A stretch of DNA of 64,000 nt from Nymphaea colorata (lineage: Eukaryota; Streptophyta; Magnoliopsida; Nymphaeales; Nymphaeaceae): assembly GCF_008831285.2 (NCBI RefSeq), contig NC_045145.1, positions 3,326,723 through 3,390,722 of the forward strand. The letters run 5' to 3'. This document shows, one piece after another, positions 1 through 64,000 of the stretch. The stretch's first letter is position 1. Every line of letters starts with the position of its first letter. Under the pieces are notes generated by a model, which had not been told where the DNA came from, made no database searches, and was given only the letters and a program-made list of their open reading frames with translations. Position numbers and translations under genes: made by a program.

Positions 1-2819
1 GAAAATGGAAATTTCTCGTGAGGAACAACAAGACAAAATCTCACATGAAAACAAAAATAATGAGATTTTTTCTTTTAAAGAAAAACGGATCTTCTTAGGA
101 TTCAGTAGCGCTTTGCCTCCCAAGGAAAAGAGCTCTGTAACACGGGATGGCAGTGGCACCATGCATTTATTAATGCCATCTAAATCATTTATTTAGTGAA
201 AAAAAAAATATTGGTTTCATCTAAATCGTACTTTGAATTAAAAGAAAAATGGATTATTTTCTAACTATTAACTTTTTTTGAACAGTTCCTCCATCGTATT
301 ATTGATCTAGCCATGTCTGATTCTAACTCAATGGGTATTTCAATAAAATCCTACAAAATATATATTTAGAAGCACAAATAGTTTTTATTTGATTTAATTT
401 GTTTTGACTCATTTTTCATTTTTTTTGAGCATATGCTACTAACAGGTATTTTTGGTTTGCATTATATATTTAAATGTTATTTTATTTTATTTTTTAGTAT
501 ATAAATATATGTGCATATATGTATATATTTTCTAAAGTTGCTGTAACTGCGCCATTTGTGACTTAGTTCTAATTCAACCTTAACAGAATTAGTAAACACA
601 TGAAAGTAGCTGTGAAAACTTTTCCAGTCTTGTGAGGGAAAAGCGGCATTTTCCCAGGTCCGGCGCGGGAGACTTTCAAAGGAGTCCTCATCTTTCCGAG
701 GGACAGGCAAACACGCCTCCCCTGATTCCTTGCGGGGGAAGTGGGATGGGAATAATGGTCAAGGGCGCCAACGCCATTTTCGAAATTCTCGAAGGGCAAT
801 CACGTCCCGAGGGCAAACAGTCCAAGATAAAATACCCAACAGGTTCACAGCAGTCAGGCCTTTGTACCTGTCAGGTTTGGTTTCGACATATGAAATGACC
901 ATCACACCCCTGTTCCGTACTTCCGCCGAACCCGTCTTTTTCGTTCCCACAAGAGAACAGCCGGGGACGTTTTCGCGAATTCTAGAAGCGACAGGGGCAT
1001 ATCAGACCATGTTCACTTCATTTAAAAGGGTGAAAAAAAGGGCCACTAATTCCTCACTGACAAAGCGAAGGAGTCTGTTGTTGTCCGCAGGAGAGACGGC
1101 GACCCACGACTCGCGGAGGATAAAGCGAATGCATGGCGAATCGGATTATCGTCTCGCTTCGATTCATGAATCGGATCGGGAACGAACCTGGTGGGCTCGT
1201 CGGGCAACCGAGCTGGGTCGCAAACGGGTTAGTTGGGACCAAACCCACCAAACTCGAGCTGCCGTGTAGGGCCGGCACAGACCTGATCAGAAAATATCTC
1301 TGTTTTGGTGAAAATTTCGGATATCATGAACCCGGCCGCGATCCAGATTCAAAATTCCTGATTCAGAATCAAGATCGGATTGAGCGACCAACAAAACAAG
1401 CACATGGGATTCGTTTTTTCTAGTTTTACCTCGACAGATTGTCCACCCCAAAGAGGGAAAAAGAATCTCTCCTGACCCCGCTGTATTGAAAAAGATCATG
1501 ACAATGTTAAGACTCGATCCTGAAAAGTGTTATTATCGATGACATAATCGGCAAAAAATCACACATGAATGTGTTCAGTTTTCAGATAAAAATATCATGC
1601 TTTGATTAGAATGATACTGGTACTGGCAGATTTTAACCTTTATTTGGTATCATCTCCTTACTTTTTCTTGCTTTTTAATCACACTCCCAAAACTGGATAA
1701 CTTAGGATGTTAGGTTGTGACTTTTTTTGTATAAATTGCATTCTAGGGCAATCTGCAGGCTACCAAGTTGGTATTCTTCAAAAGTGGAGCCCTAAATTGG
1801 GCAAAAATAATTACAAATAACAACCTATTCTGATCCCCCAAAAAAACCTAAGGATACCAATTTATCAGCCTCAGCTGGAAGAAAATTATATAATAATAAT
1901 AATAAAAGAGAACGGTCACATATCTATTAAATGCATGAATTACACACACTCCATAATTTATTTGAGTAGCCAACAAATAGTCTATTCATTTGCTACTTAA
2001 AAAAAGGGGTCAAGAATTCAATATGAAGACATGCTGCACCATGTTACAATAAGTGTGGCAGGGAACTACCCAAACCCTAATTTGTTAATGAGAGACAAAA
2101 TAAAGAATAATTCAAAATAAAGGAGAAAGGATTTTTTTTTTCCCCCTTTCCTCTTACCTTTGGTCGTGTTTGTTTCACTGCAAACTTGAGATCCGCGGTA
2201 GGATCTCAAATTCATGGATTTAAGATCAGATCACCTCTCATCCAACCTTTTATCCATCGCTTTTAACATGTAGCATGAATTGTAATGGATTAAAAATCTG
2301 AGAAAGATCGGATACAACCACAAAATCCAGAACTACATCGGATCCTATTGTTTCACCATAAGATATTCCATAACACGGAGCGGCGTGTTTGGAAAAATCT
2401 ATTCCCGTATTGCCCATGAACGAAAACTTAAATCAAACCTAAATATTAGTGTTCTCTCTGTAAATAAAAAAAAAATTTGTTTGCTTCGTTTTTTTTTTGA
2501 AATGTGTAAGAAGAAACCAAAAAAAGAGGGGCACGCTGGCAAAGGCAGAAGAAAAAGAATGGAAGAGAGAATCAAGGAGATCTTTGATACGGTTTTGCCG
2601 TTTAAAAGAGATCAGAACGACGCGTACAGTTTTCCTCGGAAGGAGACAAAATTCCATTTTAGAGAACCCCGACCTTTTGTCTCCACTCACGGTTTTTTAT
2701 TTTTTTTTATGAGAAAAGTTTTCCAGAAGGGAAAATGAGATCCCTGGAAAAGTTTTCGGAGGCCGAGTCGCGCGGGTGACACGGAAGAAGGAAGGGAACC
2801 GTCCGATCCGAGACGGGAG
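1..2819. other. intergenic, no gene recognised
   Basis: AT-rich sequence with a more GC-rich island at roughly 600-1450. Open frames in the island overlap on both strands and match no family I know. Short A and T runs are common. Between about 2150 and 2440 the text resembles the edges of small transposons (GTGTTTGTTTCAC and GTGTTTGGA motifs), but these lie in the same orientation and no inverted pair or target duplication could be found. The last 300 bases lead into the promoter of the DUF863 gene. Confidence 0.5.
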
Positions 2820-2825
2820 AGCTCC

Positions 2826-2856
2826 CACGTGCCGAGGGGATCTTCTCCGGCACGTG
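2826..2856 (+). promoter_or_regulatory. paired G-boxes upstream of the DUF863 gene
   Basis: Two CACGTG hexamers lie at 2826-2831 and 2851-2856, 25 bases apart start to start, about 100 bases before the GA-rich leader. G-boxes are bound by bZIP and bHLH factors, and CACGTGCC/CACGTGCG contexts fit ABRE-like use. Their position just ahead of the presumed transcription start supports a role, but no start site is shown by the sequence itself. Confidence 0.45.
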
Positions 2857-2879
2857 CGGGAGAGAGAGGGAAGGAGACC

Positions 2880-3119
2880 GAATGTTGACAAATTCCATGT
2901 CACTGTTTCTACGCTTCTTCAAGTCTGTCCGCAGAAAGATGTGAAGAGAGAGAGAGAGAGAAATATCATTAACAGCAACAAGGAAGGAATTAAAAAAGAG
3001 GAAGAGAGAGAGGAAAGGAGAGAATGGTGGGGGAGGAGGAGGGGGAGAGGAAGAGCTGTTGTGTTTTCTGTGTGTGGGGAGGCCGCTTTCTCTGAGCAGC
3101 AGCAGCAGCAGCAGAAGCG

Positions 3120-3165
<46 letters not shown>

Positions 3166-6100
3166 TCGGCGTGCGTGTTCTTGCTCGCTTGCGTGGTGGA
3201 CCCGTTGCAGGAGACGACCGTCTCCTCTCCCCAACGAGAAGAGAAGCAGCAGCAGCGGCGACGATAGATCAAACGCTTTGGAGACCCAGCCCTTTCACCA
3301 GTTAATATGTGGACCCGACACGCCTGCCTTCTCTGATACTGGCGTCGGCCGGAATTCTAGTTAACTCCGGCGGCTGGCTTTGCTTGGTAGTTTCCTGGCG
3401 GCATTGAAGTAGGACCGGTGATGGGTCCGAGGCCGGGAGGGCGCGGGTGTTCGTCCTGGGGTGCCGCTCTCTCTCGCATTCAGGTTCCTTTGCTTCTCTT
3501 CTGCTCGTCGGATAGCCGCCGATGACGTCTTGGCCGCCGTCGACCTCCGTGACGTCGATCGAGGTGGACTCTCTCTCTATGCCTCTTTAAAGAAGGGGGA
3601 AATTACGGGGTTTTGACGGAGTAATGGAGAGGTTTACGGCGGTTTTTTGTCACCCCCTAAGTTCAGGAGTGGGAGATCTGTGGCTTGAATGGAGTTTTCT
3701 TGATTTCGTTGTTTTTTCCACTGTAGATCGTGTTGTTCGTTTGCAGTTCGAGGACGATCTCGGATGATCGACGTGTTCTCGTGGTTTTCACAAATTACGG
3801 AGAAGATATTTTCCCTTTTACTATACTTTCCTTTTCCTTTTTCTTTTTTCGAATTTTGCCTGAATATTTCTTCCTGAGATACGGAGCGAAGGGAAGCACC
3901 GATCTCTGTGTGGTTTTCTGGGGGGCCAGTTGTTTTACCGTTCTTCCTTTCTCCTGGAATAAATTCTTCTAAGCTCTAAATATCTTTTCGATGATCGACT
4001 CGTCGACCTGTGTTGGGCATTCTTCAGAACTCGGAATGTTTTATTAAATTTATCCGTGAACTGGAGTTTATTGATTTGTTTCTGTTGATCGCAAGCCGTT
4101 TTTTCCTTTGATCAAATTTGATTTTTATTTTTATTTTTTATATACGTTACTTATTTCTCTGGGGGTTCTTCACCTATGGTTAGAGGCCGGGGAGCTCGAG
4201 ATAAAATATCCACAGACGATAAGGTTTACGCTGAATTCTTGGTCGTCCTTCACGTTTTACTAATACAGTGTTTTATAATTAATTTTCTATCTGTAACTTG
4301 TCGGAAAATGGTTTTCATTGTTTCTTTTTGGGCATATTAAGTGGGCTCTGGGTCTTAGTATAATATTTGGGTTCCTGCATGGTGGATGTATTGGATATGA
4401 ACCGTGCCGTTGTTAATCTGGCATGAATCTTTAGTTCTGATCATAGACTGATGGTCTTGGAGATTTTCCACTCTGTCTCGCTTTCTTTGTTGTTTCTGCT
4501 GGTATGAGATTTGTTTTGGAACTACAAGCTTCAAGGCGGTCACCTTGCTAACGCTTATTGTTGGTTTGTAGTTTATGTCCACTTCCCCATTTCTGATGGT
4601 ATAATTTAGAAGAGCGCAGTGATCTCTGTGATGGATAATTTAATGAATGCAACCTGCGTCATGACAAATTCTTCTTCTCCGTGAACTTTTTGATTAATTT
4701 GAGCTCGTTGCTGCCCACAATTACCTACCTTTGCCTTTCTTCCCAAGACATGGAAATCGTATAAGATGGGACTTCTCTAGCAGAGAAAATAGTTGAATAG
4801 GAAATGACGGTTTGAATAACATTCATGCTATGATGTAGGATCATGAGCTGCAGCTTCTCCAGCTTTAATAAATCAATAGCGTTTGACAATGACATTGTTT
4901 TGTTGCAATATTGATGATTCATGTATTCAAAATATAGTAGTCCAGCATTTTCTTCAAGCTTCTAAACATAAGCTCCACACAATTTATTCATTAGACTGAA
5001 ATTTCAAGTTTTAAGCCAAAAAATGAAACAGTTGTTCGCATTCTAAAGGTTGATACCACAAGGTGGTGGCAGTATGACAACCTCCCTCTTTGCATCTGTC
5101 TGTTTCCTGATCGCCTCTTCACAACATATTAGTATACTTCTAGGAGGAATACTACGAAAATGCTTGATAATTGGTTGACAAACAGCAATACATTCACTCT
5201 CTCTCTCTCTCATGCACAAATAAATGCGTTTTAGTGATGTCTGATTTTGTATGAAATTATATTAGTTATATTAACTTCCTGTGAAGTGCTGGACATGTTG
5301 CTTACCTGCACTGATGCTGTTCAGCTTCTTGACTTCTCATATTCTTCCAAAACATAATCTTGGAACTGTTCTATGATGCTCTACATCATTTACATGGTTG
5401 TTGCGTTCTGGTAATTCATAAGTTCTATAACTGGGGACTTGGCATTAAATTCTGCCAAAGTCCCTTTTGTTATTAATCCAGGTCCCGAGGGGTACCTTTG
5501 AGTGCAATATTTTCCAAAATAAATTACTTAATCATCAATTGATCTGGAGCTCATAACACACGTAATGTTTGGTTTTGACTATTAATTTTCATAAACATTT
5601 TATGGTGATGTTTGATTGGACATATGACTGCATGAGCATTATTCAATCGTAAAGTTGGGAAATATAACTTGAATTAATTTGACTCTTCTATCAGGCAAAC
5701 TGAAATTTTGAGAATGCCATCTCTGCGAGTGATGTGATTCCAACAACAAATCATAATGAGGGAGGTCAGCTGTTTGCAAACGAAGGAAAGATAACTGAGC
5801 AGAAGGGATTGTTTCCACCTGATGACAGAGTTTGATGATGTTGAGGTTCAGCATTCCGGTATAAGTCTACTTATTTTTATGAGATTCGGTAAGTTCTACA
5901 AACTCCCTTGAGTTAAAACAAAAATTTAAATTTATTAAAAATGGAAAAAGAGAAAGGGAACAATTCGTTTGACTTTGACATGTCGATAGATTAAAAACCA
6001 CTACTTTCATCAACTCTGGTTCAAAACCCTTGTGTTTCTAACTAAATGCAATAACAGGCTAACTGCAACATTAAATGCAATTGGAGTAAAAAAAAATAGA

Positions 6101-6606
6101 AACCTATGATCAAATCTCATGTATTTACTTGGAAATAATGCTAACTATCGCACACCAGAATACAAAGGATCATGTACTTCAATTCACAAATTTGTATGGA
6201 ATATAGACATACTCACATACCATGCATGGGAATGCAAGAGCTTGAATGGGAACAGGGAAGTACCATATATGGGAATGGATGAGTTTATGTTTGTCTACGT
6301 GTCAACTCATATCATTACAGCAGAACTTATTATGATTATATTTGATGCAATCAACATGTCCTCCATCAACTTACAAGTTACGTACATATTTTGCTTAATT
6401 CAGCACATGCAATTTGCTTTTGTTTCCTCTTATTAGAGCTAGTCAGTAATTCAGTTTCCTTTTTTCTCATCTCATATTTGTCTTGCTTATAAAGTTATAA
6501 TCATTTAATGAACATGTATGTTGCTGCTGACTTTTATGATTGGGGTTTCTGCAGGTTCCTTCAAACTGCAGTAATATTTTTGTATCTATCACGCTCTCTG
6601 TAGAAA
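2880..6606 (+). other. 5' leader region and leader introns of the DUF863 gene
   Basis: Purine- and pyrimidine-rich sequence typical of plant leaders starts near 2940 (GA repeats), followed by AGC and CT repeats at 3095-3164. A GC-rich stretch follows to about 3600 and then AT-rich, intron-like sequence. A possible non-coding exon lies at about 5696-5862, ending CCG|GTATAAG. The last leader exon probably starts at 6555 after TTTCTGCAG and runs into the ATG at 6607. Exon 1 and its donor could not be fixed. No long reading frame of a known family is present. Confidence 0.5.
3095..3164 (+). repeat. AGC, CT and CG simple repeats in the leader
   Basis: An AGC trinucleotide run (about 3095-3115) is followed by about 16 CT dinucleotides (3123-3154) and four to five CG dinucleotides (3155-3164). 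Open frames across it on both strands are low-complexity artefacts. CT-rich tracts near plant transcription starts are common and may act as core-promoter pyrimidine patches. Confidence 0.9.
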
Positions 6607-9600
6607 ATGGGAGCAAAAGTACAATGTAACACTTACTTGCCTGGATATTATCACATGAGGGATCTAAATGATGACACGAGGAGTACTATTTGTTCGCAAT
6701 TTTATGATGACAGGATGATGAAAAGTGGGCCATTCTGTAATGGATTCATGCAGCAGAGTAGGGATGGTTATTCTGAATATGACAAGGAGGTGCTAAAGCA
6801 GACAATGCTTAAGCATGAAGCCATATTCCGGAAGCAGGTAACTTTGACTAATTACGACCTAGTTATTCATCCCTCGAGCCCTTTTGTATAATAAGTTATT
6901 TTGCCGGCTACACTCTCTTTCTTATCCACTTTGCCTATTATTATATGGTTTCAAGTTTGCCTCGCCTTCTGAGTACCAAAAATATTCTTTTTATTAGGTC
7001 TGTGAACTGCACCGCTTATACCAAGTGCAAAAGAACTTGATGGACGATCTGAAAAGGAAAGAAATGATCGAGTACTCCTTGCCACTGGAAGCTATGCATG
7101 ACGGCCAGTGTATATTACAAATGAGATCTGACAATTCAGAGAAGATCTGTCAGATGGCCATGCCATCTGTGGGTAGCTCAAGTTGCAGTAGGCAGTCTGC
7201 TTCTGAAACTGACAACATGCAGTCTTCACTTACTCTTTTGAGAGAGAACAGCAGCCTGCAAAAGTATTCTGAGTTGCAGAGCTCTAAAATGAACAAGCTT
7301 CCCCGAAAAACTATTGACCTTCGGCTTCCAGCTGATGAGTACATTGATATTGAGGACAGGGAAGCATCAATTGAGGAGGTCAAAGTTTTTGAAGCATCAT
7401 CTGGATCCTTTTGTGGAATTAAGTATCCTCTTGAGAGGAACCTTAATATGGTTCCTGAGAGTGAGGTAAAGCTGACTCTTGGTCCGGGCTTGAATGCAAG
7501 TACAAGTGGTGATCATCACAGGTCAGAAACACATTTACTACACAGCATCCATGTTAGTGAGATATCAGAGTTAAATGTTAACCATAGAGAGCGTAATAAG
7601 GAAGTAGCAACAAGTTTTGGGATTCCAGATATCTTTAATGATGAGATAAGAGCAAAAGAACTGCGCTCTCAAGCAGGTGGAAGTCCTTTTGGACTGCTAA
7701 AAGATCATATTCAGGGTAGTAATACTGAAAATATTCACAGGCATTGGATTTCTTTGGATTCAGAGTGTGAGAGAAGTAAAGGTGATCGGCAATCTTCAAA
7801 TCTTAGGCCTGGTAAATGTTTTTGTCCCCCCCTTGAGTTGCCAAATGCTCTTAAACGACTATATAAGATTCTTATAGAAGTGAATATGGCACATATATAT
7901 AATTCTGGAAGCTTATTTTTCGTGCATCTCCAATAACTTGTGATAATTTCTCCTAGAAGAATGTTTTACATGATCTGCAACACATGCATTTCATGGTAGG
8001 CTCTTTTATTCTCTTGAAGGAGTTGAAATTATGAATTCTATTTTGAACATGTATATCCACAAAAGTCACCAATCTAAGGAAAAAGTTATACTAGCTTTCA
8101 AATATTTCTAAGTATGTTATGAAACCATCATCTTAATGCCTTTCTTTCTTCTGTTATTGCATTATTGCCAAGCACATTGGGAAATCTATGCTTTTGTTCT
8201 TCCATATTGTGTACCTCCAGTTCCAGAGTCTACTTAGTTTGTGAAAGGTGAAAATTGCTCAAAAACTGCTATTTTTCAAACTGATACACTTTCAGCTTAA
8301 AAGTTCTAAAAATTTCAAGGTTACTCTGTCAACCGTTGGCAGATCTAATCACATTGGACATTGGGAAACATAAAATTCAAAGTCATGTTTATGACCTGAC
8401 CCAGATGAACAGCTAGTTTTGTGTGTAAGTAGTGTTTAACTAGCTGGGATGGTCTCCTTGCTTGCTTTATGTAACAAATGATACTATGAGATTTCAGTGC
8501 CAAAGCATACAATGTCCTGAAGGGCTTCTCTAGGTACCTTTCTATGTTATTGGTTTCTTCTTATTGGAGAACCAATGTTAGTAGAAACAGTTAGACAGAA
8601 CAATTACGGCCTATGAATTGCGAGTTTTGGATTTCTACAATGTCAATTGTGCAATGTGCATGTAGTTTTTATATCTGCGTCTGCTAGTTTTTATATCCGC
8701 ATTTGCTAGTTTTTTTTATATCTGCATTCTAACTGGGTTCACCCAAAATAATGTGTTTGACTCAATGCTATTGATAGATCTCTGTTGCAAAATGTTTGGC
8801 TTGATTGATCAATGGTTATGTATAATGTTGCTAATTAATCAGTAAAGTTTCCAGGTACATACAGCTGGTTCCTTGGGCGTCTAAATTGGTTGGCTGCCTG
8901 AATGGTTACACGCCTCTTTTGCGTTATTTATGTTATTCACTGGCCTATGTAAAATGCTAATCACTATTACAATGTTACTGACAATAGCTTTTGCCAAGTA
9001 GATCTAAACCATAAGTTGTCTTTAGCTGGGAAAGCCTGATTTCAAAAAGAAGGCAGAATTGAGGACTTAAACAATTAGAAATTGAGTCTTTAGGAGTATG
9101 TATTGTTAATCTTACAATGTCGTCAAATATTTGGTTTCTCTTTGTTCTGTTACACCTTCCTCTAATAAAAGGGAGGAAAGACTGGAATTGTGGCTATGGT
9201 TATGCTATGGTCTGAAAGATTCGCTGATTGTGTTGGCCAAAATCTATTTTGCTGTGATTGCTTTTCCGAACTCGTCTCTGGACGCAGACATCATATTAAA
9301 TCTTGCTTTCACTTCATTTGCAGGTCATTATGGAAGTGTGGACACTCCATTTGCTCAGCGATATAGAAATGGCAAAGAGCAGTTTAATTTTGGGAAATCA
9401 CATGAAATCCCTAGATTTTGTTTGAGTGAACAGCAACAGGAATCATGGTTCAAGGACCAGCGTAATGCACATGCAGAATTTCCTAAAGTAAATCTAATTG
9501 ATACCAGAGCTGCAAGAGCCACGAGTCTGTCAACTTCGTTTCCAGTAACTTTTTCTGTTCTTTCTCGGCCTGATTTGTCTGATACTGCTCCTGCCGAAAT

Positions 9601-11767
9601 TTTCACTCAGAAGAACTCGGCTTCCACTAGCAATCAGTTACCTTTCGGGTTCCAGTCACCTGCATATCTAGACAGGTCCATGGGGCAGAATTTTCCTGGC
9701 AGAATCCCCTTAACACCTTTTCAAAGTGCTGAATTTTCTGAACAGAAGTGGCATCCCAGTGGCAGCTTAAGATCTTGTCAAAGAATTGACCTTGAAGTAC
9801 CACCACGTCATGATAGTTTTAAATTGTCTGCACGAGCAGCTGATAGGTCATATCCATCCTTCACTTCTACAGGCCTTGGTAAGCTAGACCTGAACAATGG
9901 AGAGTGCTCGAGTCATGGACAGTCAGCAGACAGTGGTCCTAGGAAGCTTTTGAAAGGCATGGATTCTCTTGATGTCAAATCAAACAGAAGTGTCTCCTTA
10001 AGTCTGGTTCTGCAAAATGGGTTTACAGATGATGCTGCCTCTTGGAACCAGAACTCTCTGCTGGTTGACAAAGGAGGTAAACGTGGTAATATATTGGAAG
10101 GGCAGCCCATGCGGTCACATGAGGCTGAGACAAAAACATATCCCAGCAATTCTTTGCTGTCCAATAATGGTATTGGACAGCCACGTTTAGGTCTTTCACG
10201 GCTTATTGATCAGCCAACACTCATCATCGACCTGGAAAAGCCAATATTAGAGGTTGAACCTGAAACTGAAGCCCCAAGTGAGAAACCAACCTGTGATGTG
10301 GGAAGTGTCTCACAGTCAAACGGTGGTCCTGGTGCTATTCAGCAGCTTGTTGTTTCTCATGCTCACAAAAATGAATCGACTTGTGCCCCTGAGGCTGGGA
10401 TAGTCCAAAGCTCATGCAGCGGTAGGCTTAATTTCTTCCAGGAACCATTTGCACTTCAGTTGTCCCCAGAGTCTATGAAAGATTGCTCAAAGTCTAATGG
10501 CTTCAAAACTCATAAGCATGTTGATAAACCTCAAGAAAGCCTACACAATGATCTCAAGGTACACAATTTCCAAAAGCAGGTGTCAAGAGAACAAGCACAT
10601 GGGCATCATACATATGAAGGCTCTCTCAGCACTTCTTTGGGCCTTTGTGAAGGCAAATCCATCCATTTGGAGGAAGGTGTGAATGAACAAGTCAATTTGT
10701 TTGGGATGGAGCATGAATCCACAACTAAGGGGATTGTCTCCAAGGAAGAGAAACTGGGTCATATTGAACAGGAGATTAAATCTATCGCTGAAGAGACACC
10801 ACAAGATCCTGGCATCAATCTTGCACAACATTCAAATAGGAATGTAGGGAAAATTCATCAGTTAGATTTGAACTGGCCTGGTGATGCTGCTTTGTCACAG
10901 GGACCTGAATTGCCTGCCATATTGGTAGAGAAGATTTCGTGCACTGAAAAGTCTAAAAGATTTGACTGTTCTCTAGGTGATGAACTTCGTTGGAGTTCCA
11001 GTGGTTGCTCAATTGAATCATCAAATTCACTTGTTACCGTGGCAGCTGAAGCGCTCATTATGATTTCATCTTTTTCTCAGGAGAAATCAGAGGATTTTGC
11101 TTGGAATGAACCAGAGGCAGCATTAACCGATTCCCTGAAATGGTTTGCCGATTTAGTTTGTCCAGATTCTGGCCTTCTAGAGTCTAATACCAAAGCTTCT
11201 GGATCAAATGGTGATGATTCACACTCTTCTGAAGAGGATTTGTTTGAATCAATGACTCTGATGTTGAGGGAGGACAAAATGGACAAGGACTACTGTTACC
11301 AGTCACAGCCTCACCAGGAGCCTGGGGGACCTGAAACAGATGCATCTCCAGCCAAGAATCAACCTACTAGGCGAGCACCAAGGAGAGGTAGACGGCAGAG
11401 AGACTTCCAGAGGGATATATTGCCTGGTCTCATGTCTCTCTCCAGGCATGAGGTCAGTGAAGACATGCAAATGATCTGTAGCATGATGAGGGCATCTGGC
11501 TGCTTCTGGCAGCCAGTGGTAGCACGAAGAAATGGCTATAGGAATGAGTGGAGCTCCCCAACAAGGGGGAGGCGGTCGAGATGCATCAGCATGGCCGTGG
11601 AGGTCAACGAGGCTGTTCTTGCAGTCCTTCAGCCAACTTCTGACCCTGAAATAATTGATGAAACTGTGAGCTTGAAGGGTTTCTCTTGGGGGAAGACGAC
11701 AAGGAGGCGTAGGATGCAGAGATGTCCGAGCAGTATTCCGACTTCATGCACGACAAAAAAGTCATGA
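6607..11767 (+). CDS. DUF863 family protein, three coding exons
   Basis: Coding exons are 6607-6837, 6998-7811 and 9324-11767, with GT-AG junctions and phases 0 and 1. They give 1163 codons, or 1162 residues. Exon 1 ends at LKHEAIFRKQ and exon 2 opens VCELHRLYQVQKNLMDDLK; this N-terminal block, with its conserved heptad-like helix, is typical of plant DUF863 proteins. The middle is long, polar, Ser-rich and probably disordered. The C-terminal part has an acidic block (SSEEDLFESMTLMLRED), a basic block rich in RR and a final region (GCFWQPVVARR, VEVNEAVLAVLQP, ETVSLKGFSWGKTTRRRR) that is also typical of the family. Basic clusters suggest a nuclear protein. The molecular function of DUF863 is not known to me. 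The 1.5-kb second intron carries no recognisable insert. The start is the first in-frame ATG after the leader acceptor. Confidence 0.88.
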
Positions 11768-12142
11768 ATTCGGATGACAACAAAGGGAATCTGTGTAAGG
11801 GAAGTGCTATTAAAAAACTCCGCTCTAGGATGGTGGTGGCCCCCGTAGTTGCCCTGTGTAAAGAATTCCATCTGGGCCCAGTTTTGGTTGGGCCCATTGA
11901 TCATCTGTCGAGTAACCATTTGTATTATTCATAATAATGTGCATTATTTGGTGTGGAAGTGCGGCACTTCTGTTTTAGTTTTGACTTTATGGGTTGGTGC
12001 AGCTTCTTGTGTTGGGTGTGGCTCAGGAAATTCACCCGAGACACCTATGAAATTCAAACGGGTTTGTTGACAATTTTGGTGCCTGTCAGGTACTTCTAAT
12101 GCAGTTTTTTTTCCTTTTCTTTTGCCCTTTCCATGGTCAACG

Positions 12143-12148
12143 AATAAA
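12143..12148 (+). terminator. poly(A) signal of the DUF863 gene
   Basis: AATAAA lies 376 bases after the stop codon, following a T-rich stretch. It is the first canonical signal downstream of the gene, so it is the likely 3' end signal, though plant signals are loose. Confidence 0.4.
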
Positions 12149-12179
12149 TCCACTCATTAACTCTCATTAGTCCTCTCTG

Positions 12180-13421
12180 ATCCTAAGAAGCATGCTCGGT
12201 TTTGATTATATGCAAAGAGATGCTTTTCCTTTTCCCCTTTTTTTGGTATCAAGTACATGTCAATAGATCATGTTGGAATTAAATGTACTAGATCTTAAAC
12301 ATATATACTTTTCAGATGTTCACATTATTTGTATCCCAATACAAATTTTATTTTCACAATTTAAATCCAATCCAAATCCAATTTTTAAAGTCACATTCTA
12401 ATCTGAATTTTAAATTGAATCTGAGCTTTTAAAATGTAAGGACATCGGGTACAGGATGTTTATTTCAAACTAAATCTGATTCAAATCTAAATCCAATCAG
12501 ATATCATTTCTAATATCTGAAATTGATCCGATTGTTACTTGGATGTTATATATATATCTTTTTTACATTTGATTTTTTAAACCATTTGTTCAAATATCAG
12601 AGCCAAATTGGATTGATCAACAATCCGTAAGTATGTCCATCTTAGCTTATATGAAAGGAGATGCCTCATGAGAACTGCACCACACTGTTAGTTCGACAGC
12701 CATAGCTTGCTGCACCATACCAATCCTTTGGTCTTCCAGTGCCAGCGTTTGAATTGCAGCTTCATACCTGTTGGTGCCGCTTGCACCCTACTGTTTTCTG
12801 TTTCCTGGAATTCAGCGTCACCTTTGGAGTTCTGTCAAAAGATGCTCAAAGATGCTTCAAAATAAATCAACTACAAGTACAAGGTCCTGATTAGCTCCAT
12901 AGTCAGTTGCGAGGAGTTATTGTCGATTAAGCCCATGATTATTAAATCAAAACAGGCAATGACTTTTTTTTTGTGAGACAAGTTCCACATGGACAACTTG
13001 CGCCTGTGTCGTGGGTAGTATAACCCCGTGAACCTAGTTGAGCATTTCAAAATATTTCTTGGGTCTTGGGTGAAAAATTAGCCTCTTGAATCCTGTGGGT
13101 CATTTATATTTTGAAGGTGGGTTGCGATAAAAGAATCGACCGCAGCTCGAAAGTTTCACAATGGCTAGTAGTTAGGAAACAGTTGAGATAGACTTTTCCT
13201 TTATCATTACATGCCAATGGTAGGCATGAAAACAAGCGAGAAATCTAGTCTGCCTGTCAGTTGTAAGTGTTCCACATACAACCAGAGAGAGGGAGCATGC
13301 TGACTGCTTTGATTCATCGAGTGGTTTACATCTGGTGCAAGTTGTCCAATTCCTCGTTCCAGCATGGAGTCAATGTCGTTCTTCTTCCGAGTCCCTTTGT
13401 CAGCAGTAAGATCCCATAAGC
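12180..13421. other. spacer between the DUF863 and PPR genes
   Basis: AT-rich spacer. From 12330 to 12560 it holds degenerate repeats of the type AATCCAATCC/ATCTGAAT, probably a very old repeat. The 5' leader and promoter of the PPR gene must lie in the last few hundred bases. No coding region is recognised. Confidence 0.5.
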
Positions 13422-15863
13422 ATGCCACTCTGTCTCTACCAATTGGGGTATCTTCTCTCCCTTAAAAACCGCTCTAGGATAGCCTCTTTTGGAGTGTTGA
13501 ACCTCGTCTCGAGGCGTTTTGGGAATCACGGTCATGTAGTGAAAGACGATCTTACTGGAAGACCTCTACCGCTCTTAGAAATATGTCGACAATCTCAAGA
13601 TATTGAATCTCTTAGACAGACTCATGCTCATGCCTGTGTTCATGGGCTTTCAAATGATAACGTGTTGGGTACCAAGATTTTGGGCTGCTATGCTAATTAT
13701 GGATACCTGGATGAAGCAAGAAGGGTCTTCGATCTTATTTCCCATAGAGATTCTCATCCATGGGACACTGCCATTCTGGGGTACTTCAGAAAAGGGTTCT
13801 TTCAGGAGGTTTTGGGGTTGTATTCTGGTATGAAGGAAGAAGTCGGTATTGGCAGTTTTGCCTGTACTTTCGCTTTCAAGAGCTGCGCGGAGCTGGGATG
13901 CCTGAGGGTTGCCAGAGGGATTCATGGTGATAGCTTAAAACTTGGATTCGACAAGGATCGGTTTGTTGGTGCTTCTCTTATCAATTGCTATATGAATTGC
14001 AGATTTTTATATGATGCTCAGAAAGTGTTCGACGCAATTTCACATAGAGATGTTGTTATCTGCACGGCTATGATCTCTGGCTTTCTGCAGAATAGTGCGG
14101 AACTTGGCGCCTGGATGGCTTGTAGAATAGCCTTTGACATGCAAACTGAAGGGATTTTGCCAAACCGTGTAACACTCATGAGCTTGCTCAAGGCCGCTTC
14201 GAGATTAGAGTCTCTTAGCATTGGTAAGTCGATTCATTGTTATGCTATTCGAATGGGAAGGGATACCGACGATGAAGTATTTGAGACGTGTCTTATTGAA
14301 ATGTATATGAGTTGTGGTGCAGAAGGTATCTCGAGATATCTGTTCTCCAATGCAAAGACAAAATCTGTAGTCACTTGGAATGTGATGATCACGAGCTACA
14401 TTCAGTGTGGTCGACCATCAGATGCCTTTGAGGTTTTCCATCTCATGAAAAATGAAGGAAATGTATCACCAGATGCAATCACCCTATCGAATCTTGTTCT
14501 AGGATGTACTCACTTGAAGTGCATTCGTGAAGGCCTAAGCATTCATGGATACATTATCAGAAGGGGTGTCCTTCTCGATTTAGTGGGAAACACGGCTTTG
14601 ATTGAAATGTATGCTTTCTCGAAAAGTATAAGCATTGCCAGAAAAATGTTCGATGAAATGGAAACAAGGGATGCGGTTTTGTTCAATGTTATGCTAGCGG
14701 CGTATCTTCGATTCATGTTGGTCAATGAGGCTTTCAGTTTGTTTACTACAATGGGGAGCATTGGTGTTAAACCCAATGTGGTGACAGTACTAAATTTGTT
14801 GTCAGGGTGCCTGGTTTTGCCGAACCTTCAAGAAGGCAGTCAGATCCATGGAATGACCATAAAATGTGGTTATGATTTGGACACGGCAGTAACCAACCAG
14901 ATCATAGACTTGTATGCTAAACATGGACACCTTGCTGATGCAAGGGCGCTGTTTAACAGAACGAGCCCAAAGGATTTGATCTCATGGACATCAATGATGA
15001 TGGGTTATGTGAACCAAGGGCATGCTGGCGAAGCATTAAATTTGTTTTCAGTGATGCACGGAACTGGGCAGAAGCCTGACGCTGTTGCTCTTTCGACTTT
15101 GCTAATTGCATGCAGTCAACTTGGTTATCTGAACCAACTGAGAGCAGTTCATGGATATCTATATCATTTTTGCTTAGAGAAGGATGTTCCCATCATCAAC
15201 TATCTGATTGCTGCTTATTCCAAGTGGGGATTATTTAATTATGCACAAGCTTTGTTTCAAAATATGATAGATAGGTCGTTGGCTTCATGGAACACAATGA
15301 TTGATGCTTGCGGAATGCATGGGAGGTGCATGGAAGCGCTCGAGCTGTTTGATGAGATGCAGAGGGAAAAGGTAAAGCCAGATGGAGTAACCTTCACTTC
15401 CCTGTTAGCTGCTTGCAGCCATGCTGGTCGCATAGAAGAGGGCTTGCATCTCTTTCGTTCAATGATTGATGATCACTTGATCATTCCACGTGAAGAGCAC
15501 TACTCTTGCATGGTTGATTTATTGAGCAGAGCTGGTCAACTTGAAGAAGCATATAATCTTATGAAGTGCTTTCCATTCAAAGGTAATGCTAGCACCTTAG
15601 GACCTTTGCTTGGTGCTTGTATGGTTCACCAGCACTCCGAGTTGGGAGAGACCATAGGAACGCATCTTCTATCTTTAGACCCAGAGAACACCGGCGCATA
15701 CACACTTATGTCGAACATGTATGCCGGTGCTGGAAGATGGGATGATGCACAAAGAGTCAGGGATGCTGCAAAAGCAAGAGGCTTGAAAAAGTTGCCTGGA
15801 TATAGCTTAGTAGGAGCGGCCAAACGGGTTCCTTTAAAAACTTTTCCATATGATTGGGGTTAA
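13422..15863 (+). CDS. pentatricopeptide repeat protein, PLS class with E region
   Basis: An 813-residue intronless protein, as is usual for plant PPR genes. Repeats begin near residue 80 (GTKILGCYANYGYLDEARRV) and run almost unbroken to about residue 700, with the P, L and S spacing seen in motifs such as WNVMITSYIQCGRPSDAFEV, WTSMMMGYVNQGHAGEALNL and WNTMIDACGMHGRCMEALEL. The end carries an E-like region (YTLMSNMYAGAGRWDDAQRV, then KKLPGYSLV) but no DYW deaminase domain. The Arg/Ser-rich N-terminus (KNRSRIASFGVLNLVSRRF) suggests import into mitochondria or plastids. Proteins of this class bind organelle RNA base by base and usually specify C-to-U editing sites, the deaminase being supplied by a partner when DYW is missing. 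Which RNA it binds cannot be told by eye. Confidence 0.9.
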   Translation: MPLCLYQLGYLLSLKNRSRIASFGVLNLVSRRFGNHGHVVKDDLTGRPLPLLEICRQSQDIESLRQTHAHACVHGLSNDNVLGTKILGCYANYGYLDEARRVFDLISHRDSHPWDTAILGYFRKGFFQEVLGLYSGMKEEVGIGSFACTFAFKSCAELGCLRVARGIHGDSLKLGFDKDRFVGASLINCYMNCRFLYDAQKVFDAISHRDVVICTAMISGFLQNSAELGAWMACRIAFDMQTEGILPNRVTLMSLLKAASRLESLSIGKSIHCYAIRMGRDTDDEVFETCLIEMYMSCGAEGISRYLFSNAKTKSVVTWNVMITSYIQCGRPSDAFEVFHLMKNEGNVSPDAITLSNLVLGCTHLKCIREGLSIHGYIIRRGVLLDLVGNTALIEMYAFSKSISIARKMFDEMETRDAVLFNVMLAAYLRFMLVNEAFSLFTTMGSIGVKPNVVTVLNLLSGCLVLPNLQEGSQIHGMTIKCGYDLDTAVTNQIIDLYAKHGHLADARALFNRTSPKDLISWTSMMMGYVNQGHAGEALNLFSVMHGTGQKPDAVALSTLLIACSQLGYLNQLRAVHGYLYHFCLEKDVPIINYLIAAYSKWGLFNYAQALFQNMIDRSLASWNTMIDACGMHGRCMEALELFDEMQREKVKPDGVTFTSLLAACSHAGRIEEGLHLFRSMIDDHLIIPREEHYSCMVDLLSRAGQLEEAYNLMKCFPFKGNASTLGPLLGACMVHQHSELGETIGTHLLSLDPENTGAYTLMSNMYAGAGRWDDAQRVRDAAKARGLKKLPGYSLVGAAKRVPLKTFPYDWG

Positions 15864-16402
15864 GTTGCGGTTGCTTCTGCTTGGTTGTCAACTTGTAAAA
15901 TCTCATCAAACACTCGTTCCAGAGAGGGGTTATATATTTTCTTTTATTCATTCATTGTTATTCTTGGTGTCATTTCAGAAAGATAGTGTAAAGGAAAATC
16001 CTGTAACATTGTTGATACGAGCTTTTGCACATGTTTATGCGGCCTTTTACCACCTTGAAGTTCTTAATTAGTTATCTTCCATAAACTAGACAAGTCTCGA
16101 GTGCTTTCTATCCATCTTTCTCTCACATTACTGCACGTGAACGGGAGAATTCTCTGATGGTTCGTTGGTAATGCTGGTCTTGAAGAACCAAGCCAGCTAA
16201 AATCTGGGATGCACCTAAATCCAACATGATCGCCATTTGGACCAATAAAATTAGTAGCCATCTTAGTGCCAGTTAACGACATGATCCAGCTTGTCAATGA
16301 ATTGTCAATGAATTGCATGGTTAATAGCATTTTTTCATGACATGTAACCCCTGAATGTATGCTTTCCGTCCAATTGGCCTTGGGTTGCAATACTATTAGT
16401 TA
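15864..16402. other. 3' flank of the PPR gene
   Basis: The first 200 bases are T-rich and probably hold the 3' untranslated region. The rest is ordinary spacer ending in a short CT repeat that became the insertion site of the LINE copy that follows. No gene seen. Confidence 0.5.
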
Positions 16403-16423
16403 CTCTCTCTCTCTCAGTCTAGT

Positions 16424-17272
16424 TCCAAATTCGACGTGTCTTCCCCTAGCGTCTGGAATTGTTCTATCTCTCACACCTTTCCCTCTCACTTTTGGTGCGA
16501 CATGCTTTCTGTCCTTCCTCTTTTATTCCGTCTTGCTGACCTCTCATTGTCCACGTCCCCATCTTGGACTCTTTCACCTACCCGTGAGTTCACCTTTTCT
16601 TCTTGCTACCTGGCCTCCTTTGGTCATTCTGTCGCGTCGTTCCCACCCCAGTCCCTTTGGTCTCCTGGCCCATCTCCTCGTGCAATTACTTTTGTCTGGA
16701 TTCTTCTTACTGGCTATATCAATACTTTTGACCACCTGCAACGCCTTGACATCAGTTTGGCTAACCAGTGTCCCCTATGTCTTGTCGCGACTGAGTCTCG
16801 GGTCCACTTTTTTATTTCTTGCAATTTTTTCTTTAGTGTCATTGCTTCTGCCTGGCCTTCCCTTGTTAGTAGTCTTCCAAACCCACCATCCATTCGTCTT
16901 CTTTTTCTCTTCTGTCCTTCCCCTCACCTGACTGCTTGCTGAGGTCATGTCTGGAGGCCGTGGCTCATTTCAGCTTGGTCGCGCATTTGGGAGGAGCGCA
17001 ACAACAGAGTCTTCAGGAACACCTTCTCTTCGCCAGATTCTGTGGCTCGTCTTGTGCAAGGGGATGTCCAGTTTGCCATTCGGTTGAAGCGCTGCTGTCC
17101 GTCTACGGCTGGGTGACTGTACCGCTCCGTCTTTCTTCTATCTCTTTTTTTCTGTGGATTGTATTGTATATTTCTTCTTCCTGTTTCTGTTTTTGCGGTT
17201 TGTTCTTGTTTTTGTATTAGGGGACCTCTTGTCTTCAAATTTTGTTATATATTCCCATTTTATCGGCTCTCT
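16424..17272 (+). mobile_element. 5'-truncated L1-type LINE with 21-bp target duplication
   Basis: The body encodes the C-terminal end of a plant L1-type reverse transcriptase protein: the zinc-binding region (ITFVWILLTGYINTFDHLQR, then NQCPLC and HFFISCNFF) and, after a frame change, IWEERNNRVFRNTFSSPDSV followed by RLKRCCPS, the usual end of ORF2. The body is flanked by identical 21-base repeats, CTCTCTCTCTCTCAGTCTAGT, at 16403-16423 and 17273-17293, as expected for target-primed insertion. Only about 850 bases were copied. Part of the duplication is a CT microsatellite, so its true length is uncertain, but the CAGTCTAGT part is unique. No long A tail remains. Confidence 0.8.
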
Positions 17273-17293
17273 CTCTCTCTCTCTCAGTCTAGT

Positions 17294-17579
17294 ACACAAT
17301 GAACCGCCGCTGAAAGCCTGCTGGGGACGCCCCCTTTATTACAAAGAATGAAATATTCACAAGCCAAAAAATAGACAAAAACGAAAGCGCACACTCTAGC
17401 TCAATGGAAGAGTGCCCCGGTACACTACCGTTCCCTGTGAGCAAGGTTTCTGCAGTAGGGCCATTACATTATATGCAGGGTTACAGTCGGAAAGCACAAT
17501 GTGATTCCTCCAGGAATACAAAGTTTCTTTCTACTGCATCCTTTGGATAGTATAAACATCTTCTAATTCCATTTCTCCA
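17294..17579. other. spacer after the LINE
   Basis: No gene recognised. It contains a stretch near 17390-17415 that resembles a tRNA A-box but lacks a matching B-box. It borders the unidentified gene fragment on the minus strand. Confidence 0.4.
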
Positions 17580-18215
17580 TTCCCTTGAACTGACTGTAAG
17601 ATGGATGCATCTTGAAATCAGGGACCATGAGCAGGATGTCTTCAAAAACCTTCGCAGCTTCCTTCTTCAATTGATATGCCACAAACACACCTTCAGAAAC
17701 AGGCCCTCTCTATTACTGATGGTGATTCGGTGAAAGCTATCTGAATCGTTTGTTCTCTAGATATTTCCACTTGCACGTAATAGAGAGCTACGGAAGCTGG
17801 TAGCCAAGGATCAGGCCCGATGGAAGTGGCGAACCATAATTTGATATCTTTACTCTGCAATTCATTGTAGCAATGTAGCTGCAGCTCTCCCAAACGGCCA
17901 AAAGATATGGATATCTTTCCAAACATTAATATTGAAAATTCGAGGTGGAGGTCTAGCACGATTTCATGAGTTCCAGGTATTTGCAATGGTCATAGGAAAC
18001 ACCATCTGCCAAAACTCAGAGATCCAAACTCGCTTGAAGCTTCCCATCCTCCATTTTATAGTCATTTCATTCGAATTATCTGTCCGATCTATAAAGAAAC
18101 CAAACTGTTCACTTCAAAATTGATACACTTTCTTAGAATACTTGCATTTGAAGAAAGATGAATACTCGTTTCCTCCGCTGTTCCACAGCACACACTGATG
18201 CCAATTGATATCCAT
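17580..18215 (-). pseudogene. unidentified gene fragment, several linked frames
   Basis: On the minus strand, consecutive open stretches read like one protein broken by a few shifts: NWHQCVLWNSGGNEYSSFF near 18200-18150, then FGFFIDRTDNSNEMTIKW and FKRVWISEFWQMVFP near 18100-18010, then a 98-residue open frame (17693-17986) with SILMFGKISISFG and DIKLWFATSIGPDPWLPAS, then SEGVFVAYQLKKEAAKVFED near 17700-17640. The composition is that of a folded protein and not of low-complexity DNA. I do not recognise the family. It could be a decayed host gene or part of a transposon I do not know. It lies next to a minus-strand LINE piece, which may be coincidence. Confidence 0.4.
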
Positions 18216-18349
18216 AGACTTTCTATTTGTCAAGCGTGAGAAGTCTATCCTCAAAGTTTGGCTCCATTACTCACTCCCCGTTGAATTACATGTCCTGCCT
18301 CACTCCACCCCCATTTGGCAGAAGCTTTAGCAGGACATTGATCTAACCA

Positions 18350-18700
18350 CTAACTTGAGTTGGAGAGAGATTTCTGTCTGACTAGTGTAACCCAACTAGA
18401 CTGGGGGGTGGAATCTTTAACACCCCATTCGACCATGAAAGCTTTGTTCATACATATTCGATCTTTCATATTGATGCCGCCCTTATCTATTGGTAAACTG
18501 AGCTTTTCCCAGCTCATCAGGTGAGAATGTCTGCAGTCCCCTATATAAATCCCTTTGAAGTTTGCCACAACAGTCCTAATTTTCCTTATGGTTCCAGTCG
18601 GAATTTGAAAGGCTCTTTCCCAGCAATAAAACGGGTGATACATTGCTGCTTTCACTTGGCATACTCTCACTGGATATAAGATATTTCTCTCTTTCTACCA
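18350..18700 (-). mobile_element. LINE reverse transcriptase fragment
   Basis: The minus strand encodes a 106-residue piece typical of the region just after the palm domain of plant L1 ORF2: an F-x-I-P-x-G-x-I-x-x-I-R pattern (FQIPTGTIRKIRTVVANF), SHLMSWEKLSLPIDKGGIN and MNKAFMVEWG. The zinc-binding region that would follow is not evident. No flanking duplication was found, so it is an internal fragment. Confidence 0.75.
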
Positions 18701-19734
18701 TGTAATCGGATTAATTTGGACGTCATCTGTCAAAATCATCTCTATGAGCTCCATAAGTAAAAAAATATTTACTATATATTCTGAGTGTGATTAGTAATCG
18801 GATGTGAATTTTGTCATTGAATCTGGCTTCTTGAGTTCATATTTTAGCTAAACCTTGGAATTATACTTAATAATCATTGACATCCATGAACAGAGGCTGC
18901 GTGCCCAAGTTAAAGATGTACAAGCTGCATCATATGTAGGAGGTGTATTCAACAGATTTTGCCACAGCTTTCTTTTCTTTTCTCTCTCTTTTTTTAAAAA
19001 AAAAAAAACTGAATAGAGGTAGCAGACGGTCATGGAGCTGTGCGTACTGGGTACATAAAAGGGTCTTTCTCAAAGTGGGTGCCTTTGAAGGTGGGCCAAA
19101 TTATAGTCAAACTGTTTCTAATTTGAAGACGATCAAAATAGACAAATTGAAAAAATTAAGAGATCACTAGTAGCCTTATTTCGACCTCATTTGTTCATCC
19201 TAGTGTGTTGACCAACTTACCTACTAATCACATAGATAAGTTACAATTTTGAGAAGAAACATAATCGATTCTATTAGTTACATGATCTTAACTTGTGCAA
19301 ATAGATTGCACAGTACATTTTTCACTAGAATCTTTTATTTTTTCTAGCCACTGAAAAAGTGGCAGCTGGTAGTAGGACACGTGTTCACTCACCTCCTCCA
19401 TTAGCAACCAACCTACCATTCAATGCTCAACTACTTGACGAGATAACAAAAAGGACACCCAAAGTTCATTTTGAAACATAGAACTAGCCACCAAGCTTTT
19501 GGCTATAGATTTCTTAATCCAAGTAGGTGAACTGAAATTGACAATCTTTAGCTTTCGTTTGTTATTTGTGTAACAGTTGAATCCTCTATATCTGTAAAAC
19601 TTCCATTATCATCTGCATCTCATCTACCAGATACTGGCTGTCTCCTCTTCAATAGTACCACTTTCCTGCATTCATATCTCTCACGGCACTATCACAGCAA
19701 TCAGATCTAATCTGCAAAGATCTCTTCGTAAGTT
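18701..19734. other. upstream region of UGT A1
   Basis: AT-rich spacer with A and T runs near 18990-19010. A CACGTG G-box lies at 19378-19383, about 350 bases before the ATG, and a weak TATA-like sequence at about 19587. The last 100 bases are C/T-rich, as in a leader. No coding region is recognised. Confidence 0.45.
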
Positions 19735-21111
19735 ATGGCCGGCAACGGAGGAGCTCATGTTGTCATCCTTCCCAGTGCAGGCATGGGCCATCTCTCCCCT
19801 TTCATTCACCTGGCCTCCGTCCTTTCCAACCATGGCATCTGCGTCACCTTCATCACCACCCTCCCCACCGTCACCGCCGCTGAGTCTGATCGACTCAACT
19901 CCTTCCTCTCCTCCAACCCCCACATCCGTCCTCTGCCTTTCCACCCCACTCCCGTCAGCACAGACAAGGTATCCAACCCTTTCACCATCCAAACTGAATC
20001 CATCCGCCATTCCCCTGCTCTCCTCCGCTCCCTCCTCGCCGACGCCGGCCCCTTCTCGGCTTTCATCTCCGACATCGCCGTCGCATCCTGCACCACCGAC
20101 ATTGCCGCCTCGCTTTCCATCCCCAACTACATCCTCTTCACCTCCTCCGCCACCATGCTTGCATTGGTAGCCTGCTTTCCGGCCACTGCGGAGATCGCCA
20201 CCAGCTCAGCAGCGGCCGATTTCACGATAACCGGCGTCGGCCCCTTCCCCGGCTACTGTCTAGACCCTGCCCTGAGGGACCCCAACAACCTCTTCGTCAC
20301 CCATTTCATGGACAATGGCAGGGCCCTCTCGAAGGCAGCTGGGATCCTCATCAACACGCTGTATGAAATGGAGGACGCTTCTATCAAGGCTCTGAATGAT
20401 GGAGCCGTGGTTGCAGGCTTCCCGAGTGTCTTCTCCATAGGGCCATTAGTATTCGACGGTGAAGCCATGCCTGAAGAGGGCGGCCATGACCAAGTACTAG
20501 AATGGTTAGACCAGCAGCAGGAGAGGTCTGTGGCGTATGTCAGCTTTGGCAGCCGCAATGCCTTGAGCTCGAACCAGATCTTGGAGTTGGCCGCTGGTCT
20601 AGAGAGGTCAGGCTGCAGGTTCTTGTGGGTGGTGAAGACGAAGGACGTCGATATAGACGAAGATGGAGGCGCAGTGCTAGAGGAGCTTCTGCCCGGCGGC
20701 TTTCTCGAGAGGGTGAAGGGAAGGGGGATGGTTGTGAACAGGTGGGTTCGACAGGAGGCGGTCTTAGCTCACCCTGCAGTGGGTGGCTTCGTGAACCACT
20801 GCGGTTGGAACTCTGTCACAGAGGCAGTGTGGCATGGCGTGCCCATATTCGCTTGGCCCCTGACAGCAGACCAGATGATGAATGCCACGGTGGTGGAGAA
20901 GAGCGGAGGTGGGGTTTGGGAGAGGAGCTGGAGAGGGGGAGAAGGGCTGGTGGTGAAGGGAGAGGAGATTGGTAAGCGTTTGAAGGAGTGGATGGAGGAT
21001 GTGAGGCTCAGAGACAAGGCCGGAGAAATCAAACAAAAGGCGAGGAGAGCAGTTGGTTCAGGAGGGTCGTCGGAGATTGCATTAATGGAAGTCATGAAGA
21101 GATGGACCTAA
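19735..21111 (+). CDS. UDP-glycosyltransferase, UGT708-like, type A (A1)
   Basis: An intact intronless family-1 glycosyltransferase of 458 residues, the normal length. The N-terminal acceptor half opens HVVILPSAGMGHLSPF with catalytic His19. The partner Asp is probably Asp113 in AFISDIAVAS. The C-terminal half holds a complete 44-residue PSPG box, residues 337-380, from W337 through HCGWNS to D379-Q380; the final Gln is usual for UDP-glucose donors. The motifs SIPNYILFTSSATM, GILINT and FGSR and the whole PSPG neighbourhood resemble UGT708 enzymes such as rice OsCGT, which C-glucosylate flavonoid-type acceptors. It has no signal peptide, so it should be cytosolic. Third codon positions are strongly C/G-rich at the 5' end. 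It is the only unbroken type A copy in the window. Acceptor and O- versus C-linkage cannot be fixed by eye. Confidence 0.9.
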   Translation: MAGNGGAHVVILPSAGMGHLSPFIHLASVLSNHGICVTFITTLPTVTAAESDRLNSFLSSNPHIRPLPFHPTPVSTDKVSNPFTIQTESIRHSPALLRSLLADAGPFSAFISDIAVASCTTDIAASLSIPNYILFTSSATMLALVACFPATAEIATSSAAADFTITGVGPFPGYCLDPALRDPNNLFVTHFMDNGRALSKAAGILINTLYEMEDASIKALNDGAVVAGFPSVFSIGPLVFDGEAMPEEGGHDQVLEWLDQQQERSVAYVSFGSRNALSSNQILELAAGLERSGCRFLWVVKTKDVDIDEDGGAVLEELLPGGFLERVKGRGMVVNRWVRQEAVLAHPAVGGFVNHCGWNSVTEAVWHGVPIFAWPLTADQMMNATVVEKSGGGVWERSWRGGEGLVVKGEEIGKRLKEWMEDVRLRDKAGEIKQKARRAVGSGGSSEIALMEVMKRWT

Positions 21112-21415
21112 CAGCGTGGAGATGTCGCATGCGTGAGTGATTTTGCGCTTTTTGCTGCTTCTTGTGCATCATCCTCGTAACTTTATTAAAGCATACCAAC
21201 ATCTTTTTATGTCAGAATATAACCTCTTCTTGTGGGTCTTTGCTTTCCAAATGCTATTCTACAAGTCGCAGAAATCTTCCTTCTTGTGCAGAAAACAATG
21301 ACATGCCTACATAGCTGAAATCAGTGGTGTAAAGGGATAGGCCTCAGCACAAGCCCAGTCAAGCTCGAGCTGGCTCGGTTCAACTGAAACATTGAGCTCG
21401 ACTCGACTTGAATTC
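21112..21415 (+). other. 3' flank of UGT A1
   Basis: A 3' flank shared by all type A copies. The sequence around 21200-21340 (ACATCTTTTTATGT, then AGCTGAAATCAGTGGTG) recurs after the A remnant near 27.86-27.98 kb and after the broken A2 near 55.98-56.1 kb. It ends at the AATTC target site of the first Copia element. Confidence 0.7.
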
Positions 21416-21719
21416 TGTCACGCAAAATTAGAAGAGATCAAGAACCGTTTGAGGAGAAGGTTGGGACTCATCTACGGAAATAAAAAAATTATAAAGACTC
21501 TAACCTACCTTCCTCGTCTCTCGTACCGTTAGAATAAGTGACTAAGAAAAGCTGCATATTATATTGTAATCCTATTTAAAGAGCAGCTACACTCTTAACA
21601 AAGACAAGAAATAATACAAAACTCTTCTTCTTTCTACCGTGGATGTCGGCATCTAAGCCGAACCACGTAAATCTTGTTGCTATGTCTTGTGCGTTCTCTG
21701 TTTTTAGCTCAACTTATTA
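21416..21719 (+). repeat. 5' LTR of Copia 1
   Basis: 304 bases, starting TGTCAC and ending CTTATTA, followed by TGGTATCAGAGC, the usual Copia primer site. It matches 25881-26219 throughout. Confidence 0.9.
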
Positions 21720-24700
21720 TGGTATCAGAGCATTATTCGTGATCTTGGCATTCAATGTTCTCCACCATGGCCGAATCTCATATCAATGTAAATCAAGACA
21801 GCAATTCAAGTGATGATGTAAAGAAGTCTATGACTGAGCAGAATAATACCTTGAAGATCACAACAACTCTTCCAAATGGATCCAATTATCTAGGATGGGC
21901 CAAAGCAGCAAGACTCTTTCTTAGTGGGTGATAAAAAATTGGCCTCATAAATGGTAAGATCTCCCCTCTAGACATATCTATGTCTGATCCAAAATTTGAT
22001 GAACAGAAGTTTAAAAATGATTTAGTTATGTCTTGGTTAATTAATTCAATGGAGCCGAGTGTTTCAAATATGCTTGTTTATCATGAAACAACTAAGGATA
22101 TATGAGATACATTAAAAGAAGTATATGAGGAGCAAAATAGTTTGACTAGAGTTTCTCAAATTCAGCTAAAACTTGCTCATATCTCAATGACAGACAAACA
22201 CATACAATTTTGTCTCAGCCAATATCGTAGTTTATGGGAGGAACTAATGCAATATTGCCCTGCTACAACTGATCCAAACGTGTATAGACAACGTTTGGAA
22301 GAGGATAAAATCTTCCATTTCCTTGGTGGACTTGGTGTTGATTTTGAAAGTGTTAGGAGTCAAATACTCATTGCCAAACTTTAATCATGTTTGTCAAACC
22401 ATTCAGAAAGTTATGAATCCGAAAAAGAAAAATGAGCTTGCTGGAGATACAAGTGAAAAGATAGCATACCAAACTCGTTCCGAGCCACTGCCTAACAATT
22501 TCAGACTGATATCAAAGGAAGTGGAAATATGATCATCATGCAAAAAGGAAGAAATCATTTTAAATGTTCATAATGCAAAAAAACTGACACATTAGAGAAA
22601 AATGTTGGGAATAAATGGGAAGCCATCATCAAAGGTGAAACCATTATCATCAAACAGTCCCAACACAACCAACTTCATCACTGTGAAGAGCTGAAAATTT
22701 TTTTTCATCATTTTTCTAAGACAAATCTGGTTTCCACTCAGCCTATTGGAAATTCGTTTTAAGATATACACCATACTCTCATTACTCATTCAAAAAATTT
22801 AGGATGGAGTATTGACGCTTGGGCCACTAATTATATGACTGGTGATCATTCTAAAATAGTTGATCTAAATCTTGAAAAAAATCGGCATGTGTTCATGGCC
22901 GATGGCACACCCTTCACTGTAGAAGGCATTGGGGAATCTTGTTTCTTCAAACCAAATAAAAGATCTTGCGTGCTCTATATTCCTAAACTTTCTACCAATC
23001 TTATATATGTAAATAAGATAACTAAGTCTAAAGCTTATAACTGCTTAGCTATTTTTCCTTCAAAGAATGTGATTTTTTAGGACAAGGAGTTGAGGAAGGA
23101 GATTGGTAGATGGTACAAGCACAATGGTCTATATGTTTTAGACAACATTAAGGCCATTTTTCTTGCTTTAGCAGAAAAGGCATCTAAGAACAAATTGTGG
23201 CACTCTCGGCTTGGTAATATTTCAGGTTGGTCGTTGAAAATTCTTCTTCCAAACGTCAATCCTGATGGGCACCCTTGTGATGCATGAGAATTTTCAAAAT
23301 CCACTATATTACTTTTTCAAAACTCTGGAGAAAGGTTTGTCGAAATTTTTAATTTAATTCATTTTGATGTCTGGAGGCCAGCCCTAATTCTCATTCTGGA
23401 TATAAATACAATGTTTCTTTTATTGATGACAAAACTCACATAACTTGAGTTTATTTTCTTAAAAATAAGAGTGATGTTGCCAAAATTTTTGAAGAATACT
23501 ATGAGCATGTATACACACAGTATCTGACCTAAATAAAAAAATGAGGTCGAATAATGGAGGAGAGTATGTCAATGAAGTTCTTGATAATTTCATGAGAAAG
23601 AAAGACTTATGTCCCCAATTCACTTGTGCCGGTACTCCCCAACAGAATGGCATCGCTGAACACAAGAACTGACAGTTGCTTAATATTGTGAGGTCCCTAA
23701 TGATGAACATGAATGTTCCCATCTATATTTGGTCTCAAGCAATAGGAACCATATCTTATATAGCAAATAGAATACCTAATTTGAGCATTAAGATCAAATT
23801 TCAATCAGTTACTTATTAATAAATCAGTTTCTATTAATCATTTTAAAGTTTTTGGATGCAAATGTTTGGTTCATGTTCCAAAAAAATTTTGGAATACATT
23901 ATAAAAAAAGAGCAATGGAATGTATTTTTCTTGGATATTCAAGTAAAAAGAAAGGGTTCAAATGTTATGAACCTCATTTGAAAAGATTCTTTGTCACTCG
24001 TGACATAAAGTTTTCTAAACAATAACCATTTTATAAGGATAACATTCAGGGGGATACGAAACAACAAAAACTTGTTGATATTAGTCTTCCACAACCATTG
24101 GTAAACATTCATGATAATGTAAGTAAGCGTCCCAATGCCGATCAATTTCTTGGGAACCAAAATCAAAGCAACGGTGATCAGCATCCTCAGTCCAATGAAG
24201 TTAATGTGCTGCTTGTCCTCAAGACGATGAAATGTCTCAAAGGTCAATTCAAGAAATCTTGACCAAACTATGAAGATTGTCTAGATTCACCAAGCGACCA
24301 ACTAGGCTAAATGATTTCTATACATACTTATCTTTTGACAAAATTCATTCTATTGATGATTATCTAATATTTAAAAACTTGTCAAAATCATATCAAGATT
24401 ATGTATTGAATACTTACCACCATAAAGAGCCTACAAATTTCTTGCAGGCAAACATAAATCTAGGATGGTGAGACATGAAAGAAGAACTAAAAACACTACA
24501 AAGAAACCACACTTGGAAAATGGTGCCTCTACCAGAAGGAAAAAAATGATGTTGGGTGTAAGTGGGTGTATCGAATAAAATATCGGAGAAGCAAGATTGC
24601 TTGTAAAGGGATTTACACAAACTAAAGGAATTGTTATAATGAGAGATTCGCCCCAGTTGCCAAAATGAGCTCTCTCAGAATATTACTCTCAGTAGCATAA

Positions 24701-25880
24701 AAAAAAGGGCGGGAACTCCTGCAATTGGACGTAAAAAATGTGTTCTTGTATGGTGGCTTAAATGAAGAAGTTTTCATGGAAACTCTAGAAAGCATAAAAA
24801 ATGAAAAGGGATATGTGCGTAAACTGATGAAGACCCTGTATGCTTTAAAACAGTCTCCCTAGGCATGGTTCTCCCAACTTAGTGAGGCTCTTGTGAAAAT
24901 CGGTTTTTTCAAAAGCACGTCGGACATTACCATGTTTGCCTACAATCGTGCTTCAAAGATTATTATATTACTGGTTTACGTGGATGATATTATAATAATG
25001 GGAGATGACATACAAAACATGACACAATAAAATAGTATCTCGATAAAGAATTGAAGATAAAAGACATATAAGATTGACATACTTTCTTGGCATTGAAGTA
25101 GCGCAATCTGATAAAGGAGTGTTTATTTATCGAAGAAAATACACTCTAGATCTTCTCAAAGAAAGAGGCTACATGGGAACTAAGTGTGCAGTGACTCCAA
25201 TGGAAATCAATTGCAAGTCAAAAAAGGAGGAAGGAAAAGCAATTGAAAATGTGCAAAACTTTCAGAAACTTTTGGAAAACTCATCTATCTTATTATGACC
25301 AGACCAAACATTACATACACTGTCAACCTTGTTAGTAAGTTCATGCACAAGCCAATGCCAACTCATGTAGAAGTTGCACATAGAATTCTAAAATATCTGA
25401 AAGGAACTCTTGTGAGGGAGGATTTTAATAAGAAGAAATGATTATCTCAATGCCATTGGATATGCAGATGCTGATTGAGCAAAAAATCCAAACGATAGAA
25501 GATCAACTTCAGGATACAATACTTTTGTAGGTAGAAATCTATAATCATAGAATAGCAAACAACAATATGTAGTAGCTCCATTAAGCACAAAAGCAAAGTA
25601 TAGAGCCATGGCAGCCTGCACATGTGACATTGAGCCCAAAGAACTGATGAAGTTAATGTGTGATAACATGGTGGCAATGCATATCAGTGAAAGGACAAAA
25701 CACATAAAAGTGGATTGTCACTTTGTTGGAGAAAAAAATCCAAAGTGGAACTATTGAAGCACAACATGTGAGATGCGAACACCAATTGGCTGATATTTTC
25801 ACAAAAGCTCTCAGTAAACAAAAACATTTGCCAACAAGTTCAGACAGATTGATATCTGTGCACCAACTTGAGGGGGAAAA

Positions 25881-26219
25881 TGTCACACAAAATTGGAGAA
25901 GATAAAAAACCATTTGAAGAGAACGTTGGGAGTCACCTAAGGAAATAAAACTTTTAGAAAGACTCCAACCTACCTTCCTCTTCTCTAGTACCATTGCCTC
26001 ATTGGGTGACTAAGAAAAGCTGCCTATTATATTGTAATCCTATTTAAAGGGCAGCTGTAATCTGAACAGATACAATAATACAAAACTCTTCCTCTTTCTA
26101 CCAATAATACAAAACTCTTCCTCTTTCTACCATTTGGATGTCGGTATCTAAGTTGAACCATGTAAATTTTGCTGCTGTGTATTGTCCATTCTCTGTTCTG
26201 TTTTTGGCTGAACTTATTA
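25881..26219 (+). repeat. 3' LTR of Copia 1
   Basis: 339 bases. It is longer than the 5' copy because a segment of about 30 bases (AATAATACAAAACTCTTCC and following) is duplicated in tandem within it near 26075-26130. Confidence 0.9.
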
Positions 26220-26224
26220 AATTC

Positions 26225-27015
26225 AAAGGAGCATGTTCGACCTCGACATTATACACAAGCTCAACATTAACAAAAAATAGGGACTCGTTTTTCACACCAG
26301 CGACAAATTTGGCGAAAATTCTTTCCCCTTGATAATTCGTTCTTCAGCCTCGTAACTGAAATTTGGAGTATGCGACATGAGTTTTCCTGGCCGAAATTTT
26401 GTTTCGTTTGTTTTTTCTTTAAGAAAATAGGATGACAAGTGCGATTCATTTTGAATGCCAAACTTTGTCGACACTAAAGTTTCAGTGATTGGGGTGTTCT
26501 CTTTCGCTTGGTTTCAGTACCCCACTACCCAATCCCCCAACTGGTTTGCTTGTTCTTCTTTTTGGGACACCATGAATGCAAGAGAGGGAGACACATAGAT
26601 GGAATGAAGAGGAAAATTTGAAACCATAAAAAAGTTTCAGACATTTAACAGTAGAAATAAAAAATTTATAAATAATGGCCAAGCGATTCACCCTCGATTG
26701 AAAAGCAGGAAAATGATCGCAAGGTTTTAATATAGGAAACAAAAGAAGACATTCACGTGATAAAAGACAAACTACAGATTAAAAAGGCAACCGGACGCGT
26801 GGACCCCGGATTCATGCTTGAACAGTAGTTTTCTTTCACTTCACATCTCACACAAGCCTCAGATCTTTCCAATTGACTGCCAATCGCCTCCTTATTAATA
26901 GATCTTCAATGTTCGCTTTTGAAAATTTCCCCTTCTTCCAAGCAAGTAAGTTGCCCTCCAATTCAATAGCTTTCTAAATTTCTGATCTTTAGCAGCCATC
27001 ATTCAGTCCTGCACC
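26225..27015 (+). promoter_or_regulatory. upstream region of type B copy B1
   Basis: The B-type upstream sequence, closely matching the one before B2 (28717-29515). It keeps a CACGTG G-box at 26754-26759 and the common block ACAAACTACAGATTAAA followed by GGCAACCGGAC. The TATA-containing segment seen before B3 and B4 is absent here. No coding region is present. Confidence 0.6.
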
Positions 27016-27683
27016 ATGAACTCTGAGAAGCCATGGATTGTGCTGGTTCCTAGTGCCGGCATGTCTCATATCTTGCTGTTCATCCGCTTCGCTGAGACCA
27101 TCGTCAAACACGGCCTCAACGTCGTCTTTGTTGCCACCAAATCCACAGTCTCATCTGCAGAATCACACCATATTTTCCAATTCCTTTCATCTTCTCCAAG
27201 CATACAACCTCTGTGGTACGACCCTCTTCCCCTGAATCCCGACTTTTCCCACCACAAGACCGCTGATCCATACTACCTACAGCTTGATGCCTTGAGCCGC
27301 TCGAAGGACGTACTTCTCCCTCTGCTAAGCCAACTTGCTACCAAGGCCTCCATCGCTGCCTTCATCTCCGACATCTTCCTTGCTTCATCCATGTGCGACG
27401 TCGCAGAATCACTCTCCATACCGAATTACATCCTCTATTCGTCCTCTGCAACCATGCTTGCTTTCCGTACTTGGTTCTCAAGCTCCGAACCTAATGGCGA
27501 CCCGATCGACGAAATTCGGATTCCGGGCGTCGGTGCCTTCCCGTCTTACTGTGTCCCGCCGGTCTTAAGGAACCCCGAGCACCTCTTCACCACCGTGTCG
27601 CGCAAGAATAACCGAGGTCTAAGCAGAGCGGCTGGAGTTCTCATTAACACGTGCTGCAAGTTGGAGGCAGAGTCTCTACAGGC
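27016..27683 (+). pseudogene. UGT708-like type B, 5' half only (B1)
   Basis: The frame opens like the intact B genes (MNSEKPWIVLVPSAGMSHIL) with catalytic His18 and the Asp in AFISDIFLAS, and follows them to about residue 223 (CKLEAESLQA). There it runs into foreign sequence, adds ten unrelated residues and stops at 27717. The whole donor-binding half, including the PSPG box, is missing, so it cannot bind UDP-sugar. The break coincides with the start of a type A remnant, so a deletion joining two neighbouring units explains it. Confidence 0.88.
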
Positions 27684-27990
27684 AATTGTCATTCATCTCC
27701 GACATCGCCGTCAGTGACTTCAGTAAAAAGTATCCAACCCTTTCACCCTCCAAAGTGAATCCATCTGCCATTCTTCTGCTCCCTCCTCACCGACTCCGGC
27801 CCCTTCTCGGCTTTCATCTCCGACATCGCCGTCAGTGACTTCAGTAAAAAGTTTGCCGACATCTTTTTATGTGAGAATTCAATCTCTTGTTGTTGGTCTT
27901 GTTATTGTAGGTCTTTTTGTAGAAAACTTCCTTGGTGTGCAGCAAACAAAGGCATATATAGCTGAAATCAGTGGTGTAAAGAAGCGATAA
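27684..27990 (+). pseudogene. type A UGT remnant with its 3' flank
   Basis: Pieces of a type A gene: AAGTATCCAACCCTTTCACC and following (27729-27840) match A1 at about 19968-20090, the region encoding the N-terminal half up to FISDIAV. It then jumps straight to the type A 3' flank (ACATCTTTTTATGT, AGCTGAAATCAGTGGTG). Most of the A gene is gone. It is fused directly to B1, which suggests unequal crossing-over or deletion between units. Confidence 0.8.
27692..27852 (+). repeat. 40-bp direct repeat inside the A remnant
   Basis: An identical 40-base segment, beginning TTCATCTCCGACATCGCCGT and ending CAGTAAAAAGT, occurs at 27692-27731 and 27813-27852. Only its first half matches A1, where the text continues differently. 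The repeat sits at both junctions of the rearrangement and may mark the repair event that made it. Confidence 0.9.
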
Positions 27991-29515
27991 GTTGTGAACA
28001 GGCAAGAACAATATTCTTTTAATAAATGAAACTATATAGAAAGAAGTTAAAAAAATAAGAAGAATCTTTTCTTGAAAGAACTGCACATTATAACATTTTG
28101 TGACAAAATTGATAACGATTGAGACCTCGCAAGTTGCCAACGAGTAATTGCAAGTACAGTGGAATTCTGCAACGACATTTATAACTACAGGCAAGGTAGA
28201 ACCAACTTATCAGATTTGAATACAGGGAGCCCTGTGACTAAAAGCGATCCAGACTGGCCGGATCCCTATGGGTTTATTGAGTTGGATATACTTTTAAGTA
28301 GGGTTGCACAATGACCTCGGGATCAATTCCAATTCGCTGTAAAAACTAGACTCAAGCTCAACTTGTTTACAAATGAGTCAAATTTGAGTTACAAGAACTC
28401 GGCTAATTTAAACTCGGTTCCGTTCGCCTACATAAATGTGTCATTATTTAGGAGATATTTGGATGGAAAATGTATACATTCTTTTAAAAAAAAAAAAAAA
28501 AATTATTTTATGTGAAATGGTTGTTCACAATTGAATTAGTTAAAAGAAACAAGTTAAATGAGTTAACAAGTTAAACGATACAAATTAAGTAAATAAAAAT
28601 GAGTTAAACCAGTTAAGCGAGTTGAACTCAAGGTCGACGCTATATAGTATAGTAGAGCTGAAGCCTGTTCTATGAATCTCTACTGAAACTTTGAGCTCCA
28701 GCTCGACTTGAACTCAACAGAATATGTTCGACCTCAACATTGTACAGGAGCTCAACATTAACAAGAACAGGGACTCGATTATCACACCAGCGACAAATTC
28801 AGCGAAAATTGTTTCCATTGACAATTCGCTCTTCAGCCTCGTACCTGAAATTTGGAGTATGAGACCTGACTTTTCTTGGCTGAAATTTTGTTTGTTTGTT
28901 TTCTTTTAAAGAAAATGGGACTCAAGTGCGATTCATTTTCAATGCCAAACTTCGCTGACAATAAGTTTCAGTAATTGGGGTGTCCTCTTTCTCTTGGTTT
29001 CAGTACCCCACTACCCAATCCCTCGACTGGTTTGCTTCTTCTTCTTCTTCTTGTTTTTCTTGGAGACACCATGAATTCAAGAGACACAAAGATGGAATGC
29101 AGAGGCGAATTTGAAACAATAAAAAAGTCGCAGTCATTTAACAATAGAAATTAAAATTTTATAAATAATTCCCAAGCAAGTGGAGGGTTTCACCATCGAT
29201 TTAAAAGCTGGAATTTGGAAAGGATCGCAAGGTTATAATATAAAAAACAAAAGAAGACATTCAAGACAAACTACAGATTAAAAAGGCAACCGGACATGCG
29301 TGGACCCTGGATTCATCCTGAACAATAGTTTTCTTTCACTTCAGATCTCACACAAGCCTCAGATCTTTCCAATTGACTACCAATTGCCTTTCTTATTAAC
29401 ACATTTTCAATGTTCGTTTTGAAAATTTCCCTTTCTTCCAAGCAAGTAACTTGCCCTCCAATTCAATAGCTTTCTAAATTTCCGATCTTTAGCAGCCATC
29501 ATCGAGTCCTGCACC
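27991..29515 (+). other. A-to-B spacer of repeat unit 2 and B2 upstream region
   Basis: A spacer shared with units 3 and 4: the block around 28130-28300 (GCGATCCAGACTGGCCGGAT) recurs at about 34815 and in part near 56390. It is followed by sequence rich in GAGTTAAA and GAGCTCGAC motifs, then by the B-type upstream region matching 26225-27015. The G-box present before B1 is lost here by a short deletion. No coding region is seen. Confidence 0.65.
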
Positions 29516-30910
29516 ATGAACTCTGAGAAGCCATGGATTGTGCTGGTTCCTAGTGCGGGCATATCTCATATCTTGCTGTTCATCCGCTTTGCTGAGACCA
29601 TCGTCGAACATGGCTTCAACGTCGTCTTTGTTGCCACCAAATCCACAGTCTCATCTGCAGAATCACACCATATTTCCCAATTCCTTTCATCTTCTCCAAG
29701 CATACAACCTCTGCGGTACGACCCTCTTCCCCTGAACCCCGACTTTTCCCACCACAAGACCGCTGATCCATACTTCCTACAGTATGATGCCTTGAGCCGC
29801 TCGAAGGACGAACTTCTCCCTCTGCTAAGCGAACTTGCTACCAAGGCCCCCATCGCTGCCTTCATCTCCGACATCTTCCTTGCTTCATGCATGTGCGACG
29901 TTGCAGAATCACTCTCTATACCGAACTACGTCCTCTTCTCCTCCTCTGCAACCATGCTTGCTTTCAGTACCTGGTTCTCAAGCTCCGAACCTAATGGCGA
30001 CCCGATCGACGAAATTCGGATTCGGGGCGTCGGTGCCTTCCCGTCTTACTATATGCCGCCGGTCTTAAGGAACCCCAAGCACCTCTTCACCACCATGTTG
30101 CTCAAAAACAACAGCGCTCTCAGCAGAGCAGCTGGAGTTCTCATTAACACATGCTGTAATTTGGAGGCAGAGTCTCTACAGGCACTCAATGGTGGGAAGG
30201 TTGCGCCGATGTCGTTGCCGAGCGTGTTTCCCATAGGCCCGTTGGTGGGTCGAAGGCCCGCCGGCGGCGAGAGTTGTGCCCATGTGACCGAGTGGCTGGA
30301 CGAGCAGCCTGAAGGCACTGTGCTGTATATCAGCTTTGGGAGTCGCCACGCTCTGGCGCCTGAGCAGATTGAGGAGTTGGCCAATGGGCTGGACATGGCT
30401 GGCTGCAACTTCTTGTGGGTGCTCAAGACCAAGATTGTGGACAAAGAGGAGAGCCAAGGCGAAGCTCAGAATGTGTTGCCTGATGGGTTTGTGGAAAGAG
30501 TTAAGCCCAAGGGCCTGGTTGTAGACAGTTGGACCGACCAAGAAGAAGTGTTGGCCCATGGCTCGGTCGGTGGGTTCCTCAGTCACTGTGGTTGGAGCTC
30601 AGTGGTTGAGGCAGTGTGGCATGGGGTGCCCATCTTTGGATGGCCACAGTTTGGAGATCAGTTGTTCAATGCTATGGTTGTGGAGAGTAGTGGACTGGGG
30701 TTCTGGAAAAGGAGTTGGAGAGGGTGTAATGGAGGAGGGCTGATCAAGGGCGAGGAGATTGGCAGGCAACTGAGAATGTGGATGGAAGACAAGCATGTGA
30801 AGGAGCACGCCCGGCGGCTGCAGGAGGCGGCTCGGAGGTCCATTGGCGTGGCCGGAGACTCCCATAGCACGCTGGCCGAACTCATGGGTAGATGGAAAGC
30901 AGTTGCATAG
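29516..30910 (+). CDS. UDP-glycosyltransferase, UGT708-like, type B (B2)
   Basis: An intact intronless gene of 464 residues. Catalytic His18 lies in VPSAGISHILLF and the partner Asp119 in AFISDIFLAS. The PSPG box runs from W339 to Q382, 44 residues, with HCGWSS where most plant UGTs have HCGWNS, and with D381-Q382 at the end. Other family marks are SIPNYVLFSSSATM, GVLINT, YISFGSR and FLWVLKTK. Overall it is UGT708-like but clearly distinct from type A. It should be a cytosolic UDP-glucose-dependent enzyme. It differs from B4 at scattered positions, for example MLLKNN versus VFHKNN after FTT. A poly(A) signal AATAAA lies at 30972. The acceptor is unknown. Confidence 0.9.
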   Translation: MNSEKPWIVLVPSAGISHILLFIRFAETIVEHGFNVVFVATKSTVSSAESHHISQFLSSSPSIQPLRYDPLPLNPDFSHHKTADPYFLQYDALSRSKDELLPLLSELATKAPIAAFISDIFLASCMCDVAESLSIPNYVLFSSSATMLAFSTWFSSSEPNGDPIDEIRIRGVGAFPSYYMPPVLRNPKHLFTTMLLKNNSALSRAAGVLINTCCNLEAESLQALNGGKVAPMSLPSVFPIGPLVGRRPAGGESCAHVTEWLDEQPEGTVLYISFGSRHALAPEQIEELANGLDMAGCNFLWVLKTKIVDKEESQGEAQNVLPDGFVERVKPKGLVVDSWTDQEEVLAHGSVGGFLSHCGWSSVVEAVWHGVPIFGWPQFGDQLFNAMVVESSGLGFWKRSWRGCNGGGLIKGEEIGRQLRMWMEDKHVKEHARRLQEAARRSIGVAGDSHSTLAELMGRWKAVA

Positions 30911-32685
30911 TCTTGGAACCTTGTTCTCCCTAATGAGTTAGATGTGGAGGTTGAATTTGGAGTGCCAATTTAATAAATTAGATGCAGAAATTTGTCTAGT
31001 ACGAATGACTACTTTGGTGGTTTCAGAAAGTATGCTGTTCGGTTGCTTTTGTTTGAGAAGCAATATGAACTCAATTTAAGCTGGCTAATTGGTTTTCTTC
31101 TTAGGATTGCAGGTATCACTATTACCCGAGTCTCTTTTTTCGCCCTTCTGTCACACGAATGGCAGGAGCAGGAATGGAAACCTCCAATTCTTTTGTTCGG
31201 GGAACTACTGAATTTGTTCATCTTCAAAGAAAAGCAATTTCACGGGAGGCCATCCTTTCTCGTTTCTGTGTTGTTCCTAACTGTTTGTTGAAATGCCTGT
31301 TCGACAGCAGCAATTTGAACGACACATTCCTTGTTTCGTCTGATGCCTGTTCGTATTTTCCTTTATTTCCTTTTCAGTCGAATGTAATGACATTGCTTCA
31401 CGCATCTTTTTGTTGTTTCTTGTGTCGTGAAAATGTTTCTTAGTAATGATAAGGTTGTAGAGTTGGATTTTTCTAGCTCATCGTTGTGTCTTGGCGTTGG
31501 ACTGTGTGGGCAATTGTCCACATGTACCTCAGCTTTGCTTTTTTTTTTTTTTTAAACACTGAACCCTGAATTAAATAAATTAAAACAGAAGTACTGCTTT
31601 TTTTAAAAAAAAAATACAAAATATTTGAATATTTTTTGAGAAATATTTGTAGAATTTCTAAATTTTCTGTTTAGTTCTGAGCTTCTTAGTGCAATGGAGC
31701 GAACAGTCGTGATTGAATGAAACTCAAAATAGCCAGACGATTTGAGCTCGTTACTTTATGTATAACAAAATATTAAGAAAGGTGAAAACCTACTTACACA
31801 TCATTGTTGAGACAAAACAATTCGATGCCTTACAGAAGTTTTAATAAAAATGTTTTATTTTATATTGACAAGATCAAGTTCTTGGCTTTTTACTTGGTTT
31901 CTAAGATTCTCCCAAAAAGAACTCGTGGTTAAATAGCGGGATTTTAAAGGAAAAAGTTATTTATAAAGGAGTGCTTGGCTTTAGTTCTGCAATTTTATCT
32001 AAGAAAAATATATTCCCTATATAGGTTCCTATATGACAAAGGTGTGGTATTTTTAAAAACATCTTAACGTTTATGCATTCTTTTTGCTAAAGCACATGAT
32101 GGGTTCTCTAAGAACGAAAAAAAAAAAAAAAAAGGCTTGATATATTTAATCTAATTACATGGAGGGGGAAGAGCACGCGATCTTCTCCTACCATGGTACC
32201 TTGCAAAACCATACGGCTTCACCCCTCAACTTTGCTCTGGAAACCCTCACTTTTTTTCTCTTGAAGCATATTGGCAAGGCTAATTTTTGGGACACATAAG
32301 ATGGAGTGACCGTGATTGCTGTTCTTAGAACCGATCCTTAGACTCTACTGCCTTGGCATCTTCAAGTTTGAACTTTCTCCACTTGTAAAATTAAAAAAAA
32401 GATATAGATCTTCTTGACCTGAGGTTTCAAGTATGGGCATCACATTCATGCAGTTAGTTTTTTTTCTTCTAACATACGTCTACGGCTGTTAAGAGTAGAC
32501 AGAGACACGTCTCCATGAGCCCTACTCTTCCTTATCCAGTCAGGAGAGAAGGTCAAGCAAGGGACCCAATGAGATACACTTCTTGTTGTTCGATTCTTGT
32601 GTAGGCTACTCTTTGTTGTCTCTGCTCCTCTCTCTCTCTCTTTCTTTCTTTCTCTCTCTCTCTCCCCGCACCCCCCAAACATAAA

Positions 32686-32728
<43 letters not shown>

Positions 32729-32757
32729 AATAGGTAAATACCAAATCACTTAGCCCC
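30911..32757 (+). other. downstream flank of B2
   Basis: The first 530 bases (to about 31440) are a flank shared with B3 (40545-40990) and B4 (58600-58980), including TTTGAACGACACATT and TTGTTGAAATGCCT. After that it is AT-rich and A/T-run-rich, with a CT/TTTC-rich stretch at 32628-32664 and a TA microsatellite at 32690-32725. No coding region is recognised. Confidence 0.6.
32690..32725. repeat. TA microsatellite
   Basis: About 18 TA dinucleotides. It lies at the left edge of the LINE composite. TA tracts also stand downstream of B3 (41042-41082) and B4 (59069-59087), which suggests a shared ancestral repeat. Confidence 0.95.
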
Positions 32758-34664
32758 CTAATTGCCAAAGTCATGTACCGCCACTCCTCCTCCTTTCTCC
32801 CTTGTCGTAGAACCCCAACTACAACTTTGCCACGGACCTTGTCACAAGGATTTGACACTCCAGCCAAGAATATAAGTAGGGGTGGCACTTATAGACACCA
32901 TAACCGGAAAGGAACCATAGTTGACTTGTTTGGGTTAATGATCTTTCCCGCTGTCCTCTCGAACTCGTTAAAGATCTTCATCAGATTTCTCAGCAGTTGA
33001 GTGTTCGCCTTACAGAAAAAAACTATATTATCTACATTGGTAAGAATAAGTGGTGTTTTTATGGAAATCTCTCTTTTGCTGCGAACCTGCCGGAGATGCC
33101 CTCATCAGTTACAATAAAATGGATATACGGACAAATCAGAAATACTAAAAGAGGACAGATCTAGCTTGCAATCAAATTGTCCCAGTATAGTTCAGCTCCA
33201 GAAGAAGGTTAGAATTTAACAGAGATAAATTTCTACAACAAAAAAACATTGAGCCTCTATTCGATGCATTTGTAGGTCTTGCCAAGCAACTCTTGATGCG
33301 ACGTCTCCAAAATGAGGCTAATATTAGAACCCTTCGGATCAGGAACTGATAGCAAAATGTCTTCATGCAGCTTTAAGGGAGTTGAGTAAGAAGGGGTACA
33401 ATGCACTAAGAGGCTAGTTTTTGCTACCTGACCATCAAACATGAAGATACCAAATGAAATATAGGTAATGTGATTATTAGCATGCGAGACAATCTGTAGA
33501 TGGGCTTGGCCTGGGGGAGTAGGAACTTCTCCTATGTTTAGTTCTATATTGGTGGAAAACCATACCTCTACCTCACAGTACTTCTTGGAGTTTAGAAGCA
33601 GCCTTTCTCATAAACTCCTTACATCCCTTCAAATGACAAAGTTTCCATGTTTTACATGGTTCCGTAGCTTCCAAATGGTACCAATCACGCAATGACTGCC
33701 ATATGCTCGACAACCACCATCTTTGAAGCTTGGGACTCTCAATTTGAGAACATGGGTATCAAACCTCCTTACTGTACATTTCCATACCCCTTTTGAAAAT
33801 TTACATTGAGTGAAAAAGAGGTCCATATTTTCCTCATTTTCCTTGCATAAGCTATATTGATTCGCGAAAGGCACTCCAAACCTTTTCAATTTATCGAGCA
33901 TAGGCAACCTATTGGTGCAAGCCAAAAACAATAACGATTCATAGCTTGGGGGGGGCTTCGATTACCAGATGTACATTCTCCATTCTTCTTCTTCTTCATG
34001 CCTTTCTCGAATTCAGGAGTTGAGAGTGGCTGCATCACAATTCTCTTAACAATGCATGTTGTGTTTATTTGTAATTGTATATATTTTATTGAGAGTTTGA
34101 ATCTCTCTGAGGTCAATATCACCCTCTTGAGTCCCATCCAACCATATGGATGTGGTGTTGTTCCGCCGTGTAACCCCAAATGAATCTGGTCATCAACCTC
34201 TTAATAGCTTGAATAGTCCCTTTAGGAAGTTGGAATGCTTTGGCCTAGTACCTAACAATCTGTGAGAGAGTATGTTTAACAAGACATATCCTTCCTCTAT
34301 AGGGTAGGGCAAGAACATTTCCAATCACATTGGTTTTGTTCAATTTTCTCTAGCAATGGTGTACATAGAACATCTGTACACTTACCAGTGAATAATGACA
34401 GACCTAGAGAGGTAATGAGAAGTTGCTCCACATTCCAACCCAAAATTTTCTTGCTATTCACAGCTATGCTACTGAAGTATAGAAAGGGGTTATAGTGGAT
34501 TTATAAGGGTTATATTTTATATATGCTTTCAACTCAAACTCCTTAAATATTCTTTCCAAACAGCAGGTTAGATTCAACTTTGCTTTACGAAAATGAATGA
34601 ATTCATCAACAAACATTAAAGCAAGAAATATGATCTCTGAACCGTGGGGCTTTGGAATCCTCAA
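32758..34664 (-). mobile_element. LINE composite, copy 1
   Basis: Minus-strand L1-type debris. From high to low coordinates: a palm-region piece (FVDEFIHFRKAKLNLTCCL, near 34600), the post-palm region near 34300, a zinc-binding region at 33629-33931 (FLACTNRLPMLDKLKRFGV, FANQYSLCKEN, FFTQCKF), then at 32758-33180 a second palm-region piece (IVIFCKANTQLL pattern) from another LINE. The same composite order recurs at 42371-48477, so it was assembled before being duplicated. This copy lacks several internal segments present in the second. At 34664 it changes abruptly to UGT spacer. Confidence 0.75.
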
Positions 34665-35651
34665 AACTTGCCAAGGAGTAGTCGCAAGTGCAGTGTAATT
34701 AATGCAATGCGGCAACGACATTTATAACTACAGATAAGGTAGAACCAACTTTTCAATGAACACCTCCTTCTGCCTAACTAATTAGTATCACTTGATCAGA
34801 TTTGAATACGACCAATGATTAAAAGCGATCCAGACTGGCCGGATCCCTATGGGTTTAGTTAGTTTAATATACTTTTAGGTAGGGCTGCAAAATGACCTCT
34901 GGATCGATTCCAACTCACTCTTAAAAACTGGACTCGAGCTCGACTTGTTTACAAACGAGTCAAGTTTGAGTTACAAGAACTCCATTCATTTAAACTTGGT
35001 TTGGTTCACCTACATAAATGTGTCATTATTTAGGGGATATTGGATGCAGAATGTATGCATTCTTTTCTTTTTTAATTTTATTTTATGTGAAATGGTTGTT
35101 TACAATTGAATTAATTAAAATAAACAAGTTAAATGAGTTAACAAGTTAAACGAGACAGATTAAGTTAATAGAAATGAGTTAAATGAGTTAAGTGACTCAA
35201 GGTCGATGGTACGTAGTCGAGTCGAGCTGGAGCCTGTTCTATGAATATTTGACTTGAGTTCGAGCACCTCGAGTTTTTTAATCGCTTGTGCAGCCATATT
35301 TTTATGGTAAGGCTTCCTTTGTATCTAGAAAAGTAGGAAAAGGATCGTAATGTTTCAATGTAAGAAGCATAAGAAGAAGACGAAGTACAAATTAAAGAGG
35401 CAACAGACATGCGTGGACCCTGGATTCATGTTTGAACGGTAAATTCTTTCACTTTGGATCTCACACAAGCCTCAGATATTTCCAAGGCTACGAAGCGCCT
35501 CCTTGTTAGCAGATCTTCGATAGTGCTCTTGAAAGTTTCCCCTTCTACCAACCTATAAGGCTATATAACCAGGTTTTGTTAGTAACTTGCCCTTCAATTC
35601 AATAGCCTTCTAAATTTCTGATCTTTAGCAGCCATCATTGAGTCCTGCACC
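34665..35651 (+). promoter_or_regulatory. spacer and upstream region of B3
   Basis: The left part matches the A-to-B spacer of units 2 and 4 although no A gene is left in this unit. The right part is the B-type upstream region. A good TATA box, CTATATAACC, lies at 35561-35570, about 84 bases before the ATG; the matching stretch is missing before B1 and B2. No coding region. Confidence 0.6.
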
Positions 35652-36503
35652 ATGAACTCTGTGATGCCATGGATTGGGCTGGTTCCTAGTGCGGGCATGT
35701 CTCACATCGTGCTGTTCATACGCTTCGCTGCAACCATCGTCGAACACGGCTTCAATGTCGTCTTTGTTGCCACCAAATCCACAGTCTCATCTGCAGAATC
35801 ACATCATATTTCCGCATTCCTTTCATCTTCTCCAAGCATACAACCTCTATGGTACGACCCTCTTCCCATGAATCCCGACGTTTCCCACCACAAGACCGCT
35901 GATCCATACTACCTGCAGTTTGATGCCTTGAGCAGCTCGAGGGACGAACTTCTCCCTCTGCTAAGCCAACTTGCTACCAAGGCCCCCATCGTTGCCTTCA
36001 TCTCCGACGTCTTTCTTGTTTCATGCATGTGCGACGTTGCAGAATCACTCTCTATACTGAACTACGTCCTCTGCAACCATGCTTGCTTTCAGCATCTGCT
36101 TTTCAAGCTCCAAACCTAATGGCGACCCGATGGAGGAAATTCTGATTCCGGGAGTCGGTGCCGTCCCGTCTTACTGTGTCCCGTCGGCCTTAAAGAACCC
36201 CGAGCACCTCTTCACCACCGTGTTTCACAAGAACAACAGAGCTCTCAGCAGAGCAATTGGAGTTCTCCTCAACACATTCTACAAGTTGGAGGCAGAGTCT
36301 CTACAGGCACTCAATGGTGGGAAGGTCTCGCGGATGTCATTGCCAAGCGTGTTTCCCATAGGCCCGTTGGTGGGCCGAAGGCCCACCGGCGGCGAGGTTG
36401 GTACCACTGTGACCCAGTGGCTGGACGAGTAGCCTGAGGGCAGTGTGCTGAATGTTAGCTTTGGGATTCGCCATGCTCTAGCGCTTGAGCAGATTGTGGA
36501 GTT
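35652..36503 (+). pseudogene. UGT708-like type B, 5' part (B3)
   Basis: Starts like the other B genes (MNSVMPWIGLVPSAGMSHIV, His18). Compared with B2, an 11-base deletion near 36070 shifts the frame within SIPNYVL, and a stop replaces a Gln codon at 36430 (LDE then stop, where the intact genes have LDEQPEG). At 36499-36503 the gene is cut by a Copia insertion in the codons for VEELAN. Without the element, the downstream piece (40481 onward) would continue the sequence. Confidence 0.9.
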
Positions 36504-37054
36504 TGTTGAGAAAAATGAATGTGGGCCCTAGATATTACTGAGATCCAAACTCAAATTTATACGTCCACAATAATGCTCAATGATAAACTTGATGGAGTAT
36601 ACTTAAAACAAACTTAATACCCAAACGAAAATAGCTCACAAAATGAGCTAAAGCCCAACAATTGGTAATCTCAAAATGTAAATTGTTTATTTATCAAACT
36701 GGATATTACAAAAGAGGACTCAAGAAAACTCACCTCGGCTCACGTAGTGAGCTAAATCACCCAACACCCTTGCAGTACACACTTGAAACTGCAATCGAAG
36801 TGAACACACGAGCTAATACTTACCAACACATACTCAACTCACAATTTTTTTTTTTCACACACACTCAAAATGCCCATCATCCCTATTTATAGGGATGAAG
36901 AAGTCGGTGGTGGATGCTTCCACCGTTTTCCTCATTTTTATTTTTTATTTTTTCCTTTAATCATTACACAAGCACCGACTTTACAAAAGAAAGAGGCTCG
37001 TTGCCTCTTGAGTCATCTCAACTCTTCCAAGAAAGTCGGTGATGACTCTTTACA
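36504..37054 (-). repeat. 3' LTR of Copia 2
   Basis: 551 bases, bounded by TGTTGAG and CTTTACA as read on the + strand. It matches 39921-40480 closely. Confidence 0.9.
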
Positions 37055-39920
37055 ATCTCCCCCTCATTACCGACTCTCGACTCATGACTCTTAACATTCT
37101 TCAAACTTGGTGAATGTTTGCACTGGTCAAGCCTTTGGTACGAGTTTTCAGGTCTTGTTATACTCCAATGCCTTCTTTTCATCTTTATTGCTGCTTGCCA
37201 TTTTTCAATATCTTTTGCTTCTTCAAAAGAAGCTGGCTCGATCTCCTCCATGATAGCACAGTCTGCATCTGCATACTTGGGATTTGGTTTTGCTATTCTC
37301 GTTGATCTTGTTAGTGTTATGGGTGCTCCATCTGGCTCTTTAAGTTGTGATGGCCTTTTTTCTTCTATACTTTTTTTTTTGAAGAGGACTGACTCCAGTT
37401 CTCCATGGATCTGCTCTTTCTTCTCGTCTTGGGCTATGTTCAGGCGTTTGAACTTGTTTATCTGATCGTCCTGCTTCTATGTCTTATGGCTCAGGTTCAC
37501 CTTGATTCATCTCAAATTGTATTTTGTTTCGAACATCTTTTTAAAAAACTGGAGAGTCTGGAAGCGCCTTCTTTTCTTCTGACCACCAAGACGATGCTTC
37601 ATCGAAGATGATGTCACGAGAAACATGAACTTGTCATGTGCTAGGATTAGCACATCTCCATTCTTTTCGATATGGATCATATCCAACAAACACACACCTT
37701 TGTGCCTTCTTGTCGAACTTAGTCCTGTGTTGCTCAGATAGAAAAACATAACATACACAACCAAAAACTCTAAAATAACTCACAGATGGCTTCTTTTTAT
37801 AAAGCATTTCATATGAAGACTTGAATTTAAATCTTGGCATTGGTAGTCGATTAATTACGTGTACAGTGGTGCTGACACACTCTGCCCAAAATCTCGGGGG
37901 CATGTTCTTTGCATGCATCATGCTTCGACATGTTTTTGCTATGTGGTGATTTTTTCGTTCCGCCACTCCATTTTGTTGTGGCGTATAGGCACATGTGAAT
38001 TGCCTTCGAATACCATGTTGTCTCATGTATGCCATGAACATGTCAGATGTATATTCGCCACCATTATTAGTGTGTAAGATCGAATTCTATATCCAAGTTC
38101 TTTTCGCACCATCTGGTGAAACTCCTTAAACTTTTCAAGTGCTTCAGATTTTTTTTTTCATAAAATAGACTCAAGTATATCTTGAAAAAATCATCAATAA
38201 ATATGATAAAATACCACTTACCTCCAACTGATGGGTCTGGTACTTTGCCGAATACATCTGAATGCACAAGCTCGAATGGTGCTTTAGCTCTATACTTGGA
38301 TTCTTTGAATGACCTTCTATGCGCCTTTCCATACTAACATCCTGAGCATACTTTGTTTGTTCATACCTCAAGCTTAGGTAGGCCAATCAACTGCCCTTTC
38401 TTTGACATCTCCCGGAGTTTATTGTATCCTACATGAGCGAGTCTCTCATGCCAGATATCTGAAGTGTCATGCTTCTTCGCTTTGTCAATATATGTTGTTT
38501 CTGTTGACAACATATATATTGACTCAACTTTTCTTCCTTCAAACATGGGAGTTCCTTGAACATCTGCGTCTTTATAAACTTTCACATCATTTGGGCCGAA
38601 CAATACATAATGACCTAAAGCTGTAAGTTGTGGCACAGACAACAAATTCTTTGTCATTCCTGAAACATGATAAACATTCCGTAAAATTCGATCTTTGCTA
38701 AAGTTGGCTACAACATCTGCTTCTCCAATATGTGCCATTGGGAGCTTTGTGTTGTTAGCAGTAACAACAACTCAATTTCCATCATATTCTTTCATACTTA
38801 GAAACTTGCTCTCATCAACAGTCATATGATTTGAGCATCCAGAATCAATTATCTAATCAGTTTGATAATTGATTTTCTCTTCTTTTTCTTTTACAGGTTT
38901 TATATGCACAGAATTGCATCTTTCTTATGTAATCTCCTCTTTAACCTCTATTGAGTATAGAAACGAACTTTTTTGTACAGCCTCATTAGCTCCCCCATAT
39001 TGCTTACTTGTCATGACTATATTTCCTTCATCTATTCTGACTCTGCAGTCACGAGCAATATGACCTAATTTTTCACGTCTAAAACATTTCTTCTTTGGTC
39101 TCCATTGCTATGTAGTTTCTCTTGTTTTCTTTTCTATATTTTTCTCTTTCTTTTCATCAATGTTCCTACTTGGAGACCTAGTGACTGGCTTAGCTGGCCA
39201 ACGTGATCTCTGACCCTTACTAAACAACGCTTCCTCATTATTTTCTTTGAGTGAAAGCTCAGCCATTTGCTTCGCTAATGTTTCTTGATTGATCAAGAGA
39301 TTCTCTAACTCCAACAAAGTTGGTTGAATTGGCCAGCCTAGAATACCAATTATAAAATTGCTAAATTCTAGACGAAGTCCACGAACAAGAATTCTCTGCA
39401 TACGGGCTTCACTAATCTTAGACTCAGGGTCAATTTGAGAAATTTCCCTACAAATATTTTTAACCATCATAAAATATTTTGCAATCGACATGTTTCCCTG
39501 AGTTAATGTAGCTAACTCATTTTTTAGCAGATGTAGGTGGCGTCATTAGCTCGAGAAAATAGTGTTGCAAAAGCATCCCATGCTTCTTTAGGAGTCGTAG
39601 CATCACGTATATGCTCTAATAAATCTTTTTCAATTGATACCTTAATTGCAAATAGAGCTTTTCCTGCTTTGATCATCCATTTCTTCTTCCCTTCCTCGTC
39701 GACAGGAATATTAATGTCTGATCCCAATACAATCTCTCATAATTCCTGTCCTAGAAAATACGACTCCATACAAGATTTCCAATAGCCATAATTGCTATTG
39801 TTAAGTTTCTCAATATTATTTAATGCAACTGCTAATACCGCCGTAATTTCAGAATATAATTGGCCCAATTAATCTCACTAGTAAATCAGCCCTTAAACTG
39901 AACCTCGCTCTTATACCACT

Positions 39921-40480
39921 TGTTGAGAAAAATGAATGTGGGCCCTAGATATAACTGAGATCCAAACTCAAATTTATGCGAAAAAAAACTAGCAGAGTCT
40001 CAACATCCACACTAATGCTCAATGATAAACTTGAGAGAGTATACTTAAAACAAACTTAATACCCAAACGAAAATAGCTCACAAAATGAGCTAAAGCCCAA
40101 CAATTGATAATCTCAAAATGTAAACTATTTATTTATCAATCTGGATATTATAAAAGAGGACTCAAGAAAACTCACCTCGGCTCACGTAGTGAGCTAAAAC
40201 ACCCAACACCCTTGCAGCACACACTTGAAACTGCAATACTCGAGCTCACGAAGTGAACACACGAGCTAATACTTACCAACACACACTCAACTCACATTTT
40301 TTTTCTTTCACACACACTCAAAATGCCCATCATCCCTATTTATAGGGATGAAGAAGTCGGTGGTGGATGCTTCCACCGATTTCCTCATTTTTATTTTTTA
40401 TTTTTTCCTTTAATCATTACACAAGCACCGACTTTACAAAAGAAACTCGTTTCCAAGAGAATTGGTGATGACCCTTTACA
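39921..40480 (-). repeat. 5' LTR of Copia 2
   Basis: 560 bases. The primer site adjoins its low-coordinate end (TTATACCACT, complement of the initiator tRNA-Met site). Confidence 0.9.
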
Positions 40481-40560
40481 GAGTTGGCCAATGGGCTGGA
40501 GATGGGTGGGTGCAACTTCTTGTAGGTTGAATGTGGAGCACCAATTTAATAAAGTTGGTG
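40481..40560 (+). pseudogene. UGT708-like type B, 3' scrap (B3)
   Basis: Continues B3 after the Copia element: GAGTTGGCCAATGGGCTGGA matches B2 at 30373. About 40 bases later, at CAACTTCTTGT, it jumps to the 3' untranslated region shared by B genes (AGGTTGAATGTGGAGC). About 500 coding bases, including the PSPG box, are deleted, so B3 was damaged by more than the insertion. Confidence 0.9.
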
Positions 40561-41038
40561 TAGAAATTTGTCATTTGGTGGTTTCAGAAAGTATGCTGTT
40601 TGGTTGCTTTTGTTTAAGATGCAATATGAACTCAGTTTAAGCTCGCTAATTGGTTTTCTTCTTAAGGTTGCAGCTATCACCATTACCCAAGTCTGTTTTT
40701 TTCCCCCTCCTGTCTCACGAATGGCAAGAGCATGAATGGAAACCTCCAATTCTATTGTTCGCGGAACTAACGAATTTGTTTATCTTCAAAGAAAAGCAAT
40801 TTAATGGGAGGCCATCGTTTCTCGTTTCAGTGTTGTTCCTAACTGTTTGTTGAAATGCCTATTCAACAGCACCAATTTGAACGACACATTCCTTGTTTTG
40901 TCTAATGCCTTTCCATATTTTCCTTTATTTCCTTTTCAATTGAATGTAATGTTGTCGGCTTTCCAAAGAAAAAATGTAATGACATTGCTGGTTGTAGAGT
41001 TAGATTGACGGTTGCGTGTAGGTTGTTTGCTAAAATAT

Positions 41039-41086
<48 letters not shown>

Positions 41087-42370
41087 GAGAGAGAGAGAAC
41101 TGCTTGGATAAACTTTCCTATCTCAACATGCCAAATGAAGTTGGAAATAATAGGCTTAATGGAGAGCTTTACTGCTTCGCTAGGCATACTCTCCCTGCAT
41201 AGGCAACTTTCTCTTTTTACACCCACAAAGTCTATCTCAATAAAAACAACACAATGTTCCTCTTTGCAGCTACCAACAAAAAGAGGTAATCCCAAGTATG
41301 ATGCAAGCCCACGATCGATAGCTCGTACGAGCCTAAAAAACCCCCACCTTTTCCCTCATATACAGTTTTGCAATTGTGTGCCACCTTGAACACAACTCCA
41401 AATCAGAAGTGCCCCCTCTTTTTCACAGCTTTTGTACCCGTTTAGCAATAGTAACAAATACTGTCTCATGAATCTACCCCCAAAGATTGAGATACATTAA
41501 TAAAGCATTGTGTTACCATGGTCCATAGTTGAATTCATGGAATAGTAACAACTTGTTACTGTTGCCAGACATGCTCTTTGGAAATATAGAAGCTTGCATG
41601 AATTAGCAACAGCGCTGGAGCGGCACCTTAGAAGTAGCCCATGTGCCTCACATGATTGGACCTGATTCCAGTTGGATGGGTGCACCTCAACCCAAAGGCT
41701 TCGAAGTCTGATACACCAGCTTTCTTTGATTCCAAGCATACTCTGGCATGGCACCGAAGCTCTCGTCTTGGAAGGAATCCTGCAACCTCAATGATACAAC
41801 TATGATTTGACATCCTAGCTCGCTGACAGATAGGTGATGGCTTACACCAGCATGAGCAATTCAAGCCAAAACTCGGTCCCCATCTACTAGTCCCAACCTA
41901 TCTCTCTCTCTCTCGCCCTTGCATGCCACCCCTCTATCTCTCGTTCACACTCTCTCTCCCTCTCTCAAGCCATCTCTATCTCTCTCTCACGCACAGCAGC
42001 CTCATGCCAACCAACTCTCTCACTATACCTCACACTCATTCTCTCTCTCAAGCTTATTACTCTCTCTCTCTCTTCCTCTCTCCATATATATACACACACA
42101 CCCCCAACCGTCTCTCGATACTCCCTCCAAGCCTGACCATTACTCCCTCTCTCCTAATTCTAACCCTTGGTGAACTCTGTTGGCCTTGTGCGGAGCTTAT
42201 CCAGCCATTGGCTAGGCATGATGGGCCAAGCCCTTCCCGGTTCACAACGATTTCCCTCAGCCCAATGCAACCTATTGCCCAAGCCCTCGAGTCACCCTAG
42301 CCACTTCCCTAGCCAGCCAGCGTCCATCCTTGCAAAACCATGCCCAGCCATAAACCTCGGCCCTAGCCTC
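40561..42370 (+). other. downstream flank of B3 and low-complexity spacer
   Basis: To about 40990 it matches the flank of B2 and B4. A TA microsatellite and GA run follow at 41042-41098. The part from 41100 to 41880 has no recognised feature. From 41900 to 42110 it is CT-rich (TCTCTC, TCTCAAGC). The open frames here are low-complexity products. No gene. Confidence 0.6.
41042..41082. repeat. TA microsatellite followed by GA run
   Basis: About 20 TA dinucleotides, then ACAGAGAGAGAGAGAGA. The B4 flank has the same TA-then-GA arrangement at 59069-59100. Confidence 0.95.
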
Positions 42371-45300
42371 CTAATTGCCAAAGTCATGAACCGCCACTCC
42401 TTCTTTCCCTCTAATCGTAGAACCCCCAACTACAAGTTTGCCACGGACCCTGTCACAAGGATTTGACACTGCAGCCAAGAATATCAGTAGGGGTGGCACT
42501 TATAGACACCATAACCGGAAAGGAATCATAGTTGACTTGTTTAGGTTAAATGATCTTTCCCGCTGTCCTCTCGAACTCGTTAAAGATCTTCATCAGATTT
42601 CTCAGCAGTTGAGTGTTTGCCTTACAGAAAATAACTATATTACCTACATTGGCAAGAATAAGTGGCGTTTTTATGGAAATCTCTCTTTTGCTGCAAACCT
42701 GCCGGAGATGCCCTCATCAATTATCATAAAATGGATATACGTACAAATCAAAAATACTAAAAGAGGACAGATCTAGCTTGGAATCAAATTGTCCCAGTAT
42801 AATGGAGCTCCAGGAGGCCATGGTTTCCAAAGAAGGGATAATATATTCACAACAGGATCAGGATTTAACATAGATGCAATTTCTACAACAAAAAAATATT
42901 GAGCTTCTATTCGATGCATTAAGCATGTCACGACCCAATTTTTGACACCAAAAATTTTTTTTCATTTCTATAATGGCGGAAGCAACATTGAGTCATGACC
43001 AAAACATAAAGAAATCAGACATTGTTTTATTTCAATAATAAAACACTTGGACCCAAACAAATTATAACCACAAATCCTCAAAACCGGCGCAGTGCCCAGA
43101 ATGCCAATGCCCGTCCATCACAAGATTGAGGTCGTCGCTCTAAAGCCAAAATCTATCAAGGACAACTTGTAGATATAGAAAGAAGGGTTATAATTCCTCT
43201 GAGTATGAGAAAATCCAGCCATGAATGGAACATGACCCAAAATAATATTTAGTTTCATAAAACGATTCCAAAAAAGCCTTATGAACTACAACCATAAGTT
43301 TTCCAAAACTTAACACATATCCACATCATCAAAGACAGAACGAGGTGTGCACAACCTCCAAAATTTCGTAGGCTTCCAACCGTGGTTCTATGACAATGTC
43401 ATGGTCATCGTGCCGAGCAACAGAAATCCCTGTGGGCACTCACGGGCAGAACAGAACATCTCTTCACCAGGCGATCCAACGGATCGAGGGTACCTGCAGT
43501 GAAGCCTCCTGAGATATCCCAGATCGTCGCTGCAGTAGCATGGTCTCTCTAGGAACCCGCGTGGAGAGACCAGGAGTCTCGCTCCCAAACAGAAACAGAA
43601 CAGAATCCCGAGCCCTTGTGCCGCCCAATACCCTGTGGGCCCTCCAGTACAGCCAGAGGAGCGTGCGTCAACAGTGAGATCAGGCGCACCACTACCTCCC
43701 GGGACAAAACCAAACACTGGGCAAAACAGAAAGCTCGCACTCGCATAAACCATCGCACAAAGTCCACGTTTCGCCTTCCAATTCCAAAAGTGAGGGTTTG
43801 CCAATGCTAGACATCGTCTAGTACCTCTCACAGAAACCGCCCTCAGGCTCGGTTTCCCAGACAAAAACAATAAACCATTTTTTTTATAATGGCCTCAAAA
43901 CACAGTCGAATATAGAAACAACATACGGACTATCACGCCAAGAATTCTCAAATAAAATAACCATTCAAAAGTAGGAGAATTTATAATTTAAATTCTTAAA
44001 ACGTGACTCTTTCTGAAATTTTAAACTCAATTAGGAGCATCAAAGAGCAATAACACATAACTTTTCATCTTTAATTTATAAAACTACCTTTTGGCAATTT
44101 ATAAAAACTTAAAGGGTATCGAAACATAATTTCATATTAAATATCCGTTTCCTGCTGAAAAACACTTTCGCAAGCCTTTTTTGAAGAGGTTTTTTTAGCA
44201 AAAATGTTGCGTCATGGAAGTTATAAAATATATAACAGCTTATCTGAATATTTTGCTAATTAGTGGACCCGTTTTGAAATTTTCCAACTTGATATAAAAA
44301 TGGCCGGGCGCTCCTTTTTCTCATTTCACGCCTGCGTTTTCTCTCTCCTCGAGGGCGCTCCTTCCTTGCGTCCTGGTTTCATCCGACGGTGGTTTCTCCA
44401 CCGTCTTCAACAACCCAACACCAGCACAAGGGAGATCTTTCCGTCTCGCTCGAGATCCAGCGTTAGGCCGTCTGCTGCTACGCCCGCCGACCGTCTGACG
44501 CTCTCCTTCTCCTTCATCTCGTTCGTGCGGCGATGGAGCCTCCATCGGTCTCCAAAGGAGGACAGAACCAGAGAGGGACCCATCCTCCTCTCTGGCCTTC
44601 CTCTGAGTGTAGCAAGACGAGCGGAGGGGACTCCGACCAGCGACGTCTTCAGCCGCCACCACTTCCTCCTTTGCTCTCGTTTCTCCACGCTTGTTTTTCC
44701 AGTCCCACAATCGTGAGAACAACGACCTCGAAGCTTCAACGGCGTCCTCACAGTCTCTCTCTCGTTGCGGCAGCGAAGAACTGACAGGAAGAAAGGAACG
44801 ACAGGAGGAGCTCAGCATCGTGTTCCCTATTTTCCCCAAATCGCCTCTGCTACCAGCGTGAGGATGATAGCTGTTTGTTTTTTTTTTTCCAGTCGACAGA
44901 GTCTGCTTGTCAATGGAGTTGGGGTAATTCCTTCCCTCATCCTTGTTTGCTGTTTTTGGGTTTACCCCAATTCGAACAGAGCAGGCCTTTCCTCTATCGA
45001 CATCGTTTTGGACGGCTTTCTTGTTCTTGTATTGCAGAGTCTTTCCATTTCAGTTTTGTATCATATGTTCTAAGGTCAGACCCTCCTTGAGGGTTGATAT
45101 TTTCGTTTCTATCTCAAATGTGCATGCTCTGTCTTAGGGTCGGATGAAATCTTGGTTTCTCACAGATGAACTAGAACTAATGCATACAACATAACGCACG
45201 AACCCGAGGGTTTCAAAACTTCAACTATGATTTACAGGCCTTGCACTTCACATTTGTATCAAACATTCTTTATTTCAAAAAGAAACTCAAAGATAACTCT

Positions 45301-48300
45301 TACTAAGAACATTGTGCATCAAAACACCTCGTGCGTAGAGTCACATCTAGGCATATAAACACATAAGTCTACAAGTATATGTATCTATACCACATCCAAA
45401 AATACAGGCTTCATGCTACATTCATGACAGAAAATCCCCATACCTTTCAAATCCAAGCTAAATTTTCAGCCACAGTCTTCTTGCGCTTCCGGTTCCCTCA
45501 CAACAACCACCAATATCTACCTCAACTAGCAGGAGGGCAAAGATGAGGACGTCCCTCACTCTCTCTTTCTTGAATCCTCTCGTTGCAGGACTCTCTCGTC
45601 GATGGCTGTAGCAATAACAGATGTTTATCTTTCATCCTCTCTCAAGTAAAGGAATCACGTCAGTTTCTCTTTCCCCTTCCTTTCTTTCCATACTCTTTTC
45701 CCTTCCTTTCTTTCCATACGAGTGTTGTGGTTACCCTTGGCAGTTACAACCTCATCCCTATCTTTTCCATAATTATCTCCTTTATGATAAACTTGACAGT
45801 TTTTGAAAAATCATGAAGAATCATTTGATCTTTCATTTGATTCCTCCCCAAATTAACATTTCAAATATTAAAGGAAACTTAATAAAAATCGTGGGTCTTA
45901 CAAAGCAACTCTGATGCAACGTCTCCAAAATGATGGTTCAACTATGAGGCTAATGTTAGAATCCTTCTGAGTAAGAAGGGGTACAATGCAATAGGAGGCC
46001 AGTTTTTGCTACCTAACCATCAGGCATGAAGATACCAAGTGAAATATAGGTAATGTGATTACGAGCATGCACGACAATCTGTAGATGGGCCTGGCTTGGT
46101 GGAGTAGGAACTTCTCCTTTGTTTAGTTTTATGTTGGTGGAAAACCAGACCTATACCTCACAGTGATTCTTGGAGTTTAGAAGCAGCCTTTCTCATAAAC
46201 TCCTTACATCCCTCTAAATGGCATAAACTATTACGTTGACTGGCAGCATAAAGTTTCCATGTCCCACATAATTCCATTACATCCAAATGGTGCCAATCAC
46301 CATTGGCAACAATGACTGCCATATGCTCGACAACCGCCACTTTTGAAGCTTGACGCTCTCAATCTGAGAGTCTAGTTACTAACGTCTTGACAATGAGGAA
46401 CATGGGTGTCAAACCTCCTTACTATACATTTCCATACCCCTTATGAAAATTTACATTGAGTGAAAAGGAAGTCTATAGTTTCCCCATTTTCTTTGCAAAA
46501 GCTACATTGATAGGAAAAAGCCACTCCAAACCTTTTCGGTTTATTGAGCATAAACAACCTATTGTTGCAAGCCAAAAATGAAAACCATTTATAACTTTGG
46601 GGGCCTTTGATTTCTAGATGTATATTCTCCATTCTTCTTCTTCACGCCTTTCTCCAATTCAGTAGATGTTCAACCTATTGAGAGTGCGGCATCATAATTC
46701 TCCTAACAAAGCATGTTGTGTTTATTTGTAACTATGGTTCCATGTACAACTTGTATGATCAAGGAGGTGAAACCAGTTTGCCCACTTGCTTCCAATTAGA
46801 TAAGGTTTGGGCAATGCTGAGGCCCAAAGTGCGGTTCGAGGTTTCCATGATCATCACCCACATTGAGAGTAAGAGGCCCCAACCCCAAAAGTCAAGCCAA
46901 AATATAGCCTGCACATCATTCTCCAAGCACCAAGAAATCTGGTCATCAGCCTCCATTCTCACAAAATGGCCGTCCACGATGTAGAGTGATTAGGAGATGC
47001 CTTTAGCTTAGTACTAGCTATTTTGCCCATAGTGAGTCTTGAAAACAAGCTCTAATGCGCCATTGAATCATATGGTCCTTATTGAGAGTTTGAATGTCTC
47101 TGAGGCCGATACCACCTTCTGCATAGCGTAGACACAATGAGTACCATCAAACCATATGGATGTGGTGTTGTTCTGCGTGTTACCCCAAATGAATCTGGTC
47201 ATCAGCCTCTTAACAGCTTGAACAGTCCCTTTAGGAAGTTCAAATGCTTTCTAAATACCTAATAACCTGTGTGAGTGTATACTTGGCAAGACATATCCTT
47301 GCTCTATAGGATAGGTAAGAACATTTCCAATCACATTGGTTTTGTTCAATTTTCTCCAGCAATGGCGTATACAGAACATCTGTACACTTACCATTGAATA
47401 ATGAGAAACCTAGATAGGTACTGAGAAGTTGCCCCACATTCCAACCCAAAATTTTCTTTCTATGCACAGCTATGCTCCTGAAATATGGGAAGGGGTTATA
47501 GTGGATCTATCAGAGTTATATTTTATTGTCTTTCAACTCAAACTCCTTAAATATTTTTTCCAAACACTAGGTCAGATACAACTTTGCTTTACAGAAAATA
47601 ATGAATTCATCAACAAACATTAAAGCAGAAAATATGATCACTGAACCGTGGGGCTTTGGAATGTCAAGTGATCCCCCTCTTGGCTCATACTTGAACTTCT
47701 AAATGAACATTTTCATCACAGACAAAAAGAGATAGAGGGCAAGGAGATCTCCCTGTCTTAGACCACGATTGACACTGAAGAACTTTCCTTCTCTCCCATT
47801 AATGATGACTGCGTAAGAGACAATATGCACATGAGTCAAAACTCTATCACTCCAGGCGCATGGAAGCTTAAGTAACACATGGATCTCCTAAGGAAGTCAA
47901 AGTTCACCTTATCATAGGCTTTTGATAGGTCAAGTTTCAGCAAAAAAAATGCTATTGACATAGTCATTTGCAAGAAGGATATGCTTGTGGATCAGTCGAG
48001 TTGGGAGGAAGCCCCTTGTTCTTGGTTAGAATTTGCCCTAAGATGTTCTACATATAGTTACGTATGATTTGGCAAAGAACTATGTTGTTACAAAATGCAA
48101 TCAGACTGAAGTCCTTGATGTTTTCTACACCTGAGAATTTAGGAATAAGGACCATATGAGTTCTATTAATCTTCTTCACAAGCCTACCAATTTTGACAAA
48201 TGTTTAACTACATTACACACATTCTTTCCAACCACATACCAGTAGGCTTTGAAGAAGCTTGTTTGAAAACTGTTTGGTTGAGAGGCTTTGTCACTAATTC

Positions 48301-48477
48301 TCTATTGGATTCAAATATAACCTTTCTTATTTCATTGCCTTCTATAGGTTATAAAACATCTGGCACTTGTGAACAGTAACAAAAAGGGCATCAGTGCATC
48401 CATCCTTCATCATGCCATCAGAGTGATATGCATTATAGAACTCTTCAAAATAATCATCACAAGCATAAGGGGAGCTG
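42371..48477 (-). mobile_element. LINE composite, copy 2, interrupted by a solo LTR
   Basis: The minus strand carries the same L1-type composite as 32758-34664 but longer. From high to low coordinates: reverse transcriptase core near 47.6-48.4 kb (VNRGLRQGDLLALYLF, then FVDEFIIFCKAKL), post-palm region (YLGFSLFNGKCTDVLY, 47240-47467), zinc-binding region (RLFMLNKPKRFGV, YQCSFCKENGE, 46441-46632), then, beyond a 3-kb solo LTR at 42926-45902, a second palm piece (IVIFCKANTQLLRNLMKIF, 42520-42640). Frames are broken at many places. The similarity to copy 1 begins at CTAATTGCCAAAGTCATG and ends near 47655; copy 2 continues for a further 0.8 kb. Confidence 0.75.
42926..45902 (+). mobile_element. 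solo LTR, probable Gypsy (Tekay/del-like)
   Basis: A 2977-base block inserted in the LINE composite. It starts TGTCACGACCC and ends GGGTCTTACA and is flanked by the 5-base duplication AAGCA at 42921-42925 and 45903-45907. The uninterrupted LINE copy at about 33290 shows the site without it. TG/CA ends with a TGTCACGACCC start and about 3 kb length are typical of chromovirus Gypsy LTRs in plants. No gag or pol and no second LTR are present, so it is the product of LTR-LTR recombination. A TATA-like sequence at about 44293 may be its promoter. It looks whole as an LTR. Confidence 0.7.
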
Positions 48478-49560
48478 ATTGTGTGGCGGCCAATGGCGTT
48501 AGATATACAAGATCAAGTGTAATAGTTATGGATCTAGAGAAAGATACAAAGCTCAGCTCATGGCGAAAGGGTACACTCAAAGAGAAGAAATTGACTTCTC
48601 AGAAGCCTTTGCTTTTGTAGGTAAAATGAGCTCTGTTTGAATTCTTCTGTAAGTGGCAGCTAACAAAGGTTGGGAGGCATTTCAGCATAATGTTAAAAAT
48701 GCTTTCTTGCATGGTGAGTTAGACAGAGAGGTTTACATGCAACCTCCTCGAAGGTATGATCACAATCCCAAGAAGGGGCAAGTGTTGAAAATACAGATTG
48801 CCTTTTTTATCTCCCACCCGTTGGTTTATTGAGGTTGAAGGGTGCTCATCTTTGGAAGTTGGGAAGTGGCCATAATTTATTTCCTTGATGGCGTGAACTG
48901 CCTTGTAAAGAGTTGCAGCTCGGTCCTTTCCTTAATGGGACTGCTAATAATATATTGTGTGTAACGTTTGAGCATAATAATAAGAAAAATCAGGGTGTGG
49001 AGTTCTCTCTCATGGATGTAGGCCTGAATGCCAGAACCACTTAAAATCGTGTCTTCTTTTATTCTCTGATTAACTTTCTTCAGCAAGTTACAAAAGTTTA
49101 TCCATGGATTAAAACAATCACCACAAGCTTGGTTTTCAAAGCTAAGTCAAATACTGGCTGAGATAGGTTTCAAGTGTGACACAGTTGACTACACCATGTT
49201 CGTGTCTCATTCTAATCAAGATATAGTGATATTACTAGCCTATATTAATGACATAGTCTTGACAGGGAACAATGTACAGATGATGGAAAAGTGTAAAGAA
49301 AATATTACACAAGTTTGAAATTAAAGGTCTTCAAAAGCTACACTACTTTTTGTGGATCAAAGTAGCTTATTCAGACAAAGGTATTTTGTTATGTCAGAGG
49401 AATTATACCTTAGATCTTCTTAAAGAGATTAGAATGATGAGATTTAAACCAAAGGTACCCCCTTGAGGCCAACAATAAATTGAGAAAGAAAGATGGTGAC
49501 TCCATAAATGAAATGAACATGTATCAACATCTGGTAGGGAAGCTTATGTAATTGACATGG
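48478..49560 (+). mobile_element. Copia fragment 4 (reverse transcriptase region)
   Basis: A headless and tailless piece of a Ty1/Copia polyprotein: start of the reverse transcriptase region ([35 protein letters not shown] near 48.55-48.76 kb), the catalytic region near 49.2 kb, and a piece ending VGKL before 49560. No LTRs are found. The coding parts are broken in several places, and about 310 bases of unrelated sequence are inserted near 48.80-49.11 kb. It lies between the LINE composite and the A2 remnant. Confidence 0.75.
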
Positions 49561-49581
49561 TTGTTATTGTGAGTGTTCTCG

Positions 49582-49727
49582 TGACAGTGGTTGCAGGCTT
49601 CGTGAGTGTCTTCCACATAGGGCCATTAGTAGTTGGCGGTGAAGCCATGCCTAAAGTAGGCGGCCATGACCAAACACTAGAATGGTTAGACCAGCAGAAG
49701 GAGAGGCCTGTGGCGTTTGTCAGCTTT
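49582..49727 (+). pseudogene. UGT708-like type A, internal piece (A2, left part)
   Basis: Encodes a segment matching A1 residues 226-271: VAGFVSVFHIGPLVVGGEAM, then HDQTLEWLDQQKERPVAFVS. The first half of the gene is missing and the piece abuts the Copia fragment. At CAGCTTT it is cut by Copia element 3. The remainder of the gene resumes at 55019. Confidence 0.88.
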
Positions 49728-50241
49728 CTTGTGGCTGCTAATAGAGGAGAAGGAGAAGAAGAAAGCAAAGAAGAGAAGGGGAGAAGGAAGGCAAGAAGGA
49801 AAGAGGAAGAAGAGCACGGTTGTGGGTTTGGGCAGCCGTGTGGGTTCAAGTGTAGAGAGAGAAAGTGAAGAAAACAAGGGAAAGAAAAGAAGAACATATG
49901 TGATTTCTTTTCTTGTTGTTTTCTTGTGCATTCATTCTTGAGAATGATTTATGCTATTCTTTGCAAGAAGAACAATGTAGTTGTATTGCCTCTTTGAAAT
50001 ATAAATATATATCTCTCTTGCCCGTGGTTTTTTACCCCATTATTGGGGGTTTTTCCACGTAAATTGGTGTCTCCTATTTTTCTGCATCTCTATCATATAT
50101 TTTGATATATATTGCTGCAACATTGGTGTTGAAAATTCAATCTTATGCTCGCTGTCCTGTGATTTTGTTTTTAGCAGTTTTGTGGTGGTTTGCCCTCTTT
50201 TATTGTTGTTGAGCATTCTTTTAGGAGACACGACTATAACA
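49728..50241 (+). repeat. 5' LTR of Copia 3, 5'-truncated
   Basis: Matches 54505-55018 of the 3' LTR. The first 150 bases of the LTR are absent; the junction falls at a short AGCTT homology between the UGT gene and the LTR, so a small deletion after insertion is likely. Confidence 0.85.
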
Positions 50242-53200
50242 AAGTGGTATCAGAGACAGGTTAGCGCCAGGTTGGTTGGGTGCATTCTTATTAAAGGATG
50301 GAGTCGACCCCCACTAGGATGGTCTCTTTAAATGGGAACAATTGGACTATATGGAAAGCGAAAATGGAAGATTTGCTGTATTGTAAAGACCTATATGCAC
50401 CCATTGAGAACCAGAAGCCAGCGAATATGACAAATGACAAATGGAAGTTATTGGATAGAAAAACCATTAGCACCATCAGACAATGGTTAGATGACTGTGT
50501 TTTTCATTTGGTATCCACAGAGACGAGCGCGAAGTCGTTATGGCAGAAGTTGCATGATCTTTACGAGAGGAAAACAGCTGGGAACAAGGCTTTCTTGATT
50601 AGGCAATTGGTAAATCTAAAACTTAGAGAGAGAAAACCAGTGTCAGAGCATTTGAATGAAGTGCAGAGCATAATCAATCAGTTGTCAGTCATGAAAATGA
50701 TATTAGATGATGAGTTACAGGCACTCTTGTTACTTAGTTCTCTTCCCGACAGTTAGGAGATTTTAGTTGTTTCTTTGAGCAACTCCGCTCTAGATGGTGT
50801 GCTTACAATGAAGCATGTAACCAGCAACATTCTAAATGAAGAAACAAGAAGAAATTCTCTTGGTACTGGTAGCTCGCAAGTGCTAGTGATTGGAGACAGG
50901 GGCAGACAAAAGAACCATAACAAATGGCATGACAGGTCAAACTCTAGGTCCAAATCAAGACCCAAGATGACAGGTAAATGCTTCCACTGTAGTATTCCAG
51001 GGCACAAAAAGATTGATTGCAGGAAATTGAAAGAAGAAAAAGAGCAAAAAAAGAAGACTCAAGAGAATGTGAAGCTAAAAGAGTACACTGCAGTTGCTTC
51101 AGATGATGAGGTAGTGTTATTTTTATCTGAAGAAAATGATTGTCTTACGGTTCAGAATGGTGATTCTACATGGATTTTTGATACAGGGGCATCATATCAT
51201 GCCACACCATGTAGAGAGTTATTCTTATCATATAGAGCAGGTGATTTTAGAGTAGTTCACATGGGCAATAGTGACACTGTGAAGATTGTTGGGATAGGAG
51301 ATGTTTGCATTCAGACGAGCATAAGATGCAAGTTGACTTTGAGAGATGTGAGACATGTTCCAGACTTGAGAATGAATTTGATTTCTGCAGGAAGACTAAG
51401 TGAAGATGGATATTGTACTTCGTTTAGTCAGACATGTTGGAAACTTACCAAGGGGGCACTAGTGTTGGCTAGAGGTGACAGATTTGGCTCATTGTATGAG
51501 ATGAAGTCTCAAATCAGTAGTGTGGATGTTAATGCAGTTACTGGTCGTACTTCGTCAGATTTGTGACATAAGAGGTTAGGTCACATGAGTCAAAGAGGAA
51601 TCGACTTGCTCACCAAGAAGAATTTGTTACCAAGCAGATGGTGCACAGATATCTCCATGTGATCATTGTTTGGTTGGTAAGTTGCATCGAGTTTCCTTTC
51701 AGAAAAAGCGCTCTTCAAAAACTAAACATGTTTTAGATTTAGTTTATTCAGATGTATGTGGACCTATAAATGTGACATCTAAAGGTGGAGCATCCTATTT
51801 TGTTACATTCATTGATGATGCATCTAGGAAGGTGTGGGCCTTTACAATGAAAAGCAAAAGTGAAGTAAGTAGCATCTTCATGACTTTTCATGCAGCGGTT
51901 GAGTGCGAGACTGGTAAGAAGATGAAGAGACTGCGTACAGATAACAATGGTGAGTACATAGCATCTTCTTTACGAGAGTATTGTCTAAAACATGGTATTA
52001 GACATGAAAAGACAGTTCCCTATACTCCATAGCATAATAAAGTTGAAGAAAGGATGAATAGAACAATAATTGAGAGAATTAGAAGTTTGTTATCTAGCTC
52101 TAAGTTGCCTAAGTATTTTTGGGTAGATGCAATGCGTACTGCAGTTTATTTAATAAATAAGTCTCGTTCAGTGCCTCTAGATTGAGACATTCCACAGAGA
52201 GTTTGGTCAGATGAAGAGGTTAAGTATGATCACCTCAGAGTTTTTGGTTGCAAAGCATTTATGCATGTACCTAAAGAATATAGGACCACATTAGATGATA
52301 AAGCCATTCCTCTAATATTTCTTGGTTATGCAGATGATGAATTTGGTTACAGGTTATGAGATCCAAAGAATGACAATCTACAGGAGTCGTGATGTTGTAT
52401 TCAGAGAGGATCAGATTATTGAAGATGTCATGGGAGACACGAAGTCAGGTGTGAATGCTAGTGGTATTCATGAGCCAACCTATGCAGAACCTGAAGAACT
52501 TTCATCTGAGCATGGTGAGACTGATGAAGATATAGAGAAAGAGGAAAGAGAGGCAGATGAGCAGTATACACATGGCAGCCCTATGGAGACTCAAACTGAT
52601 TATGAGCATGAGTTGGAGGAGGAGTTTCTTCCTCATTCAGAACCAATTGAGGAGCAATTGAGAAGAGGTAAAAGAACACGTATACCATCTACTAGATATT
52701 CTACTGATGAATATATTATGTTTGCAGATAGTGGAGAGCCAGAATGCTATGCAGATGTGCTAGATGATGTGCATAAAGATGAATGGATTAAAGCTATGAA
52801 GGATGAGATGAATTCTTTATACAAGAATCACACTTTTGATTTAGTAGAGCTATCAAAAGTTAAGAAAGTGTTGCAGAACAAGTGGGTCTACAAGCTTAAA
52901 AATGAAGGTCAAGGCAAGTTGAGATACAAAGCTCGGTTAGTGGTGAAAGGTTTCAAGCAGGAAAGAGGTATTGATTTTGATGAAATTTTTTCTCCTGTTG
53001 TTAAAATGTCATCTATCAGGGTAATACTTGGTATGGTGGCTTGTCTAGACTTGGAGTTGGAGCAGTTAAATGTAAAAACTGCTTTTCTTCATGGAGATCT
53101 AGAGGAAGAATTCTACATGACACAGCCAGAAGGTTTTGTGGTTGCCAGGAAGAAACACATGGTTTGTAAGTTGAAGAAGAGCTTGTATGGACTTAAACAA

Positions 53201-54346
53201 GCACCCAGACAGTGGTACAAAAAATTTGATGCATTTATGATAAATCAAAAGTATCGCAGGTCAGCCGTAGATCATTGTGTCTACATCAGAGAGCTCTCAT
53301 CAGGTAGCTTCATTATCTTGTTGTTATATGTTGATGACATGCTTATTGTTGGACAGGATTGTCAATTGATTATCCAATTAAAGATCGATATGGACAAGTT
53401 CTTTGATATGAAAGACTTGGGGTCAGCACAACAATTGTTAGGCATGAGGATTGTTCGTGATAGGAAGGCCAAGAAGTTGTGGTTATCACAAGAGAAATAC
53501 ATTGAGAAGGTGCTTAGCAAGTTCAACATGAAAGATGTCAAAACTGTAAGTACACCTTTAGCAGCACATTTTAAATTGGAAAATGAGCAATGTCCTTGTT
53601 CAGCAGATGAAAAAGAAAGAATTGAGAATGTTTCATATGCCTCCGCAGTAGGGAGTCTCATGTATGCTATGGTTTGCACACGCCCAGACTTGGCTTATAC
53701 AGTTGGTGTAGTTAGCTGGTTCTTGTCAAATCCAAGCAAGGAGCATTGGGCAGCAGTGAAGTGGATCCTAAAAAAGTACTTCCACTTACTGTTTATGTTT
53801 TGATGAATCTAATCCAGAGATACAAAGATTTGTTGATGCAGACATGACAGATGATTTGAACTCTAGGAAGTTTCTTTGTGGTTATGTTTTTACTTTTGCA
53901 GGGGGAGCTGTATCATGGCAGTCCAGGTTGCAGAAGTGTGTTGCTCTTTCCACTACAGAGGCAGAATATATTGCAGCAACTGAAGCTTTTAAAGAGTTGT
54001 TGTGGATGAAGAGTTTTCTTCATGATATAGGCCTTAGTCAGAAGACCTATGTGTTGCATTGTGATAGCCAAAGCGCTATACATTTGGCGAAGAATTCAGC
54101 GTTCCACTCGAGGACTAAGCACATTGATATCAGATATTATTGGATACGTGATGTGCTTGAGCAAAAATTGATTCAGTTAGAGAAGATAAAGACAGAGAAG
54201 AATCCTGCAAATATGATGACGAAGTCTCTACCTAAGGAGAAACATGATATGTGTAGAGACTTAGTTGGGATGACTGCCTTTAAGGCAATGTATTAATTTT
54301 GTTCATTTTGCAGGTATGATCCCTCTCTTAGGCTGGAGGGGGAGTT

Positions 54347-55018
54347 TGTTGGGTCGGGTCCAGCCTCAAGACCCGATCCGGCCCGTCACTTAAGTGACAG
54401 GCGGGAGAAAGGAGAGAGCACCCGATGGTGCCCTCATTGCTCTCACATCCCTCTCTCTCTCTATCGTGGGTTTCTTTTTTGGGGAAAAAGAGAAGGGGAA
54501 GCTTCTTGTGGCTACTAATAAAGGAGAAGGAGAAGAAGAAAGCAAAGAAGAGAAGGAGAGAAGGAAGGCAAGAAGGAAAGAGGAAGAAGAGCACGGTTGT
54601 GGGTTTGGGCAGCCGTGTGGGTTCAAGTGTAGAGAGAGAACGTGAAGAAAACAAGGGAAAGAAAAGAAGAACATAGGTGATTTCTTTTCTTGTTGTTTTC
54701 TTGCGCATTCATTCTTGAGAATGATTTATGCTATTCTCTGCAAGAAGAACAACGTAGTTGTATTGCCTCTTTGAAATATAAATATATCTCTCTCTTGCCT
54801 GTGGTTTTTTACCCCATTATTGGGGGTTTTTCCACGTAAATTGGTATCTCCTATTTTTCTGCATCTCTAGCATATATTTTGATATATATTGCTGCAACAT
54901 TGGTGTTGGAAATTCAATCTTATGCTCGCTGCCCTGTGATTCCGTTTTTAGCAGTTTTGTGGTGGTTTGCCCTCTTTTATTGTTGTTGAGCATTCTTTTG
55001 GGGGACACGACTATAACA
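54347..55018 (+). repeat. 3' LTR of Copia 3
   Basis: 672 bases starting TGTTGGGTCGGG directly after the polypurine tract and ending CTATAACA. The TGTTGGG...ACA ends are standard. Confidence 0.9.
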
Positions 55019-55874
55019 AGCTTTGGCAGTCGCAATGCCTTGAGCACGAACCTGATCTTGGAGTTGGCTGCTGGTCTAGAGAGGTCAGGCTGCAGGTTCT
55101 TGTGGGTGGTGAAGAGAGGACATCGATATAGACGAAGACGTAGGCGCAGTGCTGGAGGAGCTTCTGCCCGGTGGATTTCTCGAGAGGGTGAAGGGAAGGG
55201 TGAAGAATTGCGATAAAACAGAGTTTGGACAGAGCTAAGAGAGATGAAGAGAAGACATTTGACGTGGCTGGGCTATTGTTGACTATGTCCACGGGGAGAG
55301 AGATCAATCTTCTTTATTCAAAAATTGAATTACAATTTCTGCTATACAGCAGAGGCTAATGGCGTTAAGAGAGCAGGAGCTGCCAAAATAAAGGGAACGT
55401 TTATTCAGCGTTTAATTGGAATAGTAGCTCCTTCCTTATTCATTCAATTAATGAAAAGGGCAATTGATGATCACTCAACGTCTCTTTAATTTTATCAAAG
55501 GGGAATGGTTGTGAACAGATGGGTTCGACAGGAGCCGGTCTTAGCTCACCCTGCAATGGGTGGGTTCGTCAACCACTCGGCTGGAACTTTGTCACAGAGG
55601 CAGTGTGGCATGGCGTGCCCATATTCGCTTGGCCCCTGACAGGAGACCAGATGCTGAATGCCACAGTTGTGGAAAAGAGCGGAGGTAGAGTTTGTGAGAG
55701 GAGCTCGAGAGGGGGAGAAGGGCTGGTGGTAAAGGGAGAGGAGATTGGTAAGCGTTTGAAGGAGTGGATGGAGGATCTGAGGTTCAGAGAGGAGGGATAA
55801 ATCAAAGAGAAGGCGAGGAGAGCGGAGGGTCGTCGGAGATTGCATTAATGGAAGTCATGAAGAGATGGACCTAA
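55019..55874 (+). pseudogene. UGT708-like type A, 3' part (A2, right part)
   Basis: Resumes A2 after Copia 3: [20 protein letters not shown], then FLWVVK. A deletion near 55115 shifts the frame, a solo LTR interrupts it at 55201-55497, and within the PSPG box the HCGWN codons have lost a base (AACCACTCGGCTGG). A further stop arises near 55798. The final codons EVMKRWT and stop at 55872-55874 match A1. It is dead as a gene, but it proves an A copy once stood just before B4. Confidence 0.9.
55201..55497. mobile_element. short solo LTR (Copia- or TRIM-like) in UGT A2
   Basis: A 297-base insert with TG and CA ends (TGAAGAATTG and TTTTATCA), flanked by the 5-base duplication AAGGG at 55196-55200 and 55498-55502. 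A1 has the uninterrupted text GAAGGGAAGGGGGATGG. There is no coding sequence or second LTR, so a solo LTR of a small retrotransposon is the best reading. Which family cannot be told. Confidence 0.65.
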
Positions 55875-57184
55875 CAGGGTGGAGAAGTCACAAGCATGCT
55901 TGAGTGATTTTTGCCTAATTTTTGCTGGTTCCTGTTCATTTTCCTCACCCGTCAACTTTAGTATAAAGTATACCAACATCTTTTTATGTAAGAATACAAT
56001 CTATTGTTGTTGGCCTTGTTATTGTAAGTCTTTTTGTAGCAAACTTCCTTAGTGTGCAGTAAACAAAGTCATATATAGCTGAAATCAGTGGTGCAAAGAA
56101 TCGACGAGTTGTGAATAGGCAAAAACATTATTTTTTAATAAATGAAATTATACAGAAAAAAGTTAAAAATAAAAAGAACATTTTCTTGAAAGAAATGTAT
56201 ATAATAACATTTTCTGACAAAATTGATAGCGATTGAGCCCTCGTCAGTTGCCAACGAGTAGTTGCAACTGCAGTGTGATTAATGCGATTTTACAACGACA
56301 TTTATAACTACTGACATGGTAGAACCAACTTTTCAATGAACACCTCCTTCTGCATAACTAATTAGAATCACATGATCAGATTTAAATACGACCTGTGACT
56401 GGCCGGATTCCTGTGTGCTTAGTTAATTGGATATACTTTTATGTGGGGCTGTAAAAACTGGACTCAGCTTGACAGGTTTGCACTTTAAATTTATGCTCAA
56501 AATGTTAAATGAGTAGTGGATCGGCTGGGGTGACTGCATAAATGAGTCATGAACGAGACATTTTCTATTGCAAAGTTTTTTTAAGGGATATATGGACTTA
56601 GAATATATGCATTTTTTTTTAATTTTCTGTTAAATGGTTGTTCAAAATTGAATTAGTTGAAAGAAACGAATTAAAGAAGTTAAACGAGTTAACAAGTTAA
56701 ACGACTGAAAAAAAAAACTAAACAGGTTAAGTTAATAGAAACTAGTTAAGCAAGTTGAACTCAAGTTTGTGTGCAGCCCTAAGTAAGTCGCTCGTGTACA
56801 GCTACTTTTAGGTAATGCTTCCCTACAAAAAAGTGAGTCGCTCGTGTACAGCCCTACTTTTAGGTAATGTTCCCTAATAAAAAGTAGGAAAGGAATCGTA
56901 GGAAACAAAAGAAGACATATTCATGTGATCAAAGGCAAACTACAGATTAAAGAGGCAACCGGACGTGCATATTTGACCAGTAGATTTCTTTCACTTCGGA
57001 TCTCACCCAACCCTCAGATCTTTCCAAGCCTACGAATCGCCTCCTTATTAGCAGATTTTTTATGTTGGCTCTTGAAAGTTTTCCCTTCTACCAACATATA
57101 ACCAGGTTTGGTTAGTAACTTGCCCTTTGATTCAATAGCTTTCCAACATTCTGATCTGTAGCAGCCATCACCGAGTGGTGCACC
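55875..57184 (+). promoter_or_regulatory. A-to-B spacer of unit 4 and B4 upstream region
   Basis: Type A 3' flank to about 56110, then the shared spacer (ATTTATAACTACTGACATGG, GTAGAACCAACTTTTC), a part rich in GTTAAACGAG motifs, a small tandem duplication around GTGAGTCGCTCGTGTACAGC near 56780-56860, and the B-type upstream region. A TATA-like CATATAACC lies at 57096, about 85 bases before the ATG. No coding region. Confidence 0.6.
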
Positions 57185-58579
57185 ATGAACTCCGAGAAGC
57201 CATGGATTGTGCTGGTTCCAAGTGCGGGCATGTCTCATATCTTGCTGTTCATCCGCTTTGCTTCGACCATCATGGAACACGGCCTCAACGTCGTCTTTGT
57301 TGCCACCAAATCCACAGTCTCATCTGCAGAATCACACCATATTTCCCAATTCCTTTCATCTTCTCCAAGCATACAACCTCTGTGGTACGACCCTCTTCCC
57401 CTGAATCCCGACTTTTCCCACCACAAGACCGCTGATCCATACTACCTACACTTTGATGCCTTGAGCCGCTCGAAGGACGTACTTCTCCCTCTGCTAAGCC
57501 AACTGGCTACCAAGGCCTCCATCGCTGCCTTCATCTCTGACATCTTCCTTGCTTCATGCATGTGCGACGTCGCAGAATCACTCTCTATACCGAATTACGT
57601 CCTCTACTCGTCCTCTGCAACCATGCTTGCTTTCAGCATCTGCTTCTCAAGCTCCGAACCAAATGGCGACCCGATCGAGGAAATTCTGATTCCGGGAGTC
57701 GGCGCCGTCCCGTCTTACTGTGTCCCACCGGCCTTAAAGAACCCCGAGCACCTCTTCACCACCGTGTTTCACAAGAACAACAGAGCTCTCAGCAGAGCAA
57801 CTGGAGTTCTCCTCAACACATTCTACAAGTTGGAGGCAGAGTCTCTACAGGCACTCAATGGTGGGAAGCTGGCGCCGACGTCATTGCGGCGCGTGTTTCC
57901 CATAGGCCCGTTGGTGGGTCGAAGGCCCGCCGGCGGCGAGAGTTGTGCCCTTGTGACTGAGTGGCTGGACGAGCAGCCTGAGGGCAGGGTGCTGTATATC
58001 AGCTTTGGGAGTCGCACCCCTCTGGCGCCTGAACAGATTGTGGAGCTGGCCAATGGGCTGGAGATGGCTGGCTGCAACTTCTTGTGGATGCTCAAGACCA
58101 AGATTGTGGACAAAGAGGAGAGCCAAGGGGAAGCACAGAATGTCTTGCCTGATGGTTTTGTGGAAAGGGTTAAGCCCAGGGGCCTGGTTGCAGACACTTG
58201 GGCGGACCAAGAAGAAGTGTTGGCCCATCGCTCGGTCGGTGGCTTCCTTGGCCACTGTGGTTGGAGCTCTGTGGTTGAGGCAGTGTGGCATGGGGTGCCC
58301 ATTTTTGGGTGGCCACAGGCTGCAGATCAGTTGCTCAATGCTATGGTTGTGGAGAGGAGTGGACTGGGGTTCTGGGAAAGGAGTTGGAGAGGGTCTAATG
58401 GAGGAGAGCTGATCAAGGGCGAGGAGATTGGCAGGCAACTGAGACTGTGGATGGGAGACAAGCATGTCAAGGAGCGCGCCCGGCAGCTACGGGAGGAGGC
58501 TCGGACGTCGATCGGGGCGGCCGGAGACTCTCATAGAACTCTTGCCGAACTCATGGACGCATGGAAAGCAGTTGCATAA
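57185..58579 (+). CDS. UDP-glycosyltransferase, UGT708-like, type B (B4)
   Basis: The second intact type B gene, 464 residues, colinear with B2 without gaps. It has catalytic His18 (VPSAGMSHILLF), Asp119 (AFISDIFLAS) and a complete PSPG box, residues 339-382, with HCGWSS and a final D-Q. Differences from B2 cluster around residues 165-205 (for example GAVPSYCVPPALKNPEHLFT) and at the end of the PSPG box (WPQAADQ versus WPQFGDQ), both near the acceptor and donor pockets, so the two enzymes may differ in substrate use. AATAAA lies at 58640. It is expected to be cytosolic and UDP-glucose dependent. The B3 remnant shares more of the B4-type residues (CVPSALKNPEHLFTT) than of B2. Confidence 0.9.
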   Translation: MNSEKPWIVLVPSAGMSHILLFIRFASTIMEHGLNVVFVATKSTVSSAESHHISQFLSSSPSIQPLWYDPLPLNPDFSHHKTADPYYLHFDALSRSKDVLLPLLSQLATKASIAAFISDIFLASCMCDVAESLSIPNYVLYSSSATMLAFSICFSSSEPNGDPIEEILIPGVGAVPSYCVPPALKNPEHLFTTVFHKNNRALSRATGVLLNTFYKLEAESLQALNGGKLAPTSLRRVFPIGPLVGRRPAGGESCALVTEWLDEQPEGRVLYISFGSRTPLAPEQIVELANGLEMAGCNFLWMLKTKIVDKEESQGEAQNVLPDGFVERVKPRGLVADTWADQEEVLAHRSVGGFLGHCGWSSVVEAVWHGVPIFGWPQAADQLLNAMVVERSGLGFWERSWRGSNGGELIKGEEIGRQLRLWMGDKHVKERARQLREEARTSIGAAGDSHRTLAELMDAWKAVA

Positions 58580-59984
58580 TCATGGATCCTTGTTCTCTAG
58601 AATCAGTAGATGTGTAGGTTGATTGTGGAACGCCAATTTAATAAATTAGCTGTAGAAATTTATGCAGGAATGAAGACGTCCGATTCTGTGGTTCACGAAA
58701 CTGCTTAATTTGTTCATCTTCAAAGAAGACAAATTTCACCGGAGCCCATCCTTTTTAGTTCCAGTGCTGTTTCAAGCTTTTGTTGAAATGCCTCTTCAGC
58801 AGCACCAATTTGAACGACACATTTCTTGTTTCGTCTAATGCCTGTTCGTATTTCTCTTTCACTCTTTTTCATTTGAATGTAATGGCCTTGCTTGTCAGCT
58901 TTCGAAAGAAAGATGTAATAACATTGCTTCAAGCATTTCGATGTTGTTTCTTGTGTAGTTAAAATGTTTCTTGTGGAGTTATATTTTTTTTTTAATTGCA
59001 CGTTGTATGTAACTTGACGGTTGCACGTAAGTTAAAATATGTGGGAGACAGAAATCGTTCCCGTGTGTATATATATATATATATATTTGAGTGAGAGAGA
59101 GAAGAGGTCTGAGGCCGTTAAGCCAGGGACAAAAACTAGACGGCATATGGCAACGACTTCTTTTTTTTAATCTAATGCAATCTAACTTTACTGATATAAC
59201 CTTAAGAAAATGTTGGCTGAAAAGATATAATAAGTTCATTATTTCTTGGAGTTTAATAGTCCTTTTATAATAAGCAAGGATGAACCCTTTATATAATGTC
59301 AACATTTTCATAGTACAACTTCACTTCTTTCACAAAAACAACTTGAATTAAAGCATGTTTTACATAAAAATATTTTTAGCATATATGAGGATGCTTATAT
59401 TTTGTTTAAAATATTTTCTGTTCAACCCAGATAATGGGAATACAAAAACAACAGTTGTAATTTACAATGAAGGTTCTATTACATAAATTCACAATGAAAT
59501 AAGTCAACAAATTGTTGATAATTTTAGGCCGTCTTTCATATGAAGATTGTACAAGTACATGTGTTCAATACATGAAAATTAGTACATTAATCTTGCATGC
59601 ATCAATGGGAGAAATCAGGAGGTGTGGGCAAACCTGCATAAAAGAAGTAAAATATGTTCTAAGAAATTGAGGGAGCAGTAAAATATATAATATATTCAAA
59701 ACTTAATAGAATGATCCCGCAAGCGAAACTATAATTTGACTGGTATGATCTTTCAGCATATCCACCCTTGCACATTTAGCCTCTAGCTCAAGGACCTTTA
59801 CACAGGTTGCCTCGAACTGAGGTACTCTAGCACATGTTGCTTTGAACTAATCATATCTTGTACATTTCTCCTCAAGTACAACTAGATTTCCCTGTAGTGT
59901 ATTGACTTGTTCTTTTAATATACTTAATATTCTCATTGTGCATATTTTAGCAAAGCTATCTTCTCCCATCACTTGGGATAGGAC
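58580..59984 (+). other. downstream flank of B4 and AT-rich spacer
   Basis: To about 58980 it matches the flanks of B2 and B3. A TA tract and GA run lie at 59069-59100. Beyond that the sequence is AT-rich without recognised coding or repeats. Confidence 0.55.
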
Positions 59985-60152
59985 TAGTGGCAGAGCCAGG
60001 ACAGTCCAACCTCTGGATCCGGGTAAGGCCAAACTGAATTTAAATCTAAAAAATACATAGAGTGATTAAAAAATAATATTTTTTTCAATGTAAAAGTTTT
60101 TTTTTCATTGGCAGTGTGGAGCCATGGCCTATGCGCCCCCCCCCCCCCCCTG
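59985..60152. mobile_element. small hAT-type MITE with 8-bp target duplication
   Basis: 168 bases, flanked by the identical octamer GATAGGAC at 59977-59984 and 60153-60160. The left end is TAGTGGCAGAGCCAGG and the right end is a C-run followed by TG, a weak inverted match to the CAGTGG/CAGGGG ends of a widespread plant hAT MITE type. The C-run at 60136-60150 is inside it. No coding capacity. Confidence 0.7.
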
Positions 60153-60284
60153 GATAGGACATCATCGCTGCCAGGTAAGTCAGATGCTTCATGGAGCAAA
60201 GTAGTTATCTTTTTCTTTTAGCTTTTCCTAATGTATTTACATGCATAGAAGATTAGTATACAATAACATATATATGCTTGTACC

Positions 60285-60352
60285 CAATCGCCTCCTTATT
60301 AGCATATCTTTGTTGTTGGCTCTTGAAAGCTTCCCCTTCTACCAACATATAA
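60285..60352 (+). repeat. trace of a fifth B-type upstream region
   Basis: AATCGCCTCCTTATTAGC, then GTTGGCTCTTGAAAG and CTACCAACATATA match the B4 upstream region at about 57036-57100 with few changes. The similarity stops before the start codon and no B coding sequence follows. It is a leftover of another repeat unit. Confidence 0.75.
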
Positions 60353-60429
60353 TTACCCTATTAGCAGATCTTTCAAGACAATTCATGTGCAGTAACAAAA
60401 TGTTACTGTTACCCAACAGCCCCCTTTTA

Positions 60430-60582
60430 AGGGCGTTCGGTTGCAGGAACAAGCTGTTCCAAGAACAGAATGTTCTTCGAAATGGTTTATCAGCACCTAG
60501 CGGTAGACAGAAAATATGGAGGACAGAGTGTTCTCTTGTCACCATAGAACGCAAAAACTGTTCCTACAGCTTGTAACGCCCT
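60430..60582. mobile_element. small MITE with AGGGCGTT inverted ends and TA duplication
   Basis: The ends are inverted copies: AGGGCGTTCGGTTGCAGGAAC on the left and, reversed, AGGGCGTTACAAGCTGTAGGAAC on the right, with TA on each side (60428-60429 and 60583-60584). 153 bases, non-coding, with internal GTTC/GAAC palindromic stretches. A TA duplication suits Tc1/mariner-like elements, but the ends differ from Stowaway, so a PIF/Harbinger or other origin stays open. Confidence 0.65.
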
Positions 60583-60691
60583 TACCTCTGGAACGTTTTT
60601 CTGAAACCCTTTCTCCAAACCTTCATTGGCTCAAAATCGGCTCATTCTTCAGTCTGTTCAAATGCTGGTGCTGCACTCTCATGCATGTAAT

Positions 60692-60885
60692 CAGGGGAGG
60701 AGGGAGGGGTGGGCCCGCCTAGAACATGGCCCACCCCGAATTAGCTGAAAAAAAATTTATTAGAAAAATAAAAAAAAAATTAATTGTGTAATGTATTTTT
60801 TTTATTTAGGTTCAGTTTGATCCTACCCAAATTTGAAGTTGAACTATTTAGCACGTTCCTTAACAAAATTCTAGCTCTGCCCCTG
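60692..60885. mobile_element. hAT-type MITE with perfect 8-bp target duplication
   Basis: 194 bases with inverted ends CAGGGG and CCCCTG, flanked by the identical octamer CATGTAAT at 60684-60691 and 60886-60893. The body has the GGGTGGGCCC and GCTCTGCCCCTG stretches common to a plant hAT MITE group. It does not code for protein. It is probably related to 59985-60152. Confidence 0.85.
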
Positions 60886-60893
60886 CATGTAAT

Positions 60894-62632
60894 TCTAATC
60901 CTGGTTGGTAGTCGGCATAGTGCATCTCACTTTTTTTATCCTTTCATTGTTCCTCCTCCTCTACCTTGACTTCTTCTATGACTTCTTTTCTGTCAGCAGG
61001 GTTGCCCTATCTGAGAACGTTGATCGACCCCACCTCTAATTCCTCATCTCTTGTTCTTCAATGACTTACTACTTACAATTAATTAGTCACCACCATAGGA
61101 AATGTGTATCTTTTTTCCCAAACCACGAAAGAGGGCTGTAACTATTGGGGATTTTGGGATACAATGGCCATCATCCTCGTGATCATATTCCAAATGTAGC
61201 CTTCCTGCTTGGGAGTTTGGGATAGGAGAGAGAGAGCGCATTTTTATTGTCTACTATATTTTATACATATTTCATGAAGTACTGTATTTCATTGTATGTG
61301 GATTTTAGGCTATTTATATTTGCATAGAGGAAGAAAAAGCAAATTTTTCATTTATCTCTTTGTATCTCTAAAAATATTTTGGTTTTTTGGAGTGCGCCAA
61401 AAAATGAGTTTATTTTAAAATGAGAGGGAAATGGGCTCGCCTATTAGTATGAGGATTGATCATTCTTGACGTCTTTACCAGGGAAGGGGGTAACCAATTC
61501 AAGAGCTATGTTTATTCTTGATGCATTTCATTTTTGTTTGAGAAAATATTGAAGATTCGATGTTTCAAACTTTTGAAAAAATTTCCCAGAATCATTTGAG
61601 AGTGTAAAACATTTTAATTTGAGAAATTTTGAATTGAAAAATCTTTACGCATATTATTTAAAAACCTTTGAAAATCATTTTTGAAGTTGATTGAGTTTAT
61701 CTTAAGAAGCTAAGTAGGTTTTAGACTTTACTCTAATTCGGTTGCTACCTAGCTGTAGCTCAATCTCATCTTGTTTAAGTTCTTTTAGAGATGTACTTAT
61801 GAATCTTCGTGATTTTAAGTGAAAATGGATATATGAATACATTGACCATACATTATTAAAAGCAAATCACTCATTTCTACCACAACATTCATCTAAACTT
61901 CTCGTTTTTATTTGAATAATTGTCATAAATACTTTTATGAAAAGAAAAAAAAATGAAAATGGAATGAGGTTGTAAACCATCAAGCAAGATTCCAATATTA
62001 AGACAGTAGTTAAGTTTCGGTTTTGGTGAAGTCGAAAAATGAAACGAGCTTGGGAGAAAAAAGTATTCAAAAGAACGAAAAAGAAAAATACTTGAATATG
62101 AGAGGAATAAAGAGAAAGAGAGAAAAAAGAGATTTTGAAAATCACAAAACAAAAGAATTAAAAGGGAGATATATATATATATATATATACACATATGAAA
62201 GCTTATAAAAACAAAGTATAAATCAAATAAAAAGGGCGAAAAAGATTTTAAAAAGAGAGAGATTTTATAGTTGAATATACGTATACATATTTATATGTAC
62301 ATATACGAGAATTTGTAAAAGAATATGTTAAATCATAAAAACAAAAGGACAAAGAAAAATAGTCATGTGCACGTATACGTATATAACATGTATATACACG
62401 TCTTTATAAGAATTGAAATAAAAAAAATAACTTAAAAATATCCAACTTTGATTTTTTTAAGTATGTCGGAGAGGAACTTAGGCTCATGCAAGAGCCTATG
62501 CTAAGTCTCCAAGGCCTCATTAAAAAGGGTTCTTGCTTTCAATTTTTTTTTGGAAAACATGATCATAAATATGTAAACATAAAACCATAATTATGACAAG
62601 AAAATCGATTTATCCCACAATTAGGCTCCGTT
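60894..62632. other. AT-rich spacer
   Basis: Non-coding by eye. It contains a GA run near 61225, a stretch rich in GAAAA/TTGAAAA near 61540-61690, a TA tract at 62169-62189, and repeated CATATAC/GTATACG motifs at 62270-62400. No gene or element is recognised. Confidence 0.5.
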
Positions 62633-62777
62633 TGATGCACAGGGATTCACTGTGCATCAGGGTAAATTTGTCGAACTTGTACGGCTTTTGTGATTCCAGC
62701 AAGCAGGTTTTTCCCCTTGGTAAAAGGTTGGATCCAGGGTAAAATTACCCTGGAAAAAAGTTGGACCCTAGAGGGTC
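62633..62777. repeat. three successive palindromes
   Basis: TGATGCACAG (62633-62642) pairs with CTGTGCATCA (62650-62659) around a 7-base loop. CCAGGGTAAAATTACCCTGG (62734-62753) is a perfect 20-base palindrome. GACCCTAGAGGGTC (62764-62777) is a perfect 14-base one. They stand about 900 bases before the transporter exons. They may be the remains of a foldback or MITE element (the block begins TTAGGCTCCGTTTGATG) or promoter structure. Confidence 0.6.
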
Positions 62778-63663
62778 TGACTTTTTGGCGGAGACAAATT
62801 TTCTGCCCGTTAGGCATCCTCATCACCATCATTCGCTCCAGCCTCCAGCCGTCGTCCGCTCGCCGTGCTCTCCACCACCGACGCTGGTCTGCCTCCAGCC
62901 ATCGTCGTGGTATTTCGAAGAAGTTGAAGTACGCTATCCCTATTCTGCGTTCTGTATTTTTCTATTCATCGCCATCTGCTTTTTTCCTTCCGCTGCTTCA
63001 TGGGTGATCCTTGCCTTCTTCCGTCCTCAATCTGGATGGCTCTAGATGGTCAATTCTTGTTTTAGAAAGACAATGAACTTAAAGATTCCTGTTGTACTCA
63101 GATTTCTTAATCAAATCTGTTTTAGGCAATCCCAACCAAGACTACACACTTAGTGGATATCCCTATCAATGGAAACTTTTCCCTCTTTAAAAGCTTGTCC
63201 CCCTGATTTCTGTGCAGTGGGTTCCAACTGCCCACTCAAGACCACTTGCTTGCAGTGGGCTGGAGGCAATGCCGCCTACCTTGGAAACCATGCTAGTGAC
63301 CTCCATATTAACGCCAACATGTTGTCTGATCTCTGCCACAGTTGTAGAAATCTTATGGCCACTTTACAATAGGACTGACTTTTGTCATGCTTCATTTATC
63401 GTTTTGAACGTTCTCTTAACTTCAGGAGCAAGAAAAACAGGGCTTCCAATGGTTGAACTACCAACATACTGAATCTAGAATTTCAGTTGTTAATACAGTA
63501 TGATATGATACAATGACCAAAAAGATATCCCTATATGCATATTTTGATGATGGCCTGTGGCCCTACCTTCCTTGAATCAGGCCATTGTATCTGGGGTCGC
63601 AAGAGCAGCCTTTGGTAAGAATTATGTCTGGGACATGTTAATTTAAAGAGTGCACTTTTCTAG
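62778..63663. other. GC-richer region before the transporter exons
   Basis: From 62800 to 62950 it is C-rich and leader-like (CCTCCAGCCGTCGTCCGCTC). Frames at 63170-63470 are open for up to 86 codons but match no family I know and none resembles the N-terminal part of an amino-acid transporter. It may be intron of the transporter gene. Confidence 0.4.
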
Positions 63664-63966
63664 GTCAGCATTTATCACTGCAAACGTTTGTGTGATGATT
63701 TTTGTCATCATAGCGGGTAGTGTCCTTGGATTTCCAATGGGTAAGGGAAAAGTGCACTCTAGATGGTTATGCACTTTTTACTTTTTCTCCTATATGCACT
63801 GGAACTATTTTTATGAGAAATTCTCAATTTATTTCTTGGTTTTGTTGAAGGTTCTTGTTGTGGTTCTAGGTACTTTCCTTTTGGAGTTAATGGGATGCTT
63901 GCTGGATCCGCTACTGTTTTCTTTGCATATATAGGCTTTGATGCGGTTGCAAGCACGGCTGAGGAG
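63664..63966 (+). CDS. cationic amino-acid transporter (CAT-like), two internal exons, partial
   Basis: Exon 63664-63740 encodes SAFITANVCVMIFVIIAGS and then VLGFPMG, a membrane segment; it is followed by GTAAGG. Exon 63851-63966 follows TTTGTTGAAG and encodes YFPFGVNGMLAGSATVFF, then AYIGFDAVASTAEE, ending GAG|GTATAT. The phases fit (one base carried over). The second block is the hallmark of plant CAT transporters of the APC superfamily, which carry basic amino acids across the plasma or vacuolar membrane. The gene continues beyond the window. The N-terminal exons (about 200 residues with several membrane segments) were not found upstream, so the gene has a long intron there or is truncated. 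Confidence 0.78.
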
Positions 63967-64000
63967 GTATATTGCTATTTACGTAATTATGAATGCCCTT

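Follow-up and report, generated by a model that had tools for sequence, protein, structure and literature searches.

A tandem UGT708-type gene cluster whose copied unit is probably a pair of diverged glycosyltransferase genes

Tandem UGT708 arrays with successively acting enzymes are already known in grasses and in Grona styracifolia, as far as the available portions of the source papers describe them. In grass genomes the tandem UGT708A genes comprise clade A (C-glucosyl) and clade B (C-arabinosyl/glucosyl) members (available portions of PMC7060329 and PMC8196924), and in rice the clade B enzymes add arabinose to nothofagin, a mono-C-glucoside, and the authors propose that clade A works before clade B (same portions of PMC8196924). 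For Grona 13 tandem UGT708 genes are described, including GsCGTa and GsCGTb, where GsCGTa yields a C-glucoside and GsCGTa together with GsCGTb a C-glucosyl-C-arabinosyl product (PMC11119794, in part). An alternating two-gene UGT708 repeat is described nowhere in the portions available of the open-licence PMC literature examined, which does describe tandem UGT708 arrays.

The locus presented here lies in a window of 64,000 nucleotides (the whole stretch of DNA analysed) from Nymphaea colorata and contains two types of UGT708-like genes, A and B. It resembles the grass arrays, as these appear in the excerpts cited above, in that two diverged UGT708 lineages share one tandem array of varying copy number; it differs in that A and B group outside both grass enzymes compared, no clade B enzyme being among these, and in that the A-B block is itself the copied unit, with most copies broken and the functions putative. 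With Grona it has the tandem UGT708 cluster in common, in which an enzyme of the first step would stand beside one of the second; these functions were demonstrated for Grona and are putative here. Grona is a legume, and a two-gene repeat unit is not described for it in the accessible part of PMC11119794. The Nymphaea array is a clear case of two diverged enzyme genes copied as a unit, in which breakpoints, insertions, and losses are still readable. Its features, in window positions, are as follows.

Unit 1, 19735-21111, + strand: A1, intact intronless UGT708-type gene, 458 aa
Unit 1, 21416-26219, + strand: old Copia-type element in the spacer between A1 and B1, LTRs at 21416-21719 and 25881-26219
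Unit 1, 27016-27717, + strand: B1, the first 224 B residues (27016-27687), then cut
Unit 2, 27727-28212, + strand: A remnant, the region of A residues 78-117 (27727-27836), then A 3' flank (27829-28212)
Unit 2, 28205-28677, + strand: A-to-B spacer, 86.2% identical to the unit 3 spacer at 34790-35246
Unit 2, 29516-30910, + strand: B2, intact intronless gene, 464 aa
Unit 2, 30945-31441, + strand: B2 3' flank, matching the flanks of B3 and B4
Unit 2, 32751-34658, no strand assigned: B-to-A intergenic DNA after B2, matching 42364-47662 in pieces and carrying a LINE fragment
Unit 2, 33632-33961, - strand: the LINE fragment, zf-RVT (PF13966, 5.1e-10)
Unit 3, 34668-34892, + strand: A 3' flank only, the A gene itself being absent; 86.6% identical to 56248-56456
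Unit 3, 35652-36503, + strand: 5' part of B3, a pseudogene with a frame break and stops
Unit 3, 36503-40477, - strand: Copia-type element in B3, LTRs 96.7% identical without gaps
Unit 3, 40478-40989, + strand: remainder of B3, with some 43 bp of coding sequence (40478-40520) and, after a loss of about 0.5 kb compared with B2, the 3' flank
Unit 3, 42364-47662, no strand assigned: B-to-A intergenic DNA after B3, matching 32751-34658 piecewise and colinearly
Unit 4, 49587-49727, + strand: first remaining piece of A2 (whose pieces span 49587-56098), A residues 227-271
Unit 4, 49722-55019, + strand: Copia element in A2, LTRs 96.5% identical, with gag, Pol_BBD, and RVT_2
Unit 4, 55019-56098, + strand: later pieces of the A2 pseudogene (55019-55199 and 55499-56098) with frame breaks, and 3' flank; a spacer follows
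Unit 4, 57185-58579, + strand: B4, intact intronless gene, 464 aa
Unit 4, 58664-58972, + strand: B4 3' flank
60284-60352, + strand: trace of 67-69 bp resembling a B upstream region, 91% identical to B4 over 67 bp

The array was recognized by self-comparison. The whole window gave 45 non-self matches, and a more sensitive run on 19001-64000 gave 43, a count that includes three LTR pairs and A-to-B coding matches; dinucleotide shuffles of 19001-64000 gave 0 matches in 20 of 20 cases versus the 43 observed. All the gene copies named by the first-pass annotation were found, on the + strand and in the order it had given, and the unit matches that a self dot-plot had been expected to display are present. 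The repeated segments follow the order A gene, A flank, spacer, B gene, B flank, and LINE-bearing intergenic DNA, every array copy lies on the + strand, and both order and orientation are constant between units, including the intergenic DNA after B2 and after B3. Such colinear multi-segment repeats in one orientation are the mark of tandem block duplication, and since the constant order runs across both genes, the copied block held both. The proposal that the shared intergenic DNA carries a LINE piece also holds, since 32751-34658 and 42364-47662 correspond and the zf-RVT fragment lies in one of the shared segments. The description of alternating gene copies stands as to order and presence, and has to be corrected as to completeness, A1, B2, and B4 being the only whole reading frames left in the array. 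In the self-comparisons no array match was seen upstream of 19966 beyond the coding relation of A1 itself to B, so that A1 can be considered the left edge of the array.

The degree of divergence was compared between the two gene types. Synonymous divergence is 0.144 for A1-A2 (0.078–0.217; 203 codons) and 0.151 for B2-B4 (0.107–0.200; 464 codons), the B value from residue 227 on being 0.187 (0.122–0.267); because the interval of the A pair is wide, this equality is only compatible with joint copying of A and B. Together the similar dS values and the colinear segments uphold the earlier view that an A-B pair and not a single gene was copied. That A and B copies multiplied through independent single-gene duplications, with their alternation a mere appearance, is very improbable: in its favour, sequence loss has left no two units with an identical complete set of contents, but the A flank, spacer, B gene, B flank, and intergenic DNA keep one order and orientation, and the synonymous divergence of the A pair and of the B pair is compatible. 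In the noncoding unit segments K2P distances range from 0.08 to 0.29. Among the B copies 28 of 36 informative sites join B1 with B2 and B3 with B4, and the two conflicting arrangements have 3 and 5 sites; as all eight fall within alignment columns 198-746, gene conversion among the B copies is possible.

The events by which most copies were broken can be followed unit by unit. In unit 2 the A gene is reduced to a remnant, in unit 3 it is deleted, and in unit 4 a Copia element has broken it. In unit 1 the B1 frame runs after residue 224 into a 40-bp repeat and an A-derived fragment with a stop, and this 40-bp direct repeat (27692-27731 / 27813-27852) recurs in the unit 2 A remnant, which reads NPFT as A1 does. 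The third A gene was evidently lost, since the junction 34658/34668 unites sequences lying 8.6 kb apart in unit 4 (47662 and 56248). For A2 residues 1-226 were not found by self-comparison and follow-up alignment, and about 300 bp of extra sequence is present at 55200-55498.

Three insertions are Copia elements with paired LTRs, short target repeats, and pol domains; the target repeats were read by eye, and the A2 element has the least clear ones. The sequences 21416-21719 and 25881-26219 had also been considered as a duplicated A 3' flank, a reading rejected in favour of an old Copia element with these two stretches as its LTRs. These LTRs are 84.2% identical without gaps, AATTC stands on both sides of the element, a Met-type primer site directly follows the 5' LTR, and a purine tract precedes the 3' LTR (all three read by eye); the interior gives a Pol_BBD match above the cut-off (1.5e-10) and a weak RVT_2 match below it (0.036), and a third frame examined there gave no domain match in the profile search. 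Joining the flanks of this element gives a stretch of which 143 bases, spanning the insertion point, match the unit 2 spacer (28679-28816) at 83%; as that spacer is uninterrupted, A1 and B1 without the element form a pair about 1.1 kb apart. The element in B3 has GAGTT on both sides (by eye) and integrase-region pieces on the - strand.

According to these data the locus is best read as a local UGT708 cluster in which an A-B block was copied through adjacency and then broken, with A1 probably a glucosyltransferase and B an altered UGT, and to this reading a probability of about 0.8 is given. Two UGT708 lineages that share about half of their residues and are closest to one another lie side by side, and the block of A, spacer, B, and LINE-bearing intergenic DNA was copied in tandem, in two or more events, to at least four units. 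Unequal crossing-over would be the simplest cause of the tandem copying. Deletions and Copia insertions afterwards broke most copies and left A1, B2, and B4 whole. In such a course A and B were presumably copied together as neighbours, with a functional link not needed.

Assignment of both types to UGT708 was examined at the protein level. PF00201 is above the Pfam cut-off in A1, B2, and B4, as in GT1 enzymes, and the B1 and B3 fragments have no Pfam match; the PSPG box could be aligned in A1 and B, where B reads HCGWSS versus HCGWNS. The best 14 PDB matches of A1, and likewise those of B2, are chains named CGT, UGT708, or "UDP-glycosyltransferase 13", after which the scores drop from 321 to 249 bits for A1 and from 281 to 211 bits for B2. 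"UDP-glycosyltransferase 13" is listed as MiCGT in the available part of PMC11096472. Protein identity is 49–50% between A1 and B2, 86% between B2 and B4, and 35–47% between A or B and nine UGT708 references; among the best matches A1 is 47% identical to GgCGT, and B2 is 43% identical to both GgCGT and MiCGT. Both of these enzymes have DPFF and GMGHLTP, unlike A1 with NPFT and B with DPY and GxSHILL.

The reference set for the trees was small (nine UGT708 rows and two outgroup rows). One reference, the 7va8 row, is an engineered MiCGT variant, and the OsCGT row was entered by hand. The 14-row tree was made of A1, B2, B4, the nine references, and two UGT72B1-like outgroup rows, without the B1 fragment. 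It unites A and B (94/93) apart from the nine references, among which there are a monocot group (85/91) and a eudicot group (94/91). The first tree (12 rows) united A and B with 91/91. The trees with 10 and 12 ingroup rows part from the two UGT72B1-like rows with 100/100, which places A and B with UGT708. The PDB matches and the tree thus agree on the UGT708-like nature of A and B that the first-pass annotation had proposed, the phylogeny against UGT708 members puts both types with UGT708 and with each other, and a position of A or B far outside UGT708 was rejected. Because they group apart from the monocot and eudicot groups, A and B seem to stem from an old tandem duplication that took place in this plant's own lineage; the support is slightly below the customary 95. 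Similar within-lineage UGT708 pairs are LpCGTa/LpCGTb (6lg1, 6lfn) and SbCGTa/SbCGTb (6lg0, 6lfz), which are 52% and 63% identical, respectively.

At residue level A1 is the more conservative type. The N-terminal His and its partner Asp are present in both (A1 H19/D113, B2 H18/D119), and the final PSPG Gln is kept in A1 and B. The nine references agree without exception at 71 positions, of which A1 differs at 7 and B2 and B4 at 16 each; when the references were left out in turn, their own departures were 2–10 of 73–81, with LpCGTb highest at 10 and UGT708C1 at 9. With seven references, excluding LpCGTb and SbCGTb, there are 90 invariant positions, of which A1 departs at 9, B2 at 22, and B4 at 24. 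At the catalytic His the B proteins have Gly->Ser just before, Leu->Ile just after, and Pro->Leu three residues after, so that the loop reads GxSHILLF in B versus GMGHLxPF in the references; the B changes beside this His occur in none of the nine references, LpCGTb and SbCGTb included. Elsewhere B shows Phe->Tyr in DPFxL and Arg->Asn in the RFLW stretch and, in the comparison with the seven references, Ser for Thr at the GgCGT T145 position and Ser for Asn at PSPG position 23, where A1 keeps the Thr and the Asn (HCGWNS). The array therefore exposes a UGT708 lineage, B, that is altered where the nine compared enzymes are invariant. AlphaFold modelling from an alignment of the four sequences that the window itself provides gave poor models (mean pLDDT 43.1 for B2 and 43.4 for A1).

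Most likely A1 glucosylates a phenolic acceptor, perhaps on carbon, as it has the donor-site residues of glucosyl-type references, namely, Thr at the T145 position, HCGWNS, and the final Gln. T145 of GgCGT was reported to bind the glucose 6-OH (PMC10589286, available part). The DPFxL motif, a reported predictor of 2-hydroxyflavanone C-glycosylation (PMC9563126, in part), is replaced by NPFTI in A1, DPYFL in B2, and DPYYL in B4 and B1, and the absence of its Asp speaks against plain 2-hydroxyflavanone C-glucosylation by A1. Mutants of UGT708D1, as cited in the accessible portion of PMC7326982, indicate that C-glucosylation needs D85 and R292, and in our reading from the spacing D85 is putatively the Asp lost in A1. 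Failure of the motif is not decisive, since LpCGTb (DPFLR) and SbCGTa/b (DPFFI) do not strictly match it either.

Type B, in which the His and Asp are retained while the His loop and two donor-site residues are altered, most likely turned under moderate purifying selection into a UGT whose acceptor or sugar donor is different. Omega is 0.48 (0.32–0.70) for B2-B4, which indicates some constraint, and 0.37 (0.21–0.67) for B1-B4. Type B thus looks like an unusually altered UGT708 lineage that is constrained still; the changes could equally come from relaxed constraint, an omega near 0.5 being high for an enzyme. That B is a decaying lineage, with open frames and no working glycosyltransferase, appears unlikely. 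Such decay would account for the 16 of 71 changed invariant positions, including the His-adjacent Gly->Ser, Pro->Leu, and the RFLW Arg->Asn, for the Asn->Ser in the PSPG box, and for two of four B copies being broken; against it, two full-length frames persist with an upper omega bound of 0.70, the His, Asp, and final PSPG Gln are retained, and LpCGTb, whose structure is solved (6lfn), likewise has a changed PSPG box (HSGSSS).

If instead B is an active UGT of changed specificity, the first-pass annotation's suggestion that A and B act together has to be considered. Co-duplication does not establish it, since adjacency alone explains the joint copying and the pair was not kept: the three other A copies were broken or lost while B2 and B4 survive, which argues against strict A-B coupling. 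It is a tentative possibility that retention and copying of the pair reflect successive action on one acceptor, for example C-glucosylation by A and then C-pentosylation or C-rhamnosylation by B, with a hetero-di-C-glycoside as the product. The idea has precedent in the rice clade A/clade B enzymes of the tandem UGT708A genes and in GsCGTa/GsCGTb of Grona, as described in the excerpts of PMC8196924, PMC7060329, and PMC11119794. Further, B shares with LpCGTb the Ser at the T145 position and the Asn->Ser change in the PSPG box, where A1 keeps Thr and Asn and SbCGTb has Val and Asn. LpCGTb reportedly has a second-step role. SbCGTb is termed an arabinosyltransferase in PMC10589286. However, of the 20 positions where both B2 and B4 depart, 4 are common to LpCGTb (P = 0.44) and 4 to SbCGTb (P = 0.11), an overlap at chance level, so that the notion of B changes tracking these enzymes overall was rejected. 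Ser at the T145 loop position is no predictor of the donor according to PMC11096472, where the Viola enzymes VtCGTa and VtCGTc have differing donors with Thr or Val there; a pentosyltransferase assignment of B from Thr->Ser alone was rejected as a conclusion, since no simple relation between loop and donor is found in PMC11096472. Against successive action there also stand the lack of a second intact A-B pair and the NPFTI of A1 in place of DPFxL.

A second-step C-glycosyltransferase is the leading specific guess for B, though rather unlikely in itself, and the sequence offers weak evidence for it. A bolder and doubtful reading takes B for a UGT708 subfamily not described before, duplicated along with a glucosyltransferase-like partner, in which the rebuilt His loop and donor site would allow a new sugar donor or acceptor; from A and B jointly there would then come a hetero-di-C-glycoside or some other product glycosylated twice. 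Should B be active, A1 with B2 or B4 would make a compact test of donor and acceptor change in CGTs after duplication.

Beyond unit 4 the first-pass annotation had seen a trace of a fifth B upstream region. The match at 60284-60352 has 85% identity to B3 and 82% to B1 in addition to that to B4; as a single short match it could be a dispersed element instead. Upstream of the array the window carries a gene of the DUF863 "plant protein" type and an E-motif PPR gene, and it also contains LTR retrotransposons and LINE fragments.

Among the B copies of the tandem UGT708-type glycosyltransferase array, the identity between the broken copy B3 (35652-36503) and the intact B4 (57185-58045) is uneven, reaching 99% in one 100-column stretch and varying from 82 to 96% elsewhere, and 8 informative sites out of 36 contradict the grouping favoured by most of them, which joins B1 with B2 and B3 with B4. 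Because of these two features of the sequences, gene conversion among the B copies is possible.

The region upstream of the array contains the following features:

6998-11767, gene of a DUF863 protein, neighbour of the array
13410-15863, gene of a PPR protein with E motif, neighbour of the array
16341-16942, second LINE fragment (zf-RVT, 1.2e-12), adjoining the PPR gene

No flavonoid-pathway partner gene was found among the 20 frames scanned for domains, which are a subset of the frames of the window.

The intergenic DNA after B3 includes a segment of about 3 kb (42920-45891) that is missing from the intergenic DNA after B2 and is possibly another insertion. Within the broken copy A2 about 300 bp of extra sequence (55200-55498) is present in comparison with the intact A1. 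At the junction of truncated B1 and the A-gene remnant of unit 2, self-comparison of the window revealed a perfect direct repeat of 40 bp (27692-27731 and 27813-27852), which would be of the type left when a double-strand break is repaired with filler DNA.
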